Source: Limonium bicolor
Lineage: Eukaryota; Streptophyta; Magnoliopsida; Caryophyllales; Plumbaginaceae
Length of the DNA: 64,000 nucleotides
NCBI GenBank assembly: GCA_023374045.1
Contig: CM041776.1
Location: 473,979,375-474,043,374, forward strand
Direction: 5' to 3'
The notes under the pieces were generated by a model, which had not been told where the DNA came from, did no database searches, and worked only from the letters and a program-made list of their open reading frames with translations. The translations under genes and the position numbers were made by a program. Shown piece after piece: positions 1 through 64,000 of the stretch. Every line of letters starts with the position of its first letter. Positions within the stretch are counted from its first letter, which is position 1.

Positions 1-3
1 GGG

Positions 4-1149
4 ATGATTCGTAGATGTGTTCCTGATGCTGAAATAAGAGATATCCTTGTTCATTGTCACTCAAGAGAAGCAGGAGGTCATTTTGGTCCGGCTAGGACAG
101 CCGCAAAAGTTTTGGAAGTAGGTTTCTTTTGGAAGACCTTGAACAAAGATTGCTATCAGTTTGTATCCACATGTGACCAGTGCCAAAGGCAGGGGAACCT
201 ATCTAGACGCCATGAGATGCCCTTGAATTCTATCTTGGAAGTTGAACCATTCAACCTTTGGGGCATTGATTTTATGGGACCGTTTCCATCATCTCAAGGT
301 AACCTCTACATCTTGGTAGCAGTGGACTACGTTACAAAATGGGCTGAAGCAATAGCAGCACCAACTAATGATGCAAAAGTAGTGCTGAAATTTTTGAAGC
401 GGAATATATTCACTCGTTTTGGTGTTCCGCGAGCAATCATTGGTGATGGAGGTACCCACTTCTGCAACAAACAACTTGAAGCTCTTCTACAGAAGTATGG
501 CGTACGGCATAAGGTTTCTCTACCATATCATCCACAAACAAACGGGTAAGCCGAGATTACAAACAGAGAAATCAAGTGGATCCTTCAGAAATCTGTCACA
601 TCCTCTAGACGTGATTGGTCGCTCAAGCTAGATGACGCCTTGTGAGCATACCGCACTGCCTTCAAAACACCCTTAGGTATGTCTCCATACAAGTTGGTTT
701 ATGGCAAGGCATGTTACTTGCCTGTAGAGCTGGAGCATAAGTCTTTTTGGGCCATCAAAGCATTAAATTTTGATTTACAAAAGGCTGGTGAGAAGCGCAA
801 GATGCAGTTGTGTAATTTGGAAGAATTTAGAGAGGAGGCTTATGAAAATGCCAAAATTTATAAGGAGAAGATGAAGAGGTGGCATGATAAGCTGTTGGTC
901 AAGTGCGAGTTTCACGTGGGGGATAAGGTTCTCCTATTCAACTCCCGCCTGAAACTATTCCCAGGAAAGTTAAAATCTCGCTGGTCTGGCCCATTCACAG
1001 TAACAAGTGTCTCATCGTATGGAGCCATCGGTTTAATCAACACAGAGGGCGAGACATTCAAAGTCAATGGATCCCAGCTAAAACATTATTTGAGTAGTAA
1101 CAGTGCCGAAGTTCATTCGGCGATCACTGTTCACAACCCGCCGTGCTGA
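4..1149 (+). pseudogene. Ty3/gypsy pol 3' end: integrase (broken)
   Basis: This is the C-terminal part of a polyprotein that would insert element cDNA into the genome. Visible are an HHCC zinc finger (His19, His26, Cys57, Cys60 of the open frame) and the catalytic core with Asp89 in WGIDFMGPF and Asp148 in GDGG (usually SDGG). The C-terminal domain ends in the typical [13 protein letters not shown] block. The frame is interrupted twice without shifting. A TAA at 547-549 replaces the Gln expected after HPQTNG, just before the third catalytic acid, and a TGA at 643-645 stands where Trp is expected. Both fit C-to-T or G-to-A changes. The reading frame is open to the left window edge, so protease and reverse transcriptase lie outside. 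Confidence 0.93.
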
Positions 1150-1420
1150 GTACACAATTGAACGGTCTAGCCAAAGACCGTAAAAAGACAGGCAGCTAAT
1201 TGGGAGGCAACCCAAATGCATGAGTTTACTTTCTTTTAGTTTCTTCAGCTTTACAGTTTTCTTGGTGCAAATGTGTTCTTTTTAGTTGTGTTTTCTTCTG
1301 TATTTTTTATTTTATTCTAGAGCTACTGAGAGGTGTACCTATATATTACAAGGGAACACGCATTTGAAGGAGATGAGAAGGAGGGACTGCAAAAATACAG
1401 AGGAGAAGTATTCACCACAT
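1150..1420 (+). other. pol-to-array spacer of the Athila element
   Basis: Non-coding, T-rich spacer between the integrase stop and the first hairpin array. A short stem TTGGG/CCCAA with loop AGGCAA lies at 1200-1215. No gene seen. Confidence 0.5.
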
Positions 1421-1743
1421 GGTCCGGGACCGGTTACATATATTAAGTCCCGGACCAATGCAAGCAGCAACTCTCGAAACAAAAATAGAGGTGGTCCGGG
1501 ACTTCAACCATACCCTAAGTCCCGGACCGCATTCAAAGAAAAACCTCGAAAAAAACTAGGGGTGGTCTGGGACCTCATACCCAGCCTAAGTCCCGAACCA
1601 CATGTGATGAAAACTCTCGGCCCGTTTAATACCTTGGTCCGGGACTTCAACCATACCCTAAGTCCTGGACCGTTATCACTGAAAACTCTCGGCCCATTTA
1701 ATCCCTTGGTTCGGGACTTCAACCATACCCTAGGTCTCGGACC
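1421..1743. repeat. 72-bp-period hairpin array, internal copy of Athila-1
   Basis: Five units start at 1421, 1493, 1563, 1636 and 1708 (steps 72, 70, 73, 72). Each is a palindrome of about 36 bp with arms close to GGTCCGGGACTT and AAGTCCCGGACC around a 12-base loop. Spacers are related to each other and most contain AACTCTCG. The same arm sequence recurs in this element's LTR at 5252-5647. The repeat lies directly upstream of the plant-transposon-protein ORF. Confidence 0.93.
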
Positions 1744-2315
1744 ATCTATGGCTGTTAAAGAAATAAAACCAGAAAACGCGTCGTCTTCAACCTCCGTTCC
1801 CCCAACCCTAACCCGTACTCGCCTCACCGCCCGCTTTCGCCTTCCACCACAAAATACCACCACCACTTCCGACATCGCCCCGACCACCGCTATCACGCCT
1901 TCACCACCGCTCTCATCCACCCCCAACCCGATTTCGCCAGCACTTGCGACCACCACCCTTAACCCGATTTCACCAGCGCCTGCGACCACCAACACCAACC
2001 CGACTTCACCCAGAACCACCACCATCTGTCGCACAAGCCCACCACCACCGCTTCCGACATCCCCCCGACCACCGCACCCTACCCACCTCTCTATCTTGTC
2101 GCCTGCTCCAAAACCCACGCACCACACCCGCATTCAACTCCACCACCATTTCTTCTGTCGCTCAACCCCAAACCAACACCAAAGCCCCACCCGCACACCA
2201 ATCTGCTCCCAATTCGCAAAATCCTAACCTCATCCCGAACCACAACACACTCACCCATTATCACCGTATTAACCCAAGCGCACCCTTAATCACCAATCCT
2301 TAACCCAAAATCTTG
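1744..2315 (+). other. Pro/Thr-codon-rich leader before the transposon-protein ORF
   Basis: A C-rich stretch dominated by ACC/CCA/CCG triplets, with CCACCA-type low complexity. It is open in several frames because of its composition, so open frames here are poor evidence of a protein. It starts with a TATA-like AAATAAAA at 1761-1768 just after the hairpin array, and it leads into the ORF at 2316. It may be the 5' untranslated part of an internal transcript. Confidence 0.4.
1761..1768 (+). promoter_or_regulatory. TATA-like box after internal hairpin array (candidate)
   Basis: AAATAAAA lies 18 bases after the last hairpin. The second Athila element has AAATAAAG in the equivalent place (45268-45275, minus strand), also just after its internal array and before its ORF. 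The shared placement is what suggests an internal promoter; the motif alone would be weak in AT-rich DNA. Confidence 0.25.
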
Positions 2316-3636
2316 ATGGCACCCAAACAATCACGCCGCTCCAAACTGCCGGTGCCTTTTCCTCTTCCGACGCTCCCCCACTTCGGATAAGCGAGACGGA
2401 CCGTTCAGAATTGATCACTGACGTTGCTTGGGATTGGTTCCAAGCTAAGGAGCGCAAGATAATTCCTGAGAGGTCAGTTTGTCCCTCTTTAATATCTGAA
2501 TTCGATTTGGAGAGAATATTTAGCAACAGGGGTTGGGTATGTCTGCTGAACCGAGGTGGTACATTTTACCCGCGACTAGTTAAAATGTTCTATGCTAATG
2601 CTACGGTGCGTGATAATGGTATGGAAATTCAATCAAAGGTTAAGGGGAAGGATATTCTAATCGATTACACTCGTATTCAACAAGCTCTACATATCCCTAT
2701 TCGGGCTAGGATCCCGACTGCGGAGGAACGGGAGAATCAAGAACTCCGTGAGAGACAGGCTAAGGAGCATTATATTAATTTGATCGTGAATGATCCTACT
2801 GTTCAGAACCGCCAGAGGCGCAACCACCGGGATAAGCAGGTGGTTACCGGTGATAAACTGCCCACACAGCTTGAGTGTCTGATCTTGGGGATTTTAATGT
2901 ATAATGTCCGACCCCGGGAGTGTGCGGACCTAAATTCAATTGACTGCTATGTTTTGCGATATCTCCTTGATGACGAGCTTGCCCGGGTGGCGTTCCCCAT
3001 TGCCTTGCATGGAATAATTTTTCACTCAATGCTCCGGGTGATTGACGTAGACGGTAGCTCCTCTCTTCCCTTCCCGCACCTCCTGTAGTCCTTCTTCATC
3101 AATGCTGGGGTAGACTTCTCGGATGAGCAGCCCCAGTACCCCCGGTCTCCCATAGACATGACGATGATGCCCTTCTATCAGTCGGAGAAGATAGATGATC
3201 AGTGGGTGAAGCGCCGACGCGCACAGCCGGGTGCCCGAGCTCCCAGACCTGATGAAGCCGCTGAGGATGAGCCCCCTGCTGTTGCCGCTGGTGGTGACAT
3301 CCCCGACGTGCCGATGACCACTACTCCTACACCGGGATATGACGGGTTACTTCGTCAGTTTTCTGATTGGCAGGGATGAACACTACACTGGTCGATGGTC
3401 TTGCTGCTCATATGACTCAGATGAACGTTCGTTTAGACGGGATGAGTACGAGCCTGCACGATTATGGAGCACGGATCTCAGCTTTGGAGACCTGACAGCG
3501 GGAGTTTGAAGCTAGGCAGGATGCACGATTTGCAGAGTATGCGGCTCGCTATGAGGCACGTTTCACTTATTATGATGCCCGCTTCGCTCAGCTGGAGTCC
3601 TGGCGTCTGCCTCGGGATCGCCCACAACCTCAGTAG
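2316..3636 (+). pseudogene. Athila plant-transposon-protein ORF (env position), broken
   Basis: ORF downstream of pol, in the position called env-like in Athila elements. Function unknown. A likely start is ATG at 2316 (MAPKQSRRSK), but its frame does not continue into the main body, so a frameshift lies between 2316 and about 2400. The body (about 2405-3379) has the block FYPRLVKMFYANATV, matching the intact homologue in this window (43086-44387), which reads CAELVREFYANVRAG at that place. A TAG at 3086-3088 replaces an expected Gln. After a further frame change near 3375 a tail of Arg, Ala and aromatic residues with coiled-coil character runs to the stop at 3634-3636. The tail also holds one internal TGA. 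I see no signal peptide or transmembrane span. Confidence 0.75.
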
Positions 3637-4966
3637 CTCTTATGCTGGTTTATGTTCTTTTATTTTCAGACTCTTTATCTTGTTATTGTTATTTTGGATT
3701 TTCTAACTCTGGCTGTTTTGATGTATTTTAGCTTGTTAGGTAGCTTCTTCTGGTACTTTTCATTTTTATTTTGGATTGTTATGGTTACTTTGGTACTTCT
3801 GCTACTACCACTGCTTGGTTATGTTCCTTGACTTTAGTGCCCCATATTGTCTGCTGCTGCTTCATTCAAACAGGATTGCCATATTTGTGTGCGATATCGA
3901 CAAAATACAAAGGAGAATCTGCCGAATTTTATTCAACACTCCTTAACTCGCCCGTTCTTTTTCTTGAGTGTGGGGACGTCATCTTCACCCAATTTTCAGG
4001 GGAGTTCTATTCTTTCTTTCGCACTATGATCATATTCATGCAGCAATGAGGGCATTGCTATTTTCTAAGTGCGGGGAAGTTAGTAGTAAGGGGGATGTGC
4101 GTTTATTTTCCTATTTTATGTGGCTCCTGACACTACTAATTCTCACTTCATTAACCTTTGATGACCCGCCACAAAATTTTTAAATCGACATACTTGGTTT
4201 TCATGTGTGGTCAGATGCATCAGTCGTGAATAACGTACAAGTAGCGAATATTTCTGAGATTTAATCTGAAACTTCGGTCATAAGAACTTTGGTTATACTG
4301 CTTGTATTGTCAGTTTTGGTTAAAATTTTTATCTATTTCCTTAAATAAAAGGTGAGACCATTTTGTGACTATTTAGTTTGAACTAACTTGGGGCTTTGGA
4401 AAGTTTTGGAATGAATGGAAGGAAAGGGCAAAGGCAAGGTACTCCGCTAATCTATTCTGAACCGGAACAGACCTCTCCCATTTGGTAATTAAGCCCATGA
4501 AATGCCTCATCACTTATCTACCTAAGATCATCTGATCTGGGATAGAAGGCCCAACACCGCTACAAGGATGGGGAGAAAAAGTCTGGGGGGATGAAATGAA
4601 TAATGCTCACTCAGAAAAATTGGAAGGAAAGTTCTTTCATGCTAAACAGTTTATTGCATGTTCTTCCTTGATTATGAGTATGTGGCAATGAAAGGTAATG
4701 TGGAATATGACATTACTTCTTTCCCCTTGTCGTCCAAATGAATTATGGAAAGAGAACGGAAAGTAAAGCCCTGAGTAAAGTTTGGACTAAATAGTTATGA
4801 TGATTGTCTCATGCATTTGTCAAACACCCTAGCTTCACTGTTTAATAAAACTTGCAGTACTAACCGTTGTTTCTAATGACTGATTTTCGGCATTAGATTT
4901 CCTTGTACATTTTCCTGACCTGATAAATCCCCGCTTTTGCACTCTGGTACATTTTGATTGCAGTAA
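3637..4966 (+). other. 3' untranslated region of Athila-1
   Basis: No gene seen. The stretch contains polypurine-like GTGTGGGGACGTC (near 3968) and AAGTGCGGGGAAGT (4067-4080). A stem AGCAATG/CATTGCT with loop AGGG at 4042-4059 precedes the second of these. Small open frames at 3464-4183 are unrelated to any family I recognise. Confidence 0.55.
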
Positions 4967-5003
4967 TTGCTTGAGGACAAGCAAAGATTAAGAGTGGGGA
5001 AGT
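4967..5003 (+). promoter_or_regulatory. pre-PPT hairpin and polypurine tract of Athila-1
   Basis: TTGCTTG/CAAGCAA with loop AGGA (4967-4984) is followed after about 4 bases by the purine-rich AAGAGTGGGGAAGT, which abuts the LTR. The polypurine tract primes plus-strand cDNA in retroelements of this kind. The second Athila element has the same hairpin and tract at 41651-41690 on the minus strand. Confidence 0.8.
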
Positions 5004-5251
5004 TGATAAGTCAGAAATTTACCTATTTCTACAGGGTCTTTTGATACCTAATTCGTTGCTTTTTACTGCTAAATTCCTGTCTTATGAGTATTTTTGTGTT
5101 TCTTGTTGCAATTGTCTTCTTTTATGGTTTTTATGTGCTTTTTCAGGTTTTTAATATCAAGGAAACACATTCCTATCATTGTTGGAACCCATGGCAAATC
5201 AAACAAGCTGATTTGAGTCAAGAAAACAATTCTCGACCTAAATTCAAGTAT

Positions 5252-5647
5252 GGTTCGGGACTTGATTATGGAGCTAAGTTTCGGACCACATTGTGACTCA
5301 ACTCTCGAATCAATTTCAAGCATGGTCCGGGACTTCTTACATGGCTTAAGTCCCGACCACAATGTGCAAAAACACTCGACTTAATTTCAGGCATGGTCCG
5401 GGACTTGATACACGGCCTAAGTCCCGGACCACATGTGGCAGCTCCCTTTACCTGATTTCAAGCATGGTCCGGGACCTTATTACATGGCCTAAGTCCCGGA
5501 CCACAATTGCAGTATAAATCTCGAATCGTTTTCAGGAACGGTCCGAGACTTGATACACGGCCTAAGTCCCGGACCACACAGACGGTGATTTAGAACAATA
5601 TCTCAAAACAAATGGTCCGGGACCTCTCCCAAAACCCGTCCCGGACC
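5252..5647. repeat. 72-bp-period hairpin array in Athila-1 LTR
   Basis: Six units start at 5252, 5324, 5395, 5466, 5542 and 5614 (steps 72, 71, 71, 76, 72). Unit 3 (5395-5430) is perfect: a 12-bp arm GGTCCGGGACTT, 12-base loop, 12-bp arm AAGTCCCGGACC. Spacers are alike and often contain ATTTCAAGCAT or ATTTCAGGCAT right before a unit. It lies in U3, about 250 bp upstream of the TATA box. Confidence 0.95.
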
Positions 5648-5897
5648 AAGTGGGATTAAGCCGACATATCTGCAGCGCAAAAGGAGAATAATGAGTTTTT
5701 TTATATGGCCGCCCCATATTCTCCAGCCTTGTCCTCCACAATCGTTTTTCATCCATTACCACTGCCACTACTTTCCATCCTCTAATCCCACTAATCTATT
5801 TACCTTCCAAATCTTGCCAACCACACCACCATCTTCTCTGAACCATTCCAGCGTAATCACCACCATTATATCCACTATAAACCTCACCCATTCACAC

Positions 5898-5905
5898 TAT
5901 AAATA
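5898..5905 (+). promoter_or_regulatory. LTR TATA box, Athila-1
   Basis: TATAAATA in an otherwise C/T-rich context, followed by a pyrimidine-rich stretch typical of a plant 5' leader. The position within the LTR and the equivalent box in the second Athila LTR support a promoter role. Confidence 0.6.
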
Positions 5906-6566
5906 AGCATTCTCATCCCTCTTCTAAAACACACAATATCTCCAGCAGATAACATCTCCTCCCTTACGTACATAATTCCATTTCCCATTCTCATACAATT
6001 TTACACACTCCATCATCCATATTTCACACACATTCCATCCAATATACTTCTCTATCTGATTACATCCATTTTCCACTCTCATACCATTACACACTTACGT
6101 CCATCCATAGAAGTTTGGAGTGCATAAGCAGTTGAAGACTTCACCATATTCTGGGGAGATTAAGCAGAAGGAAATGATGACCGTACACAAAGACTCCATC
6201 AAAGAGTCTTAAATCAGAGTTTCTTCTTGCTCTTCCTCTTTAATGTTATTTACATATTTTGAGAGTACTTTTATTTCCATGGCTGAGTAGTTTTTATAAA
6301 TTTCAGTTTGCTATGTAATCCAAATTCAAGGTTCCATTATCTTTGTGATTTACCATTTAAATAGATTAAAGTACTTGTTCCTTATTTATTTTTATTAATC
6401 TTGTGATTTGGCTAATTACTGGATTTTATCAGTTTATCAGCTTATAAGTGAGAACTGCGGTAGATAATAGACAACAGGAACGGTACTGGTTAATTTAGAG
6501 ATGGTAATTCCTCTACGATATTAACTGATCAATAAATTGGATTTTTCTTAAAGCTGTTAGCAATTA

Positions 6567-6806
6567 CTACCTCCGTCCCATTTTCATCTTCTTGTTTGCT
6601 TTTTGGCACGTTTTCCACTTCAACATTAAACATATAAGATAAAATAATTTTATAAAATAAATTTCTATAACATATAGTTTTTGACATGAGGATTCCATTA
6701 CAAAAATTAGATTTGTAAAATTATATCATCTTATATGTTAAATATTGAAGTCAAACAACATGTTCAAATAGTAAACCAGACAGTCAATAAGGGACGGAGG
6801 GAGTAG
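6567..6806. mobile_element. Stowaway-like MITE
   Basis: A 240-bp element with terminal inverted repeats CTACCTCCGTCCC and GGGACGGAGGGAGTAG, flanked by TA on both sides (6565-6566 and 6807-6808). The inside is AT-rich and folds back over most of its length, and there is no coding capacity. This is the classic Tc1/mariner-derived MITE pattern. It is nested in the Athila LTR, so it is younger than that LTR copy or its family. A relative lies at 53791-54028. Confidence 0.88.
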
Positions 6807-7234
6807 TAAATTTGTAACGAGAGTTAAAATTTATTGGCTATTAATTAGATTCCACCGAGCGGGAGACCGGACGTGGAATATTTCTGATCTAGGATTTTAG
6901 TCTGGATTTTGGTAAACACATTGAGAAAGGAACCGAAGAAATTGGAGGATTAGTAAACCGGAATTTCCCCTTTTTATTAATTCAAGAATATCATTATTTT
7001 GCCCACAGTCTTGCATTTATTACTCTTGCTCTTATTTACATTCTTGTTTCGTAATTTAGTAATTCAACAAACAAAACCCCCCTGTTACTTGAGTGAACCG
7101 ATTTATTAGTTCATTTTTAGATATTAATTAAACTAAAACGCTGTCTCCCTTGGATTCGATAACCTGGAGGGATTCTTCTAGGTAAACTTGCTACAATCGA
7201 CCGGTATACTTGCCATTAGGTTTTTTTCCCAACA

Positions 7235-8633
7235 GTCTGACTAAGCCACATCGATATTTTAATTTACAGAATATTACAACATTAATTTTGTACGGTCGAA
7301 ATAATAAAAATAAAAGTATATGTTGGGTTAAATTGTATAAAATTAAAAATTAAACATATGTATATCTATTACAAAAACTTTAAACATTTATAAATTATAT
7401 ATATTTTTTGTATTTATTTTGCAAATTTTAATCAACACGTCAACTAATTTAAAGTGTTATTATCTATTGTATTTTTATTTTTATTAATTTATGTGATTTT
7501 TGTAAACTAAAAGAATTGTATAGTAAAATTTATAACAATCGCACAAAATTTTAAATTTATATACATATATATATCATTTACTAATTTAAATTATGTTAAC
7601 AACTAATTTATATTAGTTTTGTAAATTTTAACCAACATATGTATTAGTTTAAATTATTATTACATGTACTATATTTTATAATTTATTAATACGTGAGATA
7701 CTTTGAAAATTAAAAATTTTATAAGTATCAAAAATAAACTATGTTACATATATCTTATATGATAAATAAATTCTCGTAGTGGTATGTAGTTTTAATTAAT
7801 TTTCACGAATTAGAAAATTTTTGTTTACTTAAAGTTCTTTTTAAAATTTTGATAGCTAAAATGTAAAAATTAAAATATACTAAAGGTACTATATTAAAAA
7901 AAACTATAAAAAAATAAAATATTTATATAAGAAGATAATATATCCACTATGGCAACAACAATATAGGTTAGTATTCTGAATTATGTAGTAATCACACATT
8001 TAAGTTATAAGACAATAATAATTTTTTAACGCTTACGAATATTAGCTATCATTTCTTATATTCTAGCACAATATCAACTGAAATTTAATCGGCATTATTA
8101 GTCGATAGCAATTTCGAAACTTAAGATAGTAGTAATTTAGCTACTTGTTAAAAATATTTACTATCATATTCAAAATTATAGCACAATAGCAACCGAAATC
8201 GAGTGTTAGTAGCAATTTCATAATTTCGCTTATCTATATGGTCATAGTAACTTTTAAGATAGTAGCTAGTTAGCTATTGATTAAAATTTTTCTGCTACCG
8301 TTGCTCTAATAGTAGTATCATAGCTACCATGATTGAATTAGCATCAAGCAAATAGTAGCAATTCATTAATTTATCTACCAATATTGGTAGAAAATTATTT
8401 TTACTAAAACTACTAGAATGAAAAACAATATAGCTAATATTGATGGTAGAAATCTTGTAAGGCGGTAGACATTTGACTATTGTCTAAAAGTTTAGCTACC
8501 ATTGTCGTTGTGGTAGCACAAAAGCAACCACTTTGTTAATAATATTAAAAATCTGTAGCAGTTTTCCAATTTAGATACCAATATATGTGTAGTAGCAATT
8601 CATCGGTAGCTAAAACATCTTTTTCTTGTAGTG
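7235..8633 (+). mobile_element. CACTA element 1, terminal portion
   Basis: It ends CTTTTTCTTGTAGTG at 8619-8633, the reverse complement of the typical CACTACAAGAAAAAG terminus. About 600 bp before the end are many short direct and inverted copies of GTAGC/GCTAC words (for example TAGTAGCAAT, TAGCTACC), the subterminal motif pattern of CACTA elements. The part at 7235-7980 is AT-rich with no gene. The opposite terminus is not in the window; the Athila element abuts at 7234 and probably separates it. Confidence 0.75.
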
Positions 8634-8636
8634 AGT

Positions 8637-10215
8637 GTCTTTCAAGGTTGTGATCACATTCCACTACCGATAGAGTGGAATGATTGGAGCACTGTCATTG
8701 AAGCATGTGGCTCACAAGTACCGTGGCCTTGCCATCTGGTGGATTTATCTGATAGTACGGTAAGTAAAAGAACTTAAATTTATTTACTAATTACCATTTC
8801 ATTAAATGTAGTTTTTGGAGTAGTTTTCAAACGTATACTAACTTGTCATTTCTTAGACCCCTGTTCCTATTGCTGACAAAGGTAAGCAAGTCAGTGCGTC
8901 GAAAGGAAAGGGACCATCGGGTCAGAAGGATGACTACATCAGTCCAATTCGGCGCAATTTCATTATTCACGAAAATGTGGTGAAGTAACTGGGAAGGCGT
9001 CAACAGCTCTTATATAACACAATACTCGGGAAGGGTGATGGTTTCATTGACTTCATCCTTAAGGTTCCGGCATATTTGTTCCACAATGAAGATGTCACGG
9101 GCTTGCTGATCAGTCTTAGTGATGTCAAGGAGCTGCTGCTTGGTGATATGCTGAACATCTCGGTGATTCAAGCCTACTGCTTGTAAGTATCACATTTTTT
9201 CTCTCTCAAAGTTAATAGTAAGTTTTATGTATAATTTTAATTTAATGCCTTTGTCGTCAAAGGCCCTTACTATCGAGGCTGATGTCAAAGAAAATAGGAA
9301 ATTCGGTCACCTATGTCCACCAATCATGTCTGTTGATAAAGCTATGAGAGACGGTGTTGCGTGTCAGAACCCTATGTGCAATGCCATAATTGCAGTGGTT
9401 AGAAGGGGTAGCCGATATGTGTTCATACCATATCATCAGATGTAAGCGTGCTTGACCAACCTTATGCTTTTGTCTTTATTATTTTATGTTAACTCATATT
9501 TCGAAGCTGAAGTAGATTTGTTATTCTTTGAACTTGTAGCAATCACTGGTTGTTGTTAGTGGTGTGTACTTACACATCAACCTGTTTAGTGATTGACCCA
9601 ATTGAAGGATATAGGAGAAACATCTCCATTTCTATGTTGTTGAAAAAGTAAGTGAATTGTGCATATTTTCATTTCAAAAATAAAATTTTATACTTTTTTT
9701 ATTACTTGTCACTTAAATGCTTGTTTATTAATTTCAGTGGTTGTAGAGATGGTATGACCAGTGTCCGTGCTATGAATTTTCCTTTGGACATGAAGTATAT
9801 TCAAAAGGTAAAAAACATTCTATTTACTCATGCATACGTAAATATATTTTGTATATTAGTATGTATATATAATAATAAAATTTTATTGAAAATAGTGTCA
9901 CAGGCAACCGGATAGCAGCATTTGTGAATATTTTGTGACGCGATACATGTACGACATCGTGCCCAATATCGAGTCCATCAACGATCTACTTCAAGTACGT
10001 ATAAAAGGTTTTGTGTTTGAATTGGTAATTTAACTGTTTGTGCATGTTTGGATAAGTTTAAATGGTCTACTTGCTTTTATATTTCTCACGCACAGATTGT
10101 TGATTTCTTCACAAAACAAGGAGCTACTTATTCACTAGCCGATCTAGAGTTTGTCAAGGAGCACATGTGCTCTTACTGGTTGAAAGCAATAAATGATGGT
10201 CAGCAGAAGTCATGA
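8637..10215 (+). pseudogene. Transposon-borne Ulp1/SENP-like cysteine protease, 5' truncated
   Basis: The C-terminal catalytic part of a C48 (SUMO protease-like) peptidase is spread over about seven exons with good GT/AG borders (for example donor GTAAGT at 8761). The approximate exons are 8637-8760, 8857-9182, 9255-9441, 9538-9648, 9738-9808, 9899-9990 and 10097-10215. Catalytic residues are visible: His in NHWLLLVV (9544-9546), Asp in VIDP (9595-9597), and Cys in SSICEYF (9923-9925) preceded by the Gln of CHRQPDSS. The exon at 8857 has a TAA at 8986-8988 where Gln would fit, so it is probably dead. It ends at TGA 10213-10215. In CACTA elements such genes are accessory; their role in transposition is unclear. 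Confidence 0.8.
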
Positions 10216-10588
10216 GTTGCTGTAGCTATCTTTTTTTTTGTGAAGTTGTCTGAACTGAACCATTTGCACCTGTAATGCATAATTGTCAAGTACACTTGCA
10301 TTATGTTAAAAAATGCAGTTTGTTGCATTATCAAATTTCTACAGGTTGCAATCTGTTGGATTTTAATTGTAAATTTTCTCTATTGCAGTGGTACTAATAC
10401 TGGCTGATCTGTTGCAATTGGGATATGATGTGTTGTAATTGCTGTAAATTAATTTGTAGATTTCGTCTATTACAGTTTGTTGTAATGGCTTCTGATGTAT
10501 TGAAAATAATGCAGTTGTTGCATTACCGATTTGTGATATCTGTTGCATTTGTGTGGAACAGAGATTTTTGAAAATAAAAGGAAGACAT
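10216..10588. repeat. TGTTGCA-rich direct repeats in CACTA-2
   Basis: Between the protease stop and the hairpin zone, words such as TGTTGCATT, GTTGCAAT and TGTTGTAAT recur on one strand. The phrase AATGCAGTTTGTTGCATTA (near 10312) recurs slightly changed near 10509. No gene seen; probably an inner subterminal repeat zone. Confidence 0.5.
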
Positions 10589-10880
10589 AAAGAACGCTTA
10601 TCCATATAAGCGTTCTTTAAACTCTCCCGCCAACCATCATAAGAAACGCTTATATGTGATAAGCGTTGTTTTTGGCTGAGCATAAAGAACACTTGTTAGA
10701 CTAAAGCGTTTTTTATGTTCCCATCATTCTAGCATTATAAAGAACGCTTTGCAAATAAGCGTTCTTTAAAGCTAGTATAAAGAACGCTTTGCAAGCGTCA
10801 TTTAAATTGTTTAATCATTTGCGTCGCTCGAATAAACTACGCTTTATAATCGTTCTATATGGCAAATTTAAGCGTTTTTT
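10589..10880. repeat. CACTA-2 subterminal inverted repeats
   Basis: Repeated AAAGAACGCTT and its complement AAGCGTTCTTT form small hairpins at 10589-10619, 10641-10668, 10680-10716 and 10737-10770, with further partial copies to 10880. In CACTA elements such reiterated subterminal motifs bind the element's own DNA-binding protein; that role is inferred here from position and pattern. Confidence 0.8.
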
Positions 10881-11017
10881 AATCTTTTTTTCCAGCAGTG
10901 ATGATATATATTACATGGAAACTACTATATTATTTTACAAGTGAAAAAAGTGACAAGCAGACATACGTGCGCAAATACTACAAGTGTAATATAAACCGGT
11001 TTATAGCTATGCATATA

Positions 11018-11656
11018 TTACCCTATTTTTTCATAGAGCTCTCGAGGTAACCGTGGTGCGAGCAAAACATCAAGTGGAGATAGCATAGAGCTTGTCATCC
11101 CAGTACCCTCTTTCATTCCAATAGGTTCACCCAGAGGCAATGAAAGCTCAAACCCATGCAACAAATTGGCAAGTGTAAAAGACAAAGATTCAAGAGCGAA
11201 GGTTATCCCAGGACATATTCTCCTTCCAGCACCAAATGGGATAATCTCAAAGTTTAGACCCCTCACATCATAGTCTTTGTGAGCATCCATTAAAAATCTC
11301 TCCGGAAAAAACTCCTCAACCCGGTCCCCCCATACGCGGGGATCTCGATGGATCTTATGTAGGTTAAGAAACAACCTAGATCCTGCTGGAATATGATAGC
11401 CACTCAAGACAACATTCTCGATAGATTCTCATGGAACAGAAAGTGGACCTGGTGGATATAACCGTAGTGTTTCCTTGATGATGGCTTGTAAGTATACAAA
11501 GTGATGCAAATCAGTTTTCTCCACCAATCTTTCTCTACTGACGTGTGAGTCTATCTCATTCTGTGCTTTCTTAAGCACTGTGGGATTGTTCAAGAGTAAA
11601 GATAGAGCCCATGTTAAAGTGACTGAAGAGGTTTCTGCCCCTGCTAAAACCATCAT
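11018..11656 (-). pseudogene. CYP82-type P450 exon 2
   Basis: It holds the I-helix motif AGAETS, the K-helix ETLR, the PERF-region FFPERF and the haem loop FGAGRRICPG with its ligand Cys, then runs to a natural stop. An acceptor CAG precedes ATG ATG at 11656. A TGA at 11429-11431 lies between PPGPLSVP and ESIEN, where related CYP82 proteins have Arg or His. CGA to TGA by methyl-CpG deamination explains it. Otherwise the frame is open, so loss of function looks fairly recent or is only partial in sequence terms. Confidence 0.93.
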
Positions 11657-12039
11657 CTGTATAAACAATATAGATTAGCAAATATGAGTGGTTATCACAT
11701 AATTATTGTATTCGAATAAAATTGGGACATGTCTTATCTTATGAAGTTCTTTTTCTACTCAGTAAACTGGCTCATTTTTTATACTATTAAACATTTCTAA
11801 GATAATCAATATGATCTACCATTTTTCTAGGCATGCAAATGTCTAACCAATAGTGTAATACCTCATACAAAATCTTCCTAGAAACAAAACACTAAATAAA
11901 TAAAAAGTCTGTTTCTCTAGCTGATCACAGAAAAAGCACTTACCATCCACCTAATGGTTTCATTTGCTAATTCTATCTTTAGTAGTAAGTCTATTACGAC
12001 AAGTCATCTACCATATATAGAGCTAGGATGTTAAATTAT
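11657..12039 (-). other. CYP82 intron, 3' part without recognisable repeat
   Basis: AT-rich intron sequence next to exon 2. Probably original intron; nothing else seen. Confidence 0.4.
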
Positions 12040-13365
12040 GTCACACCATCTTATTCAATGCAGATCAATACTTTCACGATGAAATACTCGGTATAGAGTG
12101 TTCTTATCAACAGTATCATCATCTGCACCAGATGTTCTAACATGACCCTCCTCTATACCTTTCTCCATAACTTCATATGTAGTCTTTAATACCGATTTCC
12201 ACCAATGAGCATCAGTGCTTTTGTTTTTCACGTCCCAAATACTCTATCCTGTTATGCTATATTCCCCCGCCAATATCATTAGAGCAGATTGCACATAACC
12301 AGAAACTGAAGTAGAATATTTACACTTACAGCTTTGTTCCATGATAAAATCTCTTTAATACCCAAATCTCCAGCAGCCTTAGGATAACAAATATCGTCCA
12401 TGATATATGATAGAACATCCTATCATCATCCCCCACCCCACCACCCCAAACAAAAAGTTCCTACAGCTTAATTCCTATGAATGACATCATTAGAAATGAC
12501 GAATATAGTAATCCAAAATCGTTGAATACTCATCAAAATACTCTAATTCAAGATTTAATCTTCTAGTATAACTAAACTTCTGAGAAAACCAAATCTCTAC
12601 TCGTTTAGTCAATCTGGACGTTATATCATTATATTCAACAATTTACAACATACGAGAAGAGAGATAGGAACACCCAAACACCTAACAGGGAATTCACATT
12701 TTGTAAACCTAATATTATCATTGATCCCATTTAACTTCCTCATCCATACCACCAAAGAAAACTTTGCATTTGTTGGGGATAATATTCAGACCACAAACAG
12801 TGAAACTTCATCAATAATCCCCATCATAAGCTGGAAAAAACTAATATCTCCTCTATAGAACAAAATTTTGTCATCCACAAAAAAAGATGTGTCAGACCAA
12901 TCCTTTTACATTTAGAGTAAAACCTGAACATACTGCAACTCTTAAGATCCACCGAGATAAAACTTTCATAGCCAGGGCAAACAACAAAGGGATAAAGTGT
13001 CCCCTTGTCTCAGCTCTTTTCCCCTTAGAAAAGGCCATGAGCTTACCCATTAATCATAGAGGAGAAAAAGAAAAAGTACATCACGTGATGACCCACTTAA
13101 TGAACTTATGATCACATCAAAGACCCCAAAGAACCTCCTCCATAAACTGAGTCATATGCTTTATGCTATCAAGTTTGAAAGCACACCATGGGGACACATT
13201 TTGCCTTTGATAATGTTTCACCATTTAACTACGTAATAAAATGTTACGAGTGAGAGATTTACCATAGACAAACACACCTTGAGTTTCACTAACAATACAA
13301 GGAAGAACAACCTTAAGTCTCGCTGCTAGAATCTTCGATATAATCTTGCCTTCTGATTATATTTT
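12040..13365 (-). pseudogene. Decayed LINE reverse transcriptase (LINE-F)
   Basis: Read on the minus strand the stretch gives, in order, KIISKILAARLKVVLP, QGVFV.GKSLTRN, a palm motif FFVDDKILF (usually FADD), a block ending CLGVPI, and then the C-terminal words KAAGDLGIKEILSWNKA and SIWDVKNKSTDAHWWKSV. These are the fingers, palm and post-palm parts of a plant L1-type reverse transcriptase. Many stops and shifts. Its endonuclease and 5' end are missing. It is more diverged than the CIN4-like copies nearby and runs opposite to them. It sits in the P450 intron, in the same orientation as the gene. Confidence 0.75.
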
Positions 13366-13449
13366 GTTTTCTTCTTTTTTAATTATTTTCCATCAACGAC
13401 CACGAAAGTTAGGGGGCGAAATAGAAAATGAATGAGAAAATTGTACAAC

Positions 13450-14979
13450 CCCATGTTAGGTACATATTGAAGTTACTCCATTCTCACCGCTCTCCCAACC
13501 TTCCGTATATCCTGCTTTAGCTCAGTCGAACATTATAGTATTCTTTTAACCCTCACTCATTGGCTGCTAAAGGGCCTGTGAACCCCGTTCTAATTCTCCG
13601 TCATTTCTTGAAAAACTGCTTGTGAAGCAAAATAAATGCATGGGTATGTCGCTTCATATTGAAATTCTTGACACCATGGTTGATAATTATTCCTTTGTGG
13701 CCATTAAGAAGGAGGGAATTGCTTCGAAAAAAGAGTATTGAGGAAATTCTGTAAAAGATACATCTTGGAAAGAAATTTGGGTTTAGTCTGGTTAATAACT
13801 GTGTGAATAGAGCTTAGATTTTTGTCTCTGCTCCCAAATTCTAGAACATAAGAGGTTTGATTTATGTTTAGATTTGACCAATAAAATGTTCTTTAACTAG
13901 TGCTTAACAAGGGTCCTTGGTTTCTAAACTCCTTTCTTCCGGTGCTTGAGAAGTGGTTCCCTGACATCTTCTTCAACCCTGAAAACCTAAAAAAAAATAT
14001 CATGGTTTGGATTCATCTTCCCAAGCTTCACATTAGCCCCTAGTCCTTATCATGTCCATGGAAACTTTGCACCAAGCTAGGTAATCCTTTGCACACTGAT
14101 CAATACACAACAAAAAATATTTAGGATATTTTATGTTAAAGCCCTGGTTGAGGTCAATTTCAACGAAGACATCGTGAGGAAAAATCAAGATTCCAACCTC
14201 ATTGGGTATCCTACACCAACATGTCTACAATGAATGAGATCCCGTTTCTTGCTCTAACGACAAATCCCTAGCGCCCTTCTCTTTGTACTTCCCTCGCTTC
14301 AGAGCCCCTACCGCTCCCTGGCTAGTGCGTCCCAAATATCCAAAAAAGTTCCACTTGTACCCCTTGTTTTCCCACTATCTCGTGATCTCTTCCCACTCTT
14401 TTTGTTCCCACTCCGGATCTCCCTCGCCCTATCTCCTAAAAAAATCCAAAATGCCTCCTATAGAATCCAAAATTCTCCCCTTACATCCAAAGTTGTTGCT
14501 ACTTGCTCAGTCCAGATTATCCCTATCGTCCCATCGTCTGCCGTTGCTGGGTCCTTCTCCTTCACCTCCATTCTGAATTTGTAAATGTTCACTTCCTTTA
14601 GATTATTCCCGTTCCTAACCAGCGGGATAATTTACATGTGCTCTAAGGCCCCTACCCGTACTTTATCCATGGAGGACTTTTCCCTTTAGTTTGAAAAATC
14701 CTTCTCATATTTTGGCACGGGCAATGGTCTTCAACCCCCCTTCATTCTCCTTCGCACATAATCCCCCAAATGAATATCTTATATGGAATATTAAGGGCTG
14801 TAACGATAGCCCGAAACTTTTAGGGAGATACAAAAATTTGGCCAAGTAAATAACTTTATGCCTTCGGTCTAGTGGAGACCCGAGTTTCTTTCAATAATCA
14901 CAAATCTATTATTTCTTGTTTCTTTTATCACTGTAGCTACTTTCACAATTACTCTACTCACCCTACTAGAGGCATCTGG
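13450..14979 (+). pseudogene. Decayed CIN4-like LINE, 5' half (LINE-A)
   Basis: Fragments match the better-preserved LINE at 20951-26447. SFLEKLLVKQ with GMSLHIE (about 13600-13700) matches its SFLDMLLAKQ with GMSLRSD. The ORF1 region FNPEN...WIHLPKLH (about 13970-14030) matches FNPKD...WIQLPGLH. The ORF2 start, with a MN/NVRG-like block, falls near 14770. Heavily mutated, no usable frame. It is cut at 14979 by a solo LTR and resumes at 19158. Confidence 0.72.
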
Positions 14980-15503
14980 TGAAATACCCCGGACTTAATT
15001 AGGGTGATTAAATTACTCTAATATAATATTGAGGGCCTATTAGTGCCTAATAAATCTTGGTAAGGAAAATAATTCCAAAAGAAACAAGAAAACACTAAAT
15101 TGAGCGTTAAGTGACCGTAAGAGGAATACAACCTTAAAGAGGGTATTAAATGAATTTAAAAGGCTTAATAATGCCTAAGTAATATATGGGAACAATTACC
15201 GAAGAAAACGGATCCATAAAACAAATTAAAACGCTAATAAAGCTTTAGTGCACATTTTTCGAGAAAACCCGAAAACGTGACTTTAAGTGGTTGAATGAAC
15301 CCGTAAAAATTATAGTTCATAATAAACATTAATGGGAGTATAATAACCATTAAAATTAAAGAAACGAGAAAATTTCGGAAAACGGGCCCAGTTAGTGAAT
15401 AGTGCTAAACTGGGTAAATAAACGAGCGTTTTCTGTAAAAGATGAAAAACGCTCAAGCTGGTACTAATATAGTGGCCCGGTTTTAATTAGTAAGCAGCCC
15501 CAC

Positions 15504-15520
15504 TCACACACACACACACA
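15504..15520. repeat. CA microsatellite and AAAG-rich run
   Basis: Eight or so CA units, followed at 15531-15563 by AAAG/GAAAG purine-rich sequence, just before a TCTC-rich leader-like stretch in LTR-A. Confidence 0.8.
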
Positions 15521-16905
15521 CTAAATAAGTAAAGAAGGAAAGAAAAGAAAGAAAGAAAGGAAAAGTGCATAAAGCACTTTTCACTCTCTCTCTTATCTCA
15601 CTCTCACATTTCTCTTCCTCTCACCCGTATCCCCATCTCCCTCTCTGGCAATTTTCCTCCTCTCCTTCTTCCTCCTTGCGATTTTGCAGCTCTTCCATGG
15701 CAGCTCCTATATCTCCACTTACCCAAGCTTTAATAAAGCTCCAAATCAAAAACAAATTACATATTTGAACTCCCCTCATCCTCCTCTACCTTTCTCTCTT
15801 TTCGAAATTGTGAAAAGATGAGTTTCAACTCCATGGGTTTTCCCCATTTGAAGAGGAAAGCACATCATCTTGTAGCTTGGAGTCTCCTTTTCCTTCTAAG
15901 GTAAAATTTCATTGAAAAACTCATTCTTGTTCTACCTCCTTTGGTGACCGATTTTTACCCCTTTGTAATGCCTTGTTTTCTTCTTGATTTTGAGCTCCAT
16001 TTCAACCCTCCAATGGTGGAGTAACTCCCTTCTTGATTCAAGGGTGAGAACCCCTCTAAAAAATCATCAAAGGTAAACCTTAACCTTGTGTTTAAGCCTT
16101 AAATCGTTTTAGAGATTCTTAAGGGTTTTAGAATTTAATTGAACTTATTTTTGTGTTCCTTGAATGTTGGGATGGAGTTTGGAAACTCCATTCCCACTTG
16201 ACCGAATTTGGGAAGAGGAGAATCATAGAGGAATTTGTGAATTAAGGTAAGAAACCCACCTTAAAGCTTGATTCAAATTGCTTTAGGTTTTGGGTTGGGT
16301 TAAATTTAATAATGAACGCAAAATATGAGTGATAGTGTGCTTGGTTGAAAGTTGATGGATTTGTGAACATAATTGTGAACTAATGGCCTTGGAGCCAAGT
16401 GTTTGGAGTTTGTGAATTATAATGTTGTTTGGTGAATTTTTGAGAATATGTTGTGTGCTGGTAGGACCCCTTGTGGGTGTGGCTAGATTATGAATGAAAT
16501 TGGTGAGATTCGATGGTTTGGAGTATTGGAATGCTTTAGAAAAACTAGAAAAGAGCAAGTGTGCAAGACTTAGGAAATGGAGAGTGAACTTGGTTATGGA
16601 CAATGCAAATGGCTAGGAAGATGTGGTGATGGTCAATAAGAGGTTTGGTAAGGTGGTAGAAGATTGTAACCCACTAATGAGAAGTTAGACATGCACTGGT
16701 GTGCAAATGTAACAGTAAGGGTGGAAAATTTGTAGAAGTTGAGCTAGGATTTGAGTAGAGATTTGACCAATGGGTTGAAGAGGTTTAGAGCATGTTTTGA
16801 GGTGTTTAAACATGTAGGAAACATGTGAAAGATTATGAAATGATTTGGGGTGAATTAGGGGTTGAAAAATGATGGAAAACGGTAAATTTTGACAGTTCGA
16901 GAGGT

Positions 16906-17085
16906 GGTCCGGGTTTGCAAATCGGTACACAAACCCGGACCATAGCAAAAACATGGCAGAAAGAGATTTCAGGGGGTGGTCCGGGTTTGTAAACCCAGAC
17001 ATATACCCGGACCACATAGAAAAATGACCAGAAACCAATTTCAGTGTCTGGTCCGGGTTTGTAGACCCGGACACAAACCCCGACC
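16906..17085. repeat. 72-bp-period hairpin array in solo LTR-A
   Basis: Three units at 16906, 16978 and 17050, exactly 72 bp apart. Unit 1 is 12+12+12: arm GGTCCGGGTTTG, loop, arm CAAACCCGGACC. Spacers read GGCAG...GATTTCAGGG and CCAG...AATTTCAGTG before the next unit, resembling the Athila-1 spacers that contain ATTTCAGGCAT. It lies about 1.9 kb into the LTR. Confidence 0.95.
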
Positions 17086-19157
17086 ACTATAAAAATCCAT
17101 CAGAAAGTGTTTATAAGGGTTCTAAGCATGAGGGATTGATTGGTATTGGTTTTAGGTGATGTTTAGGAGTTGTTTGGTGACCTTTAAAGGTCCTAAGAAG
17201 TGAAAACAAGTGTGACGAGTGATTGAGATAGTTGTGAGTTTAAGAGCACATAAACCAAAACCAAAGAATAATGGGTTAACGGGGTTAATTACGGGAGTGC
17301 TAGTTTACATACCGTAGTACTTTAAATTAATGCAGATGTCTAAAATATTATCAGTGAATCAAGAGTAAGATTTGAGGAATGAGTGTTAGCCGAGGAACAT
17401 GAGAACGCCCGGTAACGTAAAACCATGGTGTAAGGTATGATTTCTTCATGCTCTGTATCCTAACTTGGTTACCCCGATTTGTGTGCTTGTTATTATGTGA
17501 TCACCTAACAAGATAAATACATGAATCGGATTGTGTGTACTCTCTAGTGTTGTATGGTATTGTTTGTGGTTGGATTGTATTTCTTTAAATGAAGTTTGTA
17601 TAATTCATGAAATGTGGATTGGGAATGATTTGTGTGATTGAGATTGTGTGTGGTAGTGCGACTCATAGTTGAGTCTTGTATGAGTAGAGACTCATAGAGG
17701 GAGTCAAGTGCAAACTGATAAAATGGTGAAAACACGCCACAACTATTGAACCAATACACGTTAACATAAACCTACGAACACACTAGGACGTGAGAAAACA
17801 TTCGGGAGTAGCAACCTCCCGGTAACGGTGAGAGAACTGAAACAACTTAATCCATATGATAAATATTAGTGGAAGCATATGAGTAACCTCTAAATAGAGC
17901 ATTGGTAGGTTGTTCGAAATACGAACCTTGAGTAAAGTAAAGCTTGGTAAGGGATCACCAAACCCCTTAGAGATATAGTCGAAACCCAATGAGAGGAACC
18001 GACTAACATGAGCAATGTCCCGAACATGAGAGTATTCAATAAGTTGGTTGAAACCTTAAATCTTAGAATACTAGACATCAAGGAATTCCCTAAACCATTA
18101 GATGTTATCGAGAGAGATACTTCTAGGCTAATCCTTGAGATTGTGAGTTAACTTCGAGAGTGGAGTTATGGGAAATTGAGTAGTCGTGTAGTGAACCGGA
18201 CATTTGAGTATTTGAGGAGCTAACTGTATAGCCCTATTTGTATTTGAGCCCGGTGGTGGGTCTTGTGTATGACCCTACCCGGAGGTCGTGAGAATGACTT
18301 AACATACACTTTGAGCATTGAGTATTGAGAATTGGGCGTTGAGAATTGAGTTGTGAATTGAGGGACTTGAGAATTTGAGTTGAGTGGAGAATTGAGTTGA
18401 GTGTTATAGACCTTGTTGAGATTGTGAGTAAGAGTACCCAAGGGAGTGGGTAGAACATGAGTAATCGAGTAAGGCATGGTGAGGTAGAAACCCTCAAGCC
18501 TAATTAAAGAACATATTAAACTAACCCCTTGATGTGTGTTAGTGCTAGTGTTCAATGTTGAGCTTGTTTATGAATGTACATATATAATGTATGTTGTATG
18601 CATGCTGTTTGAAATAAAATGAACCGCATGCTCTCGACCAATTAGTCGGCGTACCCTCGCTAGTACGCGGGGTATGCGGAAGACATATTCAGCGTAAGCT
18701 GAGCCCCTAGGGGCAACGTTTTTAGTGTGCAGGTACCCGAAGTAGACAGGATCGCAATAAGAGACCAGCTAAGCATGGGTAGTTATTATGAAATGTAGTT
18801 GTTGTATTGTGGATTTGTAAGACCGAAAGGTCATTGTTAAACTGGGGAATTGTAAATACTCGGTATAGAACGGATTTGGGATTATACTATATGTAATGGA
18901 TTGAAGGGTGTATTTAGTTTGAGAATTGATTAAGTAAAGGAAGTTTCTCTTGTATAGTGTACTCGGTGTAAGACCCATCAGACCGATATTGTATACGCTG
19001 TTGTATTTGAGTTTGGATTTGGCCTAGCTAGTCACGTGGGTGACTAGCGACATTGTATCACACCCGGTTGTAGTATTGAATTCCGCTGCATTATGGTTGG
19101 TAGTTGAGACGGGTTAGGAGATAATGGTGTGATTACCGGTTGGGGTGTTACATCTGG

Positions 19158-20950
19158 GTTCTTTTTACCCATTCATTATTACATTTGCTCCTTCATTCCT
19201 CTACACAAATGCTCTCATGTAAGAATATTTTTAATAGCGCTTACTCCTTCACTATCTTCATCACCTATGGAAGGAACAATCTTGCCACTAGATCCTAGTT
19301 GTGGGAAGAAAGTGAGGTCCTCTTAACCAGAATCCCACTAGATCCTGGGTCGTAACGGGCAATTTCAAAAATATCGTGTTTCTGATGAGAAGTTCAATAT
19401 CCACTCCTTATCCACTAAAGAGTATCATGATTTTTCTTAATGTTTCGCCAATGCAAATTTGTTTGATCTGAACTACTACAGTCACTTCTACATTTGGTGG
19501 AACAATGAGTACAACCAAGACCAGGTCATGGGGAAGATTGACCGTGCTCTTGTAAACGAATATTGGATCTTGGCTTTCCCTGCTAGCTTTTCTTATTTCC
19601 TCCCCATCCTCATCTCTGACCACATTTATATGTTTATCTCCGTTCCCAGATCGTCCCCTTAAAAAAGAAGTTTAAGTTTCATAAAATTTGGGTTGAAGAT
19701 CCCTCTTTTCTCTCTCTTGTTAGGGATGCTTGGAGCCTCCCAACCAAAGGTAGTATGATGTACTCTCTTGTTGGGAAACTTTTTAACCTCAAAGGCATTC
19801 TATCCTCCCTTCACAGGAAAGAATTCAGCTCTTTCTTCCTAAAATCCCAATCCATAGAGATGAGCTTTGTGACACCCAATTGCAGCTTGGCCAAGAACCG
19901 TGGAATGTGATCCTCCTCTTCAGAAAGAAATTCCTTAGGACGATCTCCTCACCCGTGACAACATGAGCTCTTGTTCCTTGGGCTATAGACCCATCACCGG
20001 CTGCAATAGCATTGACAAGGACATCAGTAAATCCTACCATATTGCCTCAAAGTGATTTTCCTCTCCCTTGTGGATGAGAGTCAGACTGCCCTTATTAAAG
20101 GTAGGTTCATTTCGGAAACATCTAGATTTTCTCTAGCTGGATGAAGCACTTCCAAAGAGCACACATCTATGCAAGATAGAAATGGCTATTAGGAAGGTTT
20201 TTGACATAGTTGATTGGAACTTCCTCTGCGTCATTATTTCCTTTCTTAATTTCCCTTTCATTTATTAACTAGATTATGCAGTGTGTTTCTTGCACATCAT
20301 TCTCTATAAATGTTAATGGTTCCCTCACTGGGTTCTTCAGAGGTGAGTGTGGGCTTTTGTAGGGGGCCCCATTTCCATATGTATCTCTTTGTCCTGGTCA
20401 CTGACATGCTTTCTAGCCTACTTAACCAGCTCTGTTACTCCCCTAATTTCAACTATCGCCCAGCCTATAGAAATCTTTATATCTCCCACATGTTCTTCGC
20501 GGATGATGATCCTTTTTTTTGTAGGGCCATCTGAAGTCGATTTTCCTAATTCGTGGTAAAGTTTACTTATTCTTGGAGGCCTTAGTCTTAGTCTTAACCC
20601 TCCATAAATCATGTACATTCCTCGGGGGAATTCCCCCACTTTCGCCTGATGTTACATCCTCTCATATGGCTTCATGAAAGGCACCTTCCTTTTCCGTTGT
20701 TTTGATATCCCTATCTCTACTAGAAAACCAAGAATCTCTAACTTTGGTCCGTTGATGACAGCATGCGCAAGTATATCTCTTCCCGGTGAGGGAAGCATTT
20801 GTCTTTTGTGAGTTGCCTATCCCTCATACAAGTTATTTTTGTGGAATTTAGAGCTGTTGGGTTTCTTGTATAATCATCTCAAATAATGTCATAAAAAGCA
20901 TAAATAAGAGCTTTCACTATTTTCTCTGGTGGTATGTTGCGCCCCAGTTC
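19158..20950 (+). pseudogene. Decayed CIN4-like LINE, 3' half (LINE-A)
   Basis: Continuation of the LINE interrupted by LTR-A. Endonuclease C-terminal block FYIWWNNEYNQDQVMGKIDRAL (19491-19550, matching FTWWNNQ...GKIDRVL in LINE-B), a palm region with FADDDPFF (20497-20520), and a trace of the FLWSG block near 20915. Many stops and shifts; no translatable ORF2. It passes into LINE-B at about 20950, so LINE-B probably inserted into LINE-A's 3' part. Confidence 0.72.
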
Positions 20951-22817
20951 TGTTGGTGGAGATGATATTTCCAAAGACTGTGTCGGGGATCCTAAGGCTA
21001 ATTATTGTATCAATAGTTCGATTTCTATCTCCGCCATTTGCGGATCTGTTGTGGGTGCTGAAGCTGAGGCACTTTCTGATTCTGGAACTGATCCGCACAC
21101 CCTCTCTGTTGTGGGTGCCGTTGGCGATTCCAACCTAAGAATTGATGAAACTGGCGTGCCTATTTCAGAGCAGCCCTTGGATGAGTCTCGTGGTAGCAAG
21201 CTGGCTGACTATGTGAATAATGCTTCACAACCTTTAAACAATCGATGTGGCATTGTCGTTGTTAGCAGTGGTGGTGTCGAGGAGTCGGGTCCCCCAATCA
21301 ATGACCCGCAGATCAAATTTCATAATAATGGGAGTGTACAATTTATCCTGGATGAGTGTCCTTCTGGGGCCCCGGCCATAGATCTGTTCGTGGAGCTTTC
21401 GGGTCCCCCTCCTGACTTGGCTCTACAAGACTATCTCAATAGACCAGACCCTAGCTCACCGGTTGCTGTGGACAAGGCGTTCCCACCTCTCTCCAGGGCC
21501 CCAGGCCCCAGTGTGCAACCCGTAGGAGGCAAAGTTGGTGCTCGAGTTCCAATCGCTAAAAGAACCTCCAGACCTAGCGTCCCGGGCAAAGGGAGAAATC
21601 CTAGCTCGACAGGTACTAATTCTAACCCTTCCTTTCTTGATATGCTTCTTGCAAAACAAAAGTCAAATTTTGGCATGTCTCTACGATCAGATAGTAATGA
21701 CAATATAGACCATGATAGCCCGTTTGTCTCTATTGAAGAGGATGACCTTTTGCCTGAAATTGACTATTGGAAGAATGCGTTAGTAGGCCATATCTGGGGA
21801 AAAAATTTGGCTTCAATGTGGTCAGAGAAGGACCTCCAACAAGTTCTAGATAAGGGCCCCTAGCTCCTATACTCGTCCCCTCTGGTTCTTAAAAAATGGG
21901 CTCCAGACTTTTCCTTCAATCCGAAAGATCTTAATCGCATCCCCGTTTGGATTCAGCTCCCAGGCCTCCATACTAGCTTGTGGTCCCAATCGAGCCTTAG
22001 AAAGATCTTCTCTAAGATTGGCCCACCCCTTCATACTGATCAATCTACAGCCTCAAAAACTAGGATTTCCTATGTTAGAGTCCTCGTCAAAGTGGACTTC
22101 AACCTTGATCTCGTTAGAGAAATTGAGATTCGTGCCCCCAGTGGCTCCGTGGTTAAGCATGTTGTCTATGAATGGGAGCTGATCACTTGCTCTTCTTGCA
22201 GCCTCCTTGGTCATTCGTCTACTCGCTGTCCTAGCATTGCTCACCCTGGACCAACTCGACCAGAGCGCTCTTAGGTTTCTAAACCGCCTTCCCACCGCTC
22301 ATCACCTTAGCCCCCGGGTCTTGTCCCTAGGGTGAGCTCTCAAGCCGTGGTAGGCTCCCCCGCCCAAGCTCTATTACCGAGCTCGCTGGCTCCCTCAACC
22401 CAGCCTCTCCCTTCCGAGAGTGTGGCTCCTAAGCCCGCCGCTCCTTGTCCCTAATCTTCGCTGTTATCGACGCAATCTTCTATGAATCAATCGTCTAGGG
22501 CCCCTTCCTGGGGTCTCACCTCTCAGCTGGCCTCTGCCCAGACTCCTGGCACCCTCCTTGGTTCCCTTGGCCCTGAATGCTCAGGTGGACCGGTCTCCTC
22601 CCCCTCCCCTAATAATCCTTATTTATTAATGTCTCCCTCTCTTCAACTTGTGCTTAACCCCATTGCTGAAGAACCTTGGCAGGAGGTCCCCTCTAATGGA
22701 AGTAGCCCCCACGTTAAGGCTCTTCAGTCTTTCCCTGAGGACCTTTCCCTCCAGCTTACTAATTCATTTGCTATCCTGGATAAGGGCAGTGCCCTTCCCG
22801 GCCCCTCCTCTACCCCT
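20951..22817 (+). pseudogene. LINE-B ORF1 (nucleic-acid-binding protein), broken
   Basis: L1-type ORF1 product would bind element RNA and chaperone it. The first open stretch reaches a TAG at 21861-21863 where Trp is expected. The same frame then continues with FNPKDLNRIPVWIQLPG (DUF4283-type block) and a CCHC zinc knuckle, CSSCSLLGHSSTRC, at 22188-22229. A TAG-terminated Pro/Ser-rich tail follows. The N-terminal part is short and its start uncertain because the copy joins LINE-A near 20950. Shares the knuckle and flanks with LINE-C (35370-35415). Confidence 0.8.
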
Positions 22818-22822
22818 TCTCT

Positions 22823-25800
22823 ATGAATCTGGCAGTTTGGAATGTTAGGGGTTGCAATGACCAACCCAAGCTCCTTGAGATCCAAAAGTTTGTGGCTAAT
22901 AACAAGCTTAGTGTGTTTAGCCTCCTCGAAACTCATGTTTCTATTCATAACCACCAATCTATTCTAGCTCGTTTCTTCCCTTCTTGGAGTATTGTCCACA
23001 ACTATGGGGCGCACCAAAGTGGGCGCATCTGGATCCTCTACAACCCTTCCTCCATCACCCTCTCTCCCTTCCATTGCTCAGATCAAATCCTTTCTTGTAA
23101 GGCTTCTATCCTTGGTAGTTTTGACTTCACCATCTCGATTGTCTATGGGAGGAACAACCCTACCCTCAGGGCCCCTCTTTGGGAAGACATCATCAACCTT
23201 ACCCACACCATTTCTGGGCCGTGGGTTGTGGCAGGGATTTTAACAATATCCTCTACGCTCAAGATAGGAGCAACATGCGTAATCCGCAGCCGAGTGACTA
23301 CCGTGACTTTTCTGATTGTGTCTCTAGAGCCGAGTTACAGGATCTCCGCTTTTATGGGTGATTCTTCACTTGGTGGAATAATCAATCCGACCACAGGCGC
23401 GTCCTTGGGAAAATTGACCGAGTCCTGGTTAACGAGGATTGGATTTTGAGGTTCCCAACGAGCTTTGCTTCCTTTCTCCCTCCCCTGGTCTCGGATCATA
23501 GCCCTATGATCATTACCCTCCCTGCTCCCGCACCCCAAAGGAGAGGCTTTAAGTTTCTCAATATTTGGACCACGGACCCTTCCTTCCTTCCCCTCGTGAG
23601 GGACGCGTGGGATATCCCTCTTAGTGGGAGCCGTATGTACTCCATCACTCAGAGGCTCCATCATCTTAGAGTCGGGCTCATCGCTCTAGATAAAAAGGAG
23701 TGTGGCTCCATTGGGGACAAAGGTCAAAGCCTAAGAAATGACCTCGCTGACGTTCAAAATAGCTTGGACCTTGATCCATGGAACCCAACTCTAATCTCTC
23801 TTGATTAATCTCTGAGGCATAAGCTTCTTGCTAGGGATTCCCATGAGCTTTTGTTCCTCCGCCAGCTCGCGAAAACCCACTGGCTAGAGCTAACTGATTC
23901 TAATTCTTCCTTCTATCATAGAGCCATAAAAACGAGAAGGAACAAAAACTCTATTGCGTCCATTACTAACGATCGGGGGGATGTGCTCAATACTCCTCCT
24001 GACATTGAGAATTGTCTACTTAATCACTTCCAATAAACTCTTGGTGCTAGAGCCCCCCTCTGTCGTTCCCTTTCTGATCTTAGCTTGGATAACTGTAGGC
24101 TGCTTGACCAATCATCTTGGGCTTCCCTAATCCTGCCGGTTGATAATAGCGCCATTAGATCAGCTATCTTTTCCATTGGTGATTAAAGCCCCGGGGCCGG
24201 ATGGCAACACTGCCAAATTCTTTAAAGCTGCCTGGCCCCTTATTGGAGAAGACATTTGTAATGCAATCAAAAGTTTCTTCCACAGCGGAAGGCTTCTAAA
24301 AGACATTAACACCACCCTCATCATGCTTATTCCAAAGTCGGACAACACCTCCTCCCCTGGGGATTACAGACCTATCTCCTGCTGTAACACCCTTTATAAA
24401 ATCATTAGCAAAATCCTTGCTGAGAGACTCAAGAATGTCCTCCCCACTCTAGTAAGTGCTAACCAAGGGGCTTTCATCAAAGGCCGTCTCATCTCAGACA
24501 ATATTCAGCTTTGCTCGTGCCTTATGAAAAACTATCAAAGAGCCCACATCTCCCCTCGTTGCACTATGAAGGTGGACATTAGAAAGGCCTTCGACACAGT
24601 TGACTGGACCTTCCTCCAGGACACCCTCTCCTTCCTAAACTTCCCCCGGAATTTAGGAACTGGATTATGCAATGTGTCACCACCACCTCCTTCTCAATAA
24701 ACATCAATGGCTCCCCTTCTGCTTCCTTCTAAGGGAAGTGTGGTTTGCGCCAAGGGGACCCCCTTTCTCCTTACCTATTTGCTATAGTTATGGATATGCT
24801 CTCTCGCCTGCTTGACCAACTACAGGGCGCCCCAGGCTTCCATTACCACCCATCACGCAAATCTCTTCGTATCTCCCATTTGTTCTTTGCTGATGATGCT
24901 CTTCTATTTTGTAGAGGGGATCACTCCTCCATTTCTCTTATGCTTGACAAAAATCAATCTTTTCTTTGAAGCCTCTGGGCTTACGCTTAACCCATCCAAA
25001 TCTGACATTTTCCTTGCTGGAGTTGCCCCCGTGCTCGCTGACTCTCTTATCCAACTCACGGGATTTAATCAGGGGTCCTTCCCCTTTCGCTATCTGGGCA
25101 TCCCTATCATAGCTAGGAAGCCTAGAGCTGCTGATTTTAACCCCTTAATGGACAACATCCGTAAAGCTATCTCCTCTTGGGGTAGTAAATCCCTCTCGTT
25201 TACGGGCAGGCTCACTCTCATCCAAAGTTCTCTCTTTGGTATTGTTGGATTCTGGGCCTCTTGTATCGCTATCACTAAGTCGGTCATTAAAAGGGTCATC
25301 AAATGCTTTCGATCGTTCCTTTGGTCAGGAGAGGCTGAAAGCAGCTCCACTCCTCTAGTGGCTTGGAGCTCCACCATAAACACTAAGAAAAAAGGTGGTC
25401 TAGGGCTTAAGGACATCCACAAATGGAACATGTGCTTCATGCTCAAGACTATCTCAGCCATCGCCCATGACCCAGAGCGCCTATGGATCCAATGGATCCA
25501 TAAGCTCTTCCTGCCCAATCTTACCATTTAGACGACTATAGCTAAAGGGAATGATCCACGGATCTAGAAAGTTATCCTTCATGCAAGGAACTGATGGATT
25601 GTGCAATGTGGGTCATCCAATGATGCATATTCCCTCTTCCATTCCTATCCTAGCCACCCTAGGGTCAGCTTATTCTATAATGATTTCTCTATCCCTTATC
25701 AGCCCTTTCCCTGGTTCAATGTCGTTTGGAACACTTGGTCTGTTCCCAAGGCAAAATTTATCTTATGGGGTTCTCTAAAAGGAAGACTTAAAACCTGTGA

Positions 25801-26209
25801 TAAGCTCCAGTCATGGGGCATTTGTCTCGCTAACAGGTGCTGGCTCTGTGAGCGTGCTCCGGAGATGAGTGACCATCTCTTTTTCCATTGCAGGTACTCG
25901 AGCAGAGTTTGGTGGAGCACTTGTGACTAGTTGGAGATCCCCACAAACAGGAGTAGCCTCCGTAGCTGCTCAGCCTGGATCAATCGATATTGCAAGAGAT
26001 GCCCAATTGACTTAGTGAGGAGAGCTGTTGTCGCCAACGTTGTCTATCATCTGTGGATTGAGAGATGCAAAAGAGCCATGGCCAACCAAGCCAGAGACCC
26101 CTCTCTCATAATTTCTGATATCAAGGCGGCCATGAAAGCCATCATATGGACGGAGATGAATACAACCAATACAGACTTTGATTGGCTTGATAGAGTCCTT
26201 AGCTCTTAG
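22823..26209 (+). pseudogene. LINE-B ORF2: endonuclease, reverse transcriptase, zf-RVT, broken
   Basis: The start MNLAVWNVRGCND is the usual APE-like endonuclease opening; further endonuclease motifs are LLETHVS, VYGRNN, DFNNILYA, GKIDRVLVN and SDHSPM. Reverse transcriptase: KAPGPDGNTAKFFK, IPK, YRPISCCNTLYKIISKIL, QGAFIKGRLISDNI, DIRKAFDTVDW, GLRQGDPLSPYLF, the catalytic FADDALLF (about 24882-24905), and FPFRYLGIPI. C-terminal zf-RVT: WGICLANRCWLC...DHLFFHC, ending at 26207-26209. Frameshifts near 23240, 24180 and 24950 and several stops (for example 23806-23808, 24034-24036, 25529-25531) kill it. ORF2 enzymes act by target-primed reverse transcription. Confidence 0.92.
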
Positions 26210-26369
26210 GAGCTTTTTTATGTTGGAATCCCTTTTTGTATACCTATGTAGTTGTATTTTGGCGATTGGCATTGGGATTCTATTGTCAGCATATTGCTGT
26301 TTTTGTCTTATGCCTAGGAGGTTTTTGTAAATTCACCCCCTCCCAGCTAAGTTGTCCTACTAGTTCTCA

Positions 26370-26392
26370 GATACATAGACCTTCTATGTATC
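26370..26392 (+). promoter_or_regulatory. LINE-B 3' untranslated hairpin
   Basis: Perfect 10-bp stem GATACATAGA/TCTATGTATC with loop CCT, about 50 bases before the poly(A). LINE-C has a hairpin of the same stem and loop length at the same place (52621-52643) with two paired base changes, which argues for a selected RNA structure. Confidence 0.8.
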
Positions 26393-26447
26393 TAACTATC
26401 ATGTAACCGTTATCATTTATATATACATCATTTACTTCAAAAAAAAC

Positions 26448-27242
26448 AAGTAAAATCATACCCCAGGCCCAATGTTTAACTAATCTTAATTATAGCTAGT
26501 TAACCAGTCGACAATATAGTGAACCGATAACACTTAACCGAATACCTAATGAACCGATTGTAAATACCGTTTAAATATTATATATGTTAAGTTAATTTGG
26601 TAATTTAAATTAGTAATATATCTTATGCAATAAAAATATATTAAAATCAATAAAATTAAGCTATACAATGATGATATTTTAGGTTTTGTTATGTTTACTT
26701 TTTTCTCCACCCATAACTTTACAATTTAATTCTATCATTTAAAAAAAAAATAAGAGTAACATTTTACAAGAAAAGGTAAAAAGATATCTTTAAAAAGTCA
26801 ATAAGTTTTGGCTACATCCATATATAGTCAAAGATAACTACATTAACTATACATATAGTAGAAGAAAACTGTACAATACACCTATACAACATATACATTA
26901 CTCATATAATAAATATTTATACATAAAAATAGCACTTTCAATATTATTGTTTATTGTACAAGTTTTCATTGTAGATGTATTTATTGTTGATTGTACATGT
27001 AGCTATATACATATATCAATGTTTTACGTTAAAAAGTGGACAAATTAGGAAAAGGGACAAAAGAAGAGTGACAATTGTTGTTTGGATAAGATAAGGTCCC
27101 TTCTACTCAGGAAAGGTATCAAAACTGACGATAACGAGAGCAAATTAAAAGAGCGAAATAAGAAACATATAATTATGTGTAGAGCTGGTCAAAGTCAAAC
27201 AGCATTTCAACCGGAAATCAAAAGCAGTTTCGAAGTACGTAC
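26448..27242. other. CYP82 intron, 5' part, no repeat recognised
   Basis: AT-rich sequence between the LINE-B poly(A) and the exon 1 donor site. Nothing coding seen. Probably the original intron, or old unrecognisable insertions. Confidence 0.4.
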
Positions 27243-27269
27243 TTGGCAAGTGGCTTTGATAATGGTATC
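27243..27269 (-). pseudogene. CYP82-type P450 exon 1, last codons
   Basis: These bases complete exon 1 on the far side of the Copia insertion: they encode the end of the TIIKATCQ motif and abut a strong donor GTACGT (27242-27237, minus). The outer five bases (27265-27269) are the GTATC target duplication. With one duplication removed the reading frame runs straight into the exon portion at 31953, which confirms the insertion model. Confidence 0.9.
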
Positions 27270-27457
27270 TACAAGCCCATGAGATAGGCCCAATATTATC
27301 GGTCCAGTTATACAGAACATTCTAGGCTACTGTACAGCTGTATTACAAAATATCTTGCTAATATCTGTAACTGACGGTACTATATATAAGTACACACCCA
27401 TACTGTAGAAAGCACACGATCAATACAATCAGTCTTTCTCTATCTCTCAATCTTTTA
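27270..27457 (+). repeat. Copia 5' LTR
   Basis: Starts TACAAGCCCATGAG, ends CAATCTTTTA. A TATA-like TATATATAAG is at about 27380. It differs from the 3' LTR at a few sites, for example CTGACGG versus CTGACTG. That near identity points to a fairly recent insertion. Confidence 0.93.
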
Positions 27458-27533
27458 TGGTATCAGATGTAGCTTTCTCTGCGCCCAGTTCTTCTGCCCA
27501 GAGCCGGTAGCTATCTTCTCTCCGCTTTCCACC

Positions 27534-30212
27534 ATGTCTCTGACTTCAGATGACAGCAACAATGAGCCTGGTTCACCAAAAATATCAGCCACACCACAAA
27601 AATCAGTCTCTGTATCCACAACTCCATCCACTCAATCGGTACTCTCTGCAGCTACTAACATCATAAAGTTAAACAAAGAAAATTTCCGATTATGGAAAGG
27701 GATGATACTCCCCTTTCTCAGAGGCAATGACCTCTACAAATACGTGGATAAATCTTATCCCTGTCCCTCTCCCACCATCGATGGAAAGTCTAACCCAGAG
27801 TTTCAACGATGGATCCAGCAAGACCAATTAGTTCTCACCATCATCCTCACGTCTCTCACACCATCTATTGTCGGTCAGGTAATTGGCATGGAAACATCAC
27901 AGCAGGCGTGGGATCAAATCCATGCCACCTACTCTGCTCAAAGCAATGCTAGAGTTAGCCAACTTCATCTGCAGTTGGCATCTATCTCTAAAACTGCTAC
28001 TGAAGATGTCAGTTCCTACTATGATCGGGCTAGATCTATGGTTGACTCTCTTCTTGTCACTGGACATACTGTCTCTGACAGGGAATTCCAGAGCTATCTT
28101 CTCAAAGGCCTACCATCAGAATATGCTTCTCTCGTCTCCAATATACTCACCCGTCCAGATCCATGCTCTCCCAATCAGCTCTTCACGTACATGCTTGCCA
28201 ATGAAGCATGGCTCTCTCAGCAACAACAGATCCAAACAACTGTGTCCCTCAATGCCACAAATTACAGCCAAAACACAAACACCAAAACCTACAATAAAAA
28301 TCGTGGCCAAACTTCCTCCAGAGGAAGGGGTCGCTCCAACTATTCTACTCCCATTAGTCCACAATCCTCTACTACCAGTACTTACTTCACCGGTCAACCT
28401 GACAAAAGACCTGAATGCCAGATCTGCACTAAAAAGGGCCATACAGCAGCTAACTGCTACCATCGTTTCAACCAAACCTACCAACCTAAACCCCCACCCT
28501 CTCTCCAGCCCCAGGCTCATGCTACCCACACTACTCCCTCTACCCCTTGGCTAGCCGATACTGCAGCCAGTCACCATTTCACAGGGGATTTCTCCAATCT
28601 CAACATCAGCGCTCAGGATTACTATGGCACCGATACTATAAACCTTGGTGATGGCACAACTCTACCTATTGCACACCATGGTTCAGGTCTCCTTCCTCTT
28701 CCTCACAAAACATTCTATCTCTCAGATCTCATTCATGCGCCTCTCCTTAATAAAAATCTTATATCAGTTCATAAATTCTGTACTGATAATGATCTATTTT
28801 TTGAATTTCATTCCAATTTTTTTCTGGTGAAGGACAATCAAACTCACAAAATTCTTCTCAGAGGAACGGTTAAGGATGGGATCTACATGTTTCCAGCCAC
28901 CATGCCCAACAACAACACCCCCAGTTTACACTACACCAAGGCAGCCCCCTCAACTGTTTGGCATCAACGATTAGGACACCCTTCCCCACAAAATACTAGC
29001 TACATTTTACAGTCATTTCAGTTACCAGTCTCACAAAAAATTGACACAGAACTCTGTACAGCCTGTTGTCAAGGAAAGGCTCATGCCCTTCCCCACTATC
29101 CTTCTCCTAGTGTTTCTAAGAAATGTTTTGAGCTTTTTATGGACTTATGGGGACCAGCACATTTTGTATCTGTGGATGGTTATATGTACTTTCTGCTCAT
29201 TACAGATGACTACTCAAAATTTCTATGGATTTTCCCTCTCAAATTGAAATCTGATGTTAAGCATGTGTTTCCTGCATTCTCTACACTTGTGAAGAATTTT
29301 TTTAACACCTCCATTAAGTCAGTTCAGACTGATGGAGGAGGAGAGTTCATTGGACTCAAACATTTTTTTGAGAAACAAGGCATACATCACAGAACCACGT
29401 GCCCTCACTCTCATCAACAAAATGGTGCTATTGAAAGTAAAATCAGAAACGTGGTTGACAAGGGGCTCTGCTTGCTGTCTCAGGCCCACATGCCCCTAAC
29501 CTACTGGAGCTATGCTTTCCAAACTGCCACTTATCTCCTGAACAGAACCCCCACCAAAACCCTCCACCATGAAACACCTTTTTCCAAACTGTTTCACACT
29601 CCCCCAGACCTTCTTCACCTCAAGGTATTTGGCTGCAGCTGCTGGCCCCACCTCAGACCTTTTCAGAAACATAAACTAGCCTTCAGAACACAGGAATGTG
29701 TTTTCCTCGGCTATGCACCTAACACTACCGGCTACCTATGCCTCCATCTACCAACAAACAGAACATACATCTCTCGTGATGTTCTATTTCAGGAAACTGC
29801 CTTCCCTTTTCTTAACCACCAACAAACTGACAAAAACAAAAAGCCTGACACACAATACCTCACCTCAGCCCTCATACCCGATCCCTCTTCCTCTGTCTCC
29901 TCACAACATCCTCCCCCCTCCCCAGCCATCGTGCAAACTGCTCCTATCTCTCCTCATACCTCCCCTATCTCTCCACATAACTCCCCCTCCACTGCAGACA
30001 CCTTACCCACCACAACCCCAACCCACTCTCACCACGATTGTGACCAGACCCCACCTCACACCAGTTCACCAACTCCTCCCCCTGACCACCCCATGGTCAC
30101 ACGGTCCAAAACTAATTCTCTACATCCAAAAACTCGAACTGACGGCACCATTCCATGGCCTCCCCCTACCCACCTTCATCACCCACCTTTCCCTCCCACC
30201 CCAAACCCCTAA
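27534..30212 (+). CDS. Copia gag-protease-integrase, open part of the polyprotein
   Basis: 892 codons open from MSLTSDDSNN. Gag with the retrotransposon_gag region LKLxKENFRLW-like NKENFRLWKGM, and a CCHC knuckle CQICTKKGHTAANC near 28415. Protease active site DTAASHHFTGD near 28558. GAG-pre-integrase VWHQRLGHP, then integrase zinc-binding Cys pair in CTACCQGKAH, core with MDLWGPA, TDGGGEF and the catalytic Glu in the NGAIESKIRN block. The tail after 29820 is Pro/Ser/Thr-rich, a normal linker to reverse transcriptase. The TAA at 30210-30212 is in frame; the same frame continues with recognisable polyprotein, so this is a disabled full polyprotein and not a natural end. Confidence 0.93.
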   Translation: MSLTSDDSNNEPGSPKISATPQKSVSVSTTPSTQSVLSAATNIIKLNKENFRLWKGMILPFLRGNDLYKYVDKSYPCPSPTIDGKSNPEFQRWIQQDQLVLTIILTSLTPSIVGQVIGMETSQQAWDQIHATYSAQSNARVSQLHLQLASISKTATEDVSSYYDRARSMVDSLLVTGHTVSDREFQSYLLKGLPSEYASLVSNILTRPDPCSPNQLFTYMLANEAWLSQQQQIQTTVSLNATNYSQNTNTKTYNKNRGQTSSRGRGRSNYSTPISPQSSTTSTYFTGQPDKRPECQICTKKGHTAANCYHRFNQTYQPKPPPSLQPQAHATHTTPSTPWLADTAASHHFTGDFSNLNISAQDYYGTDTINLGDGTTLPIAHHGSGLLPLPHKTFYLSDLIHAPLLNKNLISVHKFCTDNDLFFEFHSNFFLVKDNQTHKILLRGTVKDGIYMFPATMPNNNTPSLHYTKAAPSTVWHQRLGHPSPQNTSYILQSFQLPVSQKIDTELCTACCQGKAHALPHYPSPSVSKKCFELFMDLWGPAHFVSVDGYMYFLLITDDYSKFLWIFPLKLKSDVKHVFPAFSTLVKNFFNTSIKSVQTDGGGEFIGLKHFFEKQGIHHRTTCPHSHQQNGAIESKIRNVVDKGLCLLSQAHMPLTYWSYAFQTATYLLNRTPTKTLHHETPFSKLFHTPPDLLHLKVFGCSCWPHLRPFQKHKLAFRTQECVFLGYAPNTTGYLCLHLPTNRTYISRDVLFQETAFPFLNHQQTDKNKKPDTQYLTSALIPDPSSSVSSQHPPPSPAIVQTAPISPHTSPISPHNSPSTADTLPTTTPTHSHHDCDQTPPHTSSPTPPPDHPMVTRSKTNSLHPKTRTDGTIPWPPPTHLHHPPFPPTPNP

Positions 30213-31712
30213 CACCATTCCAGAAAACCCCTCCTTTCTGAAGCACAAAAGTACAGTGAATGGAAAGATGCTATAAACAAAGAATATGCGGCTCTAATTC
30301 AAAATCAGACTTGGGAGCTTGTTCCCTACACACCCGACAAAAACATTCTGGGCACAAAATGGATACTCAAAACAAAAAAGCGAGCCGACGGTACCATTGA
30401 AAGAAGGAAAGCAAGACTCGTAGCTCAAGGCTACAATAACACCAGGCATTGATTACCATGAGACTTTCAGTCCCGTGGTTAAAGTCTAAACAATTCGAAT
30501 TGTCGAGCTATAGCTACTGCTAGATCATGGCCTATACATCAAATTGATGTCGACAATGCTTTCCTACATGGCTCTCTAGAAGATGATGTGTACATCAAAC
30601 AGCCCACTGGTTTTCAGGACCAAACTAAACCCAACCATGTCTGCAAACTGAAAAAGGCTCTCTACGGCTTGAAACAATCCCCAAGAGCTTGGTTCTCCCA
30701 ACTTAGCACCTATCTAATCCACATTGGTTTTAAGCCATCCTTCTCAGATTCATCTCTCTTCATTTTTAATCACAATGGTCACACTGCCTACATCTTAGTC
30801 TATGTCGACGACATCTTAATCACCACTTCCTCCCAACAAATCATGACCCAGCTAATCACCTCCCTCTCCACAGAATTCCCTATCAAAAACCTAGGACCCT
30901 TACACCATTTTCTTGGTGTCACTGCAGTTCGAAACACGACTGGTCTCACCCTCAGTCAAACACACTACATCACTGAAATTCTCAAAAAAACAAACATGCA
31001 CAACTTCAAACCCGTACCCACTCCCATGGCAGAAAATCCAAACCTCGATTCGAATGACTCCCCACCCTTTCTCAACCATACCCTATACAGGAGCACCCTA
31101 GGGAGCTTACAATACCTCTCATTTACCCGACCCGACATCAATTTTGCAGTCAACAAGCTCAGCCAGTACATGCACAATCCTCAAGAGACACACTGGAATG
31201 CGGTGAAAAGAGTTTTAAGGTATCTGAAATCTACCTTGCACCTTGGTCTTCATTTTCCGGTGCAGAATCCCAACAGTCTTCATGTATTCGCCGATGCCGA
31301 CTGGGCGGGATCGTTCTCTGACCGCCGATCAACTACCGGCTTCTGCATCTTCCTCGGCTCGTCTCTCGTCTCCTGGAGCTCGAAAAAGCAGCCAACGGTT
31401 GCAAAGTCATCCACCGAAGCCGAATTTAAGGCATTAGCTTCAGCGACATCAGAAACACTATGGATTCAGCAAGTGTTGTCGGAGTTAGGTTTTTTCTTAC
31501 CTCGGCCACCGGTTGTCCACTGTGACAACATTGGAGCTACATACTTGGCTTCCAACCCCGTCATGCACAGTCGAGCAAAACATATAGCCATCGACTACTT
31601 CTTTGTTAGAGAAAAGGTGAAAAATCGAAGCTTGGAGGTGCGCTTTCTTCCCACCCGAGGTGAACTGGCGGATTTTTTGACAAAGCCCCTCGCCGGCTCT
31701 AAATTTTCTTAG
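30213..31712 (+). pseudogene. Copia reverse transcriptase and RNase H, broken at the N-terminus
   Basis: After the TAA at 30210, the frame gives TWELVPY and KARLVAQGY. Near 30445 it is lost by a single-base change, passes a TAA at about 30488, and is regained near 30510 by a second shift. From 30550 it is open: DVDNAFLHG, LKKALYGLKQSPRAW, the catalytic YVDDILIT, and RNase H motifs FADADWAG, DRRSTTGFC, KSSTEAEFKAL and RAKHIAIDYFFVRE. It ends at 31710-31712, close to the 3' LTR. The two opposing shifts within 70 bases keep most of the domain readable, but the fingers are disrupted. Confidence 0.9.
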
Positions 31713-31762
31713 AATCGAGCCCAACTACCTCTTGCTGTCACTAGCTTGGTCTCGCGGGGGGA

Positions 31763-31952
31763 TACAAGCCCATGAGATAGGCCCAATATTATCGGTCCAG
31801 TTATACAGAACATTCTAGGCTACTGTACAGCTGTATTACAAAATATCTTGCTAATATCTGTAACTGACTGTACTATATATAAGTACACACCCATACTGTA
31901 GAAACAACACGATCAATACAATCAGTCCTTCTCTATCTTTCTCAATCTTCTA
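31763..31952 (+). repeat. Copia 3' LTR
   Basis: Begins TACAAGCCCATGAG right after the polypurine tract and ends CAATCTTCTA before the GTATC duplication. Confidence 0.93.
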
Positions 31953-32946
31953 GTATCTGTATCAAAATCGAATACCTGCTTCTGCTGCTGATCATCATCA
32001 TAAATCTCAACCAACACATCCATGAAATCTCGTTTCTCCTTCGGCACAGCTCCAGAAACTCGATCCCTTCTATGGTCATCTAGCCATTTTTGTACGAAGA
32101 AATCAATTTCCTTGGCTGCAGTTTTCATGGTCCTCTCGTACCCACCTATATCTAGCCATTGGAGGAACGGAAGTGCATCCGATGGGATAACAATACCAGT
32201 GAGCTCAAAGAACCTACTTAGAGACTTATGAAACCGCTCACGTTCTTCTTTCACAGAAAAATCCCTTAACGATATCCCGACAACAAGTCGAAGTATGTTG
32301 TTGAGCGCAACATCTGCAAACCACTGCTTCATATCGACTAATAATGGCACCCTAGAAGAGGAGGCTGTGGTCGCTTCCTGTACATGAGCTGACCACTGGT
32401 TGTACAAGTCCTTCACCGAAGCCCTAACCTCAGATATCCGTACATGCCTTAGCATAGCTACGCGGTGATTTGATAAGAGCTCGATTGTGGTAATCTTGCG
32501 AAGATCCCGCCAATAGGGCCGTAACGGGCGGCACCCAATATGGCGCAGCCGTAGCCGAGGAGCTCGAACGCCCGTGTTCGTGGACGGCTGGAAAAGGCTC
32601 GGTCGTGGGTTGACAGACACTCTTTGGTAATCTCCCAACTGCTCACAACTACTGCCGGATGAACCCCTAGCTTGATCTGGAAAATGGGTCCGTACTCATC
32701 AGCCATTTTCGCGAGTGTCCTGTGTGGGACTTCGGGGCCACTGAGGAGGTGAAGGTGCCCTAACAGAGGCCATGAGCCTGAAGGCTGTGGCGGGAGCAGT
32801 TTCTTGTTGTAGCTGTTAGAGCGTCGGATTATTGTCCAGCTTATAAGGGCGATGAGGATTAAAAGACTAGCAGTTAATGCGGTGGTTGCGGTTGGCGGCA
32901 ATGACTGTAATGCATCTTTAATAAGGTGGGGAGAGGGAAACGCCAT
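31953..32946 (-). pseudogene. CYP82-type P450 exon 1, main part
   Basis: Start chosen at the ATG of MAFPSPHLIKD (32946); an upstream in-frame ATG at 32970 would add eight residues. A hydrophobic membrane anchor (LTASLLILIALISW) and the hinge LLPPQPSGSWPLLGHL give ER targeting. Then come the A-helix/beta region KLGVHPAVVVSSWE, YWRDLRKI (C-helix Trp-Arg, haem propionate contact) and the KEKRDFMDVLVEI block before the exon end. The N-terminal part and the YWRDLRKI part lie in different frames because one base is missing near 32514. The part from 31953 on is cut by the Copia insertion. Confidence 0.93.
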
Positions 32947-33263
32947 AGGTAACTCTATATGCATATGCAATTCAGGGAGAAGAAAAACAATGCTTTGTAT
33001 CGATATATTGAGCTTGTGTCGAGGGAATACGAAGTATATTAACTTGTTGCGTTAAGGACTGAGATTCATAAGGATCGCAAGTTCAGACAAAAGGGAACAG
33101 TCCGCTCGGCTGCTGCCGGTAATGCCAAATGTATTAAGTTATACTGTGACTATATTGAACACGTTTATATTCACAATTTGGACAGCAATAGTTGCGTACA
33201 ACTTGATCATAATTGAAAGTTCTTCGATCACCATCCTAGCTAATGATAAAAATATGGCTACAG
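32947..33263 (-). other. 5' flank of the CYP82 pseudogene
   Basis: Only about 300 bp remain between the P450 start codon and the fold-back element, so much of the original promoter may have been displaced. No clear TATA box picked out. Confidence 0.4.
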
Positions 33264-34478
33264 CTGGATGTACAGGAAGCGATTCCGTTTTTTTTTTTTT
33301 TTTTGCCCCCGTCGTCTCGTTATGTTTTCTTTTTTTTTTTTAATTATTTTTATCATAAAAGTTTTAGATTGATGTAATTCTTAATATATAAGTCCAAAAT
33401 GAAAACATTATATCATTGTTCACATAAATTCAAACTCTTTAAAATAAGATCAATCATGGATATATTTTGACAACTTTTAAAAAAATTATTTTTACTGGGG
33501 CACAAAACGTAAAAGAAAACTTGTACAAATTGTCATATAAACCTGTACAAATATTCACTAAAACATGTATATCCTCATGAAAAAACATGTACATCCTCGC
33601 ATTAAAAACATATAGATAGTCATATAAACCTGTAAGAATAATTAAATATATACATCCTTAAATTAAAACATGTACATATAAGGAAGAACACTTGTACAGA
33701 CGGTCATACAAACATGAACAGATTGCCATACAAACATATACATTCTCATAATTGATACTTTACATTGTAGCAACTAACTCAATAGGTTTTTAGGGTTTGT
33801 GGTCGCGGGTTTAGGGTCGTTACCTAAAAATGCCTTCGGTGTTTTTTAGCTTTCCTTGGGTGGGTTTTTAGGTGTGCGGGGTTAGGGTAATCTATTTGGA
33901 AGCTATTATATACTTTAATGTGAGAATGTACATGTGTTAATGTGACGATGTACATGTTCAAATGTGATAATGTATGTTCAATTATGAAAATGTATATGTT
34001 TTAATGAACATATGTACATGTTTGTATGACCGTCTGTACAAGTGTTCTTTCTTATATGTACAGGTTTTAATTTAAGGATGTACATATTTAAATATTCGTA
34101 CAGGTTTATGTGACCATCAGTATGTTTTTAATGCGATGATGTACATGTTTTTACGTGAAGATGTACATGTTTTAATGAACATTTGTACAGATTTGTATGA
34201 CCATATGTACAAGTTTTCTTTTACATTCTGTGCTCCATACATGTAAAAATAATTTTTTTTTAAGTTGTCAAAATATATTCATGAATGGTCTTGTTTTGAA
34301 GAGCTTGAATTTAGATGAACAATGATATAATTTTTTTCATTTTAGACTTATATATTAAAAGTTACAACAATTTAAAGTTTTATGATAAAAAAGAAAAAAA
34401 ACAAAAGAACACGGGGCGGGGGTGTTTAAAAAAACACAAAAAAAAAAACACAGCGCGCACCGCTGGATGCAGGTAAGC
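33264..34478. mobile_element. Fold-back element 1 (Mutator-like MITE candidate)
   Basis: About 1.2 kb with long inverted arms: 33289-33780 pairs with 33895-34430. For example, TTATCATAAAAGTTTTAGATTG-type sequence at the left faces its complement at the right, and both ends hold T/A tracts with a C-rich or G-rich block. Arms are full of ACATGTACAT words. The unpaired centre (33785-33890) contains TTTTTAGGGTTTGTGG and GGGTGGGTTTTTAGG. The 9-mer TGGCTACAG occurs at 33255-33263 and 34479-34487, a candidate Mutator-length duplication, but a second direct repeat (GCTGGATG) makes exact borders uncertain. No coding capacity. Confidence 0.7.
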
Positions 34479-34559
34479 TGGCTACAGTAACATGTAGCTA
34501 AGTATTTACGAACACAAAAACAGTTAAGCTAGCCCCACCTTGTATAACTTCAAATTAAG

Positions 34560-35021
34560 GCTCAATTAAATTTAAGAGAAGAAAATGAGGGAAAATAAAA
34601 AAAATAAAGAGGAAAAACATATTCTGTACACGCCCACTCGTGGAGTGGAGTCTGGGGCTGAATGTGGTTTTTGTTATTAGTAGAGAGAAATAATTTTTTT
34701 TCAAAATGTTATAGTTTACAAAATATAAGTGCAAAAGTAAAAAAATTATCATTGTTCATCATAGTTCGTGCTCTTCAAAACAAAATGCATCGTGGATATA
34801 TTTTGGTAAACTTAAAATTGTATGCTTTTAGAATTAGTATATATTACGTACTTTTAAAGTGAATCTTATTCTTTAACAAAATGAATCTTCTTTGATAATA
34901 AAATGAACCTTATTCATTAGCAAAATGAATCTTCTTTAAGATTTACTTTTCTTAAAATTAAAATTCACTTTTAGAAAAACAAAGCATTCAAACTATTTAA
35001 ACTGAAAGATTCATTTTTCTT
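34560..35021. mobile_element. Fold-back element 2, left arm
   Basis: TGTTCATCATAGTTCGTGCT and GGATATATTTTGG are related, in inverted orientation, to the right arm at 53490-53750 (TTGAAGAGCTTGAATTATGA, AACATATTCATG). The inner part repeats AAATGAATCTTCTTT. LINE-C inserted into this arm at 35022; the element resumes at 52703. The outer left border is uncertain. Confidence 0.6.
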
Positions 35022-35040
35022 AAAAGATGGTCCTCTTCCA

Positions 35041-35848
35041 TTTTGACAAGGAGAAAGACCTCCAACAAGTCCTTGATAAGGGTCCCCTGATCTTTCCTTT
35101 AATCCCAAAGACTTGAACCGCATCCCGGTTTGGATCCAGCTTCCTAGGCTTCCCATTAGCCTTTGGTCCCAATCAAGACTTACAAAAATTTGCTTTAAAC
35201 TTGGTACACCCCTCTACACCGACCAATCCACTGCTTGAAAGTCTAGGATATCCTTTGCGAGAGCTCTTGTGGAGCTGGATTTCAACCTGGACATTATCAG
35301 AGAGATTGAGATCCGCACCCCTGGTGGCACTCTTTTCCAACAAGTCATCTATGAATGGGAGCCTATCTCTTGCGCTTCGTGCAATCTCCTTGGTCACTCT
35401 TCTTCCCGTTGCCCCTCCTCAGCTTCCTCTCCCATCCTATTTGCATCCTAAAAGCTAAGACCTCCCCCGCAATCTCTACTCCGCCAATCCTCCCCACCCC
35501 TGTCCGTCCCGCCCTACCTTCTACTCCTCCAATCCTACCCACCCCCTCCCCACCCCTTGCGCCTTCCACCTCCCAGGCTCCTGCCTCTTCCCCCTCCTCC
35601 CCTACGCATCCTCGTTCCTCGATCGCCAAGTCTCCCTCCCTCCATGACCTAATTATATCCCCCTCCATCCAGCTCATTTTGCCCATCTCCTCCTCAGACG
35701 CCTGGCATTTGCCCCCCTAAAAGGAAGGGTCATAAAGAGCATTCCCGAATCCCCCCAGCTGAGGACCTCTCTCTCCAGTTAGCCAACTCTTTTTTCACTT
35801 TCGACCAGGGCTCTGTTCTCCCTGCCCCCACCTTCCATTCCCCCTCCC
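35041..35848 (+). pseudogene. LINE-C ORF1, 3' part, broken
   Basis: Begins within the ORF1 C-terminal half: EKDLQQVLDKG, the DUF4283-type tail with IIREIEIRTPGGTLF, and a zinc knuckle CASCNLLGHSSSRC (about 35370-35411). A stop at 35449-35451 follows, then a C-rich low-complexity stretch (TCCCC, CCACC) to the ORF2 start. It differs from LINE-B ORF1 by several shifts. Confidence 0.75.
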
Positions 35849-35852
35849 TCCT

Positions 35853-38650
35853 CATGAATTTAGCGGTATAGAATGTTAGGGGATGCAACGATCATCCCAA
35901 GATTAAAGAGATTAATAAATTTGTCTTGAGCAATAACCTCTTTGCCTTTGCCCTTCTCGAAACCCATGTCTCTCATGGTAACCACCTTGTGATTTTGTCT
36001 CGCTTCTTCCCCTCCTAGAACTTTGTCCACAATTGTCTCATTTGGATCCTTTATAACCCCTCTATTATCACCCTCTCTCCTGTCCACACCTCTGACCAAA
36101 TTCTGACCTGTAAAGCTTCTTTCCTTGACTCCACCTCCTTTACCATATCAGTTGTGTACGGTAGGAACAACCTGTTGCTCATATCCCACCTATGGGAGGA
36201 TATCACCTACCTAAGTCGTAATATTTTGGGCCCCTGGGTTGTGGCTGGAGATTTCAATAACATTCTCTATGCTGAAGATAGACTTAGCTCCCACACCCCC
36301 TCCTTTAGGGACTACCGTGAATTCGCGGATTGTGTCACCAAGGCCGAGCTGTAGGACCTTCGCTACTATGGGCGCTTTTATACTTGGTGGAATAACCAAT
36401 TTGACCATAGTTGTGTTCATGGTAAAATTGATAGGGTTCTTGTGAACGTTGAGTGGATCTTAGCCTACCCAAACAGCTTTGCTTCCTTCCTCCCTCCTCT
36501 TGTGTCGGACCACAGCCCTATGCGCATTACCTTGCACCACTTGAACCCCCACAAAAGGAGCTTCAAATTTCTCAACTTATGGACCAACGACCCCTTCTTT
36601 CTCCCCCTTGTTTGAAAAGCCTGGGACACCCCTACCCAGGGTAGTCGTCTTTTCCCTATTACCAAAAAACTCAAGCTACTTAAAATTGGCCTCTCCTCTC
36701 TGCATAAATCTGAATTCGGCTCTCTTGAGATTAAAGGCCAATATATCAGAGAGGAGCTCATGGATACTCAATCAAGATTGGACTCTAATCCTTGGAACCC
36801 ATCACTAATTTCCAAGGAGAAGTCCCTGAGACACAAACTTCTTACTCGGGACAAGCATGAACTCTTGTTTCTTCGTCAGCTTGCAAAAACCCACCGGCTT
36901 AAAATGGCGGACTCTAACACTTCCTTCTTTCATAGAGCCATAAAGGCAAGAAGAAATAAGAACTTCATTGCCTCCATCACAAACGATCGAGGTAAGGTCC
37001 TCCACTCCCCTGCTGACATCGAGAAATGCCTTGTCTCCCACTTCCAGCGCTCTCTTGGCACGAAGATTACCATCTCCCACTCTCTTGCGGACCTCAACCT
37101 AGAGGATACCAGAACTCTTGACCAATCAAACTGGGTCTCCCTAACCCGGCATGTTAACTCTAGGGACATCAAGCTGGCCCTCTTCTCCATAAAAGATGAC
37201 AAAGCCCCCAGGCCGGATGGATACACGGCCAAGTTTTTTAAAGCTGCTTGGGATATAGTGGGGGCAGACATCTGCTAGGCTGTCAAAGGTTTCTTTCACA
37301 GTGGTAGACTCCTCAAAGAAATCAACACCACCCTGATCTCCCTTATTCCTAAAAACTAGGCAGCCTCCTCTCCAAGGGACTTTAGACCCATCTCCTGCTG
37401 TAACACCCTTTATAAGGTCATCAGCAAGATCCTCGTTGATAGGCTTAAGGACACCCTCCTTTCCCTCGTGAGCAAGAGCCAAGGGGCCTTCATCAACGGG
37501 CGCCTTATCTCTAACAACATCCAACTTTGCTCCTGCCTTATGAAAAATTACCAAAGGGCTCACATCTCCCCCGATGCATGATGAAGATGGACATTAGGAA
37601 AGCTTTTGACAAAGTCGACTGGACCTTCCTCCAGGACACTCTCTCTTTTCGGAATCTGCCCCCAAGTTTATTAACTGGATCATGCAATGTGTCTCTTTCG
37701 CTTCTTACTCGATCAACATTAATCGCTCCCCTTCTAGGTTCTTTAAAGGCGAGTGGGGTCTGGGCTAAGGAGACCCTCTTTCTCCATACCTCTTTGTGAT
37801 GGTCATGGATATGCTATCTCACCTCCTTAACCAACTCCCGCTATCTCCTGGTTTCCGTTTCCACCCGTCTTGTAAATCTATCCGTCTCTCACATCTTCTT
37901 TTTGCAGACGATGCCCTCTTATTCTGCAAAGGGGACCATGAATAAATTTCCCTCATGCTTGGCAAAGTAGAGCTATTCGCTAAGGCCTCTGGGCTTAGTC
38001 TTAACCCCGCTAAATCAGACCTATTCATTGGAGGGGTTAGCCCATCTGTAGCTGATTTAATAGCTCGTACCACCGGTTTCAACCTTGGTTTGTTTCCCTT
38101 TCGCTACATGGGCATACCCATTACCGCAAGGAAGCTTAAAACCACCGACTTTAACCCTCTCATTGACAACATTCGAAAAACCATCTTCTCTTGGGATGGA
38201 AAATCCCTCTCCTTTGCGGGCCGTCTGTCTCTCATACAAAGCACTCTGTTTGGCATTGTTGGCTTTTGGGCCTCATGCATCTCTATCCACAAGAATATTA
38301 TCAAGAGCATCATTAAGCATTTTCGCTCCTTTCTCTGGTCTGGCGAATCAGACTGTAATGCCACCCCCATGGTAGCTTGGAATACCATCACGAACTCAAA
38401 AAAGCATGGGGGCTTGGGCCTCAAAGACATCCACAGATGGAACATGTGCTTCTTTTTGAAAACTATCTCCTCTATCACAAATGACACAGAGCGCCTGTGG
38501 ATCCAATGGATTCTAGCCAGGACATCTGGACATTAGTTGCTAAGGGTAATGATCCTTGGTCCTGGAAATCCATTCTCCACTCTAGAGATTGGGGGATCAA
38601 GCAATGCGACTCGTCTGACGCAGTCTCCGCTTTGCTCCGGTCTTACCCTC
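35853..38650 (+). pseudogene. LINE-C ORF2: endonuclease and reverse transcriptase, broken
   Basis: The start ATG at 35853 gives MNLAV then TAG where Trp stands in LINE-B. Endonuclease motifs LLETHVS, VYGRNN, VAGDFNNILYAEDR, FYTWWNNQ, GKIDRVLVN and SDHSPM are intact. Reverse transcriptase: KAPRPDGYTAKFFKAAW, FRPISCCNTLYKVISKIL, QGAFINGRLISNNI, DIRKAFDKVDW (frame-shifted), LFADDALLFC (about 37900) and FPFRYMGIPI. Several stops, for example at 36352-36354 and 37276-37278, fit C-to-T or G-to-A changes. The ORF continues after the insertion at 51926-52484. Confidence 0.9.
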
Positions 38651-39520
38651 TGTGGAGGGTGATTTTTCGGTATGAGGGGGGTCTGTCTAAATGGTTATTG
38701 ACTGAAAAGCCTAGATCCTAGAAATGTCATTCTGTGGAGGGTGAAAACCCGTTATTCTGGCATCCCTCAAATACCTACTACATCGTCCGTCTTTCCTAGA
38801 AAGCTTATGGGGAATGCTAGTGAGCACTACACCCGCTCTCAATGGGCTCTACGCGGACTTATGCCCTATAGGTAGAAATTGACTAGAGTCGCCACCTAGT
38901 TTGACCTAAGATACTAGGAAGGAAAGAAAGGAGGGTTCTAAGAACCGTTGGTTGACTCTGAGATTGTTGCCTATGGATAGGACTTATCTGATCATACCAG
39001 AGATTCTGTGTGGGTTCGCACTGGGTTACACCCCTTAGAAGTGGCGACGACCACGACTTCGGATTGGTGCCCTAGGAAACCTCGGTCTCAATTGTCGGGA
39101 TTGTCTTCTTTCAAAACCTGGTTAAAGAGATTCATTTATAAGCCAAGGATAGGATTAGGACGAAAAGAGAGAAAAAGTGAATGAGGCGAGCTTTTCTGCC
39201 AAGCTAACCCCAAAAGAAGAATCGGGGAATTCGGATGAGCATAGAATGAAGATTTGAAAAAAATCTGGGGTTGAGTGAATAAACAAGACTTGGAGTCTGA
39301 TAGTTTGAAGTCTGCGAGAGCAGAAGAAGGTTTGAGTGTTTTGAGGGGTATGAAGAACACCTTAGAGGGGAAAAGGGTTTCTTGTTTAGAATGGGGTCGC
39401 ACCCTAGATGGGCTGCCTACGTACTCAATTCCCTGTTGAGATTAGACCTTACGTAGTTCACGAATGTTTGGGATTTTTGGGGATTTTGAAGAGTTTTGGA
39501 GTTTCGGGTGTGAGAGGTTA
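38651..39520 (-). other. Left end of the 13.3 kb insertion
   Basis: The opening word TGTGGAGGGTGA recurs at 38732-38743. Further in is TAGAGTCGCCACCTAG (about 38885), the complement of a TGGCGACTC-type word seen around LTR ends and primer sites of Tat-like elements. No coding evidence. Confidence 0.4.
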
Positions 39521-39690
39521 GTCTGTGAGACGCTCGGGGTCTATGAGACATTTGAAACCTTGAGATGTCGAAGTCTGTGGGACGCTCGGATCTGTGAGAC
39601 GCTCGGGTCTGTGAGATGCTCAGGTCTGTGAGAAATTTGAATCATTGGAATAACAAAGTCTGTGAGACAATCGGGTCTGTGAGACATTCG
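39521..39690. repeat. 18-bp tandem repeat, GTCTGTGAGACGCTCGG type
   Basis: Around eight degenerate copies of GGTCTGTGAGACGCTC, some adjacent and some separated by GAAACC/GAATCATT-type inserts. Each copy contains the small palindrome GTCT...AGAC. Confidence 0.8.
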
Positions 39691-39719
39691 AATGTGCGAG
39701 GGTAATTGGATTTTGAGGG

Positions 39720-40043
39720 ATGATTTGAGTCCATGAAGTTGGGAATGATTTGGGATTGAAATGAATTTATTGAATCGGAATTTGAAATGGGTTTTTGAAG
39801 TGAATGGATTTTTGAATTGAGTTGAGATTGGATGAAGTTTGAATGAATTGGAATTGAGATGAATTTGGAATTGAATTGAATTTGAATTGAGATGAATTTG
39901 GAATTGAATTGAATTTGAATGGGAATTGAAATTGAAATTGAAAGTTAACAGAATTTGCATTGAGATGAATTTGTGTTGAAGTTGAATTGGAATTGGAATT
40001 CAAATGGTTTTGAATTGAATTTGGTTTGGGCCGAGACTGGAAA
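39720..40043. repeat. GAATTGAATTTG low-complexity tract, left piece
   Basis: Degenerate repeats of GAATTGAATT, GAGATGAATTTG and similar. It is one tract with 47551-48300, from which it was separated by the nested Athila derivative. Open frames here are compositional. Confidence 0.8.
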
Positions 40044-40048
40044 ACGGG

Positions 40049-41650
40049 TGCAGAATGTTTATATCTGAGTGGTTAGAACTGGTGTAATTAACATAAAAGA
40101 AAAGAAATTTAAACTCAAAATAAACGTCGGACTGCAAACAAAATCCCGGTCGTGGTAGTATAGTAAAAATGTAAGCGACCAGATATCGAACCGTGGGACT
40201 AATGTGCATATTATAGTACCTAAGCGTGTCACAAAAAGGGGGGATTAATTGACTTGTTTTTATATAAATAAAAAGGGAAGATAAAATTAACTAAGTAAGC
40301 AAATAAACTAAATGGGACTCTGGTTCTCGTTAATATAATATCTGCTCTTTCATGCTAGGTCTACTGGTTAAATTATAATTGTTTGGCAAAATTCCTCTTA
40401 TTATCTTAAGGACTAAATCATAGACTCATAAGAACTCGTTTACCAGAAAATGCAAGGTTCTAATCAAGGTTCAAGCATAACCACATGTAAACGGACGGTT
40501 TAGATATGAGAAATTATATTTGCATCTGAAAATACTAACTTATTAAATCATAATAAGCTTTCTCCAGATTTACGGCTTAGTTAACCTGTCTATTTATCAC
40601 CGGTCTGATCAAAATAGACTGGTAAAGCATTTTAACAAATTCATGAGGTTTATTAAAAAGATGCGAGATAACCTTTAAGCGTAACAAACTTCATTAAAAT
40701 TAAAACCAGTAAAACATATTGCATAATTAATACAGATACATAATAATTATTCCCAGAGTATACGTAAACTAGCCTAACATATTAAATAGAGATCTGCTAT
40801 TTAAATACGTGGGACTAGAGGTGAGACTAATGAAATGAAAAGAAAACAAATGAAGAAGCGGAAGATTAGAAATGGAATGAACGAGTGAGTGAAAGTGTAG
40901 TGGTACGAAGATGGATTGATGGGGTGAATTGGAACTCCAGAAGGAACCACAGAAGGAACCTCCGGAAGGACACTGGAGAAGACGAATGGAGCGTGGTATT
41001 TATAGAGGAAGGAAAGGTAAGAAGAGGGAACACCGCGTGAGTGTTTTAAGGCAGCGCCTGATATGTTAAATGGAGTAGATGGATATGTTGCAGGCGCGCC
41101 GAAAGGAAGAAGCAAGTTGGAGAAGACTGTCGGCGAAGAAGATAACCCGTTGCGTTAATTTCCATATCTGGACATTTACATGCGTCCGCGTAGATGTCCG
41201 CCTTAAATGGGGCGGTTCTTCATGCGGTGGCTCAGTCTCGTCCGCGTAGACGTCTGCATTGTTTCATGCGAACAAGACTACACATGCGCGCGCGGTCCTC
41301 TATCTCACGTCCGCCTAGTATGGAGCGGACACAGGCACGGTCTCCTCTCAGTGTTGTCCGCCTTATGAGACGCGGACGCAGGGGCGGTCACCACAGAGTT
41401 GTCCGCCTAATCCCAGGCGGTTGCAGGGGCGGACACACCACTGCGCGTGCTTCATGCGTGACCTTGTTTAATCCCTATAAATATATGTGTTTATTTGGCA
41501 TTTTTCCTACATTTTAACACATATAATACATCAGTTAATATAACAACATAATTATAGGAAAAACCCAAGATAAGTGAGAAACATTACTAAAAATGCTGCA
41601 AATTATAAGGTGATTAAACCTTAATAAGTCTATATGTTTTGCACTTATCA
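40049..41650 (-). repeat. Athila-2 3' LTR
   Basis: Starts TGATAAGTGCAAAACATA at 41650 and ends CATTCTGCA at 40049, 1602 bp. Contains the hairpin array at 41184-41434 and a TATA box TATAAATA at 41004-40997. The start word TGATAAGT is shared with the Athila-1 LTR. Confidence 0.95.
41184..41434. repeat. GTCCGC/GGCGGAC hairpin array in Athila-2 3' LTR
   Basis: Units of about 34 bp start GTCCGC at 41184, 41240, 41309, 41356 and 41401 and mostly end in CGGAC or CGGTC. Stems pair GTCCGCCT with AGGCGGAC-like arms. Spacing (45-69 bp) is less regular than the 72-bp arrays. It lies about 180-430 bp upstream of the TATA box on the element's strand. Confidence 0.85.
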
Positions 41651-41690
41651 AACTTCCTCACACTTGACTTTTGCTTGTCCTCAAGCAAAA
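41651..41690 (-). promoter_or_regulatory. Athila-2 polypurine tract and pre-PPT hairpin
   Basis: On the minus strand, TTTTGCTTG/CAAGCAAAA with loop AGGA (41690-41669) is followed by AAGTGTGAGGAAGTT, which abuts the 3' LTR. Same arrangement as in Athila-1 at 4967-5003. Confidence 0.85.
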
Positions 41691-43085
41691 TAAGGAATAT
41701 AATTATCTCTAAGCCATAATAAAACAAGATTAAATAAGTGTAGAAGGGAATTTAGACAAAGTGACAATTGAAAGAATAATTCTGCTCTTAAAAGTAGGTT
41801 TTTGCAAACAGCGAAGAAGAACAATTTAATAAAAGCATAGAAAAACTAGACTGCAGAAAACAAGTTAGATTAACCTGGGATTTCCAACCAATTTCAATTC
41901 TCTAACCCGGGATGACAAGGGATGTGAAGTAATGCATTATTCCGCAATACCTTTCAACACCACGTACTCATAAATATAAATTCAATTTATTATTTTCATC
42001 TCTTTTTTTGAATGCGAAGATTGTATAAACAAAACACATATTTTTTTTTAATTGCATTATTTTTCTGTACCCCAGACTTTTCTCTCTATCCTTGTAGCGG
42101 TGTTGGGTCTTCTATCCCAGGTCACGAGACCTTAGGTAGATAGGTGTTAAAGCACCCCGAAGAACTTAATAACCGGATAGACGAGGCCTGTTTTTGGTTA
42201 GAAAAATTCATAAACAGCGAGTAGTAGTACCTTGTCTTTATCCTTTTTTTTTCCTTGACTTTCCACATATTTCCATAATCCCAAGCTAAACTAAATTGGT
42301 TTTTACAATTAGCAGATCTATCATATTTTAAGTGAAAATAGAGTATTTTGAAGGAAAATAATTTTATACAAACTCCTTTAAATAAAACCATTTTTCAGTT
42401 GTCACTTGACATAATTTCAGACACTTCTACAATTATTTTATCTCACTTTTTCATTCTTTTTTTATATAGGCAGTTTAGAGTAGCAAAAAGTGAGTGTAGC
42501 ATTACCGAACAACTGTCATATTTTCAGGGAAAGGTCTCTCCTTCCTCACACTTAAGAGGAGCAATGTCCTCATTGTTCAGAATTAATTTCAAGAAAAGGA
42601 CCTTTCAAATTATGACAGACTGATAAAGGATTAAACTCATATATGTTGAGCAGGAATATAATAAAGGAAGAACTAAAACTCCCCTTGGATCGTAGATTGA
42701 GGAAGGTATCCTTCCTCACACTTAAAGCTTTGGTAGGGGTGAGACGTTCCTCACACTTAAGTTCGCGCAAGTGGTCAACCGAAGATATCGAAATTCCTAG
42801 AGCAACTGAGGTTGCTTCCATAGGCGAGTTCAGCTATATGTTCGAATATAGAATTTATTCTGAAAAGGGAAACATATATAGCCAGCAGAACTCAAGTTGC
42901 ACCAAAAAATAATAGAAGGCAAACCATAAATAATAATGCATTGCATAAAACAAAAACATAAAGTAAACTGAACTGTTACCTTCCTGTATGTAACAAAAGT
43001 TTGACAAGGTTAAAACAGTATTAGTCTTACAAAATGTTAGTAAACAACAGAGAAATATAAAATAAAATAAAAATAAAAATAAAAA
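41691..43085 (-). other. Athila-2 3' untranslated region with extra PPT-like copies
   Basis: No gene seen. TTAAGTGTGAGGAAGG-type words occur at 42541-42555, 42711-42726 and 42747-42760, each like the true polypurine tract. The first follows a small hairpin CAATG-AGGA-CATTG (42562-42575). The equivalent region of Athila-1 has the same pairing at 4042-4081. Confidence 0.6.
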
Positions 43086-44387
43086 TCACTGCGGTGGTGG
43101 CGGAGGCTGTGAAGGCTGCGCTGGTCCCTGGCCTATCTGAGCGAGGAGATGCTGCATGAGCTGAGCGGTCTGTGCATGCAACTCGTCACTCCGGTCTAAG
43201 CGCTGAGTCATCCGTGTCTGCTCAGCCAGCATCCTCTGCTGGGCCTGCTCAAAGCTCTCAAAGCGCTGATGCATCTGCTGCTGCATCTCATGGAAGGCCC
43301 GAAGCTGGGTCTGAAGATCCGTCGAGACAGGAACAGGAGGTGGAATCTGCATCACAGCAGTCGTCGGCACGTAGGGCTCCTCTCCCTGTGCAGTGTCAGC
43401 GGACGGTGGGTCGGGATCAGCTGAAGGTGTAGCTCCCGTAGAGGGTCCTGCTGCTGTGGAAGATGCAGTGGAAGACCGGGCAGTGCTACCCTTGACCCAG
43501 GTACCGTCATCTAAGCGCATAAAACCCCAGCGCCGCACAGTCTGCAGTGTGACTGGGCGCTCTCCTGTCCGGAGCTCTGCACCTCGTGTGACCTCTACTG
43601 GGAGGACAGTGAAAAGGTGGTACCAAATGGAGAAGGGAAAGATAGGAGTGATCTTCTTCTTCTTTGTCCTCAGATAGGAGACCACCTTATGGAGCTGGCC
43701 GAACATGATGTGGCTGAAGGAGATGCGCTGAGTGGGTGGAGATGGAGAGAGGAAATAGTCTAGTAAAGCGCAATCCTCATCAGAAGCATCGTGCGCCGCA
43801 GATGGGCGAATATGATGACTGAGGATCTCCAAGAGAAGCCTCTGCTGTAGTGTGGGGAAACTCGCGAAAGGGAGGACATCCTTGTCCTCCTCCCCTCGAT
43901 GTCGGGTCCTCCGACCTACATCCTGAAGCCACCTCGACTTCGACCTATGCATGTGATCCTCTGTGAATCCTCGGAAATCGTCAGGATTAACCGGGATCTG
44001 TAGGATAAATGAGAATGTCGAGGGTGTGATCTCCACGGGGTGATGGCGTACGAAAGAGGTAATGCTCAGATTGCCCGCCCGGACATTCGCATAAAACTCT
44101 CTAACTAGCTCTGCACAATAGAGTCCCGCACCTATCTTTAGGACCGGCGAAAGTCCTAATCTGGCAAACAGGGTATCCACCCCTGCAGCCTCTAGCACCT
44201 CTGGCGCAAATCTCCTCTCCATAATAAAATCCTTGCCTAGATCGTACCAGGCACGGGCTTCTGCCAAAATGAAACCGTCATCCCGAAGATCCGGATGACG
44301 AGGAGGTGCAGAAGAAGATGATGCTCCGGGGCAGTTGCCCCCAGCAGAACCAGAACCAGAAATACCACCACGCATACGAGGAGGCAT
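43086..44387 (-). CDS. Intact plant-transposon-protein ORF of Athila-2
   Basis: 433 codons without lesion, started here at the ATG of MPPRMRGGISG; an in-frame ATG at 44471 would add 28 hydrophobic residues from AT-rich leader and is less likely. N-terminus Gly/Ser-rich, then a globular region of about 230 residues with the family word FYANVRAG and helices rich in Leu and Arg. Next comes a Ser/Thr/Pro linker (about residues 300-350), then a Gln/Glu/Met-rich coiled-coil tail ending in a Pro run. The family is annotated as 'putative plant transposon protein'; its function is unknown. It sits where env lies in Athila, but I see no signal peptide or membrane anchor. The broken homologue of Athila-1 is at 2316-3636. 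It is the only protein this element keeps. Confidence 0.85.
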   Translation of the reverse strand: MPPRMRGGISGSGSAGGNCPGASSSSAPPRHPDLRDDGFILAEARAWYDLGKDFIMERRFAPEVLEAAGVDTLFARLGLSPVLKIGAGLYCAELVREFYANVRAGNLSITSFVRHHPVEITPSTFSFILQIPVNPDDFRGFTEDHMHRSKSRWLQDVGRRTRHRGEEDKDVLPFASFPTLQQRLLLEILSHHIRPSAAHDASDEDCALLDYFLSPSPPTQRISFSHIMFGQLHKVVSYLRTKKKKITPIFPFSIWYHLFTVLPVEVTRGAELRTGERPVTLQTVRRWGFMRLDDGTWVKGSTARSSTASSTAAGPSTGATPSADPDPPSADTAQGEEPYVPTTAVMQIPPPVPVSTDLQTQLRAFHEMQQQMHQRFESFEQAQQRMLAEQTRMTQRLDRSDELHAQTAQLMQHLLAQIGQGPAQPSQPPPPPQ

Positions 44388-45294
44388 ATAAATAATTTGG
44401 AAATTTGAAAGTAAACAAATATTAACAGCATAACAATTAATATTTAATATTAAACAGAGTAATAATAACATAATAATTAATAAACCATAACAGCATGAAA
44501 TTAATAAAAATTAATAAACACAAAAAAACAACAGAAGAATTAATAAACACAAAAAAAAAATATCAAACAGAGCATTAATATTTGACATAAACAACTTAGT
44601 AATTTAACAAAAATAGAAAATAAGTAGAACAAATAATATAAACAAAAATTAAAATAAAATAAACAACATAAATTCTGTCGAAAATTCGACAGAACCTCCC
44701 CTAAAATTCTTCGATTCTCCACAATTAATTCAGTCAAAATCTAGCTAATTCAACACCATTATCACACAAATCCACATATATCATCCTATAATCATAAATA
44801 ATTCTCTTAATAACAACAAGGCATTAACAAAATTGGAAAATGCAATTTTTAACAATGTACTCTCGTAACTCGCATATACCCAAATTTGGAATTCATCCAA
44901 AACATCAAAATTAAGCATAATCAGTGTAGATTTAATCTTGTGCATGTATAATATGATAATAGAAGAAGAATTTGTGGACAAAATCGCAAATTAAGCTCGA
45001 ATTTTCGAAACGGTCGACCTAGGTTTTCGAAAATTCAGTTCCTAATTTCTCCTAGTGTAGTTCATCATTTGTAGATTTGAAGCTATAGAAACGTAGAGAA
45101 CGGAAAAACGAAGATTTTGGTACTAACCTTGCGTGATTCGGTGGAGAATTGAATAATCTGGAGCAATTGAGGGGGAGGGCTGGTCGCGCGCTTCGTCTTC
45201 TCTCCGTCGTCGATTCCGAGCAATTTGAGAGTGTTTGGGAAGAACAGACTGAAACCGAAACGCAGCGCTTTATTTTTTTTCTGAATCGAGTGAC
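44388..45294 (-). other. Leader between internal hairpin array and Athila-2 ORF
   Basis: AT-rich near the ORF. Two strong palindromes: TTCTGTCGAA/TTCGACAGAA at 44673-44694, and GAATTTTCGAAA facing TTTTCGAAAATTC around 44998-45035. A good splice donor CGCAAG/GTTAGTA lies near 45130, so an intron could run from there towards the ORF; I could not fix an acceptor. A TATA-like AAATAAAG (45275-45268) starts this stretch. Confidence 0.45.
45268..45275 (-). promoter_or_regulatory. TATA-like box after internal array, Athila-2 (candidate)
   Basis: AAATAAAG lies 20 bases after the last base of the internal hairpin array on the element's strand. It mirrors the Athila-1 layout (array, AAATAAAA, leader, same ORF). 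Confidence 0.25.
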
Positions 45295-45519
45295 GTCCGT
45301 TTGGACGTCCGCGTGGAGTGAGGCGGACACGGGTGTGGCGTCCGCGTGGACGACCGCGTAGAGCTAGGCGGACAGGGGTGCGGAGCGGTCTCAGTGGCGT
45401 CCGCTTGGACGTCCACGTAGACTGGGGCGGACAGGTGGAGTTGGCTTACCTCACAGGCGTCCGCTTGGTCGACGTCCGCTTGGAATTGGGCGGTTGGCTG
45501 GGCGGCAGGCTAGGCGGAC
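45295..45519. repeat. GTCCGC/GGCGGAC hairpin array, internal copy of Athila-2
   Basis: 34-bp units at 45295-45328, 45340-45373 and 45399-45432, and a longer one at 45459-45519. Each begins GTCCG and ends GGCGGAC. Inside units the word GGACGTCC or GGACGACC recurs. The arm family is the same as in this element's LTRs and different from that of Athila-1. Confidence 0.88.
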
Positions 45520-45589
45520 CGGTGTCTGCTTCACTTTTTTTTTTTTGATTTTGATTATACGTATCAAACAACAAAATAAAAATGTCATT

Positions 45590-45790
45590 AAATTATAAAT
45601 TAGTAGTTAGATGACATAAAATTATAAGTTAGTAGTTAGATGACATAAAATTAAAAGTTAGAAGTTAATTTACATAAAATTAAATGTAAGTAATTAGTTG
45701 ACAGAATATTAAACGTTAGGAATTAGTGTACATAAAATTGAAATGTTAGAAGTTAGAATTAGATGTTAGGAGTTAGATTAAACAACAAAT
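45590..45790. repeat. 33-bp AT-rich tandem repeat in Athila-2 leader
   Basis: Copies of TTAGTAGTTAGATGACATAA-like sequence at a period of about 33 bp between the primer site and the hairpin array, decaying towards the primer side. No coding content. Confidence 0.75.
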
Positions 45791-45930
45791 ATGATAATAT
45801 AAACAAAATATAGTAGATAATTAATAATAACAATAAACAAAATATTATAGACATATATTAACAGAATAAAAAGTACAAAATTTATATTAAACAGGTGAAT
45901 AATCCGGGGCTTAGGAACTAGAATATATCT

Positions 45931-45950
45931 AGTCCCCGGCAACGGCGCCA
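45931..45950 (-). promoter_or_regulatory. Athila-2 primer binding site (tRNA-Asp type)
   Basis: TGGCGCCGTTGCCGGGGACT on the minus strand, three bases from the LTR end. This is the characteristic Athila primer site for minus-strand cDNA synthesis. Confidence 0.92.
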
Positions 45951-46893
45951 TTTTGCAGAATGTTTATATCTGAGTGGTTAGAACTGGTGTAATTAACATA
46001 AAAGAAAAGAAATTTAAACTCAAAATAAACGTCGGGCTGCAAAAAAATCCCGGTCGTGGTATAGTAAAAATGTAAGCGACTGGATATCGAACCGTGGGAC
46101 TAATGTGCATATTATAGTACCTAAGCGTGTCACAAAAAGGGGGGATTAATTGACTTGTTTTTATATAAATAAAAAGGGAAGATAAAATTAACTAAGTAAG
46201 CAGATAAACTAAATGGGACTCTGGTTCTCGTTAATATAATAGCTCTTTCATGCTAGGTCTACTGGTTAAATTATAATTGTTTGGCAAAATTCCTCTTATT
46301 ATCTTAAGGACTAAATCATAGACTCATAAGAACTCGTTTACCAGAAAATGCAAGGTTCTAATCAAGGTTCAAGCATAACACATGTAAACGGACGGTTTAG
46401 ATATGAGAAATTATATTTGCATCTGAAAATACCAACTTATTAAATCATAATAAGCTTTCTCCAGATTTACAGCTTAATTAACCTGTCTATTTATCACCGG
46501 TCTGATTAAAATAGACTGGTAAAGCATTTTAATAAATTCATGAGGTTTATTAAAAAGATGCGAGATAACCTTTAAGCGTAACAAACTTCATTAAAATTAA
46601 AACCAGTAAAACATATTGCATAATTAATACAGATACATAATAATTATTCCCAGAGTATACGTAAACTAGCCTAACATATTAAATAGAGATCTGCTATTTA
46701 AATACGTGGGACTAGAGGTGAGACTAATGAAATTAAAAGAAAACAAATGAAGAAGCGGAAGATTAGAAATAGAATGAATGAGTGAGTGAAAGTGTAGTGG
46801 TACGAAGATGGATTGATGGGGTGAATTGGAACTCCAGAAGGAACCACGGAAGGAACCTCCGGAAGGACACTGGAGAAGACGAATGGAGCGTGG

Positions 46894-46901
46894 TATTTAT
46901 A
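46894..46901 (-). promoter_or_regulatory. Athila-2 5' LTR TATA box
   Basis: CTATAAATACCACGC context on the minus strand, with the hairpin array about 180-440 bp upstream of it. The same layout is seen in Athila-1. Confidence 0.65.
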
Positions 46902-47079
46902 GAGGAAGGAAAGGTAAGAAGAGGGAACACCGCGTGAGTGTTTTAAGGCAGCGCCTGATATGTTAAATGTAGTAGATGGATATGTTGCAGGCGCGCCGAA
47001 AGGAAGAAGCAAGTTGGAGAAGACAGTCGGCGAAGAAGATAACCCGTTGCGTAAATTTCCAGATCTGGACATTTACACG

Positions 47080-47333
47080 CGTCCGTGTAGATGTCCGCCT
47101 TAAATGGGGCGGTTCGTCATGCGGTGGCTCAGTTTGTCCGCGTTGACGTCTGCATTGTTCATGCGAACAAGACTACACATGCGCGCGCGGTCCTCTATCT
47201 CACGTCCGCCTAGTATGGAGCGGACACAGGCACGGTCTCCTCTCAGTGTTGTCCGCCTTATGAGACGCGGACGCAGGGGCGGTCACCACAGAGTTGTCCG
47301 CCTAATCCCAGGCGGTTGCAGGGGCGGACACAC
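47080..47333. repeat. GTCCGC/GGCGGAC hairpin array in Athila-2 5' LTR
   Basis: Near copy of the array in the 3' LTR (41184-41434), with small differences such as GTCCGTGTAGATG for GTCCGCGTAGATG in the first unit and CCGCGTTGACG for CCGCGTAGACG in the second. Confidence 0.88.
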
Positions 47334-47550
47334 CACTGCGCGTGCTTCACGCGTGACCTTGTTTAATCCCTATAAATATATGTGTTTATTTGGCATTTTT
47401 CCTACATTTTAACACATATAATACATCAGTTAATATAACAACATAATTATAGGAAAAACCCAAGATAAGTGAGAAACATTACTAAAAATGCTGCAAATTA
47501 TAAGCTGATTAAACCTTAATAAGTCTATATGTTTTGCACTTATCAACGGG

Positions 47551-48300
47551 TCGGGTCAAAGTTAGGCTGGTCAAAGCTGGGTTGGTCAAAGTTGGACCGA
47601 GTCAAGGTCAAAGTTCAGTCAAGTCAAACTTGGGGTCAAGTCAAAGTTTCAGGTCATAGTCAAAGTTTCGTTCAAGGCAAATTGGGCCTTCTTGGGGTTT
47701 CGGGCCGAATGGGCATGGTTTGGGCTTTTGGACTGAATGGGCCTTGTTTATGCTTTTGGGCTGAATGGGCCTTGTTTAGGCTTGAAATGGATTTGGGTTG
47801 AATTGGGCTTGGGTCCAAAATGGGTTTGGTTTGAATTGGGCTTGGGTCTGAAATGGGTTTGGGTCTGAAATGGGTTTGGGCCCAAAATGGGTTTGGGTTG
47901 AATTGGGCTTGGGTCTGAAATGAAATGAAATAAAATGGGTTGAATTGGATTTGAATCAGGTTTGAATTGAAATGAATTGGGTTGAATTCGATTTGAATCG
48001 GGTTTGAATTGAATTGATTTTGAATTGAAATAAATTGGACTGAATTTGATTTGAATCTGGTTTTAATTGAAATGGGTTGGGCTGGGTTAAATTGAATTGG
48101 AATGGGTTGAATTGAATCAAAATGAATTGAAGTAGAATGAATTGAATTAGAACTGAAATGGGCTGAAATTGAATTCAATTGAGTTGAATTGGGCCGAAAC
48201 TGAGTTGAATTGGAGTGAATTTAATTGAATTTGAATTAGGCTTGAATTGAATTGGGCTTGAATTGATTTGAGATGAATTGAGTTTGGATTAAGTTTTGGG
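47551..48300. repeat. GGTCAAAG and GAATTGGGCTTGGG low-complexity tract, right piece
   Basis: Starts with a tandem of GGTCAAAGTT words (47555-47675), then TGAATTGGGC/TGGGTTTGGG repeats and GAATTGAATT repeats. Continuous with 39720-40043 before the Athila-2 insertion. Its long minus-strand open frame (47672-48178) is compositional (Asn, Ile, Gln, Phe). Confidence 0.8.
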
Positions 48301-51300
48301 CCAGATTTGAATTTGGTGCGATTGGGCTTTTGGGCCATATTTGAATTTTGGGCTAATTGGCCCTTTTGGGCCAGGTCGACAATTATCGTTGAGCCAAGGA
48401 AGGGTATTGGGCCAAGTTTTATAGAATGGGCTGTTTTCGGACTTGAGACTTTGGAAATGAATTGCTCTTCACTTTTTTTTTATATACATAATTTTAGATG
48501 TGTGTTTTAAGGTTTAGGGTGTCACCTTGACGAAGAAGGACATATGACCCACTAAGTGCCAAGGGACTCCCACTATCCTAATGGCTTGGACCTAAGGGCA
48601 TAACTAGGGCTTAGATAGTAAAGTTTTGTACAATGAAATGGAACGAATTTTGCAATGAGGCTGGATATACAATATATACACATATAACACAGAGACAATC
48701 ATATCAAAATCACTGAAGACACGACGATTGATCAGATCAAATAATAATAACAACCGACTGAATAAACAAATATATTCACAGTTATTTCAAGTGATGTATA
48801 CATGGGATGAAAATTTGAAAGCTATCTAGATGACAAATCATAATTATTCAAATCTAAAACTCTCACAAAGTATAATGTATGGGTTACTAATCAATTATTA
48901 GTCTTATGCTATTTATTATCTCTCAATAGTCCATCAAAGGTTGCAAGCAAGAGAATAATGTAAAGGTCCTGGGAAGAAGTCATAAGAATGAGAACTGATA
49001 CAAATACAAATAAGAACTTCAAATCTAAAGCTGCTATGGGGGGTCGCATTGACGCCGCCACACTTGAGCTGATGGGGTCAGAAAAAAGCGCACCGACCAT
49101 TTTCTGAAGACTGGGGAAATACCCAAGTAGTTCGAGCCAAAATGCTTCTTTCCTAGTCTTAGCTGTTTCCAGTTCCTCACTCCACAATGTACATGTCATA
49201 GAACAAAGACAAAGATACACGAGATAAGTTAGTAATGAAATGTAAGAGGATTGGGGTGTGTGCAATGGGATCATATGGCCCCTCTCAATGGGAGGAAAGG
49301 GGGCAATTTAATCATCTCCCAAACCCCAACCGAGAACATAGAAAAGAGATTCAAACTGCCAACAAATGCTAAGGATTGTAAGATAAATCAAGCATTGTGG
49401 TTGCTATCATCTTAGATCATGACTCAAACAAAGTGTAGTATCAAAGATAGGGGTTGTGAGTCATGTGGGATCATACCTAGAAGGGTTTATATCACTTCCC
49501 TCTAAGATGAAAGATTAATAAGTTACCATCCAACCGATGAGTGATTTGTCTTAACAATTATAGCATGGGGGCAACTATAACTCAATTCATGCTCTTATCT
49601 AAGCGCGAGGGTCAAATTACATGCTAGTATGAACTTAATTTCCAAACTAAATCGATGCGCAAGGGACAAATTCAAATTCAAAGCCGAAACAATTCAATTT
49701 CCCAAACCAAATTTAAATTGCGACAAGAGAAACCAGCAATTGCTTGTGATAAGAAAGCTGACCATTAGGGTTTTCAAACCCATGAAGTGGTACCAGGCCC
49801 AAAGCGCCATCACAGGGTCAAGTCTCAAAGCCCAAAGTCAATTCCAAGCCAAACAAGCCCACACGTACAAGCCTTTGTCAATTCAAAGTTCACCAGGTTG
49901 GACGGTTCACCAAGGCCCAACGTACAGGTTCAATCCAATCATGCCACCATGAGCCCGAATCGCAATATAGGGAGCACCACCAAGGATGCATAAACGGGCC
50001 CACAACTGACCGCCCCAAATCAGATCAGCGCACAACAAGCTTTACTCTGCTCAAAGATGAATCGGTAAACATATGCACAGACAGACAGGGACCTCGAGCA
50101 CCCAAAGGCCGGAAAAGGGGTGAGGGCCCAAAGTTCATCATATCAGTACATTAAAACCAACAACAGTGCTAAACTCAAAACCCAAAACAAAACAGGCTGC
50201 GTAACAATAAATACATCAAGTGGAATTTTCAAACCCGAAGGAGCCATGGTCAGCTGGAGATTAGAAGCTGAGTCTAGCAATGAAGTCATAGATCTGCTCT
50301 GAGTCATTGGTCGTTAATTCAATCTCGGTTCGAAGTGAGAGTACCTCAGTCAAGTATATGGGCAACGGCAATTAGCATATGAAACAATATGTTCACTGGG
50401 ATCAAAATGAGTACCGAGACATGACAAAATGCGCAACAGGCAGCGAGAAATCTCGCTGGAGCTAATCGATCAGCAAAACAGTCATCTAGCGCTGGGGAGA
50501 TTTAAATCCAAAACCCAGAACGCTCCAGAGAAGCAAATAAACAGTAAGAACATTATTATGCAATCGAAATAAACATATGAACATAGACCAAACCAATCGA
50601 CAAGGATAGAAGCTGTGGAGAAGTAGGTCGACGGCGATAACAACATCTTAAAGGCCGGTAAAATAGCATGTCATCGCTTCGATCGAACAGGGCACCTCAT
50701 CAAAATCGCAGATGGAGGAGCAAAACATCAGAGAAACACTAAAGGAAATCGTAACAAGAGGAAGAGGGGAAGAGATTTCCTCTCTTTTCTTAAAAATCCT
50801 TTCACAGGGAAGAACATCGCGACCAGGAGTGAGCCACCAGAAAGTGCAAGCCAAATTCGCGAAAGGGGTAGTGGTGTCGGATACCCCTGTTTCAAAATAT
50901 GAGATTGGTTGAGAGCTAGAGGTCGCCACTGCTCAAGAGATCACAGGAAGGGCGAATGCGAGACCGAAGAAGATCGGTCGAGGAGATTGGTGGCGGTGAT
51001 TTTGCTGCTAGATTAGGTCGATTTTCAGACATCGAGCACCAAACAGCTGAAGTTTGCTGGTATTTTTTTTGAAGATGAAGAACCGATGAAGGAGGATGGG
51101 TGAAGGCGATGGGAGGTTTCATTCGTAGAAGAACGACAGAGGAGAAGTGGAGGCGCTGGGTTTTAGAAGAGAATGGAGGCGCTGGGTTTTTCGGAAGAGA
51201 ATGGAGGCGGGTCTCGGCGAATGGGAGATAGAAGAAGATGGATATAGGGATGATTGAGAGTGAAGACGGGAGGTGGCGGCTGTTATTCCCGAAGAAATTT

Positions 51301-51920
51301 TTCATTGAAGTCCATGAGGAAGAAGAAAAATCGAGCCCTGAGTGGGAGAAGGAGACCACCGTTCAGTAAAGAATCACTAAGGTTTTCTTGTCATGAGAGG
51401 GTGGGTTCTAGGGTTTATGAGTGGGCTTTGTGTTTTTGTTTGGGCTTAGTAGGTCCAATACTAGGTGCTGGAATGGGTTTAAGGGCCTGGGCTAGGATGG
51501 AGTTCAACTAAGTGTGGATTGGGTTCGTAAGATGAAAATAAAAGTGTCTAAATAGAAGTGAACTGAAATGATAATAAAAATACCAATGTTAATAGTAGAA
51601 TAAAATAAAATAAAATATAAAAAAAGGTGTATAGGTGAATAAAAATAAAATAAATAAAATAATAAATAGAATATAAACAAAACAATATAAGATAGTAAAA
51701 TAGGTGAATAAACAAAAAGGGACGACCTTGAAACTGGACTGTCGATGGAAATTCATTTTCGAAGAGTTGTGTTTTGTTTTTTTTTAAATGCTTTGAAAAA
51801 GATTATAAAATGATGGTTTCCTTTTAGCACGCACGCTAATATGTTTTGAAAAAGAAAGGCGACGACCCCTCTTATTATTTCCAAATTTGCTTTGTGGGGT
51901 GAGAATTTTTGGTGTCTACA
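48301..51920 (-). other. Right part of the 13.3 kb insertion
   Basis: No transposon protein seen. 50640-51360 has long open frames on both strands with Ser/Pro/Arg-rich products and the word GGAGGCGCTGGGTTTT repeated (51148-51208); it looks like a purine-rich LTR leader region and not a gene. 51540-51720 is an ATAAAATAAA-rich tract. The end, read on the minus strand, is TGTAGACACCAAAAATTC. Confidence 0.45.
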
Positions 51921-51925
51921 CCCTC

Positions 51926-52702
51926 CCCACCCCCTATAAGACTGGTATACAATCACATTTCCCAGCCTACGAGATTGTTTATCTGGCACAACATCTGCTG
52001 GAAAACCTGGTCTATCCCCAAAGCTAAGTTTATCTTATGGGTGGCTTGTAGATGTAGACTAAAAACTTGAGATAAGCTCCAATCTTGGGGCATTTGTCTT
52101 ACTAACAGGTGCTGACTCTATGAGCACGCTCAAGAGACTAGCCACCATCTTTTTTTCCAATACAGGTTCTCTAACATGGTTTAATCGAGCATTTGTGATT
52201 GGTTGGGGATTCCTACAAATAGGACTACCCTCTATAGTTGTTCCCATTGGATCTCCCAATACTGCAAGCGGAATCGCCCGATACACCTGGTGAAGAGAGC
52301 TGCCATTGCCAACATGGTCTATTACCTGTGGATCGAGAGATGCAGAAGAGCCATGGCCAACCAATCAAGGGACCCCACACTCATTGTTGCGGACATCAAA
52401 TATGTGACTAAATCTATTATCTGGAAGAAGATGGGCCACTCCAGCAAAGACTCCTACTGGCTGGATAGGGTGATTTGCTCTTAGTATCCTATGTTTTGAG
52501 GGATAATTTTGGCTTCCTTCCCCTCCTTTGCTCTTATCGTTGGCTCCACACTTGTATATGTTAGTGAGGGTTTTTGTATATCCCCCATCCCCTGCCCTAT
52601 TTGTATATCATTCGGAGTCTGATATATAGGCCCCCTATATATCAATTTTGTAAAACACCTCTTATATCTCTATATATCATTACCTTTTACAGAAAAAAAT
52701 AT
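51926..52702 (+). pseudogene. LINE-C ORF2 end (zf-RVT) and 3' tail
   Basis: Continues the LINE split at 38650. Words WSIPKAKFILW, WGICLTNRC, LVKRAAIANMVYYLWIERC and YWLDRVICS align one to one with LINE-B's tail and end at TAG 52482-52484. A TGA replaces the Trp after TNRC. The 3' tail carries the 10-bp hairpin (52621-52643) and ends in a short A run at about 52693-52699. Confidence 0.9.
52621..52643 (+). promoter_or_regulatory. LINE-C 3' untranslated hairpin
   Basis: Perfect 10-bp stem GATATATAGG/CCTATATATC with loop CCC. Same stem and loop length and same place as in LINE-B (26370-26392). Pairs 5 and 10 differ between the copies, and both changes are compensated. Confidence 0.8.
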
Positions 52703-53760
52703 AAGATTCATATTTCTTGAACATTTGATTAACTTTTCTTCAACGAAATATTCACTTTTAAATAAATGAAAGGTTCATATTGTTCTCACATAAGTTTGTG
52801 GTAAGATTCACTTTACTTAAACATTTGATTCACTCTTTTTAAACAAAAGATTCACTTTTCTTAAATGAAGGAGTCATATTGTTCTCGCATAACTTTGTGG
52901 TAAAATTAATTTTTCTTAAACATAAGATTCACTTTTCTTAAATAAAAGATTCACTTTACTTAAACATGTGATTCACTTGTTTTTTAAACGAAATATTCAC
53001 TTTTCAATAAACCCTTAACCACAAACCCTAAAAAACTGTCGAGTAAGTGTCGGCAATATAAAGTATAGAACAATTTCAAAAAAGATTACCCTACACTACC
53101 CAACCTAAAAACCACCCTAGGAAAGCTAAAATTGTTGAAGGCATTTTTAGGGTTTGTAGTGCAGTGTTTAGGTTCAATTTGTAACAACCTTTGATTCACT
53201 TTTCTTTAACCTCTTATTCACTTTAGTTAAACAATCTCTGTTTACGAAATTCTCTTTCCTTAAACCTTTGATTTACTTATTAAAAAACATCTTATTCACA
53301 TTTTAACAACCTTTTATTCACTTTTCTTAAACTTAAGTTTCAGTTATGGAGCTAACACCGTCAATGAAGGCTAATGTGGTTCGACTATTGACCATCACAT
53401 AATAAAAAAGATGACCCGACCCCACTCAACTTTTTGATGAATAACACTACGAAAAAGCTAGCACTGTCAAAACATCTAAAAATGTATTTTTATTTATTTT
53501 CATATGAATCTTAAAACATATGTACATAAAAAAATATAAAATTTTAAATTTGTCAAAACATATTCATGTTGGGTCTTATTTTGAAGAGCTTGAATTATGA
53601 TGAACACCGGTATAAAATTTATGTTATTTGGACTTATATCTAATAAACTACAACATTTTTAAATTTCACAAAAAGACAAAAGTAAAAAATGACAAAAATG
53701 GTGCCACCAAAGAAGGTGGCACCAGCGCTAGGGTCTAATTCGCGTACAAAAAATTCCTTC
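52703..53760. mobile_element. Fold-back element 2, remainder
   Basis: Repeats of GATTCACTTTTCTTAAAC fill 52703-53000 and 53190-53345. The centre (53020-53165) contains CCTAAAAACCACCCTAGGAA and AGGCATTTTTAGGGTTTG, matching the centre of fold-back 1 in inverted orientation. 53540-53700 matches fold-back 1's outer arm (TTGAAGAGCTTGAATT). It ends near a small stem GGTGCCACC/GGTGGCACC at 53700-53727. With LINE-C removed the element would be about 1.5 kb. No coding capacity. Confidence 0.65.
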
Positions 53761-53790
53761 CAACAAAAAATATCTTGGTTATGTTATATA

Positions 53791-54028
53791 CTCCCTCCGT
53801 CCTGAATTGACCGTCTTGTTTACTATTTGGACATGTCGTTTGACTTCAATTTTTAACATTTAAGATAAACTATTTTTAAAAATTTAAGTTTTACAAACAA
53901 TTCCTTACATGATAAATTATATATTAAAAAAATTAGTTTTATGAAATTATTTTATCTTATATGCTTAATATTGAAGTTGAAAAACATGCCATAAAGCAAC
54001 CAAGACGGTCAATTCAGGATGGGGGGAG
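53791..54028. mobile_element. Stowaway-like MITE, second copy
   Basis: 238 bp, ends CTCCCTCCGTCCTG and GGATGGGGGGAG, TA on both sides (53789-53790, 54029-54030). Its AT-rich interior (ATTGAAGT, TTTATCTTATATG) matches the MITE at 6567-6806. Confidence 0.88.
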
Positions 54029-54030
54029 TA

Positions 54031-54380
54031 TTATTTTACAATTTAGGATTGCTATGAGAGCCTAAGACTTTGTTTGACTCGACATATGTAATTGTTTTTA
54101 TTGTTTTATTTGTGGTGGTATATTATTGAAGAAGAATGTAGGACCCACATGGGACTCATGTGGAACCCATGCATAGACCACCTCTTTATATTATAAATAT
54201 GCCATCAAATATGCCACAAAAATACCAAAGCAAACAAAGCCTAAACGATAGTTGCTGGCAAAAAAAGGTAGAAGTTCTCTCTAGTTGTTGAAACGGTGGG
54301 TTTTGATGAGATGATAATTCGAACTTCTTTCTATACAATAACATTATTGGTTAAATTGAAACTCTGGCGGTCTATTTGGT
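54031..54380. other. AT-rich spacer, nothing recognised
   Basis: Unique-looking sequence between the MITE and the LINE tail. No ORF or repeat that I can support. Confidence 0.4.
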
Positions 54381-55083
54381 AGACTATTCCTATTATCAGT
54401 TGTGGGGCTAGAAGGATTGTGGGTAGCGGGACCACAATCAAAATTTTGGATCCTTGGCTCGTGGATAAACAAGGTGGTAAACCCTAGGACTAGAAGCTCC
54501 CACTCTAGCCAGAGAGCAAGGCCGAGTTTCATGGCTCATCAATGAAGAGGATTGCACATGGGAAAAGGGCAAGGTTAGGGATTGTTACAGAGGAAGATGC
54601 CTCATATATTTTGAAAATTGTTTTGTGTAATAACAAAGAGATTCTTCGTGGGGGGTACAAATAATGGCTGATTCACCGTTAAAATCAGCCTGTTATATGG
54701 CCAGATTTCTTGCTCATAAGGCTCCGCCTTCTTCTTTTGGGAAGAACCAGCTCGGTCAAGCTATGAAGTTTATCCGCAAACGTTCTCTTCCACCTAGAGT
54801 TAAGATTTTTGCTTCGAAGCTCTTCTAGGGAAGTATCCCTTGTGGGGAACTCCTTGCGTACAAATGTGGGAAGGTTTCTCAGGATAAGTGTACCTTTTGC
54901 AGTGGTTAAGACAATATGACTCATATATTTATCAATTTCCATGTGGTCAAGAAATGGCAGGATTTAGACAATCTCCAATGCCCGAAGCAAGTTACCACGG
55001 ATGTAGCCTTTGCCGACTAGCTTAATTTTGTCTGTCTAGAATGGGGCCAGATGGATAAGGAGCAAATGGTTAGCCTCTTTATG
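54381..55083 (+). pseudogene. LINE C-terminal zf-RVT relic (LINE-G)
   Basis: In broken frames: GSGTTIKILDPWL (54422-54460), then SAYYMARFLAHKAPPSSF, RVKIFASKLF followed by TAG for Trp, and a Cys-rich CGKVSQDKCTFCSG...THIFINFHV. This is the reverse-transcriptase-associated zinc-binding domain of a plant LINE of a different subfamily from LINE-B and LINE-C. Stops at 54826-54828 and 54907-54909 are again TAG or TAA in place of Trp-like codons. It is cut off by LTR-B at 55084. Confidence 0.8.
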
Positions 55084-55494
55084 TGAAATACCCCGAACTT
55101 AAAAATAGTGATTAATTAGGCTAATGAAGATTTTAAAAGCTTAATTATGCATAAATAAATATGTTGGAACGATTCCCGAAGAAAACGGATCCATAAAATG
55201 GGTTTAAAACACAAACAAGCCTTAAAGGACGTTCGAGGAAACCAGGAAAACGTGACTTTAAGTGGGTTTAATAGACTCGTAAAAATTATAGTTAATCAAA
55301 TATCTATAATCAAACATAAGTGAAGGTCTAGAGCCATTAAAATTAATTAAACGAGAAAATTCTGGAAAACAGGCTCCGGTTAGTAGATAGTGTAAACACG
55401 GGAACTTATTGGGTGTTCAGTGTAATAAAACCAAAATACCCCTCTTCCTTTTGTAAATAAAAAACTGTCATTCCCCCTTTTGTGTGTGTGATAC
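55084..55494 (+). mobile_element. LTR-B, 5' end fragment (TGAAATACCCC family)
   Basis: Starts TGAAATACCCCGAACTT and aligns along its length with the start of LTR-A (for example GAAGAAAACGGATCCATAAAA and GAAAACGTGACTTTAAGTGG in both). It breaks off at 55494 where a minus-strand relative begins. It ends in a TG microsatellite (55481-55490). Confidence 0.85.
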
Positions 55495-56064
55495 TGTAAC
55501 ACCCCTACTAAACCTGCTCCTAAAAACAATATAATCACAGCGGTAAAATAAAAGACTGTCGCTCTATTGGTGTCACTGTTATCATTCGCCCATACGGGTG
55601 ATAACTGTTACCTGATAATCAACATACGAAACGTATTCCCGCAGTGACCACAAGAGATAGATAGTAGTGCTAAAACAATCTTAAAACAAATCCAACATCA
55701 ACCATTATTACAAACCGTACTCGTGAGCAACTAATCCAAAATCATACACCTCGGTTTACAAAACCCGAGTCCATTAACAACTGTAGTCTCATACCGTACC
55801 AAGTCTAAACAAGAACAAACAACAACCGTCGCGCCCCGCGTCGACCCTCTAGCTAATCACCTGCAATAAATATGGTTTGTGGTATGGAATCAGCCCCTGC
55901 TGAGTATGTTATCACATGCCCCGTCATGCCCCCTCGGACCCCTCAATTAATTGGTCGAGAGCATGGGGTTCATTACATGCGATACCAATTTAATATTAAA
56001 CTGTAAAACAATTAACAGTAATATCCACACAAATTCACAACCATCAATACACATAATATCTTTT
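55495..56064 (-). mobile_element. LTR-C, 3' end fragment, minus strand
   Basis: Begins on the plus strand with TGTAACACCCCTACTAAACC, the reverse complement of a GGGGTGTTACA end. It contains CTCAATTAATTGGTCGAGAG and ATGGGGTTCATTACATGC, which match the reverse complement of LTR-A near 18600-18650. It stops at 56064 where LTR-D begins, so LTR-D is probably inserted in it. Confidence 0.75.
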
Positions 56065-59000
56065 TGTAACACCCCAACTACCACCGTACACAAAACATCA
56101 AACTGCAGCAGAAAATTCAACTCATCACATTACCTATTTCAATGGTGTTACACGCCGTTAACCACCCACGTGGCTAACAAGGCTAATACATGTACTTTGT
56201 ATCGGTCTGATGGACTAGATTCCCGAGCAACTACACGTTACATTTGCTTCCTTTAACAACAACCCATATACTTTATACATTCCAACCGTACCGAGTATTT
56301 ACATACTAATGCCGATAACAATTTCAGTCTTACTACGCCTACAATGCTTACGCCATTTAAATGGCTACCCATGTATAAACATCTACCCCGTCCTACTCTC
56401 GAACGGCTTCCAGCTCCTTGTACCTGAAATAGAAAAGGAGAGAAAGGGTGGCCCCCAAGGGGCTCAGCACCTTTGCTGGTATGGTAATCCCGCAGCCCAC
56501 ATGCTACCGGGCCACGCACAACTAATTGTCGTCTTAGCATGCGATTGATTATATTTAAATCATGCATGCAACTGTAAACACACAACACAAACATTTCGCC
56601 TCAATGGGCTCAAACAAACGGATAATACATCCTTACTTGATGAGTCACTCATGGTATTCATTATCCCTAGAGTGTTCCTCCTCTAACGGAGCTACTTCCT
56701 TAATAGACGTCACTTACCCTTAAATCGGGTTATCCTTAAACGCCTCTTGTCACAAACTGGGATTCAGTTCCATGATCCACACACTCCATATCTTACAACA
56801 TATCACATTCCTCACATAACAAAACATAACAACACTTTTCTCGTTTCGACGTACACATGATAACATCGCATTCATTTTAAACATCTAACGTATACATATC
56901 ATAGCATAGCAAGGGAAATTGCCTAGCACAATAACAACACAAAAACACCATAAGATCGGTTCACACAAGGAACCTTCCACCATAGTTAGTATACATAGTG
57001 AGCCTAGAGATTATTACCAATCTCATGCTAAGCTCGTTACCAACCTCGTTACCGTCCAATTGTATCGAACGGTTAACTTAAACCCAAGGCGTGTCGGATA
57101 TAGTAATCCCAAGCACGCCGAAATAACATTTGTATGCCCTTGTGGCCCGACGTGAGTCAGTAAACTAGCTTTGGATAAGCTAAGGGAAGATTGAAACCAA
57201 ATTGGAATACAACCTATACATACACCAAGAGAGCCGAACCGGATATGACATCGACTCCCATCCTCACACGCGTGGCCGGAACATGACCGGACTCCTCACC
57301 CCCCGTTAGTACATATATACTTATAAATAAGTAGTTAGAGTTCCACTATGGAACTTATCACATCCACACACCATACGGTATCATAACCGAGTTAAGCACA
57401 CCAGGGAGGTTCACACACTTGCATACAACAACAATATCCAACTAACTCACACATAGTCGTGGTTAGAACGTTCCCAAGGTTTGGGTCGTTAACTCCGAAT
57501 ACCGATCTCTCATGTGTCCCTGGTTCTGGTTAGCTAAGGTTTAACACTTATTTGAGGTTAAACGGTATCGGAGATCAAAAGCGCCACATAAATGAATTAC
57601 TATAAACTCATTACATGTTTTTATCTTACAAGGTGGCAACACTCAGAAAACACATTGGCATACAAGCCGGTGTAAACCGGTAGGACACAGGTTGCAAGAA
57701 AATCATACCTGTCACCGGAGTCCACTTTACCACGTCGACTTATGTTCCTCGAGCAATTCTCAAACAGCTGATAACATTACATATACTTTTATTAACATCG
57801 GGGTTGCATGATTATTTAATGTCTAATGCTTATAATTTTTCCCCGTTAGTTTAGTTACATAACTTCACTCTTTAACTTGTTTTACTTTCACATTTTATTA
57901 CAACTTTTCACCCACTTAATTGTCATTAAAACTCACCTAACATGTCCTTAACAACCTTATAATATCATTAACCATCAATCCCCATCATTACACACCATTT
58001 CCATACCTTAAACAAAGTTTTTGGTCCATACAGTGGCCCGTCCGAACTTGTGTCCGAACCTCCAAGTTCGGACGTGAGTCGAGAATCTCTAAATGCGGGA
58101 ATCCATGCGTCCGAACATGTGTCCGGACTTCCCAAGTTCGGACACAGTTCGAGTGTGCAAGATGCTTACCCAACAGAGCCTGTCCGAACTTCCATGTCCG
58201 GACGGAAGTTCGGACAAGGCAAAATGCTCAATTTCCAAGCCTTTAAACACTTAGCCAAATTCCTCCAAAGCCTCCAACACTTATAGTATCTACTCCCTAG
58301 GTTCCTAAGTGATGTTTCATGCCTATTCTTACCATTATACCAAGACATATCTTCCACACAAACATCATCATCCAAACATCCTTTCTTACAAATAAAAACT
58401 CCTTATGTCATTCTTACGATTCCTTTTTCCAAGCTTACACTTTCTCCTCAATTTACCAAAGTTTGCCTAAGTCTTTACCTATGTCCAAAATGACTTTGGT
58501 ACATACTAAAACCTCAAGATCATGCCTAAGTCCTTATTACACTCTAGAACACTTCCTAGTTCACCAAAATTCCTTTAAAACACTTTGAACTTCTTATACA
58601 TTTTCCTAAATTTTGACATGGGTTCTTCTAGAACATTACTTGACCAAAACACATTGTTTTCTCCATTAATCACACAAGAACACCTAAAATCCATCAAGAA
58701 CTTTCTCACACACATAACTTCACCAAGTTTACACTACATCACAATAGTGCATAAACTTAATTGCTTGGCACTTAGGCCCTTAAATAACATGGCTCTTAGG
58801 CCCTTAAATTGCATAAACCTTAAAGACTGAATCTCCACAATATATAAGCCTTTGACCTGTAAATACACACAACAAGACATATGTCCTTTACTAGTCTCCT
58901 TAAGAACATTTTCCTAAGTCATGTACCATTAGCTCTTTAGGTAGTTTTAGCAAGCATTATAAGCTCATTTCTACTAAGGCATTAAACCACATTGAGATAG

Positions 59001-59784
59001 CATATTTACCTCCTCTTTCCACCCAAACTTCTTTCTTGTTTCCTTACAAAAACCGGTAAGGTATTTGATTCCTTGTCAACTACTACACAATATACAAACA
59101 TTGAAATGAATATACAAGCTTTAAGCTTCATCTCATTGTAAACCCTAGGTTTACATTGTTTCAAAAACATTAATGTAGTTGTTTTACCTTGATCTTTGAA
59201 GAGAGTTGGAATATCTATGAAGAGGGGACTCCACCTAGTCCATGAAAGATTCAAATGGAGCTAGAACAAGGCAATATAAGAGCACCATTAATGGTGAATT
59301 TTCGGACACCAACAAACATGGAGGGAACTTGATTTTTCTTGAGTTTCCTTACCTTGAAGCAAAGGAGAACAAGAATATGTGAAAAGATGAGCTCAAGCTC
59401 CTTCAATGGTGAATCTCCATGGCACCAAAATTGAGTTCTTGAAAATTTAAAAAGAGAGAAGTGTAGAGCTTGACCTAACTAAGATAAATATGGTCTTGGA
59501 ATTTGATTTGGCCAAGGGAGCTAGAAGATACAAGTGGTCAAAGCTTGAAGATGGTATATGTGCTGTAGCACCACCGAGAGGAGCATGGAGGGAGGTTGGA
59601 GATGTTGGAAGTGAAGGGAAATGAGAGAATGAAGATAAAACTTGCTTTTGGAGATATTTAAGCTAAAAGCAAATAGTACTTTTGCTTTGCCATTACTTAA
59701 CTTATTTACTTGCTCCAAATGTGGTGAGTCACAATGAAAAACCGGCCCCCTTATCCCACCTAGGGGTATAATAGTCTTTGTTTG
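56065..59784 (-). mobile_element. LTR-D, minus strand, interrupted by LTR-E
   Basis: Plus-strand start TGTAACACCCCAACTACC is the LTR's 3' end. It carries GTTAACCACCCACGTGGC, as LTR-A does near its end, the palindrome region CCCCCAAGGGGC (56452-56463), a hairpin array (58040-58215) and a leader-like zone. It aligns in inverted orientation with LTR-E over most of its length. Its 5' end, expected as GGGGTATTTCA on the plus strand, is missing because LTR-E begins at 59785. No pol sequence. Confidence 0.82.
58040..58215. repeat. Hairpin array in LTR-D
   Basis: Three units at 58040-58073, 58109-58143 and 58182-58215 (steps 69 and 73). Unit 1 has 11-bp arms GTCCGAACTTG/CAAGTTCGGAC around 12 bases. 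The loops of units also contain GTCCGAAC or GTCCGGAC. The arm differs from those of LTR-A and LTR-E although the LTRs are related. Confidence 0.93.
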
Positions 59785-62700
59785 TGAAATACCCCAAACC
59801 TTGATATGTGGTTTAAATATCAAATTATGTTATAAAGGCTAAAAGTGCCTTAGAACTCAGTGAACAATTGAACATAGTAAAGTGCAATAAAGCACTAAGA
59901 CACAGTTTGAGCAAAAACATGCTCTAAGCTATGAGTGAACTTGGTTAGGACCCAAAGAGCCTACCAAACTTGATAACATTCAATTATGATTTTAATAAGG
60001 CTAAATAAGTCCTTAGGAAACTTTGGTAGACAATGAAACCCAAACAAAACACAAGGTAATACCTTAAAGTCAATAAGAGCAAAAATGTGCTCTAGCTTGG
60101 GATAAATTTGTATAAAGACCTAATGGTCTATATATCTTATAAATATGTTATGAACATATTAAATCAATTACAAGAAAACCAAGCTTGAAAACAAGTTAAA
60201 ACACAAAATGTGCTTTAAGGAGTCTTAAAGCCGTTTTGAAAAATTGTCTTGTAAATGAGTTTTGAATGGCTAAATGACCATCATTACTCTTTAATTACAT
60301 GTTAATACTATATAGTATCACATTTTGGGTGGCCATATTGTGGGAATCAAAATTTCACTTCTATGTGCCTTGTATTTGAATATAATTTCTACAAACTAGT
60401 TTGTAACATATAATGTTATAAGTGATTAGTTAAGTTGGTCACAAAGACCAAAACACCCTCCTAGGCATAATGGTGGCCGGTTTTGTAGAGAGGATCACCA
60501 AGTATGTTAACTTGTTAAGTAAATAAATGTGACTCATAGTTACTATTTGCTTAAGACTTAAATTCTTAAAGCAATTCTATCTTCACTTCCTTCCTCCTTC
60601 ATTTCACACGTTCCACACTCTCTTCTTCCTCTCTTCTTCTTGTTCTCTCTCGGTGGTACATGATACAACCATGGAAGTCCATCTTTGACCATATGTAAAA
60701 CCTAGCTCACTTAACAAATCAAAAACAAACACCACCATTCTCTTAGTTAAGCCAAGCTCTACAATCTTGTCTCTTCAAAGCTTCAAAACCTCCATTTCGG
60801 TGCCAAGAGAAACCACCATTGAAGGAGTTTGAGCTCACCTTTTCACATATTCTTGTTCTCCTTTGCTTCAAGGTAAGGAAACTCAAAGAAAAATGACATT
60901 TCCTTCATGTTTTGTCATGTCCGAAATCCTCTTAATGGATCATTATATTGCCTTGTTCTAGCTTCATTCCAAGCTTTCATTGGACTAGGAGGAGTCTCTC
61001 TTGATATATATTCAAGCTCTCTTTCCATTCCAAGGTAAAACGATCATGTTAATACCTTAAGATATATATGTAACTAGGGTTTACAATGAGATAAGCTAAA
61101 GCTTATATCTCATTTTAATGTTGGTATATTGTTTAGTTGTTTTGGCAAGGAACCAAATGCCCTACTACCGGTTTCTACAAGGAAACAAGAAAGAAATTTG
61201 TGAGGAAAAAGAGGTAAACAAAAAACTATCTCAATGTAGTTTAAATGCCTTAGGAAAAATGAGCTTGATTTGCTTGATAAAATACCTAAGGAGCCAATGG
61301 TGAGTGACCTAGTAAGTGTTCTCAAGGAGACTAGTAAAAGAACATATGTTTTGGTGATGTATTTGCAGGTCAAAGGCATTAAATGTGGGAAATTCAGTGT
61401 TTAAGGTTATGCAATTTAAGGGCCTAAGAGCCATGTTATTTAAGGGCCTAAGTGCCAAGCAATTTAAGTTATGCACTATATGTGATGTAGTGCTTAATGT
61501 GTGAAGTTTGTGTATAAAGTGTGTTTGATGGATTTTAGGTGTTCTTGCATGAAATAGGTAAAAACCTAAGTGTTTGGATGTGAGTAAATACAGAGAAGCT
61601 ATGGCCAAATTTGGAGAAATGTGTGAGAAGTTCTAAGTGTTTTTTAAGGAATTTTTGGTGAACTAGGAAGTGTTAAGGTGAATGAATGTTTACTTGAGAA
61701 AAAACATGTGTTAAGGTGATTTAGAGCGATGTAAGGATTTAGGTGTTGTCTTTGAAGTTTCTAGGAATTCAATGTGTGTTTGGTGAATGTATTAAAGTCT
61801 TGGAGGAGTTGTTAAAGGTTTAGGTATGTTGGTGTTCAAGGAATAAGTGATGTTTAGGTATGATGTTAACAAAGGAGATTTAATTAGTAGAAAAGAAGTT
61901 GAGGGATGATGATAAGGTGTAGAGGATACACCTTGGTATTTGGTATTATAGGTGAAATGCCACCTAAATCATAAGGAGAAAACATTGTAGTGTTAGGAAT
62001 TTTGTGAGTATAAGTAAAGGTTTAAGGAATTAGGAAAACTAATTTTGTGAGTGTTTAGAATATATTAAGGGTGTGTTTGAAGTGCCAAATGATGTTTTAG
62101 AACACATTAAGAGCCTTAGAGAAGTTTGGTGAAGATTTGACAAAGTTTGGGTAGTTTAGGAGCGACCGACCAGGGGCCGACCCAGTTTGTGTCGGTCGAG
62201 CCTCTGTAAAATGTTAAGAATATGTTCGGTAATGGACCGACCCAGAAGGTGGGTCGGACATGGGTCGGTCGGTCAGTTTCAAAGGGTGGAAAATGTTCGC
62301 ACATGGACCGACCCAGATGGTGGGTCGGACGTGGGTCGGACGGGCATGTTAATAAGGAAGTAAAAAGGGTCTGTAATGGACCGACCCCAGATGTGGGTCG
62401 GTCGGGGGTCGGTCGGACCAAGATGTTGCTTCGGTTTGCCTGCTCTCGCTGCTGGTGCTGTGGTGGTCCTGCATGTTCATCCGGCTGTTCCGGCCATGTT
62501 ATGAGTTTTAATACCTCCGTGGGTGCAGGTTGTACTTAATGTGACGTCAACAGTTACATGTATTTATTTAACCAAGTTAACGGGGGAAAAGTATAAGCGT
62601 TAGACTTAAACACACATGTTACCCCCCAATGTTAATAAAACCCATGTGATGTTACAGTGGTTCGAGAATTACTCGAGGAACATAAATGGACAGGATAGTG

Positions 62701-64000
62701 GACTCCGGTGACAGGTATGGTTTTCTTGCAACCTGTGTCCTAACGGATTACACCGGCTTGTATGCCAATGTGTTTTTCTGTATGTTTGCCACGTTTATAT
62801 AAACCATGAACGAGTTTACAGTCATTATTGTTATTGTATGTTTTACGTGCCGATACCGGTAACCTCTAATCCTTGCGCTTGAGAGGGCTAGTTAACCACT
62901 ATTAGGTAAAGTAAGAGAACGGTATCCGGTATAACGTTTCCGACCTAAGGAACGTTCTAACCACGGCTATGCGTGAGTTGGCTAGTGATTTTGTGGTGGA
63001 TGTTGGTATGTGAATGTATGACTCTCTTTTCCCTTGTGTATGTCTGACTAGACTTAACTCAATGTTTGTGATTGTTTAATAAAGTTCAAAGATGAACTTC
63101 TAATAAGTGCTAACGGGGGGAATGAGGAGTCCGGTCTGTTCCGGCCACGCGTGTGAGTATGGGGGTCGTTGTCATAGCAGGTTCGATCCTCTCTGTATGT
63201 ATTGGTTGTTTTCCAATTTGGTTCCCAACCTACCCTTTAGCTTAACCAAGGCTATTACTGACTCACGTCGGGCCACAGGGCATACTATTGTTTTTGTTTC
63301 GGTGTGCTTGGATCACTATATCCGGACACCTTGTGTTAAGTTAACCGTTCATTAACGAAACGGTAACGAGTTATGTAACGAGCTTATCATGAGACTGGCA
63401 ACAATCTCTAGGCTCACCAGTATGTTGGTGATGTTTGGGTCGGTTCCTAAGAGAATCATTCCCGTTGTGTTATGTGTTTTTTTGTGATGCAATATTTATT
63501 GCGGTGTTATGTTGTGCACATGGAAACGTGCAAAGTGTTGCTAAGTGTTGTTACGTAGTGTATGTTAATGTTGTAAAATGTGAAGTGTGTGGATCATGGA
63601 AATGATTCCAAGTTGTGATAAGAGGCATTTGAGGATAACCCGATTTAAGGGTATGTGTCGTCTATTAAGGAAGTAGCTCCGTTGGGGAGAAACACTAGGC
63701 ATGATGAATACCATGGGTGACTTGTTAAGTAGGATGTATTATCCGATTGTTGAGCCCATTGAGGCGAAATGTTTAATGTTGTGTGTTGTTGTTACATGTA
63801 TGATTTAATATAATCAACTGCATGCTAAGACGACAATTAGTTGTGCGTGGCCCGGTAGCATATGGGCTGCGGGATTACCATACCAGCAAAGGTGCTGAGC
63901 CCCTTGGGGCCACCCCTTTCTCTTCTTCTCCTATTTCAGGTACGAAGTGCTGGAAGCCGTTCAGAGTAGGACGGGTAGTCATTGTACGTGGGTAAACAAT
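59785..64000 (+). mobile_element. LTR-E, plus strand, runs off the window
   Basis: Starts TGAAATACCCCAAACC. It includes a TCTTCTTCCTCTC-rich leader-like stretch (60580-60660), an array of four hairpins (62164-62414) and the conserved block GGTGCTGAGCCCCTTGGGG...CAGGTACGAAG (63890-63945). It is still running at 64000, so longer than 4.2 kb. Head-to-head with LTR-D, it forms a giant imperfect palindrome centred near 59785. Confidence 0.85.
62164..62414. repeat. 72-bp-period hairpin array in LTR-E
   Basis: Four units start at 62164, 62235, 62306 and 62379 (steps 71, 71, 73). Unit 2 has perfect 10-bp arms GACCGACCCA/TGGGTCGGTC with an extra GGGTCGGAC in the loop. Spacers are AT-rich and end in AATGG or CATGG before a unit. 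It lies about 2.4 kb into the LTR, comparable with LTR-A. Confidence 0.93.

Follow-up and report, generated by a model that had tools for sequence, protein, structure and literature searches.

The window analysed here is a stretch of 64,000 nucleotides of the Limonium bicolor genome (assembly GCA_023374045.1, contig CM041776.1, positions 473,979,375 to 474,043,374), in which arrays of inverted half-sites lie in LTR retrotransposons of several types. The first element, Athila-1, is on the plus strand. Its interior array (1421..1745) consists of five 34-bp units, GGTCCGGGACTT..AAGTCCCGGACC, with steps of 72, 71, 72 and 72 bp. Downstream of this array an open frame (2273..3085) matches the Pfam domain Transposase_32 with 42.7 bits (E 7.3e-11), slightly below the curated cut-off of 45. 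The Athila-1 LTR (5004..7163) starts with TGATAAGTCA, and the end given is only where similarity stops; about 26 kb upstream, beyond the window, lies another copy of the same LTR. The LTR harbours an array of six units (5252..5648, steps of 72, 71, 71, 74 and 74 bp), which has the half-site GGTCCGGGACTT in common with the interior array. Also within the LTR, near 6565-6808, is a 243-bp inverted-repeat insert. Athila-1 was assigned to the Athila lineage by its LTR start only.

Athila-2 (40049-47546) is encoded on the minus strand. Its 5′ LTR (45954..47546) was delimited by the identity of the LTR pair and by the LTR start, and is followed by the exact primer-binding site TGGCGCCGTTGCCGGGGA (45933..45950). 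Between this site and a Transposase_32 open frame (43089..44510; 43.2 bits, E 5.2e-11, also slightly below the cut-off of 45) lies an interior array with GTCCGC-type half-sites (45295..45521). The 3′ LTR (40049..41651) is 97.9% identical to 45954-47546 and has its minus-strand start at 41650. Both LTRs contain an array: that of the 5′ LTR (47080..47331) is located 216 bp past the LTR start and 180 bp upstream of TATAAATA, that of the 3′ LTR (41184..41436) has GTCCGCC/GACCGCC half-sites. The element is short, and its scanned frames showed no Pfam domain beyond Transposase_32. A reverse transcriptase frame at 24131-24697 is LINE-like and does not belong to Athila-2. Athila-2 has both the LTR start TGATAAGT and the primer site TGGCGCCGTTGCCGGGGA that we used for Athila-type elements, and we take its lineage to be Athila. 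In six fetched copies, the primer site was exact in four, had one mismatch in one and was absent in L042. The LTR arrays precede the TATA box. In four of the five copies with an LTR array, the distance to the downstream TATAAATA is 180-235 bp; copy L045 showed no array at the threshold used.

Two plus-strand LTRs belong to what we call the TGAAATACCCC type. One (14980..19152) was delimited by alignment to the LTR of L019, which has an iMet-type primer site behind its end. It contains an array of three units, GGTCCGGGTTTG.. (16905..17090), 1928 bp from the LTR start. The other (59785..64000) extends past the window end and contains four triple units with GACCGACCCA half-sites (62163..62418), 2380 bp from the LTR start. 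Three further triple units with GTCCGAACTT half-sites (58039..58216, minus strand) are probably within a minus-strand LTR of this type, for which the LTR start word was not found. The scanned interior frames of TGAAATACCCC elements contained neither pol nor a Transposase_32 ORF nor any other Pfam domain, and another 5 kb of the L019 interior gave no LTR-element domain. The reverse transcriptase frame near 24.1 kb, being LINE-like, was discarded as a superfamily marker for this type. Its LTR ends and iMet primer site might suggest a Tekay-like element, a likeness that we do not claim.

Detection of the arrays

A coordinate-free rule (at least five cores G[TA]CCG or CGG[TA]C, with gaps of at most 60 bp) gave exactly eight clusters in the window, at 1422, 5396, 16907, 41184, 45295, 47081, 58040 and 62164. 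The cluster at 5396 is part of the 5252 array. An earlier sequence-only reading of this DNA had listed eight arrays, all of which were recovered in this way. Only seven of them are independent, because the arrays at 41184 and 47080 are LTR copies of one element. In the window together with 20 random regions (264 kb), 21 clusters were observed, compared to a single cluster in a total of 10 first-order Markov resamples. A stricter detector of palindromic units found 20 units in the window, whereas 20 shuffles gave 0.15 on average. As clusters, this detector recovered the arrays at 1422, 5396, 16907, 58040 and 62164, and not the three arrays of Athila-2.

Abundance and placement in the genome

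The arrays are not local to the window. We sampled 20 random 10-kb stretches from the 2.92-Gb genome and found nine typical arrays in eight of them; L026:7941, with five cores in a single direction, was not counted. Genome-wide, GTCCG-N12-40-CGGAC occurs 694,820 times, compared to 16,052 times for the reversed control. Among 1,024 palindromic pentamer pairs ranked in 190 kb, GTCCG..CGGAC is the most over-represented by z, AT repeats aside (41 observed, 1.4 expected). L028, which has dense overlapping frames and three core clusters, was excluded post hoc from this ranking, from the listing of half-sites and from the unselected core pairs described below.

The arrays occupy fixed places in LTRs, although some LTRs of these types are devoid of them. 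In Athila-type LTRs the array is located 214-248 bp after the LTR start in all six cases where both were seen. In TGAAATACCCC LTRs it is located 1.93-2.78 kb from the start in all seven that have both. An array is present behind seven of twelve exact TGAAATACCC starts, and none was found at L013:3664, L016 and L020, where over 3 kb of sequence follow the start.

Geometry of the units

The sequence-only reading had described each unit as a pair of palindromic arms. For most TGAAATACCCC-type units this description misses a third half-site, which we found in 38 of 41 units, compared to 3.2 expected from shuffled interiors (L012b and L042 were placed in this group by array type alone). Within such triple units, a feature of this one LTR type, the core centres lie at 0, 12 or 17, and 29 bp. 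In Athila-1 the third half-site is mostly absent (2 of 15 units). Distances of 17 and 29 bp also dominate among unselected core pairs from 19 random regions (7 and 10 of 41 pairs, respectively). Third half-sites, mispairs and spacers were scored in 13 arrays, with L013, L019 and the Athila-2 arrays left out.

A step close to 72 bp had been proposed for five arrays and is indeed found in those at 1422, 5253, 16907, 58040 and 62164. Over 36 steps in 11 of the 13 arrays the unit period is 71.97 bp (sd 1.23); L012a (steps of 74 and 135) and L015 (153, 70, 70, 69 and 68) were left out. The 72-bp step persists in these 11 arrays while their 30-bp spacers are only 0.22-0.54 identical; half-sites in the spacer comparison were picked by similarity, which inflates their conservation. 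When 17 arrays were rescanned with their own half-site, 12 showed a regular series, in which the pairs are spaced at 29-32 bp and the units at about 72 bp, and five (1422, 41184, 45295, L013 and L019) showed none. Spacing is shorter in Athila-2, where some of the steps within the array measure 45-47 bp. Within arrays, the half-sites alternate in orientation. Among recent copies, which is a biased sample as the copies were found via the array, half-site variability was not significantly below that of spacers (1186 and 686 of 5000 permutations).

Arms, core and flanks

Most units open with GTCCG or GACCG, which had been claimed for all of them; some cores are degenerate, e.g. GTTCG at 5253. At the second core base, the two cores agree in 59 of 63 pairs from random regions and in 33 of 43 pairs from the window. 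Beyond the core, opposite arms share a family flank, with a match of 0.50 within the same array compared to 0.305 when arrays were permuted (0/5000; 14 arrays, with w1422, L012a, L012b, L017 and L041b left out as family repeats). The co-variation of arms, a check that the earlier reading had called for, is present: arms are matched within arrays and different between arrays. It is weak in Athila-2, the arrays of which share the core GTCCGC and have the weakest arm pairing (flank match 0.27-0.39; 0.27 at 41184 and 0.31 at 45295).

All in all, the architecture proposed to be shared between elements is found in several LTR types, in the sense that the geometry and the 5-bp core stay, both flanks change together and the positions in the LTRs are regular. 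As for the proposed exchange between lineages, the array at 16907 has GGTCCGGG and, near it, an ATTTCA word in common with the array at 5252, as judged by eye. This is the sole hint of exchange, and convergence would explain the remainder equally well.

The Transposase_32 ORF

In both Athila-1 and Athila-2, an array precedes the Transposase_32 ORF, and its half-site resembles the one in the LTR array of the same element. Among three further Transposase_32 ORFs, an upstream array within 1.7 kb was found at L049, which has the Athila-1 motif, and not at L047 and L048. The ORF is abundant (90 copies scored, from 10,328 first-look candidates). A protein database search gave no match at E <= 0.001 among the 7,994 candidates sharing most words, the solved structures gave one meaningless match (E 0.74), and no literature match named Transposase_32 together with Athila.

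Discussion

Palindromes in the LTRs of maize Sireviruses are reportedly treated by Bousios et al. 2016. In an earlier paper, Bousios et al. 2010 describe, in the text available from PMC2829016, repeated motifs of Sireviruses as palindromic boxes with a CGG-CCG core, and state them to be absent from classic retrotransposons. According to the same text, these motifs cluster 200-400 bp after the LTR start, upstream of the TATA box, with an extra cluster upstream of the ENV ORF in elements that have one. Palindromic repeated boxes with this core also occur in our arrays, which are likewise clustered in LTRs and CpG-rich. The position of 200-400 bp is matched in Athila-type LTRs, whereas TGAAATACCCC LTR arrays are located 1.9-2.8 kb from the start. 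The interior arrays of Athila-1 and Athila-2 precede the Transposase_32 ORF, which may not be an ENV gene, with no such array at L047 and L048. The hosts appear to differ as well: Sireviruses are Ty1/copia elements, and the arrays here lie in LTRs of Athila type, of TGAAATACCCC type and of another type with a third kind of primer site. Moreover, the boxes of Sireviruses are tight CGG..CCG palindromes, whereas here GTCCG..CGGAC half-sites converge, often three per unit and with a 72-bp step. The maize Sirevirus palindrome CACCGGACNNNGTCCGGTG, located in a palindrome-rich regulatory LTR region (PMC5311732 and PMC10760457, as excerpted), has the CGGAC/GTCCG core in common with our arrays. In its consensus, as we read it, the half-sites of this Ty1/copia element diverge and are 8 bp apart, in contrast to the converging half-sites found here.

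The targets of VANC proteins of VANDAL elements, as presented in the accessible part of PMC5735166, are similar in being short motifs, dense in non-coding regions, that are family-specific and change with the family. VANDALs, however, are DNA transposons, their motif YAGTATTAY has no CCG core, and the motifs are arrayed in one orientation while our half-sites alternate. Retand elements carry tandem repeats that are specific to each family and lie close to an accessory ORF, which contains a plant domain named 'transposase' (PMC11963269, in the portion at hand). In their case the ORF is antisense, the repeats lie between pol and the 3′ LTR and the domain is Transposase_28, not Transposase_32; that portion does not mention an inverted half-site geometry. 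Among the matches listed, of which titles and abstract beginnings were available, none described such arrays in Ty3/gypsy elements.

The arrays combine half-sites, a core, a defined spacing and matched arms with a position in LTRs and genome-wide abundance. With moderate confidence, we propose that they are multi-site cis-regulatory platforms for a predicted sequence-specific DNA-binding protein. They would act in LTRs and, for two elements of Athila type, upstream of the accessory ORF as well, and may control LTR transcription. The putative reader would more likely be host-encoded, probably as a cooperative oligomer, and would recognise the GWCCG core and a few flanking bases. LOB-domain proteins, which we take to be readers of CGG, are candidates. 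One docking unit would comprise the half-sites at positions 0, 12 or 17, and 29 bp, and it would recur every 72 bp in most arrays and closer in Athila-2. Each element family has its own flank, which the half-sites of an array follow, presumably because the protein complex would need the core and the spacing. Several observations speak against such a platform: the low flank match and short steps of Athila-2, the scarcity of the third half-site in Athila-1, the five arrays with no regular series, the LTRs that have no array, and the half-sites of recent copies, which vary about as much as the spacers.

Protein binding, RNA hairpins and methylation targets had all been suggested as functions, and the third half-site together with the fixed spacing makes protein binding the best fit. 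It is unlikely, in our opinion, that transcribed units fold into hairpins giving rise to small RNAs or serving RNA packaging, with palindromy kept for the stem. The units are inverted repeats, and small RNAs are in excess on palindrome-rich LTR regions of maize Sireviruses (PMC10760457, as excerpted), but a hairpin needs neither a copy of the half-site in its loop nor a fixed unit distance, and the Athila-2 LTR arrays are upstream of the TATA box. Mispairs in element sense lean to wobble (30 G:T, 14 A:C; p 0.023, units not independent; L012b and L042 left out because their strand is not known), a bias that nearly vanishes without orientation (26 and 23). CpG-dense islands read via their methylation state, by methyl-CpG readers or as demethylation targets, with the exact sequence incidental, seem highly improbable. 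CpG observed/expected exceeds the flank value in all 18 arrays, CpG density is over twice as high as in the flanks in 17 of them, and Sirevirus palindrome clusters define predicted CpG islands (PMC2829016, available text); density alone, however, requires no matched arms, no single core and no spacing within about 1 bp.

Binding by an accessory protein of the element itself, e.g. the Transposase_32 product, which would activate or un-silence its own family in a VANC-like manner, appears quite unlikely. The abundance of the ORF and the arrays upstream of it in Athila-1 and Athila-2, with half-sites like those of the LTR arrays, speak for it, as does the binding of VANC to short motifs accumulated as tandem repeats (PMC5735166, accessible part). 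We demoted it because two of the three further ORFs have no upstream array; in addition, no such ORF was identified in the scanned frames of TGAAATACCCC elements, and element-specific readers hardly explain a core shared with copia Sireviruses. We regard it as very unlikely that the arrays are functionless tandem repeats which unequal exchange and reverse transcription have homogenised. Fast turnover is common among tandem repeats of LTR elements, and within families the arrays are copied along with the element. Homogenisation should nevertheless keep spacers alike, the opposite of diverged spacers with half-sites and the step kept, and it does not produce matched inverted arms or the same core across LTR types.

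For the preferred protein-binding platform, a CGG[AT]C in 9 of 13 Sirevirus motif consensuses of PMC2829016 (3e-6 at 1/8 each if independent; available text) points to a shared host reader. Going further, we tentatively suggest as a possibility, though a doubtful one, that one regulatory code extends across lineages to many LTR retrotransposons of the genome. A conserved host protein family would read GWCCG in a lattice of 12, 17, 29 and 72 bp, and families would escape it or recruit paralogues by changing both flanks at once. Since this core recurs in Ty1/copia Sireviruses of both monocots and eudicots, the code would be ancient and would have arisen via convergence or module exchange.

New here are the third half-site, the period of 72.0 ± 1.2 bp despite diverged spacers, the family flank on both arms, which is weak in Athila-2, and the fixed places in LTRs. 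A cis-element published as specific to one copia genus occurs in LTRs of other types, and it does so on a genomic scale, with 694,820 core pairs in 2.92 Gb. The defined half-site, spacing and family flank make the proposal directly testable by binding, chromatin and small-RNA data, and the spacing rule is precise enough to suggest the stoichiometry of the putative reader. The finding bears on what drives and silences giant LTR families.

Palindrome arrays in the window and in the genome

We defined an array, free of coordinates, as a run of five or more cores (G[TA]CCG or CGG[TA]C) no more than 60 bp apart. Applied blind to the window, this rule returned exactly eight clusters, the same eight palindrome arrays that the sequence-only reading had described (1421, 5252, 16906, 41184, 45295, 47080, 58040 and 62164); across ten resampled sequences of 264 kb, it picked up a single cluster. 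All eight arrays are present, but 41184 and 47080 belong to the two LTRs of a single element, so that the window contains seven independent arrays.

Of 80 random 10-kb stretches drawn, the first 20 were scanned with the same rule and held 13 core clusters. After excluding three clusters in stretch L028 and one without palindromes in L026, nine typical arrays remained in 8 of the 20. Besides its clusters, L028 (1-10000) differs from the other regions in having long open frames, overlapping one another, on both strands, and no Rfam family reached the gathering score in it. In the other 19 random regions (190 kb), GTCCG..CGGAC at 17-45 bp was observed 41 times versus 1.4 expected, and by z among 1,024 pentamers only ATATA/TATAT scored higher. 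Across the whole genome (2.92 Gb), GTCCG-N12-40-CGGAC had 694,820 matches versus 16,052 for the backward-read pattern, a control word without CpG and therefore unmatched in CpG content. The 100 listed matches come from the first 415 kb of the 540-Mb contig and group into 26 clusters, 18 of them with at least three matches. Extrapolating from these and the random sample, the genome would hold on the order of 100,000 arrays.

Unit geometry and spacing

Seventeen arrays were rescanned, each with its own 10-base half-site, and distances were taken between core centres. Ten are built of units > 12 > 17 < or > 17 < 12 < (bp), and two further ones (5252 and L026) of simple pairs about 29 bp apart. 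In regular arrays the outer pair mostly spans 29-32 bp and the next unit follows 38-45 bp on, giving a period of about 72. With their own half-sites, the remaining five (1422, 41184, 45295, L013 and L019) gave no regular series; array 1422 is regular when scanned with the word GTCCGGGACT, and a separate scan of 41184 and 45295 found 12/17 triples about 16-18 bp apart. The same distances dominate among unselected core pairs of the 19 random regions (17 bp in 7 and 29 bp in 10 of 41) and also among the first 100 genome matches listed (33 at 17 bp, 12 at 18 bp, 18 at 29 bp and 16 at 32 bp).

The half-sites for the rescan, third-site, mispair and step counts were picked by similarity to family words, which inflates conservation; in these counts, a third half-site was present in 38 of 41 units of the TGAAATACCCC-type LTRs (3.2 expected with shuffled interiors), compared with 2 of 15 Athila-1 units (0.12 expected), and the unit step was 71.97 bp (sd 1.23; 36 steps, 11 arrays), bearing out the earlier claim of stepping close to 72 bp. 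Spacer identity between units was 0.22-0.54 over 30 bp (11 arrays), and the nearly constant length of such diverged spacers suggests that selection holds the spacing. Among recent copies, half-sites showed no significant excess conservation over spacers. In all eight arrays with a polarity change, the doubled side lies left in left units and right in right units, which tends to make the array as a whole a dyad too (10 arrays scored in the group; p = 0.008, two-sided, if arrays are independent, which they are not fully, as common ancestry among same-family arrays makes our p-values overstate independence).

Matched arms and CpG content

Over the seven bases after the core, mean identity between forward and reverse half-sites was 0.50 within arrays and 0.305 with arrays permuted (0 of 5000 permutations; 14 arrays). 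The proposal that both arms change together is thus upheld overall, but matching is weak in the Athila-2 type (0.27-0.39 in four arrays). At the second core base, the two arms agree in 59 of 63 core pairs from random regions and in 33 of the window's 43. All 18 arrays compared have a higher CpG observed/expected than their flanks, and in 17 of them CpG density is more than twice that of the flanks, array 1422 being the exception.

Position of the arrays in LTR elements

Athila-type LTRs start with TGATAAGT, and the array lies 214-248 bp past the LTR start in all six cases where both were seen (window 5252, measured from its degenerate first half-site; window 47081; L026; L041; L044; L046). In both Athila-1 (arrays 1422 and 5252) and Athila-2 (minus strand, 40049-47546; primer site TGGCGCCGTTGCCGGGGA), a second, internal array lies upstream of an ORF matching Transposase_32 (42.7 and 43.2 bits, respectively, just below the cut-off of 45). 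Each element uses one motif at both array places, GGTCCGGGACTT in Athila-1 and GTCCGC-type half-sites in Athila-2. TATAAATA follows the LTR array by 180-235 bp in four of five array-bearing Athila-2 copies, the window copy included; downstream of the LTR array of L041 it was absent. Both arrays recur in four of six additional genomic copies around the Athila-2 ORF, and L045 had no array at the threshold used. In L042 an Athila-2-like ORF is preceded, at a distance of about 2.2 kb, by a 28-core array (766-1085) built from GACCGGACTT half-sites; this array is of a different type, with no primer site or LTR start within the stretch. Among three other Transposase_32 loci, only L049 had an upstream array, with the Athila-1 motif.

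TTGAA/TGAATTGGGTT-like low-complexity repeats occur at both Athila-2 ends (39755-40028 and 47966-48260; 71% mutual match), and a tract of this kind may have been the insertion site of the element. The window also holds a pair of related inverted-repeat inserts, each about 245 bp long (6565-6808 and 53789-54033); the first of them splits the Athila-1 LTR, whose other copy lacks it.

For the TGAAATACCCC-type, the window and random regions contain 12 exact TGAAATACCC LTR starts, seven of which have an array 1.93-2.78 kb downstream. No core cluster was found in L013:3664, L016 and L020 despite more than 3 kb past the start; of the remaining starts, the one at 55084 is interrupted some 300 bp in, and no more than 2.35 kb lies behind L015:7649. 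Since the three array-less LTRs and L015:7649 open with TGAAATACCCCTAA and the seven array-bearing ones do not, the former may form a separate subfamily. An iMet-type primer site lies past the LTR end in L011, L015, L016, L017 and L019. The LTRs of L019, L011 and L015 can be aligned at their ends but not over most of the middle; between L019 and the window LTR at 14980, the alignment spans the middle as well (69-71%). In L013, a further palindrome array, of tighter form, lies some 440 bp ahead of a third primer-site type, which we take to be Tat/Ogre.

Other elements in the window include LINE-like frames (21864-25927 and 35093-38511) with DUF4283, RVT_1 and zf-RVT, whose RVT_1 has LINE-1 ORF2 as best solved-structure relatives; a second, diverged LINE-like copy matches 22735-25497 at 69.7%. 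A Ty1/copia element (27270-31957) has gag, integrase and RVT_2 domains and terminal repeats of about 195 bp (95.4% identical), and contains no palindrome array by the core-cluster rule.

Relation to Sirevirus motifs and a putative reader

The nearest known system is the Sirevirus RM, as described in PMC2829016. Both share the core, a similar LTR place in the Athila types and CpG richness, and the extra cluster in Athila-1 and Athila-2 resembles the RM cluster ahead of an accessory ORF. However, that paper states the RM to be absent from classic retrotransposons, and the present arrays lie in other LTR types and are convergent, often triple and 72-bp-stepped. We file them as a variant form, not as Sirevirus RM proper.

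The presence of a third half-site, together with the narrow spacing and a core common to different arms, points to recognition of the duplex DNA of the array by a putative oligomeric protein. RNA hairpins are a less probable alternative to such a protein platform: G:T mispairs exceed A:C in element sense (30 versus 14), but the counts are 26 versus 23 when orientation is ignored. The position upstream of a TATA box suggests that the arrays may serve transcriptional control. CGG[AT]C occurs in 9 of 13 Sirevirus motif consensuses from monocots and eudicots (PMC2829016), which points to a conserved host protein as the putative reader and away from a separate protein for each element.
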